From assembly GCA_017444485.1 (NCBI GenBank), contig JAFSWM010000052.1, forward strand, positions 1 to 57,357: a stretch of DNA of 57,357 nucleotides, written 5' to 3'. Positions 1-57,357 of this stretch are shown here, piece by piece (the stretch's first letter is position 1; the number at the start of each line of letters is the position of its first letter). The stretch is from Bacteroidaceae bacterium (lineage in GTDB: Bacteria; Bacteroidota; Bacteroidia; Bacteroidales; Bacteroidaceae). Under the pieces are notes generated by a model. The model made no database searches. It was not told the origin of the DNA and saw nothing but the letters and a program-made list of their open reading frames with translations. The position numbers and the translations under genes were made by a program.

Positions 1-103
1 AAACAAGGTCCGTGTGACTTTAAAGACACACCGAGTGACTTTAAAGTCACACGGACCTTGTTTAAACTACAACGGATGTAGTTTCACGCTTGAAGCCTTC
101 AAG
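1..103. repeat. Composite palindromic intergenic repeat
   Basis: Positions 1-25 and 39-63 are a perfect 25-bp inverted repeat around a 13-nt loop. The second half contains its own 16-bp palindrome, GTGACTTTAAAGTCAC (35-50), so the 12-mer gtgactttaaag occurs twice directly (14-25, 35-46). Directly after it, aaactac (64-70) and gtagttt (78-84) form a second hairpin, and CTTGAAG-C-CTTCAAG (89-103) a third. The 64-84 hairpin recurs inverted at 21615-21635. The rest of the gap, to 292, holds a short hairpin at 140-157 and the one at 218-247; I see no gene in it. Function is unknown; a bidirectional terminator or a REP-like element are both plausible. Confidence 0.75.
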
Positions 104-217
104 TATTTCGGGCAGGAACAGTCGGGCTAAATGGCTCTAATGTGGGAAGAACCACATCGGCTCATACAACGTCTGCCTGCATGCCAGTAAGTCCGCAGAC
201 CATGCATGCGCAAAGAT

Positions 218-247
218 AGGCCGCGAAGCACTGTTGCTCCGCGGCCT
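218..247 (-). terminator. Hairpin just past the 2665-aa gene, possible terminator
   Basis: aggccgcg (218-225) pairs with cgcggcct (240-247), and the stem continues inward with agca/tgct after one mismatch, leaving a four-base loop. It lies 45 bases downstream of the stop codon of the giant secreted protein. No long T run follows on the minus strand, so this is a stem without the full intrinsic-terminator signature. Confidence 0.4.
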
Positions 248-292
248 GTCGCTGTTTTTATCTCGGGCTATGCGCCCGGGGACGGCGAGGGA

Positions 293-3200
293 TTATCTCA
301 CGATGAACTTCCTGCCGTGTGTCACATAGATGCCTGGTGCGAGGCGCTGGTCGCTGTGGGCGGGCTTGACGAGTCGGCCCTGGACGTCGTACACGGGTGC
401 TGATGTCGCCGTGACACTGTGTCCGCTGATGCTGGTGATCTGTCCATCGATGTTGATGTACAACGTCTGCCAGGTGCCTTCGGTCAGTTTGATGAAGGCA
501 CGGAAGGGTTCGCAGGAGGTCTCGGAATCTACGTATTCGAAGCGGTCGCCCACGAGGGTGTAGTTGTCATCGTCGGCGAGGATGCTGACTGCTGCGTAAC
601 TGCCCACGAAGCGTGTGCCGTCCTTGCTGATGCTAGGCGTGCCGCTCTGAGGCGTGGTGAGGCTCGTGGCGGGAATGTTGTACACGGCGGTGTGGGGCGT
701 GCCGTCATCGGCGAGGGTGGCATTTGTGAGCCCAGGCTTGATGAGGTAGGGCACGTTGGGCTCCATCGCGCTGACACGTTCGAAGTAGAGCACGTCGCCG
801 GCGGCCATAATGAATTCAGCCACTTCCGTTCCTGTTCCAAATACGGCGACGGGGTCGTTCACGGCGCAGGGTAGCACGATGGTGTTCCACTGGCCTTTGC
901 TGAAGGTGCGTTTCAGCGTGACGCTGGCGGCGGGAATGTCGGCGGGAACGTAGTCGTTGCTCTCGTTGAGGATGATGCTCTTGGGGCGGAGGTCTTCGGT
1001 GAGTATCTCCACACTGGTGGTGCCAGTGACGGTGAAGGTGGCTGCAGTGCCTTCCACGGTGTTGCCGTTGATGACGATTCCCGTGACGCGGTATCCGCTG
1101 CGTGCGGTGGCCACGAGGTTCACCTCGGTGCCATAGGCGATGTATGACGTACCGATGCTCACCTGGGCTGCGGCGGTGTCGCAGGCTACGTCCACTCGGT
1201 ACTGCCTGGGGATGAACACGGCGCGCACGTCTTGTGCGTTGTCAAGCAATAGGGTGAGGGGATTCTGTGTGCTGAACTGCTTGAGCCCTGCCGTCACTGC
1301 GTCGTCGGTGGCGGCGAGGCGGCGCGTGCCTGCTGCGGCCTGGTTGTTGCCTTCCGTTGCGTGCGCCCAGTATGCGAAGGTGTAGCCCTCGGCGGGCTGG
1401 GCGGTGAGTTGCAGCGAGGTGCCGTAGGCTACCTCTCCGGTGGCGGTGGCTACTGCGGCTTGTCCGTCGGACGCTACGACTGCCACGGTGGTGGAGCCGG
1501 CGAGGAGCGGCCAGGCGGATACGTTGTAGTGTACCAGTCCGTCCTTGAAGAGCACCCACTTCACGAGCATGCCTTCGCCTCCGGTGTAGCCCTCTTTGTC
1601 GGTGATGCTGTCGGCGCTGACGGCGAGGACGTAGTAGCCGTTTGCGGTCAGTGCGGCGGTGTTCACCACGAAGATGCTGTCAGAGCCAGTCAGAGCGGTG
1701 ATGGGCAGCGGTGTGTCGATGACCTCGCCCTCGTAGCGCAGGGTGATGTCGTCGCGGGTGAATGTGGTGGCGTCGATGCCCTTGTTGAAGCGCACGGTGA
1801 GTTGGCTGATGGGTTGCTGTGCCAAGGCGTCGGCATCGGGCAGGGTGTCGATGGCTACCACGGCGAGCCTCACGTCGGGGGTGGGTTCAAATTCTACGAG
1901 GTAGGTGTATGTGCCTCCTGCCGTGACGTAGTCGACGATGTGCAGGCGGTTGTCGTCAATGGGGTCGGCGCCGTCGCGTAGGGTGTAGCGCGATGTCCAG
2001 AATGCCTCGGCGTCGAGGGCCCGGCTGGTGTTCTCGGCGGTGACGCTGGTGATGCCAGCTGCTGTGGCGGCGGGGTTGGGCAGGTTGGTGTAGAACCATC
2101 CGCTGCGCTCTGCCACTACGCTTACGCGGCACTGCGTGGGTGAGAGGCGCTCCACGGTGGTGGCCTCGACCAGCGGCGACAGCGGCTCGTTGGTGCCGTT
2201 GCTGAAATAGATGCGGTCGGGGGTGTCGTTTACGTCGTCTTCGTCGTTCACTACCCATGCCCGCAGCACGGTGTCGCCCACGGTGGCTTTGATGCTGTGG
2301 ATGAGTTCGTGTATCGTCACGTCCTCGAGCAGCGTGAGGTTGGGATTGCCGTAACTATTCACGTGGTTGGCTGTGACGTTGTAGTCGGTGAAGTGGCCGA
2401 GCACGTCGCAGGCGAGATACCATGTGGCATAGGTGCTGGTGCCGGCGGGTATGTCGCCGAATTCTGTGGCTACGCTGCCGCCGAGGGCTGGTGTCTGCGT
2501 TCCTCCATTGAGGCTGCTCGATACGATGCTGAAGGTGGCGGCGAGGCCCTTGGCGTTGTCCACGATGCGTGGCTGCTGGGTTATCATGCGTACGTCGGTG
2601 GCGTCGCCGAGGCCTTTGTTGTGCATCAGCAGGCTGAACTCGGCGGGCACCACGGGTTCTACCACGTCGGGTGTGAGGGGGTTGTCGCCATAGATGTCGC
2701 GTTGCATGAAGTAGGTGAGGTCGAGCACGGGCGAGGGTTTCACCATGAGGCTCACGGGCAGCAGGTCGCGCGACTGGGTGGCAGTGCCGTCGTTCCAGGT
2801 GAGCGTGCCGCCGAATGACCATGTGGTGAGCGTGTCGGGGGCTGCATAGCGGGTGGGGATGAAGCGTATGGTGGCCACACCCTTGCTGCTGCCGGCCAGC
2901 GTCCAGGGACCAATCGTGTCGCCGGTGAAGCCCTCGATGCTTTCAAAATTGATTTGGAACTCGTGTGCGGTGGCTTTCTCGCCCAGCAGGTTCTCCACGA
3001 GCAGGTCGAGGTTGATGTCGGTGAGTGGTGTGCTGGTGTTGTTGGTGACGGTGAGCGTGCCGATAAACGTCTGCCGCGTCATCACGAGGCGCTGTGAGAT
3101 TTCGAGTTGCACGGTGGCGCAGGTGTTCGACTTCAGACTCTCAGAGTAATCCAGTAGTGCAGCGTTGGCCTTTTCCACCAGGCTTTTCCAGTCTGCAAAG

Positions 3201-6200
3201 CCTGCGCTCACCAGGGCCACGTTGCACGAGTCGCGTCGTTCGATGATGGACGAGAGTCGGGCGGCGTCCACATAGTTGTCGCCCTCCACGGCTCCGCCGC
3301 TGGCTTTCTTGATGGTGTTGATGTAGCGTTCGGCGTATCTCCTCACGTCGAAGTCGAGCACCGTGGCCTGTCCGCCGGGCATCAGTTGCAGGATTCCGTA
3401 GGGGTCGGTGCCGGCGCTGAGATTGTCGGGTATTTCTGTGAGGGGCTGCATGGTGAGCAGGGTGCCGCTTTCTTCCAATTCGTTCAGCCTTGCATTCACG
3501 GCGTCGAGGCTCTGTGCCACTTCGTCGGTTGCTGCATCGATCATGTCGGGGGCGTCGAAGAGGGCCAGACACCAGTCTCTGAACGTTTGCATATAGGTGG
3601 TGTAGAGGCGTCCGTAGTTGTAGAAGGTGCGGACGAGGGAGGGCACGGACTTGTTGTTCGCCTCGTAGCAATTAATGGCATCTCCGAGGCAGTAGATCAT
3701 GCCGTATAAGGAGCCATAGGTCGGGATGTAGCGCATGGAGCACGAGAGAGAGGTTTGCGTCACCTCTTTGACTGCATTGCTGTAGGAGAGGCCGACCATG
3801 CCGCATTCATACCATGGGATATACCCGTTAATGCAGGGCCACAGGTCGCAGACGTCGGTGGGGCAGGGGAGGATGTTCGGACGGTTGTCGGCGCTGCTTG
3901 CCGAGCCTCCGCCGCTGACGCTTCCGCCGCGCCAGATGCTGGGGCCTCCAAGGCCTCCTCCAACGCCACCACCAGCATAGGTGCCGGTAGATATGGTGGG
4001 GCCGGTGGGGCGACAGTGGCTCCAGTCTTTAACGGTCACCACGCTGACGCTGATGTACTTCTGTATGAGGTCTTCATAACACTCATAGTGCCAGTATGTG
4101 GTGATTTTGGCAAAGCATTTCACAATGAGTTTGCTGCCCTGCTCCGACTGTCCGCCGCCGCTGCTTCCGCTTCCGCCGCTTCCGCTGCTACTTGTGTCAT
4201 CCGGCCCGCCGAAGGTGATGTCTTCTGCGATGCGCTTGGCACGCACGGGGATGGTGTAACTCTGGTTTGCGCCCAGGTCGAAGTCGTCCGCGTTGACCAA
4301 CGGTGTGAGTTCAAAGCCGGGCACCTCGGGCAGTTCTAAGCGGCACTGCTTGGCGGCGATGAGTCCGTCGTTGCGGAGTATGGCGTTGAACATCAGGGAG
4401 CCGCCATAGGGCACGGCGTCGAAGGCGATGGTGTCGGGAAGCGTCACACGCACCACGGGCATCGGCACGCTGGTCTCGTAGGTCACCGTGGTCTTTATCT
4501 CATATTCGTCCTGGTAGGTGTTGTCCTCCACCACTTCCCAGAGCACGTTCACGGCTTCGTAGGAAAGCGTGGCTACGTGGGTGGTGATTTCGCCAGGGCT
4601 GATAAGTATGTTCTGTGTATAGCCGCTGTGCTTGTCGGCGGTGACCACGAGGCGGTAGTAGCCCTCGCTGACCGGCGGCAGTGTCACTCCGTTCTCGCTC
4701 TCGTCGGGTGTGATGCCACTGCAGACGAGCGCACCGGTGTTGTAGTCCAATAGTTTCACGGTGGCATCCTTCACGTAGGGATGTTCGCCGGCGGCATTCC
4801 CATAGTAGGTGTTCTCGTCGCGAACCACTACGCGGAGCGTGCCCTCGGCCTCGCTGACCACTTTCACGTTGAAATAGAGCGATACGCCGCTGCCGCGCTC
4901 ACAGTTCACGCCGATGCTCCCTGTCTGAATGATATTCACATCGAGGTCGCCGGGGTTGAACTGCAGCATCATCGTGGCGCTCTCACCATAGGCCAGCGAC
5001 GGCATGGTGGCGGCAGAGGCCAGGGTGACAAAGCCGTTCATTGACGTGGGGAGCGACACGGTGATAGCCCCCGTCTCGCCCTTCCCGTTGTTGGTGATGG
5101 TGAGTGGGTAGGTGCGGCTTTGCCCTTTGGTGACGGTGGTGTTGATGGAGGATGTAGAGAGCGCGAGCGACGGGGTGTGCAACCGCGTGAAGTTGTATGT
5201 GGTCACCTCGATCGACTCTCCCTCGTCGGTGGAGAACGTCACGATGATGCGCTCCCAGTCAGTCCCCGTCGAGACGGCGCTCGACGTGATGGTGTAGGGG
5301 ATGTCCACCGTGGCATCGCCTTCCAATACGCTGAGCGAGCCTACCTCCATGGTGTAGCCCTCCGTGGCGCCGCTGAGCGTAGGTCGTATGTTGTGAAGCG
5401 GCAATGCCGAGAGGTTGCGTAGCGTAATCGTGCCGTTGTGTGCCTCGCCCAGGAAGATGTCGTTCTTTACATACCCACCGGTTTGTTCAAAGCCATAGAC
5501 GTTGAATGTGCCGGCAGCCGCTGTGCTCTGCTCGCCCGTGTTGCACACACCGTAGGCAAACGCTCCGCGATAGGCCGCGGGGCGGTCATAGCGTATGCTG
5601 AAGCGGCCCGCCTCGTCGGTGGTGCATGGCAGGGGGGTGCGTGCGCCGTTATAGACGATGTAAGGCTCTATGGCAATGCCTGCGACGGGGGCGTCGGTCA
5701 CCGGTGTGATGGTGCCGCTGAGCGTGATGGGCTGTGTGCTCTTGTAGGCTTCGCTGTCGCTGCTGATGCTGAAGTTGTACAGAGAGCCCACGGTGAGCGT
5801 CGCTTCAGCCGTATTGTTCACGTATTGCAGTTCTGCCACCGTGCGCGAGGGGTTGATGGTGGCTGTGTGAGTGTATGAGCCTGGCACCGTGCTGGCGGTG
5901 AGTGTGGTGGAGAGGGTGGCCTTCTCGCCCGGAGCCAGCGGCGCTGCCAGAGAGAGCGTGGCTACTGTGCTGCCGTCCCTGACGACTTGCGCGGGAACGC
6001 CCTGCGGCAGTGTGGACGCACCGATGTTGCTGATGGTGAGTGCCACGTCATACTGCGAGCCAGCAAGCGGGTTCGTGCTGCTGAGCGCCATGCGCTCTAT
6101 GGTGGCGTCGGGCAGCGTGCGGTCGCTAACGAGCAACCATGCGGCGCCGCTGTTGTATCCCTCAGCCGAGGCAATGATGCTTACGGTGCGGTCGCCCTCA

Positions 6201-8290
6201 GTCACCGCGTTGCTCGGCACCACGATTTTGCCGCTGACACTGACAGAGCCCGCGGGGATGGTCAGCGTGGCGGGGATGGTCATGTCGGTGGCGTCAGCCG
6301 TGATGCTCACGGTGAGCGGGCTCGTGACGTCAGCCGTGTTGCGGCTCACGGTCAGCGTAGCCCCCTGGGTGTCGCCCTCCAGGATGGTCTGTTTGGACAC
6401 TGTGAGCGTCAGGGTGGGGCCATCGTCGTCAATGATACTCACTGGGACAGACACCGCAGCCTGTTGCTCCCCGGTGGCGGCGCAGTTGCAAGAGGATATA
6501 TAGACGTAGGCCGTGACGTTCACCGTGCGGTTGCCATCCACGACGCTGTTGTCGATGACTCCCAGTGGGAAATTCACCGTGGTCGTTCCGGCAGGCATCT
6601 GAATCGTCTTGTACTGCCCGTAGCGTATGTGGCCCTCTTCGTCGTCGCTGAGTTTCACCGTGATGTTGTTTGCTGTCACACCGGTGCGCGTCAGCGTGGC
6701 ATAGATGGCCTGAGGGCCGGCACTCTCGCTCACCGTGGTGGGAGAGAGCGTGAGGGCTATGGCCGGCACATCGTCATCGTGAAGCACAAACATCGCCGTG
6801 GCCTTTGAGTGGTGCTCCGCCGTGGCCGTGATTTTCACCGTCTCGTCGTTGGCGGGGTCTTTGTCATCGATGATCGGGATGCGCACGCTGGCCGTAGTTT
6901 CGCCATCGGCAAAGACGAGGCTGGCAGGCAGACGGAAGCGTTTAGACTGTTCGATGCCAAGGCTGACCACCAGTTCGCCCGCAGCATAGCGAGCAGGTAC
7001 GGTACCCGTTAGCACCATCACGTCGCCCTCGTTGTAGTCCTCTTTGTCCAAGGCGAGCGTGAGCGGGATGAGGTCGTCGTCCTCCACATAGAGCGTATCC
7101 GTCACCGCGTCATAGCCATTCGCCGCCAGCACCGTGAACGGCACGGCAGCGTCGATGTTGATGTCCGTGTTGTTGATGGGACTCACACTGAAATACACAC
7201 GGCTCGTACCTACGGGGAACGTCACACTCCCGCCGTCAGCGAAACTCACACGTCCGCCCTGAGCCGTGACAGAGAACGTTTCTGCCACATTCAGGTTGCC
7301 CGTTCGGCGCAGTTCGCAGTTGTACCGCCCCGCGCCGTTCTCGGGGATAGAGCCCTTGTAGGGCGTCAGCGTCAGGTGTTTGATCACGGCGAGGGAGTAG
7401 GCCGGAGCGCTGGCGGTGTTGTTGCCCTGTGCCAGGGTGGTCTCCCCGTTTCCTACCGCCGGCACAATCTGCACCACGGCGCGGCAGTCGCCACTGATGC
7501 CAGGATAATTCGCCAGGGCGATTTGCGCAGCGCGGCTCACGCTGGCCCCCATGCCGAGCGTCCCGTCGTAGGCCGTGGTGCCCACATACACACGCGTGCC
7601 ACCCTCGTTCTCAATGTAGATGCGTTCCGTCCATCCAGCGCCAGTGGCGGTGTCGCCCACGTTCTGAACGTTCCACGAGAAGTTCAGTACATCACCCGGC
7701 GCACAGCGCGACTCCGCCACGCTGACGTCGGTGGGCAGCAGGTCCGGATGAGCCACGTCGGTGATGCTCACCGAGCCGTTCTGCTCACCAGTGGCCACGT
7801 TGCGTCCCTCGCGGTCGGAGAGAATCACGCTGCCAGCAGTGAGATAGACCGGCAGCACACTCCCCACAGCAAGCGACTGCGGGAGGTCAATGTCGAATGT
7901 AAGCAACGTTCCCCCCGTGCCTTGAAGGCGCGCGTTACGCTCGCTGAGAATCAGCACGAGGTACTTGTAGTATCGCACACTGCCCACGCCCGAAACGCTC
8001 TGAAAGACCGTCGATACTTCGCGCAGGCTCACGCTGTGCCCATCGCCGCGTGCGCTCTTCAAGCGAGCGCACCACTGGCCGTCAGCGTCGCGGTTCAGAC
8101 GGTAGGGCAACTGGATTTCGAACTGCGCAGCCACGATGTCGCTGGAGTTCTCTAACTCAACGGGTAGGCTGAGCGTGCGTCCGGCAGGATAGGATACGGC
8201 AGGCACGCGCAGCACGTTTGTTTGGGCCGAGGCCGCAAAAGCCAGCAGCCAGCCCAGGCAAACGATGGAGATATATCTGATGTTTTTCAT
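293..8290 (-). CDS. Giant secreted mosaic protein (cohesin-like, CARDB, Calx-beta, sorting tail)
   Basis: This is a 2665-residue exported protein. I start it at the ATG giving MKNIRYISIV, because a hydrophobic signal peptide ending in ASAQ (about residue 23) follows; the upstream in-frame extension is repeat DNA. After the signal peptide comes a cohesin-like beta-sandwich (about 25-180). Then follow a CARDB-like domain (LLPTDVSVAE onward), several Calx-beta/Ig-like domains with acidic EDDD or IDDD linkers (about 310-730), and another CARDB-like domain. Two Gly/Ser-rich linkers lie near 1370-1390 and 1435-1465, flanking a non-repetitive Cys/Trp-rich centre. An SbsA-like Ig domain sits near 2150-2240 and an InlB-like repeat near 2260-2330. 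The C terminus has the sorting-tail pattern YDVQGRLV...APGIYV. No catalytic motif is visible. A surface scaffold or adhesin role is inferred from architecture alone. Confidence 0.85.
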   Translation of the reverse strand: MKNIRYISIVCLGWLLAFAASAQTNVLRVPAVSYPAGRTLSLPVELENSSDIVAAQFEIQLPYRLNRDADGQWCARLKSARGDGHSVSLREVSTVFQSVSGVGSVRYYKYLVLILSERNARLQGTGGTLLTFDIDLPQSLAVGSVLPVYLTAGSVILSDREGRNVATGEQNGSVSITDVAHPDLLPTDVSVAESRCAPGDVLNFSWNVQNVGDTATGAGWTERIYIENEGGTRVYVGTTAYDGTLGMGASVSRAAQIALANYPGISGDCRAVVQIVPAVGNGETTLAQGNNTASAPAYSLAVIKHLTLTPYKGSIPENGAGRYNCELRRTGNLNVAETFSVTAQGGRVSFADGGSVTFPVGTSRVYFSVSPINNTDINIDAAVPFTVLAANGYDAVTDTLYVEDDDLIPLTLALDKEDYNEGDVMVLTGTVPARYAAGELVVSLGIEQSKRFRLPASLVFADGETTASVRIPIIDDKDPANDETVKITATAEHHSKATAMFVLHDDDVPAIALTLSPTTVSESAGPQAIYATLTRTGVTANNITVKLSDDEEGHIRYGQYKTIQMPAGTTTVNFPLGVIDNSVVDGNRTVNVTAYVYISSCNCAATGEQQAAVSVPVSIIDDDGPTLTLTVSKQTILEGDTQGATLTVSRNTADVTSPLTVSITADATDMTIPATLTIPAGSVSVSGKIVVPSNAVTEGDRTVSIIASAEGYNSGAAWLLVSDRTLPDATIERMALSSTNPLAGSQYDVALTISNIGASTLPQGVPAQVVRDGSTVATLSLAAPLAPGEKATLSTTLTASTVPGSYTHTATINPSRTVAELQYVNNTAEATLTVGSLYNFSISSDSEAYKSTQPITLSGTITPVTDAPVAGIAIEPYIVYNGARTPLPCTTDEAGRFSIRYDRPAAYRGAFAYGVCNTGEQSTAAAGTFNVYGFEQTGGYVKNDIFLGEAHNGTITLRNLSALPLHNIRPTLSGATEGYTMEVGSLSVLEGDATVDIPYTITSSAVSTGTDWERIIVTFSTDEGESIEVTTYNFTRLHTPSLALSTSSINTTVTKGQSRTYPLTITNNGKGETGAITVSLPTSMNGFVTLASAATMPSLAYGESATMMLQFNPGDLDVNIIQTGSIGVNCERGSGVSLYFNVKVVSEAEGTLRVVVRDENTYYGNAAGEHPYVKDATVKLLDYNTGALVCSGITPDESENGVTLPPVSEGYYRLVVTADKHSGYTQNILISPGEITTHVATLSYEAVNVLWEVVEDNTYQDEYEIKTTVTYETSVPMPVVRVTLPDTIAFDAVPYGGSLMFNAILRNDGLIAAKQCRLELPEVPGFELTPLVNADDFDLGANQSYTIPVRAKRIAEDITFGGPDDTSSSGSGGSGSSGGGQSEQGSKLIVKCFAKITTYWHYECYEDLIQKYISVSVVTVKDWSHCRPTGPTISTGTYAGGGVGGGLGGPSIWRGGSVSGGGSASSADNRPNILPCPTDVCDLWPCINGYIPWYECGMVGLSYSNAVKEVTQTSLSCSMRYIPTYGSLYGMIYCLGDAINCYEANNKSVPSLVRTFYNYGRLYTTYMQTFRDWCLALFDAPDMIDAATDEVAQSLDAVNARLNELEESGTLLTMQPLTEIPDNLSAGTDPYGILQLMPGGQATVLDFDVRRYAERYINTIKKASGGAVEGDNYVDAARLSSIIERRDSCNVALVSAGFADWKSLVEKANAALLDYSESLKSNTCATVQLEISQRLVMTRQTFIGTLTVTNNTSTPLTDINLDLLVENLLGEKATAHEFQINFESIEGFTGDTIGPWTLAGSSKGVATIRFIPTRYAAPDTLTTWSFGGTLTWNDGTATQSRDLLPVSLMVKPSPVLDLTYFMQRDIYGDNPLTPDVVEPVVPAEFSLLMHNKGLGDATDVRMITQQPRIVDNAKGLAATFSIVSSSLNGGTQTPALGGSVATEFGDIPAGTSTYATWYLACDVLGHFTDYNVTANHVNSYGNPNLTLLEDVTIHELIHSIKATVGDTVLRAWVVNDEDDVNDTPDRIYFSNGTNEPLSPLVEATTVERLSPTQCRVSVVAERSGWFYTNLPNPAATAAGITSVTAENTSRALDAEAFWTSRYTLRDGADPIDDNRLHIVDYVTAGGTYTYLVEFEPTPDVRLAVVAIDTLPDADALAQQPISQLTVRFNKGIDATTFTRDDITLRYEGEVIDTPLPITALTGSDSIFVVNTAALTANGYYVLAVSADSITDKEGYTGGEGMLVKWVLFKDGLVHYNVSAWPLLAGSTTVAVVASDGQAAVATATGEVAYGTSLQLTAQPAEGYTFAYWAHATEGNNQAAAGTRRLAATDDAVTAGLKQFSTQNPLTLLLDNAQDVRAVFIPRQYRVDVACDTAAAQVSIGTSYIAYGTEVNLVATARSGYRVTGIVINGNTVEGTAATFTVTGTTSVEILTEDLRPKSIILNESNDYVPADIPAASVTLKRTFSKGQWNTIVLPCAVNDPVAVFGTGTEVAEFIMAAGDVLYFERVSAMEPNVPYLIKPGLTNATLADDGTPHTAVYNIPATSLTTPQSGTPSISKDGTRFVGSYAAVSILADDDNYTLVGDRFEYVDSETSCEPFRAFIKLTEGTWQTLYINIDGQITSISGHSVTATSAPVYDVQGRLVKPAHSDQRLAPGIYVTHGRKFIVR

Positions 8291-8312
8291 ACGAAACAGA
8301 AAGATTTTTTTT

Positions 8313-8409
8313 ATTGACCATTGATGATTGACCATTGAACATTTTTGCAAAACCGAGAGCAAGGGTGTTGGCAATGGTCAACGGTCAATGTTCAATGTTC
8401 AATGATTTT
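8313..8409. repeat. Inverted-repeat element, copy A
   Basis: The left arm (8313-8344) is built of attgacc/attgaac units. The right arm (about 8371-8409) carries the complementary ggtcaa/gttcaatg units. The loop contains accgagagcaagggtgttgg. Copy B at 27813-27910 has the same arms and a clearly related loop, accggctgcaaagggttttg. This copy overlaps the 3' end of the 1803-aa gene and supplies its TGA stop codon (8399-8401). It also occupies the 5' flank of the 2665-aa gene. Confidence 0.75.
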
Positions 8410-11400
8410 TACGCACTTTGAACTCCCCGCCGTCGGCGGTCTTGATGATATAGACGCCGGCAGGGAGGCGGCGGAACTCGTCGGCCACATTTCCGGCTGC
8501 CACACGTCGGCCCAGCATGTCGTAGATTTCGCCCGTGGCGGATCCCGTGGCGGTCATCGTGTCGATACCTGTTGCGCCGTTTTCTACAGCGGCAGGCAGT
8601 CGTGCGCCTTGCACGTCAGTGAGACGCAGGTCGCCCAGGCTTGTACTGGCGGGCAATCCCTTAAGGAGCGTGTGCTCACCGCTCAGCAGCGTAGCACCCT
8701 CAAGCGAATAGAGGAGCACGCGTACCGAGCCGTCAGCCTGCTGCCTCGCTGAGAGACGGAAGCCCGATGGCACGGTGGCAGCGCTCAGATCAGCCACCCC
8801 GGCGCCATAGAGCGTGAACTGCAACGCCGCCACCTCGTCAGCGCACGTCAGGCGCAGTGTGCCGCCTGCGGTTGTGCAGACGTTGCGGGCGTCGTACATT
8901 ATATTATATAGCGCGCGAGTGGCCGCCGCACTTTCCCCCTCAAATTCGAGGATACGGTTGATGGCCAAAACGCAGTCGCGCACGTCCATCGCAGCGTCAG
9001 CGTTGGCGTCGGCAGTGGTGTAGTTGAATGGGACAGAAGCAGGGCGTGCCTGATAGAGCACATGATAGATGATGCTTTGCAGGTCGGCCACATCCACCGT
9101 GAGGTCAATGTTTGCGTCGCCCTCCACCCAGTCGAAGGCGAAAGGCTGAGTGCCACGCCCGCCACGCGACACGTCCATAATATATATGGTGTCGCGCTGA
9201 CCGGTGAAAGCGTCGCACTCGTTCGTGGCGGTGTATGCAGTTTCTCCGTTCAGGCTGAGCCAGGAGGTGCTAGAGGTGGCATAGGTGTAACCATCAGCAG
9301 CGGCTACGCGCTCGCCAAGACGAAGGAAGCCATCGGCCCCTGCCGCTTGCTGCGTGGCGTGACAATAGGTCTGCAGACTGTTTGCATGCCAGGCGAGCGG
9401 CTCACCAAGCATTGCCCGTACCGCAGGATAGGCTTCCGTCACAATGGGGAGTTTCGTCGCGTAGTCCACGAATTGGTATCGCAGGTCAAGGTCATCAGAC
9501 ACTCGCTTCATATAAGTCGTATCTATCGCCGTGCTCACGCCGGTCAGCAAGTTGTAACTGGCGTTGAAGATGCTCAGGCTTGGAAGTTTTGTGGCCAACG
9601 GCGCCACATCGCCCTCCAAGCGGTTGCCCTGCAGATAGAGGAAGCGCAAGGAAGTGTTGGGGGCAGAGATGTCGGCTGCGGCTTCTTCAAGGCGTCCGCT
9701 CAGCGTGTTGTTGGAGAGATCGAGTGTGGCAAGTTCAGAAAGGCCAAAGATTGAGCCGCTCAGTGTGCCAGAGAGCCCCATGCCAGAAAGGTCAATGCCC
9801 GTGACGCGGTCGCCCTTTGTCGTCACGCCAATCCATTTGCCGAAATACAGCGAATTGCTCGTGAAGTCCCAAGGCTCAGCCCATGTCTCACCGCCGTTCT
9901 CGTTGTAGAAGGCCTGCAGAATGGCAAAGTCGGCATCGGCGAGGGTGTCGCCTGTGACGAATGGCAAAAGGCGGAACTCTTTCCACACCCCAGCCGCGGC
10001 ATAGAGCCTTTCAGAACCTTTGGGTACGAACAGCGTGACATTGGCGCGGTTGCTCGGAGCATCGCCCGTGGTAATTGCGGGCGGGCGTTCGCAGAAGACG
10101 CGGAGCGAGTCAAGATTCTCGCAACCGCTGAAGTAGTCAAAGGACTCGCCCAGGCTGTAATCTTGGTTGCGCCCCAGGCTGACGTATTTCAGCGAGGCAC
10201 ATGATGAGAATGCTGCGCTGCCCACCCTTACGACGCTGTCGGGAATGACGGCTTTTGTGAGACCGGACTGCGAGAATGCGCGATCCCCGATGCTTTGCAG
10301 CGTCTGAGGCAGTTCAAAAGTTTTGAGGCTGCTGCAATGCTGGAAAGCACTCTCGCCTATTGTGCGAAGTGAGGACGGGGTGTTGATGTTGTTTAGGCTT
10401 GCGCAGTAGATGAAAGCCATGTATGGGATTTCTGTCAAAGATTCAGGCAGATGAACACGCCCGAGCGCTGTGCAGAACATAAACGCACCGTCGCCCATTG
10501 TGGTTACGCTTTCTGGCAGGGTGACATCGGTAAGCCCTGTGCCGCCGAAAGCCATCATGCCGATTTCAGCGAGGTTCTCGGGTAGGGAGACCGATGTGAG
10601 CGCCCTGTTGTTATAGAACGCCTGTTGGCGAATAGCGGTCAGCGTGGAGGGTAGAGAGATTTTGGAGAGGTTGGCGTTGGAGTCAAAAGCGTATTCCCCA
10701 ATTTCACGAACGCCCTCAGGTACGGCCACGCTGTCAAGCATACTATTGCCTGCGACGGCATAACTGCCGATGCGGTTGGCGCTTGGTAGGCAAATCTTAG
10801 TCAGCGCAGGCATGTTGTAGAACATGTAGTCGCCTATCACATCGTTTTCAGTCTGGTATGCGTCGTTTTGCGCTGTTACCGTGCCATCGGTGGCGACGGA
10901 GTAGGAGTGGTAACTCTCTCCGCCGCTGACGATCCATGCCTCGCTCAGATCAAGTTCGGCCACAGCGCTGAGACGAGTGTGTAGGAAGTTGATGTCCGTA
11001 CCGTTGAGCGGGCCGGAGACTTTGAGCGTGACGATAGATTCTGTATGGGAGACCGTCGTAATGGCCCTTTCTAACCCGCCACCAGCAGTTGCTTCTGTGG
11101 ATACAACGAGCGAGGTGAGGTAAGGAAGTGGATTAACCAACGTGATAGCAGCCATTATGCGGTCGATGGTGGCTTGTGTGGCAGCGTGGGACTTGAGTTC
11201 TGCGGCTGCTGCTGCCAGGCTGTTATCAAATTCCATCGCGTCAGCCTCCGTCAGTTGGGCGTAGAATGTGCTGTGGTCATATTGAGCGGCATAGGCGCGG
11301 AGTTCACTCAAGCACCAGTAGTTGAAGCCGTCGCCGTTGGAACGAGAGCCATTCTTGACGCTCTGTACCGTGCTGTTCACTGCCATACGTACGTAACGGT

Positions 11401-13810
11401 AGGCTGCGGGGAGTTCGAAACTCGTCACACCGCCGCCCTCACCCTCGGGGATGATGCTGCGGAGACTATTAAGCATGGCTACACTCACCGTGTTGCCGTC
11501 AGCGTCGAGGAGCGGGTACTGCCAGTTGAGGGTGTAGACGCCCAAGTTTTTCCAACCAGCGCTGGGGACAAATTCCGTATCGGTGGAGAGCAGGCTCTCG
11601 TCGTTCGTTCCGTAGAGCGTCACGGTGTAGGGAATGTCCGGCGTGCCTGCATTGCTGCGTACAGCATATTTCAGCACGAGCGTAGACACCTCTTCGCCGA
11701 GGTCCATCTGGATGAAGTGGGGCTCAGTGCCCAGCACACTGGCGTGCCAACTGGTGTGGATGAAGGAGGTGCCGTCAAATACGCCGTCGAAGAGGCCAGC
11801 AGGATTGTTCTCTACGGGGTCGGCGGGATATACCCAAACCTGCGTTTTGTTGGTCAGGAGGCCTTCGCCGATGGGGAACGTGCCGTCCTCTGTGCCGTTG
11901 AAGTGGATGGTGCTTCCGGCGTCACGCAAATTGGTCGCTATCGTGAAGTATTTTTGCAGCGTGTCGTTGAGAGCGTTTTGGGCAATGGTGTTGCGCAGCG
12001 AATCGATCTTGCTGTCCATTATGGAAATGGTCTCGTCGTCCACTGCTACAACGGTCCATGCGCTACCGCCTGCTGCTGGAGTCCAGTTCACCATATACTT
12101 TCCGTCAATAGCAGTGTGAAGGCCGGTGTACACAGACCCTGTGATGCCCGTGTTTACGATGGTGATGAAGCCTGGCACCGCAGGGCTGATGCCCACCACG
12201 AACTTGGCTGCCTCTTCTGCGCTTGCCGTGAAGCCATAGGCCGTGAAGCGTTCGGTGGTGTTGTTCAGGTACTGGTCGACGGCGAGGTTCTTAATGGTAT
12301 AGAGGCTCTTGCCGTCGTCGGTGGTGCCTGCATCCTCAAACTGCCAAATGTACTGGGGCTCAGCGTCAGCACCGAATACCGTGGCGTCAAATGCTTCGCT
12401 CCACAACGCGATGGACGAGAAAATGTTGGCATAGGCGGCGTCCACATTGGTGAGGTCGTCGCTCTTGTCCATCATGTTGTTGGACGTGCCGATACGTGCG
12501 CTGACTAAGTAGTAGTAGCCAGATTGGAAATCCAAAGGAATTTGTCCGGCGAGTAGCGCTTCGTAGGCGGCACGCAGGTTTTCCGCGGCCTGTGTGATTT
12601 CCTCGTCGCTGTATGTGTCTAAATCGGCCTGGATATCTAATGCTTGATCGTAGGTTTCCTGGCAAGCGTCAATGAGTTCCTGCGGGTAGCCACCAATCAC
12701 ATCGGCCTGGTAATTGCTACCATCGAACTGAATCTCAGTCAGCACCCGTTCAAGGACCATCCAGGCAGGAGGATCGGAGAGTTCTACTTTGTAGATAGTG
12801 AACTTACCATTGGCACCGTCGCCGCTGATCCAGGAGGCTACGGTCGCTCCGTCGCCATTGCCAACGCCACCATTACCATTGAGTTCTTTGCCGCTGGGCA
12901 TCGTGAAGTGGAACACGCCGTCCTCGGGCATAGTGATGGTGTAGGTGGCAGGACTGGCCTGTGTGCTCAACGCTTGGTAGCCGCTCACATCGGGCAGGTA
13001 GCGTCCGTAGGCCGAACGGATGTTGGCCTTGACCTCCGTGTCGGAAGCAGACGATATCTCGAACGTGAAGACATACGAGGCGTCAGAACCTTCCTCGCAA
13101 TTCGCGGATTGGTAGAGCGCGTTGTCTGCCCGCTCGTAGATGTAGGCGTTACGTCCGTTGTTGAACAGCACATAGGTGCCTTCGTTCCTTAGTTCGGATA
13201 AACTCGCCACAGGGTTTCCTATGGCACTGATTACTCTGTCGCTATACCCCTTCCTAATCGTCACTTCGTAGGTGAAGAGGCATGTCCAGTTGCCTATACC
13301 GCTGTTGAATGTGGCGGTGACGGTGCTACTTGCGCCATTTGTATTAAGCCACACGGCCTTGTCGGGGAGTACTTTCCATCTCACGGCCATAGAACTATTG
13401 TAGCCGCTGGCGATGTTGGCGATGTCTGCGTTGGCATCCTCGGGCTCAAAGCGTGTGGCGTCAGACAGGTCGCTGGTGAAGGCCATGGGGCGTTCGGTGC
13501 CCGTGATGTATTGCCCGTCAATGTTCTGCAGCGCGTAGCCGCCGTCGGGGTGAGGAACCACCTGCCACGACGTGCTACCGTCTGCCATGAAAGACTCGCT
13601 GAGACAGCCGGTCTTGTCTAAGTAATTCTCGGCAGCCGTGGTGTGGTTCTGTAGTGCCACCCACAGTGTACCCGCATCTGCTTTTGACATGATGGTCGCC
13701 GCGTCAAGCGTGTTCGTGCCGCTCTGGGTGGTGTGCACCTGCGCGAACCCGCCTGCGCCCATACAGACGAACATCGTCAGCATGGTGAGAAATGTCACGA
13801 CTTGTTTCAT
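8399..13810 (-). CDS. Secreted BspA-like leucine-rich-repeat protein with dockerin and sorting tail
   Basis: An exported protein of 1803 residues, started at MKQVVTFLTM because the signal peptide (cleavage near GGFAQ) begins there. The N-terminal third holds beta-trefoil/lectin-like stretches (ALQNIDGQYITG, YGRYLPDVSG). An F5/8 type C (discoidin)-like domain lies near 665-850. BspA-type LRR_5 repeats (IGEYAFDSNANLSKISLPST pattern) span about 990-1250, and plant-type LRRs (LATLDLSNNTLSG) about 1325-1420. A dockerin-like domain with two Ca-loop segments (GDANIDLTVDVADL; ADANADAAMDVRDC) occupies about 1562-1625. It is followed by a short cohesin-like sandwich and a sorting tail (IYDMLGRRV...PAGVYIIK). 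BspA-type LRR proteins in this phylum commonly mediate adhesion. The stop codon is donated by the adjacent repeat. Confidence 0.88.
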   Translation of the reverse strand: MKQVVTFLTMLTMFVCMGAGGFAQVHTTQSGTNTLDAATIMSKADAGTLWVALQNHTTAAENYLDKTGCLSESFMADGSTSWQVVPHPDGGYALQNIDGQYITGTERPMAFTSDLSDATRFEPEDANADIANIASGYNSSMAVRWKVLPDKAVWLNTNGASSTVTATFNSGIGNWTCLFTYEVTIRKGYSDRVISAIGNPVASLSELRNEGTYVLFNNGRNAYIYERADNALYQSANCEEGSDASYVFTFEISSASDTEVKANIRSAYGRYLPDVSGYQALSTQASPATYTITMPEDGVFHFTMPSGKELNGNGGVGNGDGATVASWISGDGANGKFTIYKVELSDPPAWMVLERVLTEIQFDGSNYQADVIGGYPQELIDACQETYDQALDIQADLDTYSDEEITQAAENLRAAYEALLAGQIPLDFQSGYYYLVSARIGTSNNMMDKSDDLTNVDAAYANIFSSIALWSEAFDATVFGADAEPQYIWQFEDAGTTDDGKSLYTIKNLAVDQYLNNTTERFTAYGFTASAEEAAKFVVGISPAVPGFITIVNTGITGSVYTGLHTAIDGKYMVNWTPAAGGSAWTVVAVDDETISIMDSKIDSLRNTIAQNALNDTLQKYFTIATNLRDAGSTIHFNGTEDGTFPIGEGLLTNKTQVWVYPADPVENNPAGLFDGVFDGTSFIHTSWHASVLGTEPHFIQMDLGEEVSTLVLKYAVRSNAGTPDIPYTVTLYGTNDESLLSTDTEFVPSAGWKNLGVYTLNWQYPLLDADGNTVSVAMLNSLRSIIPEGEGGGVTSFELPAAYRYVRMAVNSTVQSVKNGSRSNGDGFNYWCLSELRAYAAQYDHSTFYAQLTEADAMEFDNSLAAAAAELKSHAATQATIDRIMAAITLVNPLPYLTSLVVSTEATAGGGLERAITTVSHTESIVTLKVSGPLNGTDINFLHTRLSAVAELDLSEAWIVSGGESYHSYSVATDGTVTAQNDAYQTENDVIGDYMFYNMPALTKICLPSANRIGSYAVAGNSMLDSVAVPEGVREIGEYAFDSNANLSKISLPSTLTAIRQQAFYNNRALTSVSLPENLAEIGMMAFGGTGLTDVTLPESVTTMGDGAFMFCTALGRVHLPESLTEIPYMAFIYCASLNNINTPSSLRTIGESAFQHCSSLKTFELPQTLQSIGDRAFSQSGLTKAVIPDSVVRVGSAAFSSCASLKYVSLGRNQDYSLGESFDYFSGCENLDSLRVFCERPPAITTGDAPSNRANVTLFVPKGSERLYAAAGVWKEFRLLPFVTGDTLADADFAILQAFYNENGGETWAEPWDFTSNSLYFGKWIGVTTKGDRVTGIDLSGMGLSGTLSGSIFGLSELATLDLSNNTLSGRLEEAAADISAPNTSLRFLYLQGNRLEGDVAPLATKLPSLSIFNASYNLLTGVSTAIDTTYMKRVSDDLDLRYQFVDYATKLPIVTEAYPAVRAMLGEPLAWHANSLQTYCHATQQAAGADGFLRLGERVAAADGYTYATSSTSWLSLNGETAYTATNECDAFTGQRDTIYIMDVSRGGRGTQPFAFDWVEGDANIDLTVDVADLQSIIYHVLYQARPASVPFNYTTADANADAAMDVRDCVLAINRILEFEGESAAATRALYNIMYDARNVCTTAGGTLRLTCADEVAALQFTLYGAGVADLSAATVPSGFRLSARQQADGSVRVLLYSLEGATLLSGEHTLLKGLPASTSLGDLRLTDVQGARLPAAVENGATGIDTMTATGSATGEIYDMLGRRVAAGNVADEFRRLPAGVYIIKTADGGEFKVRKNH

Positions 13811-14029
13811 AATATATAAGGGTTTGGTTTGTTGAATAATTATTGAGGGCGCGTGGCCTGCGGGAAGGGGCAAGCCAGCGAGGGCATGGGAGCGGCTGGT
13901 CTTTTCTCATAACCAGAAGATGGCCCGGCTGCCAGTCAGCGGTGGGCTTTACTAAACCAAACACCCCGGCATTTACGCCGGTAGGGAAGGGGAGAGGGCA
14001 ATAAAAATGGGGGCGGGGCGATGGTTAAA
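13811..14029 (-). promoter_or_regulatory. Candidate structured 5' leader of the 1803-aa secreted gene
   Basis: Most of the 337-base gap 13811-14147 would be the 5' UTR of the minus-strand gene. gtttggttt (13822-13830) and aaaccaaac (13954-13962) are perfectly complementary and enclose 123 nt. Inside is a ctggt/accag hairpin (around 13894-13914) and several GC-rich self-complementary segments; upstream is a ccggc/gccgg hairpin (13966-13981). I could not match it to a known riboswitch: no cobalamin box or TPP motif is visible. A MITE-like remnant with 9-bp terminal repeats is an alternative. Confidence 0.35.
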
Positions 14030-14035
14030 TCGCTG

Positions 14036-14066
14036 CAAGTTTAGGGCTTTCAGCCGAATAGTGCAA
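14036..14066 (-). promoter_or_regulatory. Possible promoter for the 1803-aa secreted gene
   Basis: On the minus strand, TTG (14066-14064), a 20-base spacer and TAAACTTG (14043-14036) resemble the Bacteroidetes pattern, with one deviation from TAnnTTTG. It would start transcription near 14029 and give a leader of about 220 nt. Confidence 0.4.
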
Positions 14067-14118
14067 GCGTAAAGCCAAGAAAATGCGCGAAGATGGCGCT
14101 GCACGCTCCAAAAATCCC

Positions 14119-14126
14119 TATTTTTG
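14119..14126 (+). promoter_or_regulatory. -7 box for pyrH
   Basis: TATTTTTG matches the Bacteroidetes -7 consensus TAnnTTTG, 21 bases before the pyrH ATG. A clear -33 TTG is not visible at the usual spacing. Confidence 0.5.
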
Positions 14127-14147
14127 TGCCGAAAAATCGTTTTATCT

Positions 14148-14858
14148 ATGGCAAAGTTCAAGAGAATACTGCTGAAACTCAGCGGTGAGAGCCTGCAAGG
14201 CGGGCAGGGATATGGCATTGACCGCGATAGGCTGGCCGAGTATGCCGAACAGATCAAGGACGTCGCTTCGGCGGGCGTGCAGATAGGCATCGTCATTGGC
14301 GGTGGCAACATTTTCCGCGGCCTGAGCGGTGCAGCCAGCGGCCTCGACCGCGTAAAGGGCGACCAGATGGGCATGCTCGCCACGGTGATTAACTCCCTGG
14401 CGCTGAGCAGCGCGCTGACGGCCATCGGTGTAAAGGCGCGCGTGATGACGGCGGTGCGGATGGAGCCCATCGGTGAGTTCTACAACAAGTGGGCCGCCAT
14501 CGAAGCCATGAGCCGAGGCGAGGTGGTAATCATGTCGTGCGGCACGGGGCAGCCCTATTTCACCACCGACACCGGCTCGTCGCTGCGGGGCATCGAGATT
14601 GAGGCTGACGTGATGCTCAAGGGCACACGCGTGGATGGCATCTACACCGCCGACCCCGAGAAGGACCCCACCGCTACGCGTTTCGACGAGATCAGTTACG
14701 ACGAGGTGCTGCGCCGCGGCCTGCGCGTGATGGACATCACGGCCATCGCCATGTGCAAGGAGAACAACCTGCCCATCCAGGTGTTCAATATGGACCAGCC
14801 TGGCAACCTGCGCCGTGTCATCGACGGCGAGGCGGTAGGCACCTTTGTCCACCCCTGA
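14148..14858 (+). CDS. pyrH: UMP kinase PyrH
   Basis: UMP kinase of the amino-acid-kinase fold, phosphorylating UMP to UDP with ATP in cytosolic pyrimidine nucleotide synthesis. At 236 residues it has the usual family length when started at MAKFKRILLKLSGES; the upstream in-frame extension is dropped. Visible motifs are the phosphate-binding LKLSGES (9-15), GGGNIFRG near 51, DQMGMLATVINSLAL, and GTGQPYFTTDT followed by the E-A-D-V-M-L-K-GTRVDGIYTADP stretch typical of PyrH. It ends one base before the ATG of the following regulator, so the two are probably co-transcribed. Identification is secure. Confidence 0.97.
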   Translation: MAKFKRILLKLSGESLQGGQGYGIDRDRLAEYAEQIKDVASAGVQIGIVIGGGNIFRGLSGAASGLDRVKGDQMGMLATVINSLALSSALTAIGVKARVMTAVRMEPIGEFYNKWAAIEAMSRGEVVIMSCGTGQPYFTTDTGSSLRGIEIEADVMLKGTRVDGIYTADPEKDPTATRFDEISYDEVLRRGLRVMDITAIAMCKENNLPIQVFNMDQPGNLRRVIDGEAVGTFVHP

Positions 14859-14859
14859 T

Positions 14860-15486
14860 ATGACTCCCCCGCGCATTGCCATCGTTGAGGCCAACACGCT
14901 CGCCGCGATGGGCCTCGCTGGGCTCCTCGAGGAGATGATGCCCATGGGGGAGGTGTGCGTCTTTGTGAGCCTCGAGGCCCTCGCTGCTCAGACGGGTGCG
15001 GGCTATAACGTGGCGGCAGATCCCTTTGTACATTATTTTATCTCCGCGCAGACGTTGCTCAGCCACGCACGTTTTTTCTTGCCCCGTCGCCACAAGACCA
15101 TCGTCATGGTGCAGGGTGCTGAGGCTGCCGCCTTGCCGGAGGGCTTCGTGCAAATCGACGTGAGTCTGCCGCGCGATGCGTTGCTCCGCCGCCTGATGTC
15201 GCTCCACGGACATGCCCACGGGCCCTGCAGTGCCCACCCGCATGCTGCACATCATGCGGCAGCGGTAGGGGGGACAGAGTCCTTGCTTACGCGCCGCGAG
15301 ACCGACGTGCTGCGGCAGTTGGTGCGCGGGCGTTCCAACAAGGAGACGGCGGAGGCGCTCGGTGTGGGGCTCACCACGGTCATCACCCACCGCAACAACA
15401 TCGCTGCCAAACTCGGCACACGCTCGCTCGCCGCACTCACCGTCTATGCCGTCAGCCACGGCATTGTGGGCGTGGAGGAGATATAA
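14860..15486 (+). CDS. LuxR-type HTH regulator with pseudo-receiver and His-rich linker
   Basis: A 208-residue putative transcription factor. The C-terminal 65 residues are a clear LuxR/GerE helix-turn-helix (LTRRETDVLRQLVRGRSNKE, then AEALGVGLTTVITHRNNIAAK). The N-terminal part has receiver-like beta/alpha spacing, but the acidic pocket (normally two or three Asp/Glu) reads IVEAN and the phospho-acceptor Asp is not evident. It is therefore probably not a conventional phosphorylated response regulator. The linker (HGHAHGPCSAHPHAAHHAAA) has eight His plus one Cys. I start at the ATG one base after the pyrH stop; an upstream TTG would overlap pyrH. The regulon is unknown. Confidence 0.8.
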   Translation: MTPPRIAIVEANTLAAMGLAGLLEEMMPMGEVCVFVSLEALAAQTGAGYNVAADPFVHYFISAQTLLSHARFFLPRRHKTIVMVQGAEAAALPEGFVQIDVSLPRDALLRRLMSLHGHAHGPCSAHPHAAHHAAAVGGTESLLTRRETDVLRQLVRGRSNKETAEALGVGLTTVITHRNNIAAKLGTRSLAALTVYAVSHGIVGVEEI

Positions 15487-15553
15487 TAAGTTGTAAGGTT
15501 AGAAGATTGTAAGGGGCTATGCGACGACCTCATAACCTCAAAACCTAATGTGT

Positions 15554-16618
15554 TCAGAAGCCTTCGTTGATTGTGTTGGAGGTGAGGATGAGCCCCTGCA
15601 CGACCATCATGAAAGCATAGGCTATAACGATGAGTTTTCCGTAGATTTCTTCGCGAAATGCGTAAACGATTGCTGGGAAAAGAATAATCTCGATAATGCC
15701 TGTTACTTCGCTAAGACGCCATGCCATCACGGGCATAAAGGAAAAAACAAGGAAGCAAGTGATGGAATAAACGAATACCTTGAGATAGAGGCTCAGGTGC
15801 GGAACTTTTTCGGAGATGAACTCCGCTTTCCAAAGGATGAAGTAGAAGATGAAGAGTTTGAAGATGAAGGGGATGTTGAAGGTGCTGATGCTGTCGCCCA
15901 TGATACCGCTGTCGCGCATGGCTTCGTAAAGTTCTATACGGTCTTGTAGTTGCGGAATGGGAAGAAACATTACAGGGTCTATGTGTAACCGGTTGATGAT
16001 AATACCCAATAAGGGTAGTATTGAAAGGATGCTTTTTGCGGTGAGGCCCAATGGCTTGCTGCCGAATAAGAGTAGTGGTAAATATAGTGCAGCGGTGCTG
16101 TGAAAAAAGATGGCTAGCAGATATAAAAGTAGCGTGATGGATTTCTGTCCGTTTCCGTGAAAAGTGAGTGCGAAGAGGAATATTCCGGTGGAAACTGCTA
16201 TGCGGATTTGTGTAAAGTCTTGATAAATATAATAATATCCCATCCATGTAACGAGGGAAAGCATCCACATTCGCGAGGCGCGTGTCATGCCAAAGGCCTT
16301 TATGGGTATCGCGAGTAGGGCGTAAATTATGAAGAGAATGCGTGCATCATCTGTTAGCATTTTGCATGCATTTACAATCATGTAGAAGGAAGGCTCTATT
16401 TCTATGTCTTGATTGCCTTGTCCATTGAATAGCGCGACGTAGTTTAACGAATCTTGGTCTATACCGACGGGACGGAATGCGGCGATGGCTAAGAGTAGCG
16501 TTGCAAAGGCAAAGAAGACCAATTGCTCTATGGCGTTTTTCTTCTTTTCATCGTTGCGCTCAAAAAGTGCGAGCGTGGTAGCGACGGTCATCAAAAGGAT
16601 ATAAAACGGAGTGAACAT
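15554..16618 (-). CDS. EpsG/Wzy-like polysaccharide polymerase
   Basis: A 354-residue polytopic inner-membrane protein resembling the EpsG family. Many hydrophobic segments and the early stretch FRPVGIDQDSLNYVALFNGQ resemble the conserved segment after the second membrane helix in EpsG/Wzy-type polymerases. In such systems the protein joins lipid-linked repeat units at the periplasmic face. It lies four bases downstream of a GT4 glycosyltransferase that itself overlaps a flippase gene, so the three form a flippase-transferase-polymerase operon read leftward. The DNA is noticeably more AT-rich than its neighbours. The sugar substrate cannot be inferred. Confidence 0.82.
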   Translation of the reverse strand: MFTPFYILLMTVATTLALFERNDEKKKNAIEQLVFFAFATLLLAIAAFRPVGIDQDSLNYVALFNGQGNQDIEIEPSFYMIVNACKMLTDDARILFIIYALLAIPIKAFGMTRASRMWMLSLVTWMGYYYIYQDFTQIRIAVSTGIFLFALTFHGNGQKSITLLLYLLAIFFHSTAALYLPLLLFGSKPLGLTAKSILSILPLLGIIINRLHIDPVMFLPIPQLQDRIELYEAMRDSGIMGDSISTFNIPFIFKLFIFYFILWKAEFISEKVPHLSLYLKVFVYSITCFLVFSFMPVMAWRLSEVTGIIEIILFPAIVYAFREEIYGKLIVIAYAFMMVVQGLILTSNTINEGF

Positions 16619-16622
16619 TGGG

Positions 16623-17681
16623 TTAATTGCGGTTTTTCAAGATCTGTTCAAGTTGGGTTACGGCACGTTTCCAAGTGAAACGTTGTATATATTCGCTTCC
16701 GGATTGAGCTATTTGCCGGCGCAAAGTGTCATTTTCCAACAGTTCGCAAAGTCTGTTTGCCAACGCTTCGGCGTCGGCCGGCGGCGCGAGAAGCGCTGTT
16801 TTGCCTTCGTGGGCGAAGACCCGCAGTCCGTCGGTGTCTGTGCATACCAATACGCAGCCGCAGGCCATCGCTTCAGTGGCTGTAAGCCCCCATCCTTCGT
16901 TTAGGCTGGGCGTGAGAAATATTGCAACGCTGTTGTAGAGTGCACAAAGGTTGTCCGGCTGCTGTGTGTAATGAATCCACCGTTCGTCAAAATTCGGATT
17001 GGAATAGATTCCAAAAAGTTCCACTTCTAAGTCCGGAAAGCGTTCACGACAAATTCGTAGCGCTTCTATACCGTAGTTACATCCCTTTTTGGGCATTTCG
17101 TGCCACAGCATGGCAACGCGATGGGGTTGGCGACCGGCGATGGGGGTGGTGATATGAAACTGTTCCGGATGATAAGCGTTGTACAACACATGAGGCCTTT
17201 TCTTCGTGACATTTTCTACCAAAGGGACGAGGTAATCTGCGATAACAATGTTGTGCGCAGCAGTTCGGAAAGATTCGTTTAATAGGTCGTTTTGGGGTAG
17301 AATCCAGTCTTCGTAACCTTGAATGAGATTGAACGTTGTTCCTTTGCAGGGTGGAAGATTTTTGAGTTCAAGGGCAACGAGACAATTTGTGCAGAGTAGC
17401 GCATCAGCGTCACGAATGCTGTTTTTGTTTAACCGCAGTATGCTTTGGGTGCGGATTGAACTATCAAGAGTGAACCAGGATGGTCGTCGTTTTTTTAACC
17501 ACAAACTTTTTAAATTAAGATATATTGTCGGCCGATGTGGACGATCGTGCGGCAACTGGATGACAAAATAGAGTGCTATATCATGCCCGTTTGCAGCCAA
17601 AGCGTTGGCGTATTCAAATATTATTTTGAAGCCGCCTGTCATTTGGATAGGAAAACTCGGAAGGACAATGTTTATCTTCAT
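16623..17681 (-). CDS. GT4-family glycosyltransferase
   Basis: A 352-residue cytosolic GT-B glycosyltransferase. The N terminus MKINIVLPSFPIQMTGGFKI is the usual first Rossmann strand with a Gly-rich acceptor loop. The C-terminal half has the donor-binding signature TPSLNEGWGLTATEAMACGC, with the conserved E-x7-E spacing. It would add one sugar to the lipid-linked repeat unit. The start overlaps the 3' end of the upstream flippase by four bases (ATGA type), implying translational coupling. Donor and acceptor are unknown. It shares the AT-rich composition of this cassette. Confidence 0.88.
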   Translation of the reverse strand: MKINIVLPSFPIQMTGGFKIIFEYANALAANGHDIALYFVIQLPHDRPHRPTIYLNLKSLWLKKRRPSWFTLDSSIRTQSILRLNKNSIRDADALLCTNCLVALELKNLPPCKGTTFNLIQGYEDWILPQNDLLNESFRTAAHNIVIADYLVPLVENVTKKRPHVLYNAYHPEQFHITTPIAGRQPHRVAMLWHEMPKKGCNYGIEALRICRERFPDLEVELFGIYSNPNFDERWIHYTQQPDNLCALYNSVAIFLTPSLNEGWGLTATEAMACGCVLVCTDTDGLRVFAHEGKTALLAPPADAEALANRLCELLENDTLRRQIAQSGSEYIQRFTWKRAVTQLEQILKNRN

Positions 17682-18958
17682 GGTTCGGTGTGGATTTTTT
17701 GAAGATGTGTGCGTCGGCGGAGTATGATCAAAATGGTTGTGGCGATGAGTATTTCACAGACTTGGCTCGTAATCCACGCCCAAACCGCTCCCTCTGTGCC
17801 ATATGTGGGAATAAGCAGCAGGTTTAGTGTCAGTCCTGCAAAGGCCACCGCGAAGCCGAGGTAAGGAGCCAAATGTTGTTTGCGCAGACCATAAAGACCT
17901 TGCACGGTTAGCAAACTCGACACCATTACGAGTAATGGGAGAACTGCCATCGGGCGCAGCAAAATTATGGCTTCCGTGAATTCACTGCCTAAAAGAATCG
18001 AAACTAGAAGCGGTGCGAGAAAATAGGTAATGGTGCTTATCGTTACACCGCCTGCACCTACTATGCAAAGCACTTTGCCAAAAAACTTCCAACCTTCGCT
18101 GAGCGAAGCGTGCCAGCGGCGGCTCATCACAGGGAATAAACCTATGTTGATGGGAGTGTTGCTCACTGTCATGATGGCCATTATGATGCGGTATGCGCCG
18201 GAATAGAGGCCTAGTTCGCTGTCATCGACATATGCACCTAAAATCGTCAATCCTACCATCGTATAAAGCGACACAAAAAAAGCGTTTAGGAAAATAGGGA
18301 AAGCGCGCTTTTTTATACTACGAGCCAATGATTTGTCTGTAGTGGTGGGCTTGTGTACGCTAAAGTTTTTTACAACATAAATCAAAGTGCCGATACCTAC
18401 CACGACATACGCTAAAGACAGCAGTAGTAGATAGAGCATCCCGTCTGCGGGGGTGGTGACAAGCAGGATGATGAGAACTCCGCCAATTGCTTTGATAAGA
18501 AATCCGGCCACAGCCATTTTCCCCATCTGTTCAATGCCTTGAAAAAACCAGGTGGGATAAATGGCCACGCCGAGGTTGATGAGTGCGGCAGCGGCATAAA
18601 GTAGAGGCGAATCTTGAATTCGGGTGATGAAAAATGAAGCTGCGACAAGTAGCAATAGTGAAAGTGCAAAAAGGCGGAGGCGGCTACCAATAACCGTCCA
18701 AAAAATAGTGCGCAGCTTATCTTTGTCATCACGATAGAGCGCAACATCTTGTGTGGCAGAATATTCGTAACCATAGGTGACAAGCAATGTCAAGTAGGCT
18801 ACAATGTTTTGTGCGTATGATACGCTGCCAAAAACTTCTTTGCCTAAGGCGCGTGTCACGAATGGCACGATGAGCAAAGGCACGATATAGTTGGCTATTT
18901 GAAGGATGCCTATCGACGCAATGTTGCGGAACAAACCGCTGTGGAGGGGGCTTTTCAT
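17678..18958 (-). CDS. Wzx-type polysaccharide flippase
   Basis: A 426-residue membrane protein of the MOP/polysaccharide_synt family. The N terminus (SIGILQIANYIVPLLIVPFV, then TRALGKEVFGSVSYAQN) is characteristic of O-antigen and capsule flippases, and about a dozen hydrophobic segments follow. It would move undecaprenyl-linked repeat units across the inner membrane for the EpsG-like polymerase encoded downstream. It is the first gene of the minus-strand cassette and faces a divergent GT4 gene across 154 bases. A CAAAAGTA at 18967-18974 would be a -7 box (TACTTTTG) on this strand, but no properly spaced -33 is visible. Confidence 0.9.
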   Translation of the reverse strand: MKSPLHSGLFRNIASIGILQIANYIVPLLIVPFVTRALGKEVFGSVSYAQNIVAYLTLLVTYGYEYSATQDVALYRDDKDKLRTIFWTVIGSRLRLFALSLLLLVAASFFITRIQDSPLLYAAAALINLGVAIYPTWFFQGIEQMGKMAVAGFLIKAIGGVLIILLVTTPADGMLYLLLLSLAYVVVGIGTLIYVVKNFSVHKPTTTDKSLARSIKKRAFPIFLNAFFVSLYTMVGLTILGAYVDDSELGLYSGAYRIIMAIMTVSNTPINIGLFPVMSRRWHASLSEGWKFFGKVLCIVGAGGVTISTITYFLAPLLVSILLGSEFTEAIILLRPMAVLPLLVMVSSLLTVQGLYGLRKQHLAPYLGFAVAFAGLTLNLLLIPTYGTEGAVWAWITSQVCEILIATTILIILRRRTHLQKIHTEP

Positions 18959-19112
18959 AAACAGCGCAAAAGTAGCAAGAACTTCAACTATCCGCGGCTG
19001 CTTCGTGCAAGAAAAAGCCGCGCGAGCCTAATTCCTTAAAAATTATTAAAGGCAGCAACAATAAAAAGGCGTGTTCGCGGTTATTATTTTATATGCATTT
19101 TTTCCGCAAAAC

Positions 19113-20228
19113 ATGAAAAGAGTACTTTTTGTGGCAAACTCAGATTGGTTCTCGAACTTCAATGCCCCTTATATGGCGTGGTTCAAGAGCCAGGGTTGGA
19201 TGGTCGATAATGCCTCGCCGGGCATAGAGTCGGGCGAGGTGGACCACCAGTACGACGTTTGCATACAGCGTTCACCATATTCCCTCAAGAATTTCACCGC
19301 CTACCGCCAACTCAAGAAACTCATCGACGAGAACGACTACGACCTCATCCACTGTCACACGCCGATGGGTAGTATTTTGGCACGCCTGGCTGGTCGGGCG
19401 GCGCAGCGACGAGGGACAAAGATCATCTATACGGCCCACGGCTTCCACTTCTACAGCGGAGCGCCGAAACTGAACTGGCTCGTGTATTTCCCCGTGGAGC
19501 GTCTGATGGCAAAATACAGCGACACGCTCGTCACCATCAACCAAGAGGACTACGACCGTGCCCGTCGCTACGGGATGTATCGCAACCGCGTGTACCGCAT
19601 TGACGGCGTGGGGGTGAACCTGGACCGCTTCTACCCGCGTGGCGAGACGGTGCGCAACACCTATCGCGAGCAGTTGCGCATCGGCAGGGACGACTTCGTC
19701 ATCCTCTTCACCGCACAGTTCGCACCCGACAAGAACCACCGCGCCCTCATCCGCCAAATCCCCGCCCTCTTGGAGCATATCCCTACGCTCAAGGTGGTAT
19801 TCGCCGGTAGCGGCCCCATGATGGAGCGCGCCAAGGCGCAGGTACACAAACTGGGGCTTAAGGAGACGGTGCGTTTCCTTGGCAGGCGCTACGACGTGGA
19901 GATGCTCTGCAATATGGCCGACCTGCACGTCTCCACCAGCCTGCGCGAAGGGCTCTGTGTGAGCAACATCGAAGCGGCAGCCAGCGGCCTCCCCCTCGTG
20001 GTCACCGACATCAGAGGCCATCGCGAAGTGTGCATCGACGGTGTGAACGGATTCCTTTTCGACAAGAAGCATCCCGAGGAACTCGTGGAGCACGTTTGCC
20101 GCCTATACGACGATGAGGAACTGCGCAAGACTTTCTCGCGGCAGAACGTGCGCGACGCGCAGCGTTTCTCTATCGACAGAATCGTCAGTGTGATGGCCGG
20201 CATTTACAACGACACGCTGGAAGACTGA
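19113..20228 (+). CDS. GT4-family glycosyltransferase, EpsD/CapM-like
   Basis: A 371-residue GT-B glycosyltransferase. I start it at MKRVLFVANSDWF; the longer in-frame start adds 14 residues unlike the family. Motifs include IHCHTPMGSILARLAGR and YTAHGFHFYSGAP in the acceptor domain, common in EpsD/CapM-type enzymes. The donor site contains TSLREGLCVSNIEAAASGLP. It is divergent from the flippase-polymerase operon and more GC-rich, so it may belong to the resident genome while serving the same exopolysaccharide. A strong terminator follows at 20268-20300. Confidence 0.9.
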   Translation: MKRVLFVANSDWFSNFNAPYMAWFKSQGWMVDNASPGIESGEVDHQYDVCIQRSPYSLKNFTAYRQLKKLIDENDYDLIHCHTPMGSILARLAGRAAQRRGTKIIYTAHGFHFYSGAPKLNWLVYFPVERLMAKYSDTLVTINQEDYDRARRYGMYRNRVYRIDGVGVNLDRFYPRGETVRNTYREQLRIGRDDFVILFTAQFAPDKNHRALIRQIPALLEHIPTLKVVFAGSGPMMERAKAQVHKLGLKETVRFLGRRYDVEMLCNMADLHVSTSLREGLCVSNIEAAASGLPLVVTDIRGHREVCIDGVNGFLFDKKHPEELVEHVCRLYDDEELRKTFSRQNVRDAQRFSIDRIVSVMAGIYNDTLED

Positions 20229-20267
20229 GCACAGAGCGCTCGCCTTGACACATCCATGAAGCAAAAC

Positions 20268-20300
20268 GCCCGTCCCAATCCTGGACGGGCGGCTGTTTTT
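20268..20300 (+). terminator. Intrinsic terminator after the GT4 gene
   Basis: GCCCGTCC (20268-20275) pairs perfectly with GGACGGGC (20283-20290) around a seven-base loop, followed by ggctgttttt. This is a textbook terminator 40 bases past the stop codon. It also argues against the most upstream in-frame start of the next gene, which would place its N terminus inside the hairpin. Confidence 0.85.
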
Positions 20301-20335
20301 GTGCTCTTGGCAACGGCCTTGCCCGATGCGGCGCG

Positions 20336-20343
20336 TACCTTTG
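20336..20343 (+). promoter_or_regulatory. -7 box for the TauE/SafE gene
   Basis: TACCTTTG matches TAnnTTTG and ends eight bases before the chosen ATG, implying a very short or leaderless 5' end. The nearest TTG (20319-20321) is too close for a standard -33. Confidence 0.45.
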
Positions 20344-20351
20344 CGCCGCTT

Positions 20352-21188
20352 ATGACAGTCCTGACCTTCACCTTGATACTTCTGCTCGGCGCCTACCTGG
20401 CTGGACTACTCGGCTCGCTCACCGGGCTGGGCGGCGGAGTGATTGTCATACCGCTGCTCACGCTCTGCCTCGGCGTGGACTTTCAGTATGCCGTGGGCGC
20501 AGCACTCGTGGCGAGCATCGCCACCTCCAGCGGCTCCGGCAGTGCCTACGTCAGGGAGGGGATGACCAACATACGCCTGGGGATGTTCCTCGAGATAGCC
20601 ACCTGCATCGGCGCCGCCATCGGTGCCTTCGTCGCAGCCTATCTCAACAACAACGTCATCGCCGTAATCTTCGGGCTGACACTGATCCTCACCGCAGTGA
20701 ACCAGTTGCGCCGTAAGGCAGACCACGGCGCGGTGCAGGGCAGCGAGGCGGCACGGCGGCTGAAACTCTTTGGCTCCTATCCGCTCAAGGACGGCACGCA
20801 GCAACCCTACGAACTCACCAACGTGGCAGGCGGCTTCTCGCTCATGACCGTGGCAGGGGCGCTCAGCGGCATACTCGGCATAGGCAGCGGTGTGCTGAAA
20901 GTGCTGGCCATGGACACGCTGATGAAGGTGCCCTTCAAGGTAAGCACCACCACGAGCAATTTCATGATGGGCGTCACGGCGGTGACGAGTGCCGTGGTGT
21001 ACCTGCAACGCGGCAATATCGAGCCCGGCATCGCATTCCCCATACTGGTGGGCGTGCTGGCTGGAGCGCTGACTGGCGCGCGGCTTCTCAAGACTCTCGA
21101 TGTGCGCTTGCTGCGGCGCATCTTCAGCGTGGCCATCCTGCTCGTGGCCGCCAATATGATTTGGAACGGCGTGGCGGGGAAGTTCTGA
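20352..21188 (+). CDS. TauE/SafE (TSUP) family transporter
   Basis: A 278-residue inner-membrane protein of the TSUP family, whose members move sulfite, sulfonates and other organic anions. The first helix ends in GLLGSLTGLGGGVIVIPLLT, and a mirrored second half contains SGILGIGSGVLKVLAMD: the duplicated Gly-rich signature of the family. I chose the start MTVLTFTLI because 32 extra upstream residues would overlap a terminator and a -7 box. It is followed after 43 bases by a DUF1634 gene, a pairing known from other genomes. The substrate is not determined by the sequence. Confidence 0.9.
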   Translation: MTVLTFTLILLLGAYLAGLLGSLTGLGGGVIVIPLLTLCLGVDFQYAVGAALVASIATSSGSGSAYVREGMTNIRLGMFLEIATCIGAAIGAFVAAYLNNNVIAVIFGLTLILTAVNQLRRKADHGAVQGSEAARRLKLFGSYPLKDGTQQPYELTNVAGGFSLMTVAGALSGILGIGSGVLKVLAMDTLMKVPFKVSTTTSNFMMGVTAVTSAVVYLQRGNIEPGIAFPILVGVLAGALTGARLLKTLDVRLLRRIFSVAILLVAANMIWNGVAGKF

Positions 21189-21231
21189 AACAAGAGCAAC
21201 CCCTACAATCTCGCCACACACTGCAAACACG

Positions 21232-21597
21232 ATGAAAGACCTCCGCAATACTATCGGCTTGACGCTCCGCTGGGGCGTACTGACGGCCTGTGCCATAGCC
21301 CTCGTGGGTGGCGCGGCCTATCTGTTGCACCACGGGAGTGAGCCGGCTCCCGACTATTCTGTCTTTCGGGGCATAAACCCCGAATACACCACCCTGACAG
21401 GCATCTTCGGCGGCTTCTTCAACTTCTCGCCCTACGGCCTCATCCAGGCCGGCGTCATAGCCCTGCTGCTCACCCCGATTATGCGCGTGGTGTTTTCGCT
21501 CATCGACTTCGTCGGGCAGCACGACTGGCTCTATTCCGCCATCACCTCCGCCGTGCTGGCCATCATTTTTGTGAATAGCGTGGCCTCGCCCGTCTGA
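21232..21597 (+). CDS. DUF1634 membrane protein
   Basis: A 121-residue protein with three predicted membrane segments (about 14-32, 62-86, 96-116), matching the DUF1634 family by its RWGVLTACAIALVGG opening and the FSPYGLIQAGVIALLLTPIM segment. DUF1634 genes frequently sit beside TauE/SafE transporters, as here, and an accessory-subunit role is inferred from that. No catalytic residues are apparent. Confidence 0.85.
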   Translation: MKDLRNTIGLTLRWGVLTACAIALVGGAAYLLHHGSEPAPDYSVFRGINPEYTTLTGIFGGFFNFSPYGLIQAGVIALLLTPIMRVVFSLIDFVGQHDWLYSAITSAVLAIIFVNSVASPV

Positions 21598-21614
21598 TTG
21601 TCGCTCGGGGCGAA

Positions 21615-21635
21615 AACTACATCCGTTGTAGTTTA
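21615..21635. repeat. Short palindromic repeat related to 64-84
   Basis: aaactac...gtagttt around the loop atccgtt is the exact reverse complement of the hairpin at 64-84. The similarity extends into the flank: aaaacaag here corresponds to cttgttt there with one extra A. It lies between the DUF1634 gene and the phosphatase promoter. Confidence 0.7.
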
Positions 21636-21717
21636 AAACAAGAACCGACCAACGATTTCGGGTGTCCGACATGGGGCCTCCCACAATGCTCCCGTTGCCT
21701 TTGTTTGGCACGAAGCG

Positions 21718-21749
21718 TTGCCGTAATTGCGGGAATAGTTTTACCTTTG
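21718..21749 (+). promoter_or_regulatory. Promoter for the phosphatase-peroxidase pair
   Basis: TTG at 21718-21720, a 21-base spacer and TACCTTTG at 21742-21749 fit the Bacteroidetes promoter. The ATG follows eight bases after the -7 box, which rules out the longer upstream in-frame start. Confidence 0.6.
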
Positions 21750-21757
21750 CCCCCGAT

Positions 21758-22306
21758 ATGCACGCTTATACCCACAATCCCCATACTAATATCCGCTCAC
21801 GTGCTGACAGGAACGCACCGACTGCCGTGTTGTTCGTCTGCCTGGGCAACATCTGCCGCAGTGTGGCGGCGCAGCACGTTTTTGAGGCTGTGTGTGAGGC
21901 ACGCGGTGTGGCCGATCGCTTCTTTGCCGACAGCGCAGGCACCTACGGCGGGCACGAGGGCCAACAGGCCGACCCCCGTATGCGACATGCCGCAGCCCAA
22001 CGTGGATACAACCTCACCCACCGAGCCCGTCAGGTTCGCGCCGCCGACTTCAGCCGCTTTGACGTAGTCCTGGCGATGGACGACAGCAACCGCCACAATT
22101 TGCTCCGCCTCGCTCCGACGCTGCACGACCAGCAGAAGGTGCGCCGCATGGCCGACTATCTCACAGCCTTTCCCACCTACGACTACGTGCCAGACCCCTA
22201 CTACGAAGGGGCTGAGGGATTTGAACTCGTGCTGGATATGTTGGAGGACGGCTGCGCAAGGCTCTGCGACCAGTTGTTGCAGGAACGCGAAGAGAATCAT
22301 AAATGA
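21758..22306 (+). CDS. Low-molecular-weight protein-tyrosine phosphatase
   Basis: A 182-residue cytosolic phosphatase. The P-loop CLGNICRS places the nucleophile Cys at residue 28 and the phosphate-binding Arg at 34; the general acid is Asp146 in the VPDPYYEG loop. Bacterial relatives often dephosphorylate tyrosine kinases that control capsule or exopolysaccharide export, and a polysaccharide cassette lies about 1.5 kb upstream, but no BY-kinase is present in the window. I start it just after the -7 box. Its stop overlaps an ATG in the next frame (ATGA). Confidence 0.93.
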   Translation: MHAYTHNPHTNIRSRADRNAPTAVLFVCLGNICRSVAAQHVFEAVCEARGVADRFFADSAGTYGGHEGQQADPRMRHAAAQRGYNLTHRARQVRAADFSRFDVVLAMDDSNRHNLLRLAPTLHDQQKVRRMADYLTAFPTYDYVPDPYYEGAEGFELVLDMLEDGCARLCDQLLQEREENHK

Positions 22307-22332
22307 AACAAAACGAAACAATACCAACCCCT

Positions 22333-22935
22333 ATGAAAAAGACATTGTTACTCGCCCTGACGCTGATCTGCCTCTCCGCCACCGCTCAGCGCGACATCTA
22401 CGGCTTCACCGCCCGAGGGCAGGGCGGGAGAGAAATTCCCATGTCGGAGTACAAAGGCAAGGTGGTGCTCATCGTAAACACCGCCACACGCTGCGGTTTC
22501 ACGCCCCAGTACACCGCGCTTCAGCAACTCTACGACAAGTATAAGGACCGCGGCCTCGTGGTGCTCGACTTTCCCTGCAACCAGTTCGGCCACCAAGCAC
22601 CGGAGAGCATTGGCGAGATCAACAATTTCTGCTCCGCCAACTTCTCCACCACATTTCAGCGCTTTGACAAGGTGCTTGTGAACGGGGAGCACGCCACACC
22701 GCTTTTCGTCTATCTGGAAAAGAAACTGCGCTTTCGCGGATTTGACCTCAGTACTGACCTCGGCCAACGTATGGACGCCATGCTCAGCAGCCAGGACGCG
22801 CGCTATGCGAAGAGCAACGACGTGAAGTGGAACTTCACCAAATTCCTGTGCGACCGCAAAGGCCGGCCTGTGCAGCGCTTCGAGCCGACAGCCGACATGT
22901 CGGAAGTGGAAAACGCCATTCTCAAACTCCTTTGA
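22333..22935 (+). CDS. Glutathione peroxidase family protein, exported
   Basis: A 200-residue thiol peroxidase of the glutathione peroxidase fold. It has a Cys (residue 54) rather than selenocysteine in VNTATRCGFTPQY, followed by the conserved LDFPCNQFG and WNFTKFLC stretches containing the Gln/Trp/Asn residues that activate the thiol. The N terminus MKKTLLLALTLICLSATAQ is a signal peptide, so the enzyme is likely periplasmic. The alternative start at 22303 overlaps the phosphatase stop and would give a longer signal-peptide n-region; coupling makes it a real possibility. Such enzymes usually use thioredoxin as reductant. Confidence 0.92.
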   Translation: MKKTLLLALTLICLSATAQRDIYGFTARGQGGREIPMSEYKGKVVLIVNTATRCGFTPQYTALQQLYDKYKDRGLVVLDFPCNQFGHQAPESIGEINNFCSANFSTTFQRFDKVLVNGEHATPLFVYLEKKLRFRGFDLSTDLGQRMDAMLSSQDARYAKSNDVKWNFTKFLCDRKGRPVQRFEPTADMSEVENAILKLL

Positions 22936-23022
22936 GGATGGCTTTTTTTCGCTTTTGTTTGGGAAAACATCCGAAAGGCTCCCTCCCCACTTCGTAGCAA
23001 GGGTGATGCCGCAAAAATCGGA

Positions 23023-23063
23023 GAGTGGCGTGCCAGCAGCAGAGTCGCTCTCGCTTTTTTTCG
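23023..23063 (+). terminator. Candidate terminator after the peroxidase gene
   Basis: gagag (23023-23027) and ctctc (23050-23054) flank an inner tggc/gcca hairpin, followed by seven T residues at 23057-23063. A weaker ctcaaa/tttgag stem spans the stop codon at 22921-22936 and also precedes a T run. Confidence 0.45.
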
Positions 23064-23121
23064 TGTGCAGCGTTTCATTCTTGCCGCTGGAGTGTTAAAA
23101 AGTCGGTTAAACGCCGTTAAT

Positions 23122-23156
23122 TTTGTTGCAAACAAACGCTAATCTGCTTATTTTTG
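23122..23156 (+). promoter_or_regulatory. Promoter for the CotH-kinase gene
   Basis: TTTGTTG (23122-23128), a 20-base spacer and TATTTTTG (23149-23156) match the Bacteroidetes consensus. The 5' UTR would be roughly 55 bases. Confidence 0.75.
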
Positions 23157-23219
23157 TGCGCTTTTCGCGGAAAAGGCACGCGGAGGCCCATTTTGGGATA
23201 ATTAAAACCAACCAAATAC

Positions 23220-26200
23220 ATGAGAAACGTACTATTCACGTTCAGCATGCTGCTGCTCGGCGTGATGGATATGGCTGCCGCCACGCCCGTCACCACTTTC
23301 GAGAGCGGCAAGAAGTACTACATCCGCTGTGAGTACGCCGACGGCTACATGGCACTCGGCGCAAACCACGGCTCAACCATCGAACTGTATTATGTGCAGG
23401 GCACCGGTGCTGTGGCCGCGGATGGCTATTGGTACATTGAGTCCAGCGGCTCGAACTACACGTTCCGCAATGCCTCCACAGGCGAATACCTCGCCTGGTG
23501 CTCCACCTACAGCAACGACACAAAGTACATGACGCTCCAAACGTCGGTTGACGACAACGCCCGCTGGAACATCAGTTCCACAGCAGGCACCTTCGTCACC
23601 ATTCAGAACGCCGCCCACCAGTCGTACTACTGGAACCTGCGCACCAACACCTATCTCATGGGTTGCTACGAAGGCCTGGGCAATGCCAACGGGCGTTTCT
23701 ATATTTATGCCGAGGGCGATGGTGACGGCGGCAGCGGCAGTACCGACCCTGACGACCCCCAGGGCGACACCCTGTGGGACCCCGACAAGGTCTATGTGCT
23801 GCACAACGTGAACGACTTCGGATATATCGTGTACAACCCCGACGTGATAGAAACCGCACCCGTTGTCAAGGGCTTTGCCAACGCTTCGCGCAACTGTGCC
23901 AACGAGGCTTTCCGCGAAGAGATGGACGACTCCGACCCCAACAACCAATGGCGCGTGGAGACCAACGCCAGCGGGCAGGTCGCCTTCTACAACGTGGGCC
24001 TGCAGCAGTACTTGTACGTCTCCGTACAACAGTCGTACTACGGCGCTTCGCGCAACTTCACGTTCTCCACAACCCCCACCTATTTCACCCCGACGCAGCG
24101 AAAGGAGGGCGTCTATGTGTTCGCCGTGACCGTAAGCAGCGGCGGCGGCTCGTATGGCCCCGGGGGATACACCTACGAGACCACCTACTATCTCTGCGCC
24201 GCGCCGCAGCAGGCCGCTGGCACCACCGTGTTGCTCTACTCCAATATCAACGACGACGGCAGCCAGTTTGAAATCGTGGAGGCCTACCAAGGCGAGCGTA
24301 TCACCATCCGCGACATGATTCTGAGCAGTTCGGCCATTAAGATTCCCGTGGGCAAGTCGTACACCCTGCCCGTGACCATCACACCGACCGATGCCACCAA
24401 CAAGAAACTCGCCTGGACCACCGACAACGCGGCAGTAGCCACCGTCTCTGCCGACGGCACAATCACTGCCGTGGGCACGGGTACCGCCGTCATCACCGCT
24501 ACCACCAAGGACGGCACCAAAATCTCTGGCTCCTGCACCGTCACGGTCTATGAACCGCAGATCGGTGAGATTGAGGGCGACTTGCTCTTTGTGAAACAGG
24601 CCAGCGGCGCGATGGACGTCTTCCCCGTGTCGCTCATCGCCACACGCACGGACGGCGACGACGGCTCGCTCAGTATCACCACCACCGGCGGAGAAACCTT
24701 CACCTATGCCGCCACCGAAATTGTCAGCGTGTCCAAGCAGGCACCCGACGACCTCCCTGTGCTCACCTCTTATAAGTTCAACAACAAGTACAACGACCAA
24801 CTGCTTGTTGATGTAATTGCCGAGGAAGAGATTCTCGAGGACGGCACGCTCGGCCTGCCCGAAACCATCAGCCTCACCGTGGGAAATGCCATCGGCAAGC
24901 GCCTCACCGCTTCGTTCAATGCCTCTACCGAAGACGCCACCGTCTATGTGAACGGTGTGGAGCAGGTGAGCAAACGCACGCGTCAGCGCTTCGACCACGA
25001 CATCGTCTATACCGTTGCTCCGCGCGCCCATAAGGTTTACCTCTCCACCGCTGGCACGGCCAACATCCTCGACGTGTCCAACCCCTCCAAGCCCGTGGTC
25101 CTGGTCAGTGACGACGGCGAAGGCACCTACTCATGGGCGCCCTACGGCAGGCAGTACACCGTACACGTGGATTGGGCCACCGACAACCCCACCGGCGAAT
25201 ACAACGTGCCCACGGTGTACATCACGCTCGATGGCAGCGCCACCATCAGCAGCATCACCAAGTCCGACTATATCGGTGCCACCATACGCATTGACGGCGC
25301 AGGCGTCTATCCCGACCTGGCAGAGACCGCCGTTAATATCAAGGGACGCGGAAATAGCAGTTGGGGCGGCTCCACAAGCAGTACCAAGAATCCCTTCCGC
25401 CTGAAGTTCGACAGCAAACAGAAAATCCTTGGAATGCGAAGCGGTAAGAGTTGGGTGCTCTTGGCCAACAAGCAGAGTGGCTCAATGACCGCCAATGCCC
25501 TGGCGTTCAAGATGGCCGACATGGTGCAGAGCGTGGGCTGCAACCACATCGTGCCCGTGGAACTCTACATCAACGGAGAATACCGTGGCAATTACAACGT
25601 CACCGAGAAGGTGGGCTTCGCCAACAACAGCATCGACCTCGCCGACGAGAGCGAGGCCTTCATGCTCGAACTCGACACCTACACCGACGAGACCTACTAC
25701 ACCGACAACGCCTACCGCATCTGCACCAAGATCCACGAGCCCGACCTCGATGATATCCTAGACGACACCGAGCGCGCCAATATGCTGGACGCCATTCTGC
25801 AACACTGGAAGGAATTCACCTATGCCGTATATAATAATGAAGACTATGAGACGTGGATTGACGTGGACGCTTTTGTGCGCGCCATGTTCGTCACCGACCT
25901 CGCCCGCAACCAAGAGTTGAAACACCCCAAGAGTTGGTTCGTTTACAACGAGCACGCCCTGGCCAGCGACGGGCTGGATGGCTTCACGCTCAACTACGAG
26001 TCGCCCTACGTATTTGGCCCCGTGTGGGACTTCGACTGGGCATACGGCTACGACGGCTCCTACACCTATTTCATCAACAAGGCCGAGGAGGACATTTTCA
26101 GCAGTAGCGGCAACGGCACACCCTTCTTCCGCCAACTGCTGCGCGGCAGCGAAACCGTGCAGAAGGCCTACTACGCCCTGTGGCATGAGTTCATGACAGG

Positions 26201-27170
26201 CGGCGGGCTGGAAGAACTGCTCGAATACTGCGACGAATACTATGAGTTCGTTCGCCCGTCGTTTGTGCACAATGCCACCAAGTGGAACGACGGCACGCAG
26301 TATGCCACACAGACCGCCAACGCAAAGTCATGGCTTGCCAAGCGCGCCGCCTACGTGTACAACAACCTCACGCCCTACGACATCTCCGACCTCGACAACA
26401 TCTCCCAGCCTGGTAGCGGCGACGCCAATGGCGATGGCTTCATCACCACTGCCGACGTGGTGGCCATCATCAACCATGTGCTGGGCATCGCCAACGAGAA
26501 CTTTGAAATCCGCCAGGCCGACACCGACGGCAACAACCTCGTGACCATGCGCGACGCTGCCGCTGTCATCCAAATGGTGATGGAGCAGCAAGCCTCAGCC
26601 ACGCGCCAGTTGCGTCTGCCCACCGCCGAAGCCGCGCTGCGCCCCGCCACCTTTGTGGCCGCCACGGGCGAAGAGGCCATCATGCCGCTGGCCCTTACCA
26701 TCGCCAGCGGGGAATACAGCGCGCTGCAGTTTGATGTGACGGTGCCCGATGGCATGCAGTTCCTCGGCGTAAGCCTTCCCGCAGAATTCCAGGGCTACAG
26801 CGCCACGACCTCTCGCCTCGACGCCCGCCACTATCGCGTCAGCCTTTATGCCAGCAGCGGCAACCCGATGCCCGAAGGCACGTTCACCCTGCAACTCTCG
26901 CTCGTCGCTGACGAACTTATCGCCGACGATGCACGCATCGTGAGCGTGACCGACGCCATGCTCGTGGACAACGAGGCCGAGGACAACCGCCTGAGCAGCG
27001 TCTCCGTGCGCTTCCACATGCCCGACGAAACCACAGCCATCAACCAACTCACCGCCCGCACGGCTGCCGCACTCAGCAGCGGCGAGGTCTATGACCTGCA
27101 AGGGCGGCGCGTGGCACGCCCCGTCAAAGGCGGCATCTATGTTGCAGCAGGTAAGAAAATCATCTTTTAA
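23220..27170 (+). CDS. Secreted CotH-kinase protein with Big_2, dockerin and sorting tail
   Basis: An exported protein of 1316 residues with a signal peptide of about 20. A lectin-like N-terminal region (GEYLAWCSTYSNDTKYMTLQ) is followed by an Asp/Gly linker and more lectin-like sequence. A Big_2 Ig-like domain (PTDATNKKLAWTTDNAAVAT) lies near 360-445. The CotH kinase-like domain covers about 660-1045, with NIKGRGNSSW, the KNPFRLKF strand and the metal-site motif PVWDFDWAYG (Asp937, Asp939). A dockerin-like domain (GDANGDGFITTADVVAIINH; ADTDGNNLVTMRDAA) lies near 1066-1124, then a cohesin-like sandwich and a sorting tail (VYDLQGRRV...GGIYVAAGKK). CotH proteins are atypical protein kinases in spore coats; the role in Bacteroidales is uncharacterised. 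It heads a four-gene co-directional cluster. Confidence 0.92.
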   Translation: MRNVLFTFSMLLLGVMDMAAATPVTTFESGKKYYIRCEYADGYMALGANHGSTIELYYVQGTGAVAADGYWYIESSGSNYTFRNASTGEYLAWCSTYSNDTKYMTLQTSVDDNARWNISSTAGTFVTIQNAAHQSYYWNLRTNTYLMGCYEGLGNANGRFYIYAEGDGDGGSGSTDPDDPQGDTLWDPDKVYVLHNVNDFGYIVYNPDVIETAPVVKGFANASRNCANEAFREEMDDSDPNNQWRVETNASGQVAFYNVGLQQYLYVSVQQSYYGASRNFTFSTTPTYFTPTQRKEGVYVFAVTVSSGGGSYGPGGYTYETTYYLCAAPQQAAGTTVLLYSNINDDGSQFEIVEAYQGERITIRDMILSSSAIKIPVGKSYTLPVTITPTDATNKKLAWTTDNAAVATVSADGTITAVGTGTAVITATTKDGTKISGSCTVTVYEPQIGEIEGDLLFVKQASGAMDVFPVSLIATRTDGDDGSLSITTTGGETFTYAATEIVSVSKQAPDDLPVLTSYKFNNKYNDQLLVDVIAEEEILEDGTLGLPETISLTVGNAIGKRLTASFNASTEDATVYVNGVEQVSKRTRQRFDHDIVYTVAPRAHKVYLSTAGTANILDVSNPSKPVVLVSDDGEGTYSWAPYGRQYTVHVDWATDNPTGEYNVPTVYITLDGSATISSITKSDYIGATIRIDGAGVYPDLAETAVNIKGRGNSSWGGSTSSTKNPFRLKFDSKQKILGMRSGKSWVLLANKQSGSMTANALAFKMADMVQSVGCNHIVPVELYINGEYRGNYNVTEKVGFANNSIDLADESEAFMLELDTYTDETYYTDNAYRICTKIHEPDLDDILDDTERANMLDAILQHWKEFTYAVYNNEDYETWIDVDAFVRAMFVTDLARNQELKHPKSWFVYNEHALASDGLDGFTLNYESPYVFGPVWDFDWAYGYDGSYTYFINKAEEDIFSSSGNGTPFFRQLLRGSETVQKAYYALWHEFMTGGGLEELLEYCDEYYEFVRPSFVHNATKWNDGTQYATQTANAKSWLAKRAAYVYNNLTPYDISDLDNISQPGSGDANGDGFITTADVVAIINHVLGIANENFEIRQADTDGNNLVTMRDAAAVIQMVMEQQASATRQLRLPTAEAALRPATFVAATGEEAIMPLALTIASGEYSALQFDVTVPDGMQFLGVSLPAEFQGYSATTSRLDARHYRVSLYASSGNPMPEGTFTLQLSLVADELIADDARIVSVTDAMLVDNEAEDNRLSSVSVRFHMPDETTAINQLTARTAAALSSGEVYDLQGRRVARPVKGGIYVAAGKKIIF

Positions 27171-27181
27171 CACCCGAAATA

Positions 27182-27790
27182 ATGAAACCTACATCCAGTA
27201 TATTTTTCGCCGTTCTCCTGGCGCTCGCTCCCGCCACTGCCGCACTCGCACAGAATGCAGTGAGCGCCGAGGCCACGACAGTCACCGTGGGCAAGGAATG
27301 GGCCGTCACCGTTTCGCTTAACAATGCGGTGGAGTACACCGCGTTCCAGGCCGACATCGCCGTCCCCGAGGGCGTGACGCTCAAGGAGAACTCGCTCGTT
27401 CCGAGCGACCGTCTGAGCGGCCACACCGTCAGCACCGCCACGTTGGCAGACGGCACCATCCGCGTAGTGGCCTATAACGACGGCAACGCCAATCTCTTCG
27501 GCAGCAGCGGCACCCTTTTCTCCCTCACACTCGCTGCAGCCTCCGAGATTACCGAAGCCGGCGCACGTGCCACGTTCCGCAACCTTCGCTTCACTGATGT
27601 GGCGCGCCAGGAGACCGTCCTCGATGGTTTCTACGTGCCTCTTGAGACGAACACACCCACTGGCATCCGTTCCGCTACGCTGAACGTTGCCAATGGCCAG
27701 CCCGTCTTCGACCTGCAGGGCCGTAGGGTGCTGTCGCCACGCAGCGGCGGTGTGTATATCATCGGCGGACGCAAAGTGTTGGTGCGCTGA
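27182..27790 (+). CDS. Small secreted cohesin-like protein with sorting tail
   Basis: A 202-residue exported protein. After the signal peptide (cleavage near ALAQ, residue 24) there is a single beta-rich domain with cohesin-like layout: VTVGKEWAVTVSLNNAVEYT, then AFQADIAVPEGVTL, a GTLFSLTL strand and a final strand. The last 30 residues are a sorting tail (VFDLQGRRV...GGVYIIGGRK). It begins 11 bases after the dockerin-bearing CotH gene and is almost certainly co-transcribed with it, making it a natural candidate partner; binding is inferred, not shown. The cohesin assignment rests on strand pattern and the G-T-L-F-S-L-T-L motif. Confidence 0.82.
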   Translation: MKPTSSIFFAVLLALAPATAALAQNAVSAEATTVTVGKEWAVTVSLNNAVEYTAFQADIAVPEGVTLKENSLVPSDRLSGHTVSTATLADGTIRVVAYNDGNANLFGSSGTLFSLTLAAASEITEAGARATFRNLRFTDVARQETVLDGFYVPLETNTPTGIRSATLNVANGQPVFDLQGRRVLSPRSGGVYIIGGRKVLVR

Positions 27791-27812
27791 CTTTAGGTTT
27801 CGAGGTTTCTTT

Positions 27813-27910
27813 CATTGAACATTGACCGTTGACTATTGAACATTCTAATACCGGCTGCAAAGGGTTTTGCTAATGTTCAATGTTCAATGTTCAACGGTCA
27901 GTGTTCAACG
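27813..27910. repeat. Inverted-repeat element, copy B
   Basis: The left arm (27813-27845) has cattgaac/attgacc units, and the right arm (27871-27910) has their complements in tandem (gttcaatgttcaatgttcaa). The loop is related to that of copy A at 8313-8409. It fills most of the 171-base gap between the cohesin-like gene and the thioredoxin gene. Confidence 0.75.
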
Positions 27911-27961
27911 ACATACAACTTTACATTTGCAACAATACTGAAATTTTACTCCATATTTAAT

Positions 27962-29458
27962 ATGAACATCAAGCACCTAAAAAGTTTCCTTTTCTCTCTC
28001 CCCCTATTCCTTGCCGCTGTCGTTCCGGCTTCAGCGCAGCAAGGTCCCAGCGCCTACGCCGACGGCGATTCTTTGGCTGCACTGGTGAAGATGAACTACG
28101 TTTACACCTTCGAGGATGCGCTTCGTCTGTCGCGCGAAACCAAGAAGCCCATCTTCTTCAACGCCTTTGCCGACTGGGCTAGGCCGTGCCACGCCATGAA
28201 CGCCCGTGTCTTTAGCGACGAGGCCTTCTGCAAATGGATGGACAAGAACTTTGTGTGCTTCTTCATTGATGTCTCTAAGCGCGAGAACCGTCATCTTGCC
28301 GAGCGCTACGGCATTGCGTCGTTCGCTTACTATCTGGTGCTTGACGACAAGGGCGAAGTGATCCACCGCATCGCTAATTCCTACCCGCTGCCTCAGTTCC
28401 AGGAGAAGGTAGCGGCCTCCCTCTCGCCCAAGACGTCGCTCCGTGGCACGTCGCAGGCCTATGCCGGTGGCGACCGCAGCAAGAAACTCCTCCTGGCCTA
28501 CGTCACCGCGTTGGACGACGCCGGCCAGGACAGCCTCTTCAAGGTTGTGCTTCCCGAATATGAGCAGATGCTGACACAGGCCGACCTCGTGAAAAAGGAG
28601 AACTGGTTCATTGTCCGCCGCAAGGCCAACGAGGGCATCCAGAGCGACATGTTCCGCTTTGTGGTGGACAACCGCAGCAAGTTCGACAAGGCTGTCGGTG
28701 CCGACGAGGTGAACACCCTCCTCTCGCAGAACTACACCAACGAGATCTTCAACCAGATGACCTCCACCGCGCCCTACGATCCGGCCAAGATGACCGACCT
28801 GTATCTGGGTATGCAGGCTGCCGCCTTGCCCGATTCCCTCGTGTGCTACCGCTTCTATGATATTGCCAAGGCATACGGCGCGAAGGATTATCAGACGCTC
28901 CTCACCCTCCTTCCGAAGGTTGATAATATCCAGTTGCGCACCATTGTGGAACTTTCCTTGAAGTACAGCGACCTTTCCTCTGCTGATCGCGATGCCGTTG
29001 TCGCCTACTATCGCGAGCGCGAACAGGCTTACCGCGCAGTTGGGAGCAGTTATGCTCGGGGCTATCAGGATGTGGCCGATGCGCTCACCAAGCCCGCCAC
29101 TCCGACGAGTGGTGTCGTCTTTGCCGAGGGCAGCCTCGACGAGGCTCTGACGCAAGCCGCTGCAGAGGGTAAGCATGTCTTCGTGGATTGTTTCACCACG
29201 TGGTGTGGCCCTTGCAAGATGCTTGCCCGCCAGACGTTCCCCAACCCTTCCGTAGGCGAATACTTCAACCCTCGCTTTGTCAGTCTGCAAATTGATATGG
29301 AGAAAGGCGAGGGCGTGACGCTTGCCAGCAAGTGGGGCGTGGATGCTTACCCCACCATGATTATCCTCGATGCTGCAGGCAACGTGAAAGGCCGCATCGT
29401 GGGCTTCCAACAGCCGCAGCAATTGGTTGAGGAGGCGAAGAAAATCCTTGCCGAATGA
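27962..29458 (+). CDS. Exported protein with two thioredoxin-like domains
   Basis: A 498-residue protein with a signal peptide (cleavage near VPASAQ). The N-terminal thioredoxin-like domain reads ADWARPCHAMNARVFSDEAF, so the usual CxxC is A73-R-P-C76 and the first Cys is lost. The C-terminal domain has an intact WCGPCKM motif (Cys415, Cys418) and the cis-Pro segment VDAYPTMIIL. Between them is a helical region of about 240 residues. It probably acts in the periplasm as a thiol-disulfide protein, with the first domain non-redox or a peptide-binding platform. The chosen start skips a 42-residue extension made of repeat DNA. It overlaps the downstream protease gene by four bases. Confidence 0.9.
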   Translation: MNIKHLKSFLFSLPLFLAAVVPASAQQGPSAYADGDSLAALVKMNYVYTFEDALRLSRETKKPIFFNAFADWARPCHAMNARVFSDEAFCKWMDKNFVCFFIDVSKRENRHLAERYGIASFAYYLVLDDKGEVIHRIANSYPLPQFQEKVAASLSPKTSLRGTSQAYAGGDRSKKLLLAYVTALDDAGQDSLFKVVLPEYEQMLTQADLVKKENWFIVRRKANEGIQSDMFRFVVDNRSKFDKAVGADEVNTLLSQNYTNEIFNQMTSTAPYDPAKMTDLYLGMQAAALPDSLVCYRFYDIAKAYGAKDYQTLLTLLPKVDNIQLRTIVELSLKYSDLSSADRDAVVAYYREREQAYRAVGSSYARGYQDVADALTKPATPTSGVVFAEGSLDEALTQAAAEGKHVFVDCFTTWCGPCKMLARQTFPNPSVGEYFNPRFVSLQIDMEKGEGVTLASKWGVDAYPTMIILDAAGNVKGRIVGFQQPQQLVEEAKKILAE

Positions 29459-30609
29459 CCATTCTCCGCATGCTCTTGGCGCGCGTTGTCCCCGCCGCGC
29501 TCTTCTTCCTCGTGTGTGCGCTCCCCGTTCGCGCGTTCCATTGCGCCGCACCTTATGTGATGGAGGGAGGCAAACTCATGGTGCGTGCCGTCGTGGGCGG
29601 CCAGACCGGTCGTTTCATTCTCGACACCGGCGCGCCCTGCACGCTCACCGATGCCTTTGCTCGCCGCGTGGCGGTCAGCGGTATGCAGGAACAGCGTTTC
29701 AGCGACTCCAACGGCAATGTGGCCAGTGTGCGCATCGCTAACCTTCCGGGCCTCGTGCTTGGCGGTGTGGAGTTTGTGGACTTGCAGGCCGCCGTGCTCG
29801 AGCCAGGCAGTATCATGGAGCAGATGGGCGCTGACGGAATTATCGGCTACAACCTGATGCGCCAGGGCGTGGTGAAGTTCGACGCTCGCCGCCGCCTTTT
29901 TATCCTCACCGATGTGCGCGACAGCCTGGACCTGGACTATAACTACTGCAGCGAGTTGCTCCCCAACTCCTTTGTCCCCATGCTTCCCGTTCGCGTGGGA
30001 ACGAGCGTGGACACCGTGATGTTCGACAGCGGGGCCGAGAGCCTGTACGAGATGTCCGTTTCATCTTTCAACCGTCTGCGTGCCGATACGTCTTCCGTCA
30101 ATATTCTTTCTCACGGCCTTGGTACGCTCTCTGCAGGTGCGGCGGGCATTGAGACGACCTCTGAGAAATGGAGGCTGCTCATCCCCTCGTTCCATGTGGG
30201 GAACGCCGCGTTTAGCCGCGCCACCACCATCACCACCGAAGCCCCCGACTCTCGTATCGGGGCAGCGCTCTTGCTTTATGGCGATGTGGTGATCGATTAC
30301 GCCGACGGCTTTTTCTACTTTATGCCCCACAACCCACAGGACACCCCTGATGTCTATGAGCCGGAATGGAACGTTGTGCTGACCGTGCAGGGCGATGCCC
30401 TCGTGGCCGGCATGGTATGGGACGATGCGGGGAGCGGCATTCGCAGTGGCGATCCGATAGTCGCCGTGCGCGGCAAACGTGTGGGCAAGGTGGATCTGCG
30501 TGCTGCGCTCACTCAGAACCTTTTCAGCCTTGACCCCACGGGCACGCCCGTCACCTTCCTCGACCGTCGTAGCGGTCAGGAGTGCGACGTGGTGCTCTGT
30601 AGGCAGTAA
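29455..30609 (+). CDS. Exported retropepsin-like aspartyl protease with PDZ domain
   Basis: A 384-residue protein with a signal peptide ending near PVRAF. The first half contains two acidic motifs of a duplicated pepsin-like fold: FILDTGAP (Asp57) and VMFDSGAES (Asp191), spaced like the two catalytic Asp of a single-chain aspartyl protease. The C-terminal 80 residues resemble a PDZ domain (GSGIRSGDPIVAVRGKRV). Proteins of this layout are common in Bacteroidetes but mostly uncharacterised. The ATGA overlap with the double-thioredoxin gene implies coupled translation and perhaps a joint role in processing exported proteins. Confidence 0.9.
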   Translation: MTILRMLLARVVPAALFFLVCALPVRAFHCAAPYVMEGGKLMVRAVVGGQTGRFILDTGAPCTLTDAFARRVAVSGMQEQRFSDSNGNVASVRIANLPGLVLGGVEFVDLQAAVLEPGSIMEQMGADGIIGYNLMRQGVVKFDARRRLFILTDVRDSLDLDYNYCSELLPNSFVPMLPVRVGTSVDTVMFDSGAESLYEMSVSSFNRLRADTSSVNILSHGLGTLSAGAAGIETTSEKWRLLIPSFHVGNAAFSRATTITTEAPDSRIGAALLLYGDVVIDYADGFFYFMPHNPQDTPDVYEPEWNVVLTVQGDALVAGMVWDDAGSGIRSGDPIVAVRGKRVGKVDLRAALTQNLFSLDPTGTPVTFLDRRSGQECDVVLCRQ

Positions 30610-30642
30610 CAATCGCTCGCTACAGCATTCCTCGCCTGTTGG

Positions 30643-30674
30643 TTTGCCCCAGCGCGGGAATTTGCATAACTTTG
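30643..30674 (+). promoter_or_regulatory. Promoter for guaA
   Basis: TTTG (30643-30646), a 20-base spacer and TAACTTTG (30667-30674) form a clean Bacteroidetes promoter. Transcription would begin near 30681. Confidence 0.8.
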
Positions 30675-30706
30675 CAGCCGCCGACGGGCACTCCCCTCGG
30701 CGGCTG
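30675..30706 (+). promoter_or_regulatory. Hairpin in the guaA 5' region
   Basis: cagccgccga (30675-30684) pairs perfectly with tcggcggctg (30697-30706) around 12 bases, followed by the T-rich cgtttagtttcctt. It could terminate read-through from the protease gene. Because transcription from the guaA promoter would begin inside the left arm, it is less likely to form fully in guaA mRNA. Confidence 0.45.
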
Positions 30707-30731
30707 CGTTTAGTTTCCTTATATCCCCACC

Positions 30732-32273
30732 ATGCAAAAGATCATCATCCTTGATTTCGGTTCGCAGACCACGCAACTCATCGGGCGGCGTGTGCGCGAA
30801 CTCGACACGTTCTGCGAGATACTTCCCTACAACAAGTTTCCTGCCGACGACCCCGACGTGATCGGCGTCATCCTCAGTGGTTCGCCCCTGAGCGTGAACC
30901 AGCCCGATGCGTTCCGCTTGGATTTCGGGGCGCTGTTCGGCAAGTACCCGATGTTGGGCATCTGCTACGGCGCACAACTGATGGCCGACACATTCGGCGG
31001 CAGTGTGGAGAGTAGCGACACGCGCGAATACGGACGTGCCAACCTCAGCACCCTCGATGTCGCAGACCCACTCTTGAAGAACATAGAGCCTGGGGCGCAG
31101 GTCTGGATGAGCCACGGCGATACCATCACTCGCCTCCCCGCTGGCTTCCGCACCATCGCCAGCACGCCCACCGTGGCTAATGCAGCCTATCGCGGCGCCG
31201 ACGACGAAAAACTCTGGGGCGTGCAGTTCCATCCCGAGGTGTTCCATACGCTTTGCGGCAAGCAACTTCTGGAGAACTTCGTGGTGGACATCTGCGGCAG
31301 CCGCCGCGATTGGAGTGCGGCCCACTTCGTGGACACCACCGTAGAGGAATTGCGCAGTCAGATCGGCGCGGATCGCGTCATCCTTGGGCTCAGCGGCGGC
31401 GTGGACAGTTCCGTGGCTGCCGTGTTGCTCCACCGCGCCATTGGCGACAAACTGACGTGTATCTTTGTGGATCATGGTCTGTTGCGCAAGGACGAGTTTG
31501 CCGACGTGATGTCGCTCTACGAGGGCCTTGGTCTGCATGTCATCGGCGTGGACGCGTCGCAGAAGTTCTATAGCGAGTTGGCCGGCGTGATCGACCCTGA
31601 GCGCAAGCGCAAGATCATCGGCAAGGGTTTCATCGACGTGTTTGAAGCCGAAGCCGCGAAGATCACCGACGCGCGCTGGCTGGCACAGGGCACCATCTAC
31701 CCCGACCGCATAGAGAGTATGAACATCACGGGCAAGGTCATCAAGAGCCATCACAACGTGGGCGGCCTCCCCGAGAAGATGAACCTCCGCATCTGCGAGC
31801 CGCTGCGATGGCTCTTTAAGGACGAGGTGCGGCGCGTGGGCCGTAGCCTCGGCATCCCCGAGAGGCTCATTGGCCGCCACCCGTTCCCTGGCCCCGGACT
31901 TGCTGTGCGCATCCTCGGCGACATCACCCCCGAGAAGGTGCGTATCCTGCAAGAGGCCGATGCGCTCTTCATCAACGGCCTGCGCGAATGGCGCACCGCC
32001 GACGGCGACACGTTGTATAATCAAGTGTGGCAGGCCGGAGTTATTCTCCTCCCCGTGCAGAGCGTGGGTGTGATGGGCGATGAGCGTACCTACGAGCAGG
32101 CCGTGGCGCTGCGTGCCGTCACCAGCACCGACGCCATGACCGCCGACTGGGCGCACCTACCCTATGAGTTCCTTGCCAAAGTCAGTAACGACATCATCAA
32201 CAAGGTGCGCGGTGTGAACCGTGTCTGCTACGACATCTCTTCCAAGCCCCCAGCAACGATAGAGTGGGAGTGA
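30732..32273 (+). CDS. guaA: GMP synthase (glutamine-hydrolysing)
   Basis: GMP synthase converts XMP to GMP using glutamine and ATP. The 513 residues are full length. The class I glutamine amidotransferase domain has Cys78 in GICYGAQL and the His167/Glu169 pair in QFHPEV. The ATP pyrophosphatase domain starts at the PP-loop SGGVDSS (221-227). The dimerisation domain contains [12 protein letters not shown]-like sequence ([16 protein letters not shown]), and the protein ends with the usual KPPATIEWE. It has its own promoter and is separated by a hairpin from the convergent hlyIII gene. Identification is secure. Confidence 0.98.
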
Positions 32274-32308
32274 GACCAGAGCGTACAGGCTTCCGCCAAG
32301 TATCACAG

Positions 32309-32341
32309 CAGCGGTCGTGCGAACTCATCGCACGACCGCTG
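32309..32341. terminator. Bidirectional hairpin between guaA and hlyIII
   Basis: A perfect 14-bp stem (cagcggtcgtgcga with tcgcacgaccgctg) closes a five-base loop, midway between the two convergent stop codons. There is no strong T tract on either side, but position and stability fit a shared terminator. Confidence 0.65.
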
Positions 32342-32393
32342 TTGCATATCACGAGGAGCGCGTGGGATGTGGCTTTGCCGAATAGTGCGCCGC

Positions 32394-33044
32394 TCAGATG
32401 TATTCCAGGAGGATGTCCCAGACAGCCACGAGGTGGCACACGCTACCCGCCAGCACAAAGAAGTGGAACACGCTGTGCATATAGGGCCGTTTGTTGAGGG
32501 AATAGAACATGGCTCCCGTGAGGTAGCACACGCCTTCCGCCACGATCCAGGCCACCGCCGCCGTGCTCACGCTGTCGATGAGCGGTTTGAAGCACACCAG
32601 CACCGACAGCCCCATGCCGCAGTAGCAGATGGTCTCGATGTGGCTGTGTTCGCGCAGGCGAATGAAAGAGATGGTGGTGCCGATGATGGCGCAGAGCCAC
32701 ACGAAGCCAAAGAGTGTCCAGCCCCAATAGCCTTGTTCGCGCAGGGCAACGAGCGTCACGGGGGAGTAACTCCCTGCGATGTGCCAGTAGATGGCTGCGT
32801 GGTCAAACTTCCGCCAAATGCGGCGGCTGGGCCAGGCTTGCGGCAGGGCGTGATACACCGTTGAGGCGGTGTAGGAGCCGATCATGCCGAAGAGATAGAG
32901 TATCACGCCGAAGCGTGTCCAACCGTCTCCCTCGCTGAAGCACCACCAGAGCAGCAGGATGCCGCATACCACTCCGAGCAGTATGCCGCCGGCGTGCGAC
33001 CACACGTTCAGGCGTTCTTCGCCTCGCGAGTATCGGATGGGCAT
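32394..33044 (-). CDS. Hemolysin III / YqfA family membrane protein
   Basis: A 216-residue protein of the HlyIII/PAQR superfamily. The opening RGEERLNVWSHAGGILLGV and the motifs STVYHALPQ (Ser-His of the metal site) and SVFHFFVLAGSVCHLVAVW (two His near the C terminus) are typical, as are seven hydrophobic segments. The conserved Ser/His/Asp set resembles the zinc site of PAQR hydrolases. The haemolysin name is historical and the bacterial function is unclear. It is convergent with guaA and possibly read with the upstream dapA (39-base gap). Confidence 0.92.
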   Translation of the reverse strand: MPIRYSRGEERLNVWSHAGGILLGVVCGILLLWWCFSEGDGWTRFGVILYLFGMIGSYTASTVYHALPQAWPSRRIWRKFDHAAIYWHIAGSYSPVTLVALREQGYWGWTLFGFVWLCAIIGTTISFIRLREHSHIETICYCGMGLSVLVCFKPLIDSVSTAAVAWIVAEGVCYLTGAMFYSLNKRPYMHSVFHFFVLAGSVCHLVAVWDILLEYI

Positions 33045-33083
33045 GGCGGTGGTTCGTTGCGGGGTAGGGGAATGGTGCGTCGT

Positions 33084-33980
33084 TTATGCGGTGAAGGAAA
33101 AGGCGGCGTCAAATGCGGCCAGCGCGTCTGTGGTGTCCGCCGTGGCCGGTACGAGGGGTAGGCGCAGCACGTTGGCAATCGTGCCGCGTGTGGCGAGCAG
33201 GGCTTTCACGCCGGCTGGGTTGCCGTCAGCAAATAGGGGTTTATATACAGGGCGCAGGGCCTCGTCGATGCGGGCTGCGGTGCGTGCATCGCCACTCAGC
33301 GCGGCGTGTGCCAGGGCTGCGAAGGCACGCGGGTAGGCATTGCCCACCACGCTGATCACCCCCTTTCCGCCTGCGAGGATGGCGTCTTTTGTCAGTGCGT
33401 CGTCGCCGCACAGCAGGCTAAATCCCGCCGGCGCGCCCTCAATGATGGCGCGGATTTGGTCCATGTTGCCACTCGCCTCTTTCACCGCCACGATGTTCGG
33501 GCAGTCTTCGGCCAGCCGCAGGCACGTCTCAGCGCTGAGGTTTATGCCGGTGCGCCCCGGCACGTTATACAGCACCAAGGGTAGCGGTGAGGCCTCGCTG
33601 ACGGCTTGGAAATGGGCATACAAGCCGCGCTGTGTGGGTTTGTTATAATAGGGCGTGACGATGAGCACGCCGCTGATGCCCGTGAGGTCCTCGCGCTTGA
33701 GGTAGGCACATACCGCGGCGGTATTGTTGCCGCCCGCGCCGAGCAGCAGGGGTACGCGCCCCGCAGCGGTGCGCCTCACGGTGTCAATGACGCGGCGCTT
33801 CTCCGCGTCGGTCAGGCACGGGGTTTCTGCCGTGGTGCCGAGCACGCAGAGGAAGTCGGTGCCTTCGCTGATCAGCGTCTCGGTGAGGGCTTCTATGGCG
33901 GGATAGTCCACGCTGCCGTCTGTCGTGAACGGAGTGATCATGGCCACACCGAGGCCTTGGAAAACGGGGTTGGGGTTCAT
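33084..33980 (-). CDS. dapA: 4-hydroxy-tetrahydrodipicolinate synthase
   Basis: DapA condenses pyruvate with aspartate semialdehyde in lysine and diaminopimelate synthesis. From the chosen start MNPNPVFQGL it is 298 residues, the normal length; a longer in-frame start would add 33 residues and overlap the end of ligA. Active-site residues are visible: Schiff-base Lys167 in VAVKEASGN, Tyr138 in VLYNVPGRTG, and the GTTAETP loop near 48-54. The upstream ligA gene ends 82 bases before the start, so the two may be co-transcribed. Confidence 0.96.
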   Translation of the reverse strand: MNPNPVFQGLGVAMITPFTTDGSVDYPAIEALTETLISEGTDFLCVLGTTAETPCLTDAEKRRVIDTVRRTAAGRVPLLLGAGGNNTAAVCAYLKREDLTGISGVLIVTPYYNKPTQRGLYAHFQAVSEASPLPLVLYNVPGRTGINLSAETCLRLAEDCPNIVAVKEASGNMDQIRAIIEGAPAGFSLLCGDDALTKDAILAGGKGVISVVGNAYPRAFAALAHAALSGDARTAARIDEALRPVYKPLFADGNPAGVKALLATRGTIANVLRLPLVPATADTTDALAAFDAAFSFTA

Positions 33981-34062
33981 GGGGTGGGAGGTTGTGCTTG
34001 GTGCGGCCATTGCGGTCGCTGTCATACGTGGTTGGTAATGGGTTTGAGGCAGGCCGGAGGTG

Positions 34063-36264
<2,202 letters not shown>

Positions 36265-36269
36265 TCACG

Positions 36270-36947
36270 ATGCGAATTGACATCATCACCGTTCTGCCCG
36301 AAATGCTTGAGGGCTTCATCGGCACTTCTATCCTCGCCCGCGCGCAGCGCAAGGGGCTGGTGGAGATCTGTCTGCACAATCTGCGCGACTACACCACCGA
36401 CAAGCATCGCCGTGTCGATGACTATCCATTCGGTGGCTTTGCTGGGATGGTGATGCAGTGCCAGCCTATCGACGCTTGCATCTCTGCGCTCAAGGCGGAG
36501 CGCGACTACGACGAGGTGATCTACACCTCGCCCGACGGAGAGCCTTTCACCCAGGCCACGGCCAACGAACTGTCGCTCTGTGGCAACCTCATCATCCTCT
36601 GCGGACACTACAAGGGCATCGACTATCGCATCCGTGAGCACCTCATCACGCGCGAACTCAGCCTCGGCGACTTTGTGCTCACGGGCGGCGAACTGGCGGC
36701 GGCGGCTTTCGCCGACGCGATAGTGCGCATCATTCCTGGTGTCATCGGCGACGAGCAGAGCGCGCTCTCCGACAGTTTTCAGGACGGCTTGCTCGCCGCA
36801 CCGGTCTATACACGTCCCGCCGATTATAAGGGTTGGCGCGTGCCCGACGTGCTCCTCTCGGGCCACGAGGCACGGATCAAGGAGTGGGAACTGGCGCAGT
36901 CGTTGGAGCGCACCCGCCGTCTGCGTCCCGACTTGCTGAATGAGTGA
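36270..36947 (+). CDS. trmD: tRNA (guanine37-N1)-methyltransferase TrmD
   Basis: TrmD methylates G37 of tRNAs reading CNN codons with S-adenosylmethionine, preventing +1 frameshifts. From [13 protein letters not shown] it is 225 residues, the normal length. Family motifs include [29 protein letters not shown], the trefoil-knot segment [12 protein letters not shown] and [20 protein letters not shown], and the C-terminal [19 protein letters not shown]. The in-frame start at 36243 is dropped as upstream sequence. It is not in the rpsP-rimM-trmD-rplS operon seen in many bacteria. Confidence 0.97.
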
Positions 36948-36991
36948 GGCGCGCGGCGAAGGGGGAGGGCGCACTTTCTGTCAGAATAACG

Positions 36992-36999
36992 TAACTTTG
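36992..36999 (+). promoter_or_regulatory. -7 box for topB
   Basis: TAACTTTG followed by cagccgc repeats the -7 region of the guaA promoter almost exactly. A -33 element is not obvious, and the 5' UTR would be about 90 bases. Confidence 0.5.
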
Positions 37000-37093
37000 C
37001 AGCCGCTTGGCCGTTTGTGCCCTTTCCGACCTCGTGTCGGGAAGGAGCGACAGGGCTTGGGCGCTTTTTGTTGTATCATCACCTTTTTTCTTA

Positions 37094-39178
37094 ATGATTG
37101 TTTGTATCGCCGAGAAGCCCAGTGTGGCTCGCGACATAGCCCGCGTCTTGGGCGCCGACCGCGTGTGCGAGGGCTACCAGGAGGGCAACGGCTACCAGGT
37201 AACCTGGACGTTTGGCCACCTCTGCGAACTCAAGAACCCCGAGGACTATTCTCCGGTGTGGAAACGCTGGACGCTCGGCAGTCTGCCCATGGTGCCGGAG
37301 CGTTTCGGCATACGCCTAAAGAACGATGGCGGCGTAGCGCGCCAGTTTGACGTGATCCGCCGGCTGATGCAGTCTGCCGACGAGATTATCAACTGCGGCG
37401 ATGCTGGACAGGAGGGCGAACTCATCCAGCGCTGGGTGATGCAGAAGGCCGGCGCGCGCTGTCCTGTACGCCGCCTGTGGATTTCTTCGCTCACCGAAGA
37501 GGCCATTCGCGAAGGTTTTGCCAACCTGAAGCCTGCTGACGACTACCGTTCGCTCTATGAGGCCGGTCTGTGCCGCGCCATCGGCGACTGGCTCCTCGGG
37601 ATGAACGCCACACGGCTCTATACGCTCAAGTATCGCCCCAATAGTTTCGGCGGACAGCCCCTCTCCGTGGGCCGCGTGCAGACTCCTACGCTCGCACTCA
37701 TCGTGCGCCGCGATTTGGAGATTGAGCATTTCACTCCCGAGCCCTATTGGGTGCTCACCACCACCTATCGCGATACCGTCTTCTCCGCCGTCATGGCGCA
37801 GCCCGACGAGGACGAGCCAGCCACGACTGGCAAGGGCCAGCCGAAGACGCCTGCGGCGCGTGGCTTCAAGACCGAGGAGGAGGGGCTCGCTGCCCTCGAA
37901 GCCATCAAGGCCGCCCCGCTCACCATCACCAAGGTGGAGAAAAAGAACGGCACGGAGGCTCCGCCGCGCCTCTTCGACCTCACCGGATTGCAGGTGGAGT
38001 GCAACCGCAAGTTTGGCCTCAGCGCCGATGAGACACTCAAGACCGTGCAGACGCTCTACGAAAAGAAAGTCACCACCTACCCGCGTGTGGACACCACCTT
38101 CCTCCCCGACGATGTGTACCCCACGTGCAAGGCCACGCTCAACGGCCTTGCCAGTCACTACGGCGACCTCTTGCAGCCGCTGCGCGGGCAGAAACTGCTC
38201 AAGCGCAAGAAGGTATTCGACAACTCCAAGGTGACCGACCACCACGCCATCATCCCTACTGGTGTGAAGCCCGACAACCTCACCGACTACGAGCGACGCG
38301 TCTTCGACCTCATTGCCCGTCGCTTCATCGCCATTTTCTATCCCGACTGTAAGTTCGCCACCACAACCGTGCTCGCCGAGGCCGCCGATGTGCCGTTCAG
38401 AGTGAGTGGCAAAGTCATCCTCGAACCGGCGTGGCGCCCCGTCGTGATGATCGGCGGCGACAAGGCTTCGCGGCAGGGCGATGCAGGCGTTGCTGATGGC
38501 TCCGACGACGCAGAGAACACCGATAAGGAACGTGTGCTGCCCGATTTCCGTGAGGGCGAGAGCGGCCCGCATACCCCGTCGTTGGCTCAGAAATTCACCC
38601 AGCCCCCCAAGCGCTTCACCGAGGCCACCCTGCTGCGTGCCATGGAGACGGCGGGGCGCTTTGTGGACGACGAGGAACTGCGCGATGCTCTCAAAGAGAA
38701 CGGCATAGGCCGTCCCAGCACGCGCGCCGCAATCATCGAAACCCTCTTCAAACGTGGCTATATCGTCAAACAGCGCAAAGCCCTGATCTCCACCGCCACG
38801 GGGCGCGACCTCATCGGATTGATTCGCGAGGAACTCCTCAAGAGCGCTGAACTCACCGGACGTTGGGAGAAGAAACTCCGTGAGATCGAGCACGGGCAGT
38901 ACAGCGCGCCGCAGTTCATCGCCGAACTCAAGGAAATGGTCGGCGGCATTGTGCTCCAGGTGCTTGCCGACAACACCCCGCGTCGCCTTCCCGACGCCGC
39001 TCCCGCTCCCGCCGCGAAGTCTGACGCTTCGGCGAAGCCCGCCGAGGGTGCTAAGCGTGTGCGTGCGGGAATGAAATGCCCCGTTTGTGGCGAGGGAAAA
39101 GTCATCAAGGGACGCACGGCCTATGGCTGCTCACGCTGGAAGGAGGGTTGTAACTTCCGCCGTCCGTTCAAGGCCTGA
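37094..39178 (+). CDS. topB: DNA topoisomerase III
   Basis: Type IA topoisomerase of the TopB class, 694 residues from MIVCIAEKPSVARD. The Toprim domain carries the first catalytic Glu in AEKPS and the acidic motif DAGQEGELI beginning at Asp103, with Gln where Arg is more common. The DNA-cleaving Tyr329 lies in VTTYPRVDT. The C-terminal tail has one zinc ribbon (CPVCGEGKVIKGRTAYGCSR). It acts with RecQ-type helicases in decatenation; the chromosomal context here gives no sign of a conjugative-element copy. A start at 37007 would add 29 residues absent from the family. Confidence 0.96.
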   Translation: MIVCIAEKPSVARDIARVLGADRVCEGYQEGNGYQVTWTFGHLCELKNPEDYSPVWKRWTLGSLPMVPERFGIRLKNDGGVARQFDVIRRLMQSADEIINCGDAGQEGELIQRWVMQKAGARCPVRRLWISSLTEEAIREGFANLKPADDYRSLYEAGLCRAIGDWLLGMNATRLYTLKYRPNSFGGQPLSVGRVQTPTLALIVRRDLEIEHFTPEPYWVLTTTYRDTVFSAVMAQPDEDEPATTGKGQPKTPAARGFKTEEEGLAALEAIKAAPLTITKVEKKNGTEAPPRLFDLTGLQVECNRKFGLSADETLKTVQTLYEKKVTTYPRVDTTFLPDDVYPTCKATLNGLASHYGDLLQPLRGQKLLKRKKVFDNSKVTDHHAIIPTGVKPDNLTDYERRVFDLIARRFIAIFYPDCKFATTTVLAEAADVPFRVSGKVILEPAWRPVVMIGGDKASRQGDAGVADGSDDAENTDKERVLPDFREGESGPHTPSLAQKFTQPPKRFTEATLLRAMETAGRFVDDEELRDALKENGIGRPSTRAAIIETLFKRGYIVKQRKALISTATGRDLIGLIREELLKSAELTGRWEKKLREIEHGQYSAPQFIAELKEMVGGIVLQVLADNTPRRLPDAAPAPAAKSDASAKPAEGAKRVRAGMKCPVCGEGKVIKGRTAYGCSRWKEGCNFRRPFKA

Positions 39179-39300
39179 CGTGCTTGCTGGCCTGGGGACA
39201 AAACGCGCCATTGGCTTCCGAAAATTTCGCACCACGCACTTCTTTTCTGGCAAATCCCACCTGTTTCCCGCCAAATCCGTTCCGGTCCGAACCAGGTGCG

Positions 39301-39373
39301 TTGCAGAAAAAACGATTGGCTTTCCAGTTTAAACTGCAAAGCCAATCGTTTTTTCTGCAAAGCCAATAGTTTT
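39301..39373. repeat. Near-perfect 60-bp palindrome with tandem tail
   Basis: 39301-39330 and 39331-39360 are 30-base arms with one C-C mismatch and no loop, centred on cagtttaaactg. The module ctgcaaagccaatcgtttt (39334-39352) recurs directly at 39355-39373 with one change, so three copies of one module (one inverted) make up the element. It lies in the 315-base convergent gap between topB and the DUF4831 gene. The rest of that gap contains only a weak cccgc/gcggg hairpin near 39375-39392; I see no gene in it. Confidence 0.8.
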
Positions 39374-39493
39374 CCCCGCTTCGTGCGGCGGGTTTGCGGC
39401 CTTGTATGTAGTTCTCAGGAGGTGGGCTGGTCTTCTTTGTGCAAAGATAAGCGACGTATCGTTTTCGCGTAGGGACAAATTGTCGTCGCTTTC

Positions 39494-40543
39494 CTATTTC
39501 GCCACTTCGATTTTGAGAATACCGCCGTTCACGGGCGAGAGGGTGACGTGCGTGCGGAATTCGTTGTTGAACAAGTCGCCGCCGAGGTTCTCAATGCGCC
39601 CGAACTGCGCCATCGGCACGGTGCCGCTCAGGTGCGTGCCGGCGCGGCTGGTGAGCGTGAGGTCCACGTTGCCCGGCGCATAGTAGCGCAGCGTCTGTGT
39701 GCTTTGTGCGGTCTGCGGCGCTTGTGGCGCGGTGAATTTCAGATTGAGGTAATAAGGTTCTCCACTCAAGTCGTCGCGATCTACGAGGCCAAAGTGCCGG
39801 CTGAAGCGGAAGGCCACGTCGCGTTCGCCGCGTGCGGGGTCGGGCTCGTAGTCCAGCGTCATGACGTGCCGTTCCTTGGTCTCATAGCCCATGAAGAGTC
39901 GCAGCAGTCCCGCTTCTTGTTTGTCGAGGGTGGAAAGCATCAGTTTCAGCTGCGCCCCGTCGGCGGGCATGAAGTCAGCCTGTCCTTTTGAGAGCAACGC
40001 GCGATTCTCGCGGATGTCGTAGATTTCCTCGGCAGCGAGTTCGGCCATTTTCTCGGTGCTTCCGGCAGCGAGCATCTCCTGCGTCTTGTAGCCTCCGAGG
40101 TCTGCCGGCGGCCCTTGCAGCGTGGTAACCGAGGGCGTGGCGAGTTGCGGGCTCTCCCCGGGCTCACCGTTGATGGCCAGCAACGTGCCGTCGGGTGCCA
40201 GTTTCACGAAGGGCGCGCTGCTGCGCTGGTCAAAACGAATGGTGTAGGCGCAGGTCGTGTCGGCCACGCCGTGGGGGATGAGCGAGAGCGACGTGATCTG
40301 CCACGAGTCAAAGTCCGACTGCGGCGCATCGTTCGTGCGCAGGTATTGGCTGGCATAGGGCGCGAGTTCGCCCGCGTGGTGCGTGGTGCGCTCGGCGGTG
40401 ATGACGATTTGCAGGCGGGTGCGCGGTAGGAAGTAGGTGATGCCGTCGGCGCGCTGCCCAGGAGCGTGGGCCGTGACGTGCGTCTGTGCCGTGGCGGGGG
40501 TGGTGGCGACGAGCAGGAGCAGGGCGAGAAGCGTTTTTTTCAT
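39494..40543 (-). CDS. DUF4831 family exported protein
   Basis: A 349-residue protein with a signal peptide (MKKTLLALLLLVATTPATAQ). It resembles the Bacteroidales DUF4831 family: an early GITYFLPRTRLQIVITAE strand, the middle EMLAAGSTEKMAELAAEEIYDIRENRALLSKGQADFMP-like segment (seen here in pieces) and a beta-rich C-terminal half. No catalytic motif or lipobox is visible. A periplasmic or outer-membrane-associated location follows from the signal peptide. It ends a leftward run that includes nnrD and a HAD gene. A 6-bp GC hairpin (40566-40580) separates it from nnrD. Confidence 0.85.
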   Translation of the reverse strand: MKKTLLALLLLVATTPATAQTHVTAHAPGQRADGITYFLPRTRLQIVITAERTTHHAGELAPYASQYLRTNDAPQSDFDSWQITSLSLIPHGVADTTCAYTIRFDQRSSAPFVKLAPDGTLLAINGEPGESPQLATPSVTTLQGPPADLGGYKTQEMLAAGSTEKMAELAAEEIYDIRENRALLSKGQADFMPADGAQLKLMLSTLDKQEAGLLRLFMGYETKERHVMTLDYEPDPARGERDVAFRFSRHFGLVDRDDLSGEPYYLNLKFTAPQAPQTAQSTQTLRYYAPGNVDLTLTSRAGTHLSGTVPMAQFGRIENLGGDLFNNEFRTHVTLSPVNGGILKIEVAK

Positions 40544-40615
40544 AATCAGTGTGCTTGTGTGGTTTGGCGGCAGCGCCGCCGTGGTGGGGTTGATGTAGCC
40601 GAGCGGCGCGGCGCG

Positions 40616-41473
40616 TTATGGGGCAGTGACGGACAGGAAGGCTTGCGGCAGGTGCTCAGTGATGTCGGAAGCGATGACGCTGTGATGCCCCAGGCGTCGT
40701 GCCGCGATGTCGCCGGCCAGCCCGTGGAGGAATACGCCGAGCGGCGCGGCCTCTTCGGGAGGATAACCCTGTGCGAGCAGACCGGTGATGATGCCCGTGA
40801 GCACGTCGCCGCTGCCTGCCGTGGCGATGGCGTCCGACCCTGTGGTGTTGGTCACCACGTCGCCGTCGGGCAGAGCGGTGTGGGTGGGGTGTCCCTTTGC
40901 CACGATGACAGCGCCGCACATTGTGCTGAGGCGCGCCGCCGTTTCCATGTGTTCTGCCTCGCTCACCACCGCACCCGCCAGCCGTGCGAGTTCGCCAAGA
41001 TGGGGCGTTAGTACAAATGCGGGCGACATCCGTTGCGGCCAGTCGGCAGAGCGCGCCAACAGATTGAGCGCGTCGGCGTCGATGACGTGGGGTGTGTCCG
41101 TGCATTGGTGCAGTTCGTCGGCCACGGCTCGGCCAGTGGCGGTGTCGCAACCTAATCCTGGGCCGATGCCTACGGCCTGAAACTGACCGGCGGGGGGCAT
41201 GGTGAAACGCTGCCCCGTGATGTCGGCATCGATGCTCAGCACAGCCTCGGGCACTGCGATCATCACTATGGTGCGCAGGCTTGCTGGCACATGCACCACC
41301 ACCTTCCCCGCTCCGCTGCGCAGGCAGGCCTTGGCCGCCAGCGCTGCACACCCGCCCATCGCCTCGCTGCCGCAGATGAGCAGCGCGGTGCCAAAGGTGC
41401 CTTTGTGGCCGTCGGCGCGGCGCTCGCGCAGCATAGCGCGGGCCGTCTCTATGGTGAATAGGCGCGGGGACAT
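40616..41473 (-). CDS. nnrD: ADP-dependent NAD(P)H-hydrate dehydratase (stand-alone)
   Basis: A ribokinase-fold dehydratase that repairs hydrated NAD(P)H. Motifs seen in its 285 residues are HKGTFGTALLICGSEAMGGC at the N terminus, VIDADALNLL, LTPHLGELARL and the anion hole TAGSGDVLTG with catalytic Asp223. In many Bacteroidetes this domain is fused to the NnrE epimerase in one protein of about 500 residues; here only the dehydratase is present and no epimerase gene is nearby. The usual G-T-G-D reads G-S-G-D, a conservative change. Function is confident; substrate use is inferred from the family. Confidence 0.92.
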   Translation of the reverse strand: MSPRLFTIETARAMLRERRADGHKGTFGTALLICGSEAMGGCAALAAKACLRSGAGKVVVHVPASLRTIVMIAVPEAVLSIDADITGQRFTMPPAGQFQAVGIGPGLGCDTATGRAVADELHQCTDTPHVIDADALNLLARSADWPQRMSPAFVLTPHLGELARLAGAVVSEAEHMETAARLSTMCGAVIVAKGHPTHTALPDGDVVTNTTGSDAIATAGSGDVLTGIITGLLAQGYPPEEAAPLGVFLHGLAGDIAARRLGHHSVIASDITEHLPQAFLSVTAP

Positions 41474-41534
41474 AGGGCGCGGTGGTGTGGGAAGGTGGTT
41501 GGCTGTAATGGTGCGGGTTCGGGCGCGCGGCGGT

Positions 41535-41966
41535 TCAGAACGGCCACCAGCCCTTCTTGCGCGGCGGCTCTTCGTCGTGGTCGCTATAGAAAGCCTCAGC
41601 AGAGATGCCCTTGGTGATCATCTCGTAGATGGCTCCCCAGTCGGGTTTTCCGCCCACGGTGGGCAGGCCTCCGAGGTTGCGGTCGTCGATGAACACCTCG
41701 GCTTTGAGTTTGCGGGTGTAGTGTTTGGCTGTTTCTGGAGTTTCTTCAGGGTATTCTTTGTTGGCGGCATAGACTTCTACACCATGCTGAGAGAGCCATT
41801 GCACGGCCTCGTCGAGCAACGCGCCCTCACGCACGGACCACAAGACAATCTTGTGCCCCTCTTCCTGCAAGCGGCGCAGTGTGGCCGTTGCGAAGGGAAT
41901 TTCCTTGCCGATGCGCGGATAGCGATGTTCTACAATTGTGCCGTCAAAATCAACTGCGATGTACAT
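41535..41966 (-). CDS. HAD-superfamily hydrolase, BT0820-like
   Basis: A small 143-residue HAD phosphatase. The nucleophile motif is VDFDGTIVEH (Asp6, Asp8). Motif II is the LWSVREG stretch, with Ser-Val-Arg in place of the usual Ser/Thr-N. The C-terminal acidic motif is VFIDDRNLGG. There is no cap domain, matching the BT0820 group from Bacteroides, whose physiological substrate is not established. It lies 12 bases after the secreted-protein gene and 61 bases before nnrD. Confidence 0.88.
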   Translation of the reverse strand: MYIAVDFDGTIVEHRYPRIGKEIPFATATLRRLQEEGHKIVLWSVREGALLDEAVQWLSQHGVEVYAANKEYPEETPETAKHYTRKLKAEVFIDDRNLGGLPTVGGKPDWGAIYEMITKGISAEAFYSDHDEEPPRKKGWWPF

Positions 41967-41978
41967 AGCGTATGGATC

Positions 41979-43721
41979 TTATTGGTTCTGTGATGTTACT
42001 TTGTGGCGCACCTGTCGCGTGCCGTCGGTGCGAAGCGCGGCGCGGAATGGTGCGAGTGTGCTGCCCGCTGCCGGACGTACGAAGCGCGTGCCGTCGGCAC
42101 GGAGCAGGTAGGGCAGATCGGGGCTTGCAGTGGTGATGACGAGGGAGTCATACACGCCCCGGAACGCTCCCTCCGTGCGAGTGGTGAGCGTGCCGCCCTT
42201 GGTGACGAATGTCACCTCGGTAACTTGGCTGTCGGTGGGGCGAAAGAGCACACCCTGTCCGGCAGAAAGGGAGGTGGCGGGTGCGAACACCGCATTCTCC
42301 TCGTCGGTCTCCGTTAAAGTCTCGGCCTCAAAGCCCGCCGGCAGGTCGGTGTCGAAGGGCAGGCACAGCGTCTCCCATTTGCCATCGCCACAGAGCGTGC
42401 GAGTATAGGTGGCCTGTGCGCTGTTCACGACGATGTCGGCAGGCAGGCGCAGCGACTGGCGGTCGGTCAGCGTGGCACGGGTTAGAAGGGTATAGGTCGT
42501 GCCTTTCGACACGGCGAAGTCCCATTCGTGGGGTACGAAACGTGCCGCCGCCTCGCCCACAAGCACCATGTTGTTGCTCGCTGCGGGGCGGTTGGTAAAG
42601 GGTAGGGGGTTGAGGGGCAGTGGGGCGGCGGTGAGGTCGAGCAGCCACGCGCCTTGCCAATCCAGTTCAGCGAGTTCGACTGCCGTCAGGCCGCCGGTGA
42701 CCGTCAGCACGCCGTCGGCGAGTGTCACCTGCGCCTCGTCGGCCACGGGTAGGAATGCCACGGCCTGGCCAGGGGCGACTGCCGCTTCATCGGTCGTAAG
42801 CGTGGCGAAACGGCTCTGCGAAGGGAGATAGCGCAACACGCGATTCTCTTGCCACAATGCGCCCTCCGTCAGCGTCCACCACGTTTCGGTACTCGTGGGT
42901 TGCAGTTCGGCGTCAAGATAACGCTCGTCGGGGAAGAGCAACGCCAGTGTGTTTGCGTCGCGAACTTTTGCTCGCCAGCGTTGGGCAGGGACGGATGCTG
43001 CGACGTGGCCGTTGCAGAGCAGGTAGTCGGCGGCAGGTGTCACACCCTCCGCTGTGGGTGCGAGGCCGTTGGCCAAAAGGGTAACAATGGTGCCGTCGGC
43101 AGGCATCACTGCCGCACCTCCGAGGTGCAGGGTGGCACGCTCGTAGCGGTAGAGACGCAGATCTACCGTGCAACCACCAGTGTTCTTGTAATTGCCAAAG
43201 ATATAGTGCGGTGCAGGTCCCTCAGCGGTTAGACTCAATGCGAAGAATCGCTCCGAATCTTTAGAGTCGGTCAGCCGAAACGCACCCTCGACCTCACTGA
43301 TGCGCCACACGATGGCTTCGGAGGCCGAGGAGGTGAATTTCAGCGCTGTGGCAGTTTTCCCCTTGGCCACATAGTTCCCGTTGTTTCTGAGGCGGTATCC
43401 GCCTGTTGCGGCTTCGAGCGTCCAGACCAAGGTGGCGTCGTCCACCGTGATGGCAGTCGGTGTGCCGCCAGTGGAGGCCTGCGCCGCGATGAAACTGCCC
43501 GACAGGGTGGCTTCGGCCATGTGGAAAATGCCCTCGCTCTTGCTCTCTGCACCTATCACCACCTGCGCGCCATCGGCGATCCATCCGCTACCCGAGACGG
43601 GAGTAAAGACGGCAGGGAGCGTCCCGCTGACATCGTCGGCCAAGGCACGTTGCACCATGCCCACTGCAAAGCAGGCGAACAGGGTGAGGAACGTGATGAG
43701 GCGCGTATGCGGAAGGAACAT
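41979..43721 (-). CDS. Exported protein with a Bacteroidales secretion module but no sorting tail
   Basis: A 580-residue protein with a hydrophobic signal region (LITFLTLFACFAVGMVQRAL). I start at the ATG giving MFLPHTRL; a TTG three codons upstream is possible. The N-terminal half contains lectin-like stretches (TGGYRLRNNGNYVAKG). The C-terminal third (GKWETLCLPFDTDLPAGFEA through LAPFRAALRT) is clearly related to the penultimate region of the 2665-aa protein (GQWNTIVLPCAV through EPFRAFIKLT). Unlike that protein it ends soon after this module, without the G-R-x...GIY sorting tail. Function unknown. It sits 21 bases after rfbA. Confidence 0.8.
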   Translation of the reverse strand: MFLPHTRLITFLTLFACFAVGMVQRALADDVSGTLPAVFTPVSGSGWIADGAQVVIGAESKSEGIFHMAEATLSGSFIAAQASTGGTPTAITVDDATLVWTLEAATGGYRLRNNGNYVAKGKTATALKFTSSASEAIVWRISEVEGAFRLTDSKDSERFFALSLTAEGPAPHYIFGNYKNTGGCTVDLRLYRYERATLHLGGAAVMPADGTIVTLLANGLAPTAEGVTPAADYLLCNGHVAASVPAQRWRAKVRDANTLALLFPDERYLDAELQPTSTETWWTLTEGALWQENRVLRYLPSQSRFATLTTDEAAVAPGQAVAFLPVADEAQVTLADGVLTVTGGLTAVELAELDWQGAWLLDLTAAPLPLNPLPFTNRPAASNNMVLVGEAAARFVPHEWDFAVSKGTTYTLLTRATLTDRQSLRLPADIVVNSAQATYTRTLCGDGKWETLCLPFDTDLPAGFEAETLTETDEENAVFAPATSLSAGQGVLFRPTDSQVTEVTFVTKGGTLTTRTEGAFRGVYDSLVITTASPDLPYLLRADGTRFVRPAAGSTLAPFRAALRTDGTRQVRHKVTSQNQ

Positions 43722-43742
43722 GTGCGACAAAGGGGTGGAAGA

Positions 43743-44618
43743 TTACTTATTGATCAGGCGCAAGAGGTATTGGCCGTATTGGTTTTTCATCATGGGGGCG
43801 GCCAACTCGCGCAGTTTCTCGTCGCTAATCCATCCGAACTGATGGGCGATGCCTTCCAGGCAGCCCACCTTCAGTCCGGTGCGTTTTTCAATCACTTCAA
43901 TGAAGGTGCTGGCCTCGCTGAGGCTGTCGTGCGTGCCAGTGTCGAGCCAGGCAAAGCCGCGGCCCAAGGTCTCCACCATGAGGCGGTCGGCGGTGAGGTA
44001 TTCCTGGTTCACCGTGGTGATCTCCAACTCACCGCGTGCGGAGGGCTTGATACGCGCGGCCACGTCCACCACGTCGTTGGGGTAGAAATACAGCCCCACC
44101 ACGGCGTAGTTCGACTTCGGTACTGAGGGCTTCTCCTCAATGCTCACGGCGTGCCCCTCTGCGTTGAACTCCACCACGCCGTAACGCTCTGGGTCGTTCA
44201 CGCGGTAGCCAAAGACCGTGGCGCTGTTCCTTTCCTCGGCATTTGCCACCGCATTGCGCAGCATCTTTTTCATTCCCGAGCCGTGGAAGATGTTGTCGCC
44301 GAGCACCAGGCACACGCTGTCGTCGCCGACGAACTCCCTCCCGATGATAAAGGCCTGCGCCAGGCCATCGGGCGAGGGCTGTTCGGCATAAGAGAGACGA
44401 ATGCCGTAGTCACTACCATCGCCGAGCAAGCGGCGGAACAAGGGCAGATCCATCGGCGTGCTGATGATAAGAATGTCGCGAATGCCTGCGAGCATCAACA
44501 CGGACAAGGGATAGTAAACCATCGGCTTGTCAAAAATAGGGAGCAACTGTTTGCTAACGCCTTTGGTGATGGGATAGAGGCGGGTGCCGCTACCGCCTGC
44601 GAGTACGATGCCTTTCAT
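43743..44618 (-). CDS. rfbA: Glucose-1-phosphate thymidylyltransferase
   Basis: RmlA/RfbA makes dTDP-glucose from dTTP and glucose-1-phosphate, the first step to dTDP-rhamnose. From [20 protein letters not shown] it is 291 residues, the normal length; the pyrophosphorylase signature GGSGTRL lies at 8-14. Other typical stretches are [20 protein letters not shown], the GDNIFHG loop and [18 protein letters not shown]. The other rml genes are not in the window. A clean promoter lies 33 bases upstream. The product probably supplies surface-polysaccharide synthesis. Confidence 0.96.
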
Positions 44619-44650
44619 AAGGTGTATGGGTGATTGGGGTGATTGTTTTG

Positions 44651-44682
44651 CAAAGTTATATTCTTCGTCAATGATATGCAAA
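44651..44682 (-). promoter_or_regulatory. Promoter for rfbA
   Basis: On the minus strand TTTG (44682-44679), a 20-base spacer and TAACTTTG (44658-44651) match the Bacteroidetes consensus exactly. Confidence 0.8.
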
Positions 44683-44717
44683 TAATGATGCAACTTTGTG
44701 AACTTGGCAATATGGCT

Positions 44718-46595
44718 TCAAACGAAAGTCAGCAACACGCGCCACAGTCCGGGCAGCCATTTGGGATACATTTTGTACACAATGAGCGAACGTGACTTGT
44801 AGGCTTTTGTGGCTTTTATGCAGATGTATCGGGCAATCTTGTTCTCTCTCTCTGTCAGTTGCTTAACCGCTCTTCCACAATATATTTTGAGGAGGACAAT
44901 ATACAACGCGTTGGTTGTCAGTTTGCCCTCTCCTTTGCCGTAAAACATCTTGTGGAGCGTGAAGATCAGTCTCCCGAGGAGGGCGTTCCACGCCTTTTGG
45001 ATTTCTTGCGGAGGTAGCACGTTGTCGAAACATATAAGGGCGTCGAAAAGACCTTTGAGGGCAGTGAATACGGCCTCGCGATCTCTTTCCAGTGAGGGTC
45101 CGGAGATGCTATCCGCATGCCGGTAGATGCGGTGGTACACCCCGTTGAGCCATTTCACCGACGGATCGGCCAGGAGCATGCGCAGGCCCCATTCCAGGTC
45201 GTCCCAGCGTGTCAGTCCTTGGTGCCAGGAAATGTAGTATTCCCAACCGATTTCATCGCGGCGTTTCGTGATGAAATTGCGACGCACCAGGCAGGTTTGT
45301 GTGGAGATGACGCCACCGAGGATATGTGCGGCGGGGGTGGTGGGGCGCTTGCGCCAGCGCGTGCGAGTCTTTCCGTTTTCGAAAACCATGCGCGTGCGTG
45401 CACAGATCAGGTCGTACTGTCCCATAAAAGGGAGTGCGTCTTTGAAGAAGTTGGGAGAGAGTTCGTCGTCGCTGTCGAAGAAGTACACGTATTCCCCTAT
45501 TGCCACATTTAGGCCCCTGTTGCGTGCGGTCGCAGCGTTCCTCGTGGGCTCGAAGAGCACTGAGACGCTGTCAAAGCGGTTGGCATATTTGGCGCGGAAC
45601 GTCTCCAACTGTTTCAGTGTGTCGTCGGTAGAGGCGTTGTCCACCAGGATGATTTGCAGGCGGTCGTAGTCCACTGCGAGGAGGGAGTCAAACAGCCGTG
45701 GCAACGTGGCGGCGCGGTTGAAACAGGGCATGATGACTGAGATGAGCGGAATGGGTAGCGGTGTGCGCTCTATGTAGCGTATGCCTTGTGCCAATAGGCG
45801 GAAGCGCCACATCTTTTCGCCCCACGGGGCTTGCAGGGCATACTTCACGCTACGCAGCCAGGCCCCCGTGCGTCCGTGAATACGGCGCAGTGCGGCCCCT
45901 TTGGTCTTGATGAATTTGGGGTGGCGCTCCATACGGACCGAGGTGGTGTCGCCATTGGTGGCACAGATGGTCTCTGGCACAAAGCGCACGCACAGGCCGC
46001 GCTTCATACAGTCGTGCAGGAAAACGTCCTCCTCGCCGCACACCAATTCCGGGCTGCCCAGGCCGAAGCGAGGATCGAAGCGGGGCAAGTTGTAGCGCTT
46101 GCGCAACGCTATTTCTACCGACGCTGCCGAATACCCGCGAGGGCGGTTCTCGTAGTCGGTTGCCTGCTCCGGATACTTTTGCAACGGATTGCCATCGCGG
46201 TCCTCGGCACGGAAGCACAACACGTCGGCATCCTTGTGCCGGTCGAACGCGCGAATGATCTTGGTGAATGCGTCGGGGCGGAACTGCACGTCGTCGTCGG
46301 TGATGAGCATCAGCGGGGTGGTGCAGGTTTGAAACGAGGCCTGACGGCTCTTGGCTAACCCTTTTTCAGGCGTATAATACAGCGACACATCGCCGCGTTC
46401 AAGGAGCAACAAGGCTTTCTCTACCGCTTCGGTCCGCACGTCATGCTCCTGCCACATCACGAGATAGCACACCCTCGGATCAGGAGGCAGCAACATGTCG
46501 GGTACAGACGTGATGCGCTCGCCGATGGTGCTAATGAGCACAGACAAGACGGGAGTGTGCTCGCTATTCGTGGTGGAAGGGGATGGAGTGGTCAT
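44718..46595 (-). CDS. Double GT-A glycosyltransferase
   Basis: A 625-residue protein with two nucleotide-diphospho-sugar transferase (GT2-type) domains in tandem. The first (about 15-260) carries the metal motif ITDDDVQF and a later CGEEDVFLHDCMKRG base-containing segment like that of galactosyltransferase-type GT-A enzymes. The second opens with PLISVIMPCFNRAATLPRLF and carries the metal motif YFFDSDDEL. No membrane segment is evident. Dual transferases of this kind can add two sugars or alternate linkages during glycan synthesis. It lies between rfbA and the topoisomerase gene, and its relation to the 15-20 kb cassette is unknown. Confidence 0.88.
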   Translation of the reverse strand: MTTPSPSTTNSEHTPVLSVLISTIGERITSVPDMLLPPDPRVCYLVMWQEHDVRTEAVEKALLLLERGDVSLYYTPEKGLAKSRQASFQTCTTPLMLITDDDVQFRPDAFTKIIRAFDRHKDADVLCFRAEDRDGNPLQKYPEQATDYENRPRGYSAASVEIALRKRYNLPRFDPRFGLGSPELVCGEEDVFLHDCMKRGLCVRFVPETICATNGDTTSVRMERHPKFIKTKGAALRRIHGRTGAWLRSVKYALQAPWGEKMWRFRLLAQGIRYIERTPLPIPLISVIMPCFNRAATLPRLFDSLLAVDYDRLQIILVDNASTDDTLKQLETFRAKYANRFDSVSVLFEPTRNAATARNRGLNVAIGEYVYFFDSDDELSPNFFKDALPFMGQYDLICARTRMVFENGKTRTRWRKRPTTPAAHILGGVISTQTCLVRRNFITKRRDEIGWEYYISWHQGLTRWDDLEWGLRMLLADPSVKWLNGVYHRIYRHADSISGPSLERDREAVFTALKGLFDALICFDNVLPPQEIQKAWNALLGRLIFTLHKMFYGKGEGKLTTNALYIVLLKIYCGRAVKQLTERENKIARYICIKATKAYKSRSLIVYKMYPKWLPGLWRVLLTFV

Positions 46596-46635
46596 TCCAA
46601 AGGCGTCGTGAAGGCAAAGGCTCCGCGGGGCGGGG

Positions 46636-49389
46636 CTATTCGAAGAGGAAGGTCTGCTGGCCCGTGAGTTCGTCCTCTATCTCCGTGCGTGAACGGTCGT
46701 CGGAGAGATCCTGGACCTCCTGCACGGGAACGTCTTGATCCGTTTCTGTTATGGCTTCGTCGCTTTCGTCAAGAGGATTGTCGGCAGCAGGAGGATCCGG
46801 CTTGCGGAGCGGCTCGAGTTCTTCCACCTTCGCTACGGCCAGGGTGGTGACGCGTTTGCCTTTTGCTCCCCAGCCTTTGACAGCAACGAATTCGGCGCAA
46901 TCCACCTCCAAGGGCTCGCGCACGGCATCTGCGCCAGCATAACTGACAAGCAGACGCGGGAAGGCTTCCTCGCTAAGAGCCAGGAGGCGGTTTTCCGCGT
47001 TCTCGCCGAGGAAGTTGCGTGGGCGGGTGGCGGCGGTCTTTTCAAAACAGAAACGCTTGATGTAGAGATAGCCCTGCTGCGAAGCGTCGGTCAGCGCTGC
47101 GGTGAACACCTGCGCGGGGTCGAACTTACGCACAAAGAGCAGGTCGGTCTCGTAGTGGTTGGCAGGATCAAAACTCGTCGTGTAGAAATCGCCATTCTTG
47201 CGCACCGCCAGCACGAGGTCATCGCTCTGGAACTCGCCGAGGTACTGGCCGTGTTCGTCGAAGTTGAGGCGCTGCACGTCGTGGTCGAACCACACCTTGC
47301 GTCCGCCCAGCGTGCTACCGCCGTGGCTCTTAAGTTGTATGCGATAGACGGGCAGGCGTGTGAGCAGGTTGCCGCGTGCGCCGCGCCCCTTCACGGCGAG
47401 TTCGCTGAAGTCGCGGTCGAAGAAAATTTTACGCAAGCCCCGCTGAGGCTTGAGCGTCACCTTGATGACCTCGGCCTCTCCGTTGGGATTGGCGGTGAAA
47501 TAGACCACGCGGCTACCGGTGGTGCCCTGGGTGAGGTCGTACTCGCGGTCGTGCGTCACGCCCGTGACGTTGAAACGCTTGATGAAGTATGCACCCTGTG
47601 TGCCGTCGCGATACACCGCGTTGTAGGTGATGCGCTTGTCGTTCTTGCGGAATACGGCGATGTGCATCACTTCAGCCTTTTTCTTCTCGGCCTTGCTCCG
47701 CGCGGTCTCACCGATGAAGAGTTTGTCGGCCACGCGGATCACCTTGTAGGTGCCGTCGCGGTAGAAGATGATGACGTCGTCGATGTCGGAGCAGTTCTCA
47801 ACGAATTCGTCCTTTTTCAGTCCTGTGCCGATGAATCCGTCGGCGCGGTTGATGTATAGTTTCTGGTTGGCCTCGGCCACCTTGGTGGCCACGATGGTGT
47901 CGAAGGAGCGTATCTCCGTGTGGCGTGGGTGGGCCGCCGCATATTTGTCGCGTATCTGGGCAAACCACTCAGCGGTGACCTCGGTCATGCGTCCCAGATC
48001 CTTCTCAATGCGGGCTATCTCGTCCTTCATGCGGGCGATGGCTTCGTCGGCCTTATCTTTGTTGAAACGCAGGATGCGTGCCATCTTGATTTCGAGCAGG
48101 CGAAGGATATCTTCTTTGATCACCTCGCGCACCATCTGCGGGTAGAACGGGGTGAGCCGCTCGTCGATGTACACGCAGGCCTCGTCGTTGCTCTTCGCCA
48201 TTTCGAAAGGTCGTCCCTTGTAGATGCGCTCCTCGATGAAGATGCGCTCCAACGAAGCATAGTGCAGACTTTCCAGCAATTCGCCCTTCCGTATCTCCAA
48301 CTCGCGCCGCAGGAGTTCCTTGGTGCGAAGCACGGAGGCCTTGAGCACCTCGCTGACGGGCATGAAGCAGGGTTTCTTGTCGTCGATGACGCAGCAGTTG
48401 GGCGAGATGCTCACCTCGCAATCGGTGAAGGCGTAGAGCGCGTCAATGGTCTTATCGCTCGACACGCCGGGGGCGAGTTGGATGAGGATTTCCACCTCGG
48501 CAGCGGTGTTGTCGTCCACGCGGCGTATCTTGATCTTTCCGCGCTCGTTGGCCTTGAGGATGCTCTCAATGAGCGAAGAAGTAGTCTTGCCGAAGGGTAT
48601 TTCGCGAATGACGAGCGTCTTCGCGTCAAGTTTTTCGATCTTGGCCCTGACGCGCACCGAGCCGCCGCGAGCCCCGTCGTTATAGTTGCGCACATCGATG
48701 AGCCCGCCCGTTTGGAAGTCAGGGTATATCTCGAAAGGCTCTTCGTGGAGGAACTTGATGGCAGCGTCGCATAGTTCAACGAGATTGTGGGGCAGGATCT
48801 TGGCCGAGAGCCCCACGGCGATGCCCTCAGCCCCTTGTGCCAACAGCAGTGGAAATTTCACGGGCAGCGTGACCGGTTCTTTGTTCCTGCCATCGTAGGA
48901 CAGTTTCCATTCGGTGGTCTTGGGGTTGAACAACACATCGAGGGCAAACTTCGACAGGCGCGCCTCAATGTAGCGCGGTGCTGCTGCGCCGTCGCCGGTG
49001 AGGATGTTTCCCCAGTTGCCTTGACAGTCCACAAGCAGGTCTTTCTGCCCCATCTGTACCAGCGCGTCGCCGATGCTGGCGTCGCCGTGCGGGTGGAACT
49101 GCATGGTGTGGCCCACGATGTTGGCCACCTTATTATAGCGTCCGTCATCAAGCCGCTTCATGGAGTGCATGATGCGGCGCTGCACGGGTTTGAAGCCGTC
49201 GGCCAGATGCGGCACGGCACGTTCCAAAATCACATAACTGGCGTAGTCAAGAAACCAGTTCTGGTACATTCCGGTGAGTTGGCGGGAGTCTCTTTTCGTC
49301 TCGGTGCGGGCTTCATTGCCCGCAAAGGCCTCCCCCTCTGTGATGGCGGGCGTGGTGCCAGTGGGGGGCTCTTGGGTGTGGTCGTTCAT
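46636..49389 (-). CDS. parC: DNA topoisomerase IV subunit A (ParC-type)
   Basis: Type IIA topoisomerase subunit, 917 residues. The N-terminal breakage-reunion domain has YASYVILERAVPHLADGFKP, the FHPHGDASIGDALV motif of the quinolone pocket and the catalytic Tyr140 in AAPRYIEARL. The C-terminal beta-propeller is divergent and followed by an acidic tail (about 840-917). Several features fit ParC rather than GyrA: the wording around Tyr140, the lack of an obvious GyrA box and the Bacteroidetes-type length. The partner parE is not in the window. A TAATTTTG (-7 on this strand, 49443-49436) lies upstream without a clear -33. Confidence 0.92.
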   Translation of the reverse strand: MNDHTQEPPTGTTPAITEGEAFAGNEARTETKRDSRQLTGMYQNWFLDYASYVILERAVPHLADGFKPVQRRIMHSMKRLDDGRYNKVANIVGHTMQFHPHGDASIGDALVQMGQKDLLVDCQGNWGNILTGDGAAAPRYIEARLSKFALDVLFNPKTTEWKLSYDGRNKEPVTLPVKFPLLLAQGAEGIAVGLSAKILPHNLVELCDAAIKFLHEEPFEIYPDFQTGGLIDVRNYNDGARGGSVRVRAKIEKLDAKTLVIREIPFGKTTSSLIESILKANERGKIKIRRVDDNTAAEVEILIQLAPGVSSDKTIDALYAFTDCEVSISPNCCVIDDKKPCFMPVSEVLKASVLRTKELLRRELEIRKGELLESLHYASLERIFIEERIYKGRPFEMAKSNDEACVYIDERLTPFYPQMVREVIKEDILRLLEIKMARILRFNKDKADEAIARMKDEIARIEKDLGRMTEVTAEWFAQIRDKYAAAHPRHTEIRSFDTIVATKVAEANQKLYINRADGFIGTGLKKDEFVENCSDIDDVIIFYRDGTYKVIRVADKLFIGETARSKAEKKKAEVMHIAVFRKNDKRITYNAVYRDGTQGAYFIKRFNVTGVTHDREYDLTQGTTGSRVVYFTANPNGEAEVIKVTLKPQRGLRKIFFDRDFSELAVKGRGARGNLLTRLPVYRIQLKSHGGSTLGGRKVWFDHDVQRLNFDEHGQYLGEFQSDDLVLAVRKNGDFYTTSFDPANHYETDLLFVRKFDPAQVFTAALTDASQQGYLYIKRFCFEKTAATRPRNFLGENAENRLLALSEEAFPRLLVSYAGADAVREPLEVDCAEFVAVKGWGAKGKRVTTLAVAKVEELEPLRKPDPPAADNPLDESDEAITETDQDVPVQEVQDLSDDRSRTEIEDELTGQQTFLFE

Positions 49390-49512
49390 ATGGAAAAGGA
49401 GAGAAGGGGCGCGCTGGCCCGTTCTGTTAGCGCAGCAAAATTACATTTTTTCCGCCCTTCTGCAGTGCGCAAGCAGTAAAAAACGGCTTTTCGGACGGGT
49501 GACCGACGCTGT

Positions 49513-50121
49513 TCAGCGTGCGGATTGTGGTCTGCCACCGCCGAGGAAACGAGGGGCGTAGTAACTGTCGGAAAGTGAACTGACCGTCACACCGAGAGAG
49601 GTGCTGGCATGAAAGAAACGCCCGTTTTTGAGATAGATGCCCACGTGGGAGCAGGTGCCTTCGCCATTGGTGGTGAAAAAAACGAGGTCGCCCTGGCGTA
49701 GGCCTTCGCTACGTTTCTGTGGCACGTCGTAGTCGTGTTGATCAATGCTGCGACGATGCAGGTTGATGCCATATACATCGCGATAGATGAGTGTGGTGAG
49801 GCCCGAACAGTCGATGCCGGAACGATCATTTCCACCGTAGCGGTAGGGCGTGCCGAGGTAGGAGGCGCAGACTGTGAGCAGGCGGTCGTCGTCGCTATGA
49901 TGGTGGCTGATGCCCAGTGCGTGTGCGGCCTCCTTGCCAGTGGCGCGGGAGACGGCGGGCGGCGCGCTGGTGTTTGATGGGGCAGGGGATGTGCTGTTTG
50001 TTGCAGATGTGGCGGCTACTCGTGCCGGGATATACGCTCCGTCAGGAAGTCGCTGTGAAACACAGGAAGACAGCAGGAGAACAATCCCCAAGAGCAGGAG
50101 TGCCCCTGGTTGTAAAAGCAT
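49513..50121 (-). CDS. NlpC/P60 family lipoprotein
   Basis: A 202-residue lipoprotein endopeptidase that probably cleaves cell-wall peptides. From the ATG at 50121 the signal peptide ends in a lipobox LLSSC with Cys20. The catalytic domain has nucleophile Cys105 in GIDCSGLTTL, His159 in CSHVGIYL and His171 in GRFFHAST. A Ser/Thr/Ala-rich linker joins lipid anchor and enzyme. The start codon sits in the 3' flank of a hairpin that looks like the trxB terminator. A longer in-frame start at 50187 would bury the signal peptide behind 22 polar residues, so I prefer the shorter one. Confidence 0.93.
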   Translation of the reverse strand: MLLQPGALLLLGIVLLLSSCVSQRLPDGAYIPARVAATSATNSTSPAPSNTSAPPAVSRATGKEAAHALGISHHHSDDDRLLTVCASYLGTPYRYGGNDRSGIDCSGLTTLIYRDVYGINLHRRSIDQHDYDVPQKRSEGLRQGDLVFFTTNGEGTCSHVGIYLKNGRFFHASTSLGVTVSSLSDSYYAPRFLGGGRPQSAR

Positions 50122-50147
50122 AAAGCCCCCGCGCAGTGGAGGCTTTA
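50121..50147 (-). terminator. Hairpin after trxB, overlapping the nlpC-like start
   Basis: On the minus strand taaagcc (from 50147) pairs with ggcttta (to 50121), flanking a GC-rich interior, and is followed by tgctttta. It looks like an intrinsic terminator 50 bases past the trxB stop. Its last base is the A of the ATG of the lipoprotein gene. Confidence 0.6.
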
Positions 50148-50197
50148 TGAAAGTTGTAGGCCGGTGTGAGCGGTCTTGCAAAAGCATGACGGTCGTT

Positions 50198-51133
<936 letters not shown>

Positions 51134-51192
51134 AGTTGTGATGAGGCGTGTTGTAGCGATTGGTCGTATCCTATATAGCCAAACGGGAAATA

Positions 51193-51840
51193 CTATCGCA
51201 GGTCTATGATTTCGTGGTTGGGGTAACTGGCCGGATTGAGCGTGAAGTCGCTGTCGGGGAAACGAATGCCGGTCTTGAGCGAATTGATACGTATCTTGAG
51301 CCAGTTCTTTTTGCCCATGCGCACACGGACAGAGAATGGCATCTTGTCGGGGCCGAGGCTGATGTAAATCTCCTGGATAGGATTCTTGGTGGACTTGGAG
51401 AGGAGGTGGACATCGCTGACGGGTTTGCCCTCAAACACGTCTTCCTCCACGCTGAGCACATAGCCCTGCTTGTAGATGTCGATGAAACTATAGGGGTTGA
51501 TTTGTTGCAGTTCGGTGCGGGTGGGCTTGCTGATGTAGATCTCGTTGCTGCCGGTCTCGAGTGCCCAAAGCGTGTTTCCGTCAAACCATTGGGACATCTG
51601 CGGGGACTCGAGTTTGAACTTGCGACCTTTCACCTTGAGCGTGCCGCTACTTTCTCCCGCCAGGTCACTGCCCACATAACTGGTGGCGGTGAACTGGGCT
51701 TGGATGCCGCCGGCGTTTTTGAGTTTTGCCGCTACTTGGTCGAGCAGTTCGCGTGCTGGATTTTCTTGGGCACAAAGCAAGGTCGGGGCAAGAAAAGATA
51801 GTGTGAAAAGCGTGGCAAATGCGATAATTGTCTTTTTCAT
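51193..51840 (-). CDS. LolA-like outer-membrane lipoprotein carrier
   Basis: A 215-residue periplasmic protein of the LolA/LolB fold. The start at MKKTIIAFAT gives a standard signal peptide (cleavage near TLLCAQ), and the promoter just upstream excludes the longer in-frame starts. The mature part has the family layout: an early GGIQAQFTATSYVGSDLAGE strand pair, GTLKVKGRKFKLESPQM, QWFDGNTLWALETGSNEIYI and a DFTLNPASYP end. LolA ferries lipoproteins from the inner to the outer membrane. It is often next to ftsK in this phylum; here its upstream neighbour is a helicase gene instead. Confidence 0.88.
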   Translation of the reverse strand: MKKTIIAFATLFTLSFLAPTLLCAQENPARELLDQVAAKLKNAGGIQAQFTATSYVGSDLAGESSGTLKVKGRKFKLESPQMSQWFDGNTLWALETGSNEIYISKPTRTELQQINPYSFIDIYKQGYVLSVEEDVFEGKPVSDVHLLSKSTKNPIQEIYISLGPDKMPFSVRVRMGKKNWLKIRINSLKTGIRFPDSDFTLNPASYPNHEIIDLR

Positions 51841-51869
51841 AGGGAGTGTTTCTTTTCCGTTTGAGATTG

Positions 51870-51899
51870 CAAAGATAGATGTTCTTGCAATAGAAGCAA
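51870..51899 (-). promoter_or_regulatory. Promoter for the LolA-like gene
   Basis: Minus-strand TTG (51899-51897), a 19-base spacer and TATCTTTG (51877-51870) match the consensus. It lies between the helicase stop and the LolA-like start. Confidence 0.75.
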
Positions 51900-51971
51900 T
51901 ACCTTTTAACGTTATTTGGCAATTGATTGTCGCTGCCTGTGTGCGTATAGATAAGGCGTGCGCGGCGGGTT

Positions 51972-53897
51972 TTAAGGGGCTTGATGACTCCATCCGCCGT
52001 CCTGTACCACTTGACAACGTTTGAACAATTCGCGATAGAAGCGATGGCGGCACAGGGTGGGGCTGTGGCCGATGATGATGAGTTTGGAGCGTGCGCGAGT
52101 GATGGCCACGTTCATGCGGCGTAGGTCGCGAAGGAAACCTATTTCGCCTTTGTCGTTGGCGCGCACGAGGCTGACGATGATGACGTCGCGCTCCTGGCCC
52201 TGGAAAGCGTCCACAGTGTTCACCGTGATGGCGCTACGGAGTGGACGCAGGGCACGCTCGCCCTTGATGAGCCGGCGCAGGAATTGCACCTGTGCGCGAT
52301 AGGGGGAGATGATGCCGATGTCGGTGCGTTCTTCAAACAACCGCCGTGTTCCAATCCTTGCGGTGAGGTCAAGTAGTGTTTGCACTGTGAGGCGTGCCTC
52401 GGATTTGTTGATACGTCCGTAGGTGCCCGCCACGAATTCTTCCCCGCTCGGTTCTTTCGCTTCGTTGGTATTATCGGCGAGGTGAGAGGGCGTTTCGGTA
52501 TCAGCCTCTACCCATACGAGCGGGGTGTCAAGGTCATCGAGGATGTTGCGGTGGCGTACCTCATCGGCAGCAACGAGTTGCCCGCCATAGAACCAATCGG
52601 ACGAGAACCGCATGAGAGCTTCGTTCATGCGGTATTGCACGGTGAGCATACGCACGGAGGCTGGGTGTTTCTCCACCACACGTTCCATGAGCGTTACAGC
52701 GAGACCGCCGCGCATGGCTTCGGGTGACTTGATGGTGGGCGGCAATTGGCAGTGGTCTCCAGCAAACACCACACGATGGCATTTCTGCAAAGCGATCCAG
52801 CAAGCGGCTTCGAGTGCCTGTGCCGCTTCGTCAATGAACAACGTGTGGCATTTCCAACCGGTCAGCACCTGCTGCGCCGATCCTGCCAGCGTGCAGGCCA
52901 CCACGCGGCACGAGTCGAAGAGCGACTGGTGGATGCAGGCTTCCAACGCGTCAGCTCGCTCACGCAGGCGTGCCACTTTCTGATGGTGGCTCTCTGTGCG
53001 GCTACGACGTGCCGTGCTTTGCAATTGGCGAAGCGTGCGACGTATGGCCCACAACTGCTCGTAGTCGGGATGAGCCTCGAAGCGACGCTCGTAAGTGTTC
53101 TGCAACATCTTGTCGGTGACACGGGTGGGATTGCCCACACGTAGCACTTGCACACCGCGGTCACTGAGTTGCTCGCTGATCCAATCCACTGCGGTGTTGC
53201 TCTGTGTGCAGACCATTACTTGCGGTTCGCGCCGCAACACTTCGCAAATGGCCTCGACCATCGTGGTGGTTTTTCCAGTGCCGGGCGGGCCGTGGATGAC
53301 CATCACGTCCTTGGCGCGGAGTACTTCGCCAACGGCGTCTTGTTGAGAGCGGTTGAGCCAAGGGATGGAGGGGGTGGTGACGGAGGCGAGGGAGGCTGGA
53401 TGTGAAGTGCCATGAAAGAGGTCGCGCAGTTCGGCGAGCCGCCCGTTTTTGGCAGCAATGACACGCGACAGGGCGTCGAACATCAGCCGGTAGGTGGTTT
53501 CGTCAAAGCCCAACTGCACGCCGAGCCGCTGCGCTGTTTGCAGCCGCGCCGCTTGCTCTTCGTTGGCCAGCGTGACAACCATGCGGTCCGCCTCTGCATA
53601 ACTGACCGTGGCCGTAAAAGGCAGATATTGAAGTGAGCCTGTACCATCCTCGGTGAAGAAGGCTACCTGCTTGCCGTACTCAAAGGTGTGCTCAATGTCA
53701 AGGTCCTCCGTGCGATAGATATCGAGGACCATACGGTTCAGGGAATTATAGTACCTGCGCCCTATGCTGACGGGGAACCAGCACTCGCCGCGCTTGACCT
53801 TGCGCCCTATGCCGAAGAGTTCCGTCTCGCGGCGGAACTCTTCTTTCTCGTGTTCGTATTCGATATGTAGCAGCCGTTGCTGTTCGTGGAGCGTCAT
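51972..53897 (-). CDS. SF1B helicase, UPF1/IGHMBP2-like
   Basis: A 641-residue superfamily 1 helicase. Walker A is IHGPPGTGKTTTMVEAI near residue 200, motif II LFIDEAAQALEAACW, motif III FAGDHCQLPPTIKSP, motif V/VI VNTVDAFQGQERDVIIVSLV and MNVAITRARSKLIIIG. The N-terminal 190 residues form the beta-barrel-like 1B region of the IGHMBP2 (SMUBP-2) group. Such proteins unwind DNA or RNA 5' to 3'; the bacterial role is poorly defined. It starts three bases after the stop of the small exported-protein gene, so it belongs to the purA operon. Confidence 0.93.
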   Translation of the reverse strand: MTLHEQQRLLHIEYEHEKEEFRRETELFGIGRKVKRGECWFPVSIGRRYYNSLNRMVLDIYRTEDLDIEHTFEYGKQVAFFTEDGTGSLQYLPFTATVSYAEADRMVVTLANEEQAARLQTAQRLGVQLGFDETTYRLMFDALSRVIAAKNGRLAELRDLFHGTSHPASLASVTTPSIPWLNRSQQDAVGEVLRAKDVMVIHGPPGTGKTTTMVEAICEVLRREPQVMVCTQSNTAVDWISEQLSDRGVQVLRVGNPTRVTDKMLQNTYERRFEAHPDYEQLWAIRRTLRQLQSTARRSRTESHHQKVARLRERADALEACIHQSLFDSCRVVACTLAGSAQQVLTGWKCHTLFIDEAAQALEAACWIALQKCHRVVFAGDHCQLPPTIKSPEAMRGGLAVTLMERVVEKHPASVRMLTVQYRMNEALMRFSSDWFYGGQLVAADEVRHRNILDDLDTPLVWVEADTETPSHLADNTNEAKEPSGEEFVAGTYGRINKSEARLTVQTLLDLTARIGTRRLFEERTDIGIISPYRAQVQFLRRLIKGERALRPLRSAITVNTVDAFQGQERDVIIVSLVRANDKGEIGFLRDLRRMNVAITRARSKLIIIGHSPTLCRHRFYRELFKRCQVVQDGGWSHQAP

Positions 53898-53900
53898 GGA

Positions 53901-54569
53901 TTACCAATAGATGGAACGCATGGGCGGCGCGCCATAAAAGCGCTGCGGGTTGTAGAAGGCCGATGGCGCATCGAATTTTATCCGTGAGGCCTCGAAGCAA
54001 ACTTGTATCCAGGCGTTTTCGCCGATGGTCCAGTCGGCCACAAAACCGATGCGTTCTTCGGCAGACTGCCCCATGGGACTCCAATAGCCGAGCGAGAATC
54101 CCTCGCCGTCGTTCATAAGGCTCTTCGAGACGTAGGCATAGAGGCTGAAACGTTCGGAGGCTCGGTAGCCTACAATGCCGGTCATGCTAATGTTGCGCTG
54201 ACGCACAGGTCCCCAGGTCATGTTGCTACCTTGAAGCATCAAGGCATAGGTCCAACGCTTACCCAGACGTCCAGCGTAGGCGAAGTCTATTCGTTCTTCC
54301 AGCCCCACGCCGCGCGGTGCGCCTTTGCCGAAGCCTGCCGCCGCATTGAACGAGAAGCGTGCGTTTGCCCCCTCGTGCAGTTGCCACACGTCCCATGCCC
54401 CGTAGGGACTGAGCGAGCCGAGCGTGGCGGGTGGCATCAAGACGTCAAAGAGCGGGCGTTCCTCTAGCACTTCCGTATTATATAATACGGAGTCCTCGAG
54501 TTCAGCCTGCGCCTTTGCGCTATAGGCGAGCGAAAGGCTAAGGATGAGTAGGAGCAGTCGCTTTTTCAT
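53901..54569 (-). CDS. Exported protein, possible small outer-membrane barrel
   Basis: A 222-residue protein with a signal peptide (MKKRLLLLILSLSLAYSAKA). The mature part alternates aromatic and polar residues in short strands (ARFSFNAAAGFGKG, KRWTYALMLQGSNMTWGPV, RFSLYAYVSKSL) and ends in an aromatic residue (RSIYW), typical of small outer-membrane beta-barrels. I do not recognise a named family. It lies between purA and the helicase in one apparent operon. The start was chosen because the 75-residue upstream extension reads into the end of purA out of frame. Confidence 0.75.
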   Translation of the reverse strand: MKKRLLLLILSLSLAYSAKAQAELEDSVLYNTEVLEERPLFDVLMPPATLGSLSPYGAWDVWQLHEGANARFSFNAAAGFGKGAPRGVGLEERIDFAYAGRLGKRWTYALMLQGSNMTWGPVRQRNISMTGIVGYRASERFSLYAYVSKSLMNDGEGFSLGYWSPMGQSAEERIGFVADWTIGENAWIQVCFEASRIKFDAPSAFYNPQRFYGAPPMRSIYW

Positions 54570-54621
54570 TTCAAAGAGTGGGTCGCAGATGATGGTTGAT
54601 TTCCCTACCAGCACTTTGATT

Positions 54622-55899
54622 TCAGACTTCTCGGAGCGTGATGGTGGCTTCGCGGTCGGGACTGACGGAGATGATGCTGATGGGAGTCTGCAGGTTGTGT
54701 TCAATGTAAGCGATGTAGTCGCAGAACGCTTGGGGGAAATCTTCTTTACGCCGCAGGTTGCTGATGGGCGTGCTCCAGCCAGGCAGGTCTTCATAAACGG
54801 CTTCCCATCCAGCCGTGTCGTAGGGCATGGTGTCGATAATCATATCGTCTTTGCGATATGCCGTGCAGACGCGGATGGTGTCGAAGGTGTCGAGCACATC
54901 GCTCTTCATCATCACGAGGTCGGTCACGCCGTTGATCATGATGGCATACTTCAATGCCACGAGGTCTATCCAGCCGCAGCGACGGTTGCGCCCCGTGACG
55001 GCGCCGTATTCGCAGCCTATCTCGCGCAGCCTATCGCCAGTGGCATCAAACAGTTCCACAGGGAACGGACCGCTGCCTACGCGTGTGCTGTAGGCCTTGA
55101 AGATACCGAAGACACGGCCAATCTTGTTGGGCGCCACACCGAGCCCCGTGCATACGCCGCCAGCGGTGGTGTTGCTGCTGGAGACGAAAGGATAGGTGCC
55201 GTGGTCGATGTCGAGCAAAGACCCTTGTGCACCCTCGGCCAGCACGCTCTTGCCTTCGGCCAGGGCGCGGTTGATGACTACTTCGGTGTCTTCGAGGCGG
55301 TAGCGACGCAGATAGTCCACGCCTTCAAGCCACAGCGCTTCGTCCTTTGCGAGGTCGAAGTCCGTGAAGCCCATATCAGAGAGGATTTGCAGGTGGCGCT
55401 TTTTCAGGCGGGCGTATTTCTCCTCAAATCCCTCGAGGATGTCGCCTACGCGCAGCCCGATGCGTGCTGCCTTGTCGCTGTAGGTGGGGCCGATGCCCTT
55501 GCCGGTGGTGCCCACAGCGTCTTTTCCCTTGGCGGCTTCGTAGGCACGGTCCAACACACGGTGCGTGGGCAGGATGAGGTGGGCTCGGCGGCTGATGACA
55601 AGGCGGTCGGAGAGCGAATAGCCCGCCGTCTCCAGTTCCTTGGCCTCAGCCATGAACAAGTCGGGGGCTATGACGCAACCATTGCCTATGATGTTGAGTT
55701 TGCCAGCGTCGAAGATGCCGCTGGGTATGGAGCGCAAGACGAATTTTTTGCCATTGAATATAATGGTGTGTCCCGCATTCGGGCCTCCTGCAAAGCGGGC
55801 CACAACGTCATAATGCGGGGTAAACCAATCGACGACTTTGCCTTTTCCTTCGTCGCCGAAGACGATGCCGAGAAGGGCATCGACCTTTCCTTTTGCCAT
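54622..55899 (-). CDS. purA: Adenylosuccinate synthetase
   Basis: PurA joins IMP and aspartate with GTP to form adenylosuccinate in AMP synthesis. The 425 residues are full length. The P-loop-like GIVFGDEGKGKVVDW with catalytic Asp, FAGGPNAGHTI with catalytic His, the VGTTGKGIGPTYSDKAARIG IMP loop and the TGRNRRCGWIDLVAL stretch are all present. It has a clear promoter and leads an operon with the barrel-like protein and the helicase. With guaA in the same window, both branches from IMP are represented, though unlinked. Confidence 0.98.
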   Translation of the reverse strand: MAKGKVDALLGIVFGDEGKGKVVDWFTPHYDVVARFAGGPNAGHTIIFNGKKFVLRSIPSGIFDAGKLNIIGNGCVIAPDLFMAEAKELETAGYSLSDRLVISRRAHLILPTHRVLDRAYEAAKGKDAVGTTGKGIGPTYSDKAARIGLRVGDILEGFEEKYARLKKRHLQILSDMGFTDFDLAKDEALWLEGVDYLRRYRLEDTEVVINRALAEGKSVLAEGAQGSLLDIDHGTYPFVSSSNTTAGGVCTGLGVAPNKIGRVFGIFKAYSTRVGSGPFPVELFDATGDRLREIGCEYGAVTGRNRRCGWIDLVALKYAIMINGVTDLVMMKSDVLDTFDTIRVCTAYRKDDMIIDTMPYDTAGWEAVYEDLPGWSTPISNLRRKEDFPQAFCDYIAYIEHNLQTPISIISVSPDREATITLREV

Positions 55900-55919
55900 A
55901 GTTTCGTTAATTAGTGCAG

Positions 55920-55949
55920 CAAAAATACACTTTCTGCCGCTATTGCCAA
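55920..55949 (-). promoter_or_regulatory. Promoter for purA
   Basis: Minus-strand TTG (55949-55947), a 19-base spacer and TATTTTTG (55927-55920) fit the Bacteroidetes consensus. The ATG is 21 bases downstream. Confidence 0.75.
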
Positions 55950-56002
55950 TTGTGCCGATGTTGTTTTCGCAGTTTGTTAAGCATTTTTAGTGCTTTCGTG
56001 GC

Positions 56003-57064
56003 TCAATCATCGGCAACGAGTGCGTTGAAAACAATCTGCCTGCGAACGGGGGTGGCCTCAAAAAACGGGCGGAGCACAGCACTCTCTATACTGCCAGCAT
56101 CAGCAGGTTTGAGCGTGTAGAGAGGATGGCCGGTTTGCTCATCGGGCGCTGCTGCCTCAATCCGAAGGAGGCCAGCGTTGGGGAGAGAGTCCGTTGTGCA
56201 ATAGACTACAGGACCGCACCGCACGACGTTGCCGTTCTCAACGGCGCAAGGCTTCGGTGTGGTATCGAAGGTCATGTACAGTTCGTCGCCGTATGTCCAT
56301 TTCCTACGGATCACGGCATATCCGCGCGCCATTGTATATTCGCTGTCGTGCCCGTTCACGTAGATAATGGGCTTCTCAGTGAGCCATTCGGGAATCCTGA
56401 GACGCAGCGCAAGAGTCACAGGTTCTCGCCCTTTACCGCTGAGACGAATGCGCGTCATTGGTCCCCAGGGCATGGCTGTGCTCTGGTCGATGACGACATC
56501 AAGGCTGTCGGGCGTGACGATATGCGCAAAGGTGTTGAGGTAGAAATTTACAAGAACTCCGGCGGTGTCTGTGCTATACACCATCTGCGAGGCGTCAGCC
56601 ATGGCCTGGGCCGCCATGGCCCGTTCCATCGCATCGGGGGAATGGAACATGGCGTCGGGAAGGCCGCCGAACAGAGCACGCTCGGCGGCATCAATGAATT
56701 GCGACTCGCCGGTCTGCATCCAAAGCGCGGCGGCTTCATAGAACGTGGCCATCGCCGAATAACCTTGTATGGTAGTCGCATCGCCGCTACCGCCCACGAG
56801 GTTTAAGTTCGGGAGCGTGGCATTTTGCCAATGGGACAATTGCAGTTCAAGCAATTTGCGAGGGATGGCTATCGGCGAGGGTGTGGCATCCCTATCCACC
56901 GTGAGTGCCAGCAGGGGCCAATTTGTAGCATCGCGAGAGAAGAAAACCACGCTGTCACCGCAGACGGGCCTCACCACAGGGAGCGACGGCTGGGCGTACA
57001 CTGAGAGCGAGGCGGCCAACAAGGTTGCTACTATTATATATATGGAGTAAATGCGGTTCTTCAT
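56003..57064 (-). CDS. Truncated GH127-like exported protein, likely non-catalytic
   Basis: A 353-residue protein with a signal peptide (cleavage near LSVYAQ). The second half resembles the C-terminal part of GH127/DUF1680 beta-L-arabinofuranosidases: TRIRLSGKGREPVTLALRLR, IPEWLTEKPIIYVNGHDS and GYAVIRRKWTYGDELYMTFD. Family enzymes are usually 600-800 residues with a zinc-binding Cys cluster that includes the nucleophile. Here the corresponding stretch reads SQMVYSTDTAGVLVNFYLNT with no Cys pair, and most of the (alpha/alpha) barrel is missing. A reading frame open to the stop argues against recent decay. It may be a binding or structural remnant. A TACTTTTG box (57100-57093) lies upstream. 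Confidence 0.7.
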   Translation of the reverse strand: MKNRIYSIYIIVATLLAASLSVYAQPSLPVVRPVCGDSVVFFSRDATNWPLLALTVDRDATPSPIAIPRKLLELQLSHWQNATLPNLNLVGGSGDATTIQGYSAMATFYEAAALWMQTGESQFIDAAERALFGGLPDAMFHSPDAMERAMAAQAMADASQMVYSTDTAGVLVNFYLNTFAHIVTPDSLDVVIDQSTAMPWGPMTRIRLSGKGREPVTLALRLRIPEWLTEKPIIYVNGHDSEYTMARGYAVIRRKWTYGDELYMTFDTTPKPCAVENGNVVRCGPVVYCTTDSLPNAGLLRIEAAAPDEQTGHPLYTLKPADAGSIESAVLRPFFEATPVRRQIVFNALVADD

Positions 57065-57256
57065 TTGTTTTTTTAGCGATGCCTTTCGCGTACAAAAGTA
57101 CTGGATTTGCTACAAACATCATGTCGCAGCCTTTCAAAAAGGCGGGATGGAGGAAATTTGCTTTCAAACTTTGATGTAGAAACTACGTATTTCGCAGGCC
57201 AGAGATACGTTTTGTGGGTGTTTTTTGCGAAAGCAAGCAAAAAAAACGCGTAAAGT

Positions 57257-57287
57257 TTTGTTCAGATTGTGAAAGTATATACTTTTG
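57257..57287 (+). promoter_or_regulatory. Promoter for tRNA-Val
   Basis: TTTG (57257-57260), a 19-base spacer and TACTTTTG (57280-57287) match the consensus. Transcription would start about ten bases before the tRNA. Confidence 0.75.
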
Positions 57288-57304
57288 CAACGCTTTTGCG
57301 ATAT

Positions 57305-57357
57305 GGGCGCTTAGCTCAGTTGGTTTAGAGCGTCTGCCTTACAAGCAGAGGGTCGGG
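57305..57357 (+). tRNA. tRNA-Val (anticodon UAC), cut by the window end
   Basis: The acceptor start gggcgct, D arm GCTC-AGTTGGTTTA-GAGC and anticodon arm tctgc-CTTACAA-gcaga are all visible, with anticodon TAC at 57340-57342. The sequence stops in the variable/T-arm region, so the 3' half lies outside the window. Confidence 0.95.

Follow-up and report, generated by a model that had tools for sequence, protein, structure and literature searches.

The window, by which we mean the whole 57,357-nucleotide stretch of Bacteroidaceae bacterium DNA analysed here, carries two dockerin/cohesin gene pairs: the LRR-dockerin protein P0004 with P0003 on the minus strand, and the CotH-dockerin protein P0001 with P0002 on the plus strand. 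Judged from their sequences, the paired dockerin and cohesin proteins most likely bind each other in trans on the cell surface, and the layout resembles a plug-and-socket system for displaying adhesins and kinases, not enzymes that digest fibre. The genes and domains are as follows.

293..8290, minus strand: P0003 (2665 aa, ATG start), with a signal peptide (by eye), an N-terminal cohesin, CARDB and other Ig-like repeats and a T9SS-type tail; candidate partner of P0004
7826..8188, minus strand: cohesin domain of P0003, residues 35-155 (left-out profile E 3.4e-12), grouping with L045 at 100/99
302..439, minus strand: T9SS-type tail of P0003 (left-out profile E 1.5e-8)
8399..13810, minus strand: P0004 (1803 aa, ATG start), with a signal peptide (by eye), BspA-type LRR, a dockerin, a short cohesin-like sandwich and a tail
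8951..9121, minus strand: dockerin of P0004, with two canonical Ca loops (genome search, loop alignment, left-out profile)
8639..8878, minus strand: diverged cohesin-like sandwich of P0004 (profile E 1.8e-5; AlphaFold2 model), the weakest of the four
8438..8566, minus strand: T9SS-type tail of P0004 (profile E 2.7e-7; Por_Secre_tail 24.1 bits in the genome search)
23220..27170, plus strand: P0001 (1316 aa, ATG start), with a signal peptide (by eye), a RicinB-like stretch, Big_2, a CotH kinase domain, a dockerin, a cohesin and a tail
25341..26357, plus strand: CotH kinase domain of P0001 (PF08757, 80.8 bits)
26418..26579, plus strand: dockerin of P0001, with two canonical Ca loops (Pfam, loop alignment, left-out profile)
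26661..26966, plus strand: cohesin domain of P0001, immediately behind the dockerin (model, left-out profile)
27039..27164, plus strand: T9SS-type tail of P0001 (profile E 2.6e-8)
27182..27790, plus strand: P0002 (202 aa, ATG start), with a signal peptide (by eye), one cohesin and a T9SS-type tail; candidate partner of P0001
27284..27595, plus strand: cohesin domain of P0002 (profile E 2.4e-32)
27665..27781, plus strand: T9SS-type tail of P0002 (profile E 1.6e-9)

The four genes lie where the sequence-only reading had placed them, and P0003 and P0004 are on the minus strand, which it had omitted. It had also correctly described the 202-aa P0002 as signal peptide, cohesin and tail, starting 11 bases (27171-27181) past the dockerin protein P0001. 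P0004 and P0003 are separated by 108 bp with a hairpin in between, so their co-transcription is uncertain. The sandwich of P0003 lies near the mature N terminus and not ahead of the tail, unlike those of P0001 and P0004. The same reading had proposed CotH-kinase, LRR and Ig-rich proteins as cargo of a possible surface assembly; this was borne out for CotH and LRR, but not for the Ig-rich P0003, which has a cohesin and no dockerin and is thus apparently the partner of the LRR protein. The RicinB-like stretch of P0001 scored 23.3 bits, below the cut-off of 25.6.

Domains were scored with profiles drawn from relatives, with this genome and the near ortholog excluded (left-out profiles). The cohesin-like sandwich that had been suspected in all four proteins was recovered in each, with E-values of 2.4e-32 for P0002, 1.9e-21 for P0001, 3.4e-12 for P0003 and 1.8e-5 for P0004. 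The dockerin proposed ahead of the sandwich in two of them was likewise found in P0001 (6.1e-17) and P0004 (1e-10), with two 12-residue Ca loops kept in both, and the dockerin profile reported no match in P0002 or P0003. Sorting tails are present on all four proteins (profile E 1.6e-9 to 2.7e-7). As profile matches, these modules are far beyond chance, the P0004 sandwich being the least certain. Dockerin_1 of Pfam (PF00404, gathering threshold 22.9 bits) scored 31.6 bits in P0001; in P0004 the protein scan gave 17.0 bits and the genome search 22.6 bits, rising to 22.9 when neighbours are included. Pfam Cohesin (PF00963, gathering threshold 24.1 bits) reached 17.0 bits in P0002 and was not listed for P0001, P0003 or P0004 in the protein scan. 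The NCBIfam T9SS tail model (cut-off 23 bits), listed for P0004 only, scored 19.6 bits when the protein was scanned and 24.1 bits in the genome search, and the NCBIfam scan gave nothing extra for cohesin.

Among solved structures, the best match of the cohesin profile was 5n5p, a cohesin of a Ruminococcus flavefaciens cellulosomal scaffoldin. This match took a profile, as a phmmer search with P0002 alone returned only a weak match to the tail (4kca, E 0.0016). In the single-chain models of the P0001 and P0004 units, a helix follows the Ca loops in both dockerins. The AlphaFold2 model of the P0004 C-terminal unit had a pLDDT of 85.6, and the cohesin fold is seen, as a predicted model, for one sandwich. 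Unlike the window proteins, the cohesin modules of Clostridium perfringens (2jh2, 2vo8, 2w1n), which count among the nearest known systems, are borne by glycosidases of a Gram-positive bacterium.

SprA was found in the genome to which the window belongs (2631 bits), so that the three features of T9SS cargo, namely signal peptide (Sec-type by eye), tail and translocon, occur together. Because SprA is present and the tails fit T9SS sorting, all four proteins should reach the surface, where they are predicted to be anchored. Since both partners already have tails, the dockerin would be unnecessary for anchoring alone. T9SS secretion is not expected in a Gram-positive such as R. flavefaciens. By profiles and Pfam scan, the window thus has cohesin and dockerin modules of Bacteroidales on T9SS-tailed proteins, with CotH and LRR proteins in place of glycanases as cargo, as had been suggested from the sequence.

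A search for the layout in related genomes had been proposed, and both pairs were found to recur. A CotH-motif-anchored scan of contigs from related genomes, with a query ranking that included dockerin and cohesin, yielded 92 CotH frames in the best 79 loci listed, 47 with a dockerin (40 of these also with a cohesin) and 45 without. The record titles of these loci were mostly Bacteroidaceae, Prevotellaceae, Prevotella or Bacteroidales, with one Clostridium sp., and many records gave rumen or herbivore gut as the source. With distances measured between stop-to-stop frames, a separate cohesin gene of the same orientation lay no more than 600 bp from 28/47 CotH frames with a dockerin versus 0/45 without (Fisher 2.5e-11, the counts coming from related and not independent genomes). 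When at least 2 kb of downstream sequence was available, the counts were 26/42 versus 0/38. The partners at the 28 loci were cohesin-tail proteins in 15, cohesin-dockerin proteins in 10 and a cohesin alone in three. The other 19 CotH-dockerin proteins had no adjoining separate cohesin gene, and in eight of these exceptions the protein's own C terminus bears a cohesin of the free type.

In a tree of 102 cohesins, whose bootstrap was not fully settled, 36 post-dockerin cohesins of CotH proteins formed one clade (99/98). The C-terminal cohesin of nine other CotH-dockerin proteins fell among the free cohesins (98/86); these nine were called by our own profiles, and Pfam lists no CotH in two of the loci, L042 and L044. 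A division into two clean clades of post-dockerin and free cohesins was ruled out, with eight label changes in the tree and 0% of bootstrap trees having one.

The second pair was located by a genus search. A dockerin gene adjoined the separate cohesin gene in 19/20 loci hand-picked around cohesins in large frames, and the exception, L218, stops at the contig end. For five of the 20, the presence of a dockerin was already known at the time of picking (in L224 the chosen frame was the dockerin gene itself), and without these five the count is 14/15. Homologs of P0002 of equal size carry either a tail or a dockerin at the C terminus (L195, L201).

The two modules were also associated between genomes. 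Among 151 family genomes, cohesin profile A1, whose rows include the four window cohesins, matched 66, and Dockerin_1 matched 87. Dockerins occurred in 62/66 genomes with the cohesin profile versus 25/85 without (Fisher 6e-17), an association that stems in part from the dockerin-cohesin proteins themselves, which are counted on both sides. The window's own genome (a MAG, ~95% complete) has three dockerins, four single cohesins by A1 and a further one, on contig C40, by Pfam; neither search found a multi-cohesin protein in it. The third dockerin-cohesin protein, on contig C40, is presumably a GH31 enzyme. At least 22-36 dockerins each (E 0.001 or better) were present in 11/151 family genomes.

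At the level of the order, the cohesin profile matched 24/295 genomes, the window's own included, and dockerins (1 to 52 each) were present in all 18 of the genomes checked among the other 23. Twelve multi-cohesin loci from 10 genomes were read, and in 10 of these loci the cohesin gene (or genes) is directly preceded by a dockerin gene; the other two are L242, with dockerins within the same protein, and L262, at a contig start. The frames contain two to eight cohesins, or 10 in L237, which is cut by the contig end (own profile, E 0.01). Five multi-cohesin proteins were scanned with Pfam, which listed Cohesin in one (58.8 bits) and Por_Secre_tail above the cut-off in four, the fifth being cut. 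Pfam Cohesin is thus insensitive here, as it is below the cut-off in or absent from the window proteins and listed in 1/5 multi-cohesin proteins, and the counts of multi-cohesin proteins therefore rest on our own profile (E 0.01) and the A1 search. Stretches of three genomes (G186, G247, G467) gave 37 complete dockerin frames, with the dockerin at the very end in 17, at a greater distance from the end (100-300 aa class) in 14 and near the N terminus in six.

The dockerins of relatives are attached to varied cargo. The 36 cargo proteins scanned, which were picked by dockerin score and not at random, contained LRR, peptidases C10, C25, M6, M14, M60 and S8, and PAD, as well as Endonuclease_1, Omp28, Fib_succ_major, FG-GAP and lectin-like domains; several had the dockerin only. 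No glycoside-hydrolase catalytic family was listed among these 36 proteins. One cargo protein (L261) combined a PNGase F C-terminal domain with a sub-threshold sialidase N-terminal domain. In G186, gingipain-type C25 and PAD proteins have a bare terminal dockerin, and scaffoldins of up to eight cohesins in the relatives finish in Por_Secre_tail.

The established role of these folds is to pair cohesin with dockerin, and the gene pairing makes neighbours the likely partners. Cargo would come from the first gene of a pair, as a large protein (a CotH kinase with a lectin-like part, or a BspA-type LRR protein) whose C-terminal end consists of dockerin, cohesin and tail. The next gene would supply a protein that is tailed at the C terminus and has its cohesin close to the mature N terminus. 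Export of all four proteins would go via Sec and then the T9SS. On the surface, the dockerin would grip the neighbour's cohesin in a Ca-dependent manner and so connect two anchored proteins. The extra cohesin past the dockerin could be a second docking site, in which case short chains or nets would be possible, or it could be a cap in cis. A more tentative reading, to which we give a modest chance, extends this to a T9SS-coupled scaffolding of Bacteroidales in which the dockerin replaces the tail, with protease, deiminase and LRR cargo on bare dockerins held by tailed cohesin adaptors or scaffoldins. At its boldest, cargo would join a cohesin-tail adaptor in the periplasm and ride piggyback through the T9SS across the outer membrane.

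Binding in trans must be weighed against the possibility that the dockerins of P0001 and P0004 fold onto their own following cohesins, forming a rigid C-terminal block before the tail, with the separate cohesins serving otherwise. Such an intramolecular cap, which the sequence-only reading had also raised, would suit the order dockerin, sandwich, tail, which is the rule: of 71 proteins with both dockerin and tail, a cohesin was detected between the two modules in 61 and at least 103 aa lie between them in 70. The P0001 model also fits it, with a short linker between dockerin and sandwich (helix 52-64, helix 69-74, first strand at 80), as does the separate clade of the 36 post-dockerin CotH cohesins. 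However, separate cohesin genes next door would be superfluous for a pure cis cap, and they adjoin 28/47 CotH genes with a dockerin versus 0/45 without. Furthermore, 40 picked stretches of five dockerin-rich genomes (G125, G096, G110, G030, G139) held 44 dockerin frames, five of them C-terminally cut, and 28 of the 39 complete frames stop within 25 aa past the dockerin; neither a tail nor a cohesin was found in these. Strand residues are also common to free and post-dockerin cohesins (Gln in 90 and 88%, and an RV..YS stretch). A mirror-tree analysis of 38 loci, which counted the window's pair twice (window and L191) as the duplicate filter used exact domain limits, gave partial correlations of 0.36 between dockerin and free cohesin, 0.35 between dockerin and own cohesin and 0.38 between the two cohesins; being positive for every module pair, it cannot separate trans from cis. 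We consider the cap unlikely. Quite unlikely, too, is that Ca repeats and sandwiches are inert, stable spacers of adhesins that do not bind each other, since genes are paired at both pair types (28/47 versus 0/45; 19/20) and frames with 5-10 cohesins occur in genomes with 10-52 dockerins. The dockerin motif argues in the same direction, as it is near-uniform on unrelated cargo within G110 and G030, similar within G125, G096 and G139, and different between genomes.

A cellulosome proper, in which the pairs would belong to a scaffold of plant-fibre enzymes with CotH and LRR proteins as accessories, as in R. flavefaciens and clostridia, is a further alternative. The herbivore gut origin of many relatives among the best 79 loci would suit such a complex, as would the presumed GH31 protein on contig C40. 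In the accessible parts of the reports, dockerin proteins of known cellulosomes include CotH, LRR, peptidases and serpins (PMC12484212, PMC2930009, PMC3413522), and a camel-rumen study reads the dockerins and cohesins of Bacteroidetes bins in this way (PMC6071333). However, the window cargo consists of CotH and LRR, with one GH31-like protein elsewhere in a genome of three dockerins and no multi-cohesin protein found, and the 36 scanned cargo proteins had no glycoside-hydrolase catalytic family listed. A cellulosome is quite unlikely: by the features tested, the pairs would work like a cohesin-dockerin assembly but are not a cellulosome.

Noncellulosomal cohesins and dockerins were reportedly treated by Peer et al. 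in 2009. The nearest precedent for the window pairs, as far as the accessible text shows, comes from the Cloacimonadota: for Ca. Stygibacter a cellulosome-like complex has been proposed, in which S8 and C25 peptidases bear C-terminal dockerins and the scaffoldin, of T9SS type, ends in a CTD (PMC8542988). It differs in phylum, in its single 3,755-aa scaffoldin with CBM2/CBM3 and in the glycanases among its cargo, and dockerin-cohesin gene pairs and CotH or LRR cargo are not among the features described in the accessible text (PMC8542988). In the camel rumen, Bin136 (Bacteroidetes) has five dockerins and one cohesin and is named among the bins whose genes encode two to four tandem cohesins, while 11 dockerins are given for each of bins 49 and 58; these domain counts were taken as cellulosome potential, and T9SS tails, gene pairs and protease, LRR or CotH cargo are undescribed in the parts available (PMC6071333). 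The dockerin cargo of R. flavefaciens FD-1 resembles ours in its LRR proteins, peptidases and serpins, but this is a Firmicute with many glycanases and scaffoldins, according to the available text (PMC2930009). Similarly, proteins with CotH-like domains are described inside some cellulosomes, which are cellulase complexes, whereas the likely partner of the window CotH protein is a T9SS-tailed neighbour with one cohesin (accessible parts of PMC12484212).

Cohesin and dockerin fragments were assigned to Bacteroidaceae in a 2014 rumen secretome study, whose accessible text states that no cellulosome producers had been reported from this family at that time (PMC4035507). Dockerins in Bacteroidales cells appear in the available part of a cockroach study (PMC10266427), and three further reports, as far as their accessible text goes, describe none, or none linked to cellulases, in the material studied (PMC5831590, PMC8810776, PMC6247017). 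In the accessible text of a 2024 survey of cellulosome bacteria, 'Bacteroid' occurs in the references only (PMC11557425). Our literature search, mostly without subscription journals, did not find adjoining dockerin/cohesin gene pairs or T9SS-type scaffoldins described in Bacteroidales. Within the literature so covered, tandem cohesins and dockerins of Bacteroidetes are already known, and the gene pairs, the tails and the protease, LRR and CotH cargo are not described for Bacteroidales. The window loci provide concrete candidate partner genes for the cohesins and dockerins of Bacteroidaceae and suggest that, via the T9SS, these modules bring kinases, adhesins and proteases together on the surface of a Gram-negative cell. 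If the binding is true, one of the major groups of gut bacteria would gain an assembly principle, and there would be a natural means of displaying proteins on these cells.

The two window dockerins share one further feature. An Arg at loop position 11 of the second repeat was found in 3/121 two-loop dockerins (141 matches minus 20 without two such loops, not deduplicated), namely P0001, its ortholog in L056 and the unrelated P0004. We take this position to be specificity-determining, and the shared Arg hints, post hoc, that the two window dockerins may use the same cohesins.

Two proteins of about the size of P0002, the 202-aa protein with a signal peptide, one cohesin and a type IX secretion system (T9SS)-type C-terminal sorting tail, were found to carry a C-terminal dockerin in place of the tail:
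L195, 165-818, minus strand: P0002-sized partner protein ending in a dockerin
L201, 2245-2877, plus strand: P0002-sized partner protein ending in a dockerin
Compared with P0002, the sequences of these proteins read as if dockerin and tail were interchangeable ends. In the Bacteroidales genome G186, C25 peptidases of the gingipain type and a PAD protein (L249, L251, and L253) also had the dockerin as their C-terminal end, with no tail beyond it. Single proteins of dockerin-rich relatives (L146 and L170) combined several cohesins and dockerins, for example in the order dockerin-cohesin-cohesin-dockerin-cohesin-tail.

Within the N-terminal half of the LRR-dockerin protein P0004 (residues about 16-910, 1824-aa numbering), some segments showed 68-76% identity to other reading frames of this genome (contigs C14, C87, and C40), a sequence resemblance that suggests that surface proteins exchange modules. 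A strong RNA hairpin (-31.6 kcal/mol, z -4.1), built by inverted ATTGACC-type repeats, lies in the gap that separates P0004 from its cohesin-bearing neighbour P0003 (window 8291-8398, minus strand). This hairpin is not a classic terminator, since A rather than U follows it on the transcript.

A third dockerin-cohesin protein of the same genome was located on contig C40 (L002, around 21749-22267, minus strand). Its dockerin and cohesin both exceeded the Pfam cut-off, and the protein presumably resembles a GH31 enzyme.
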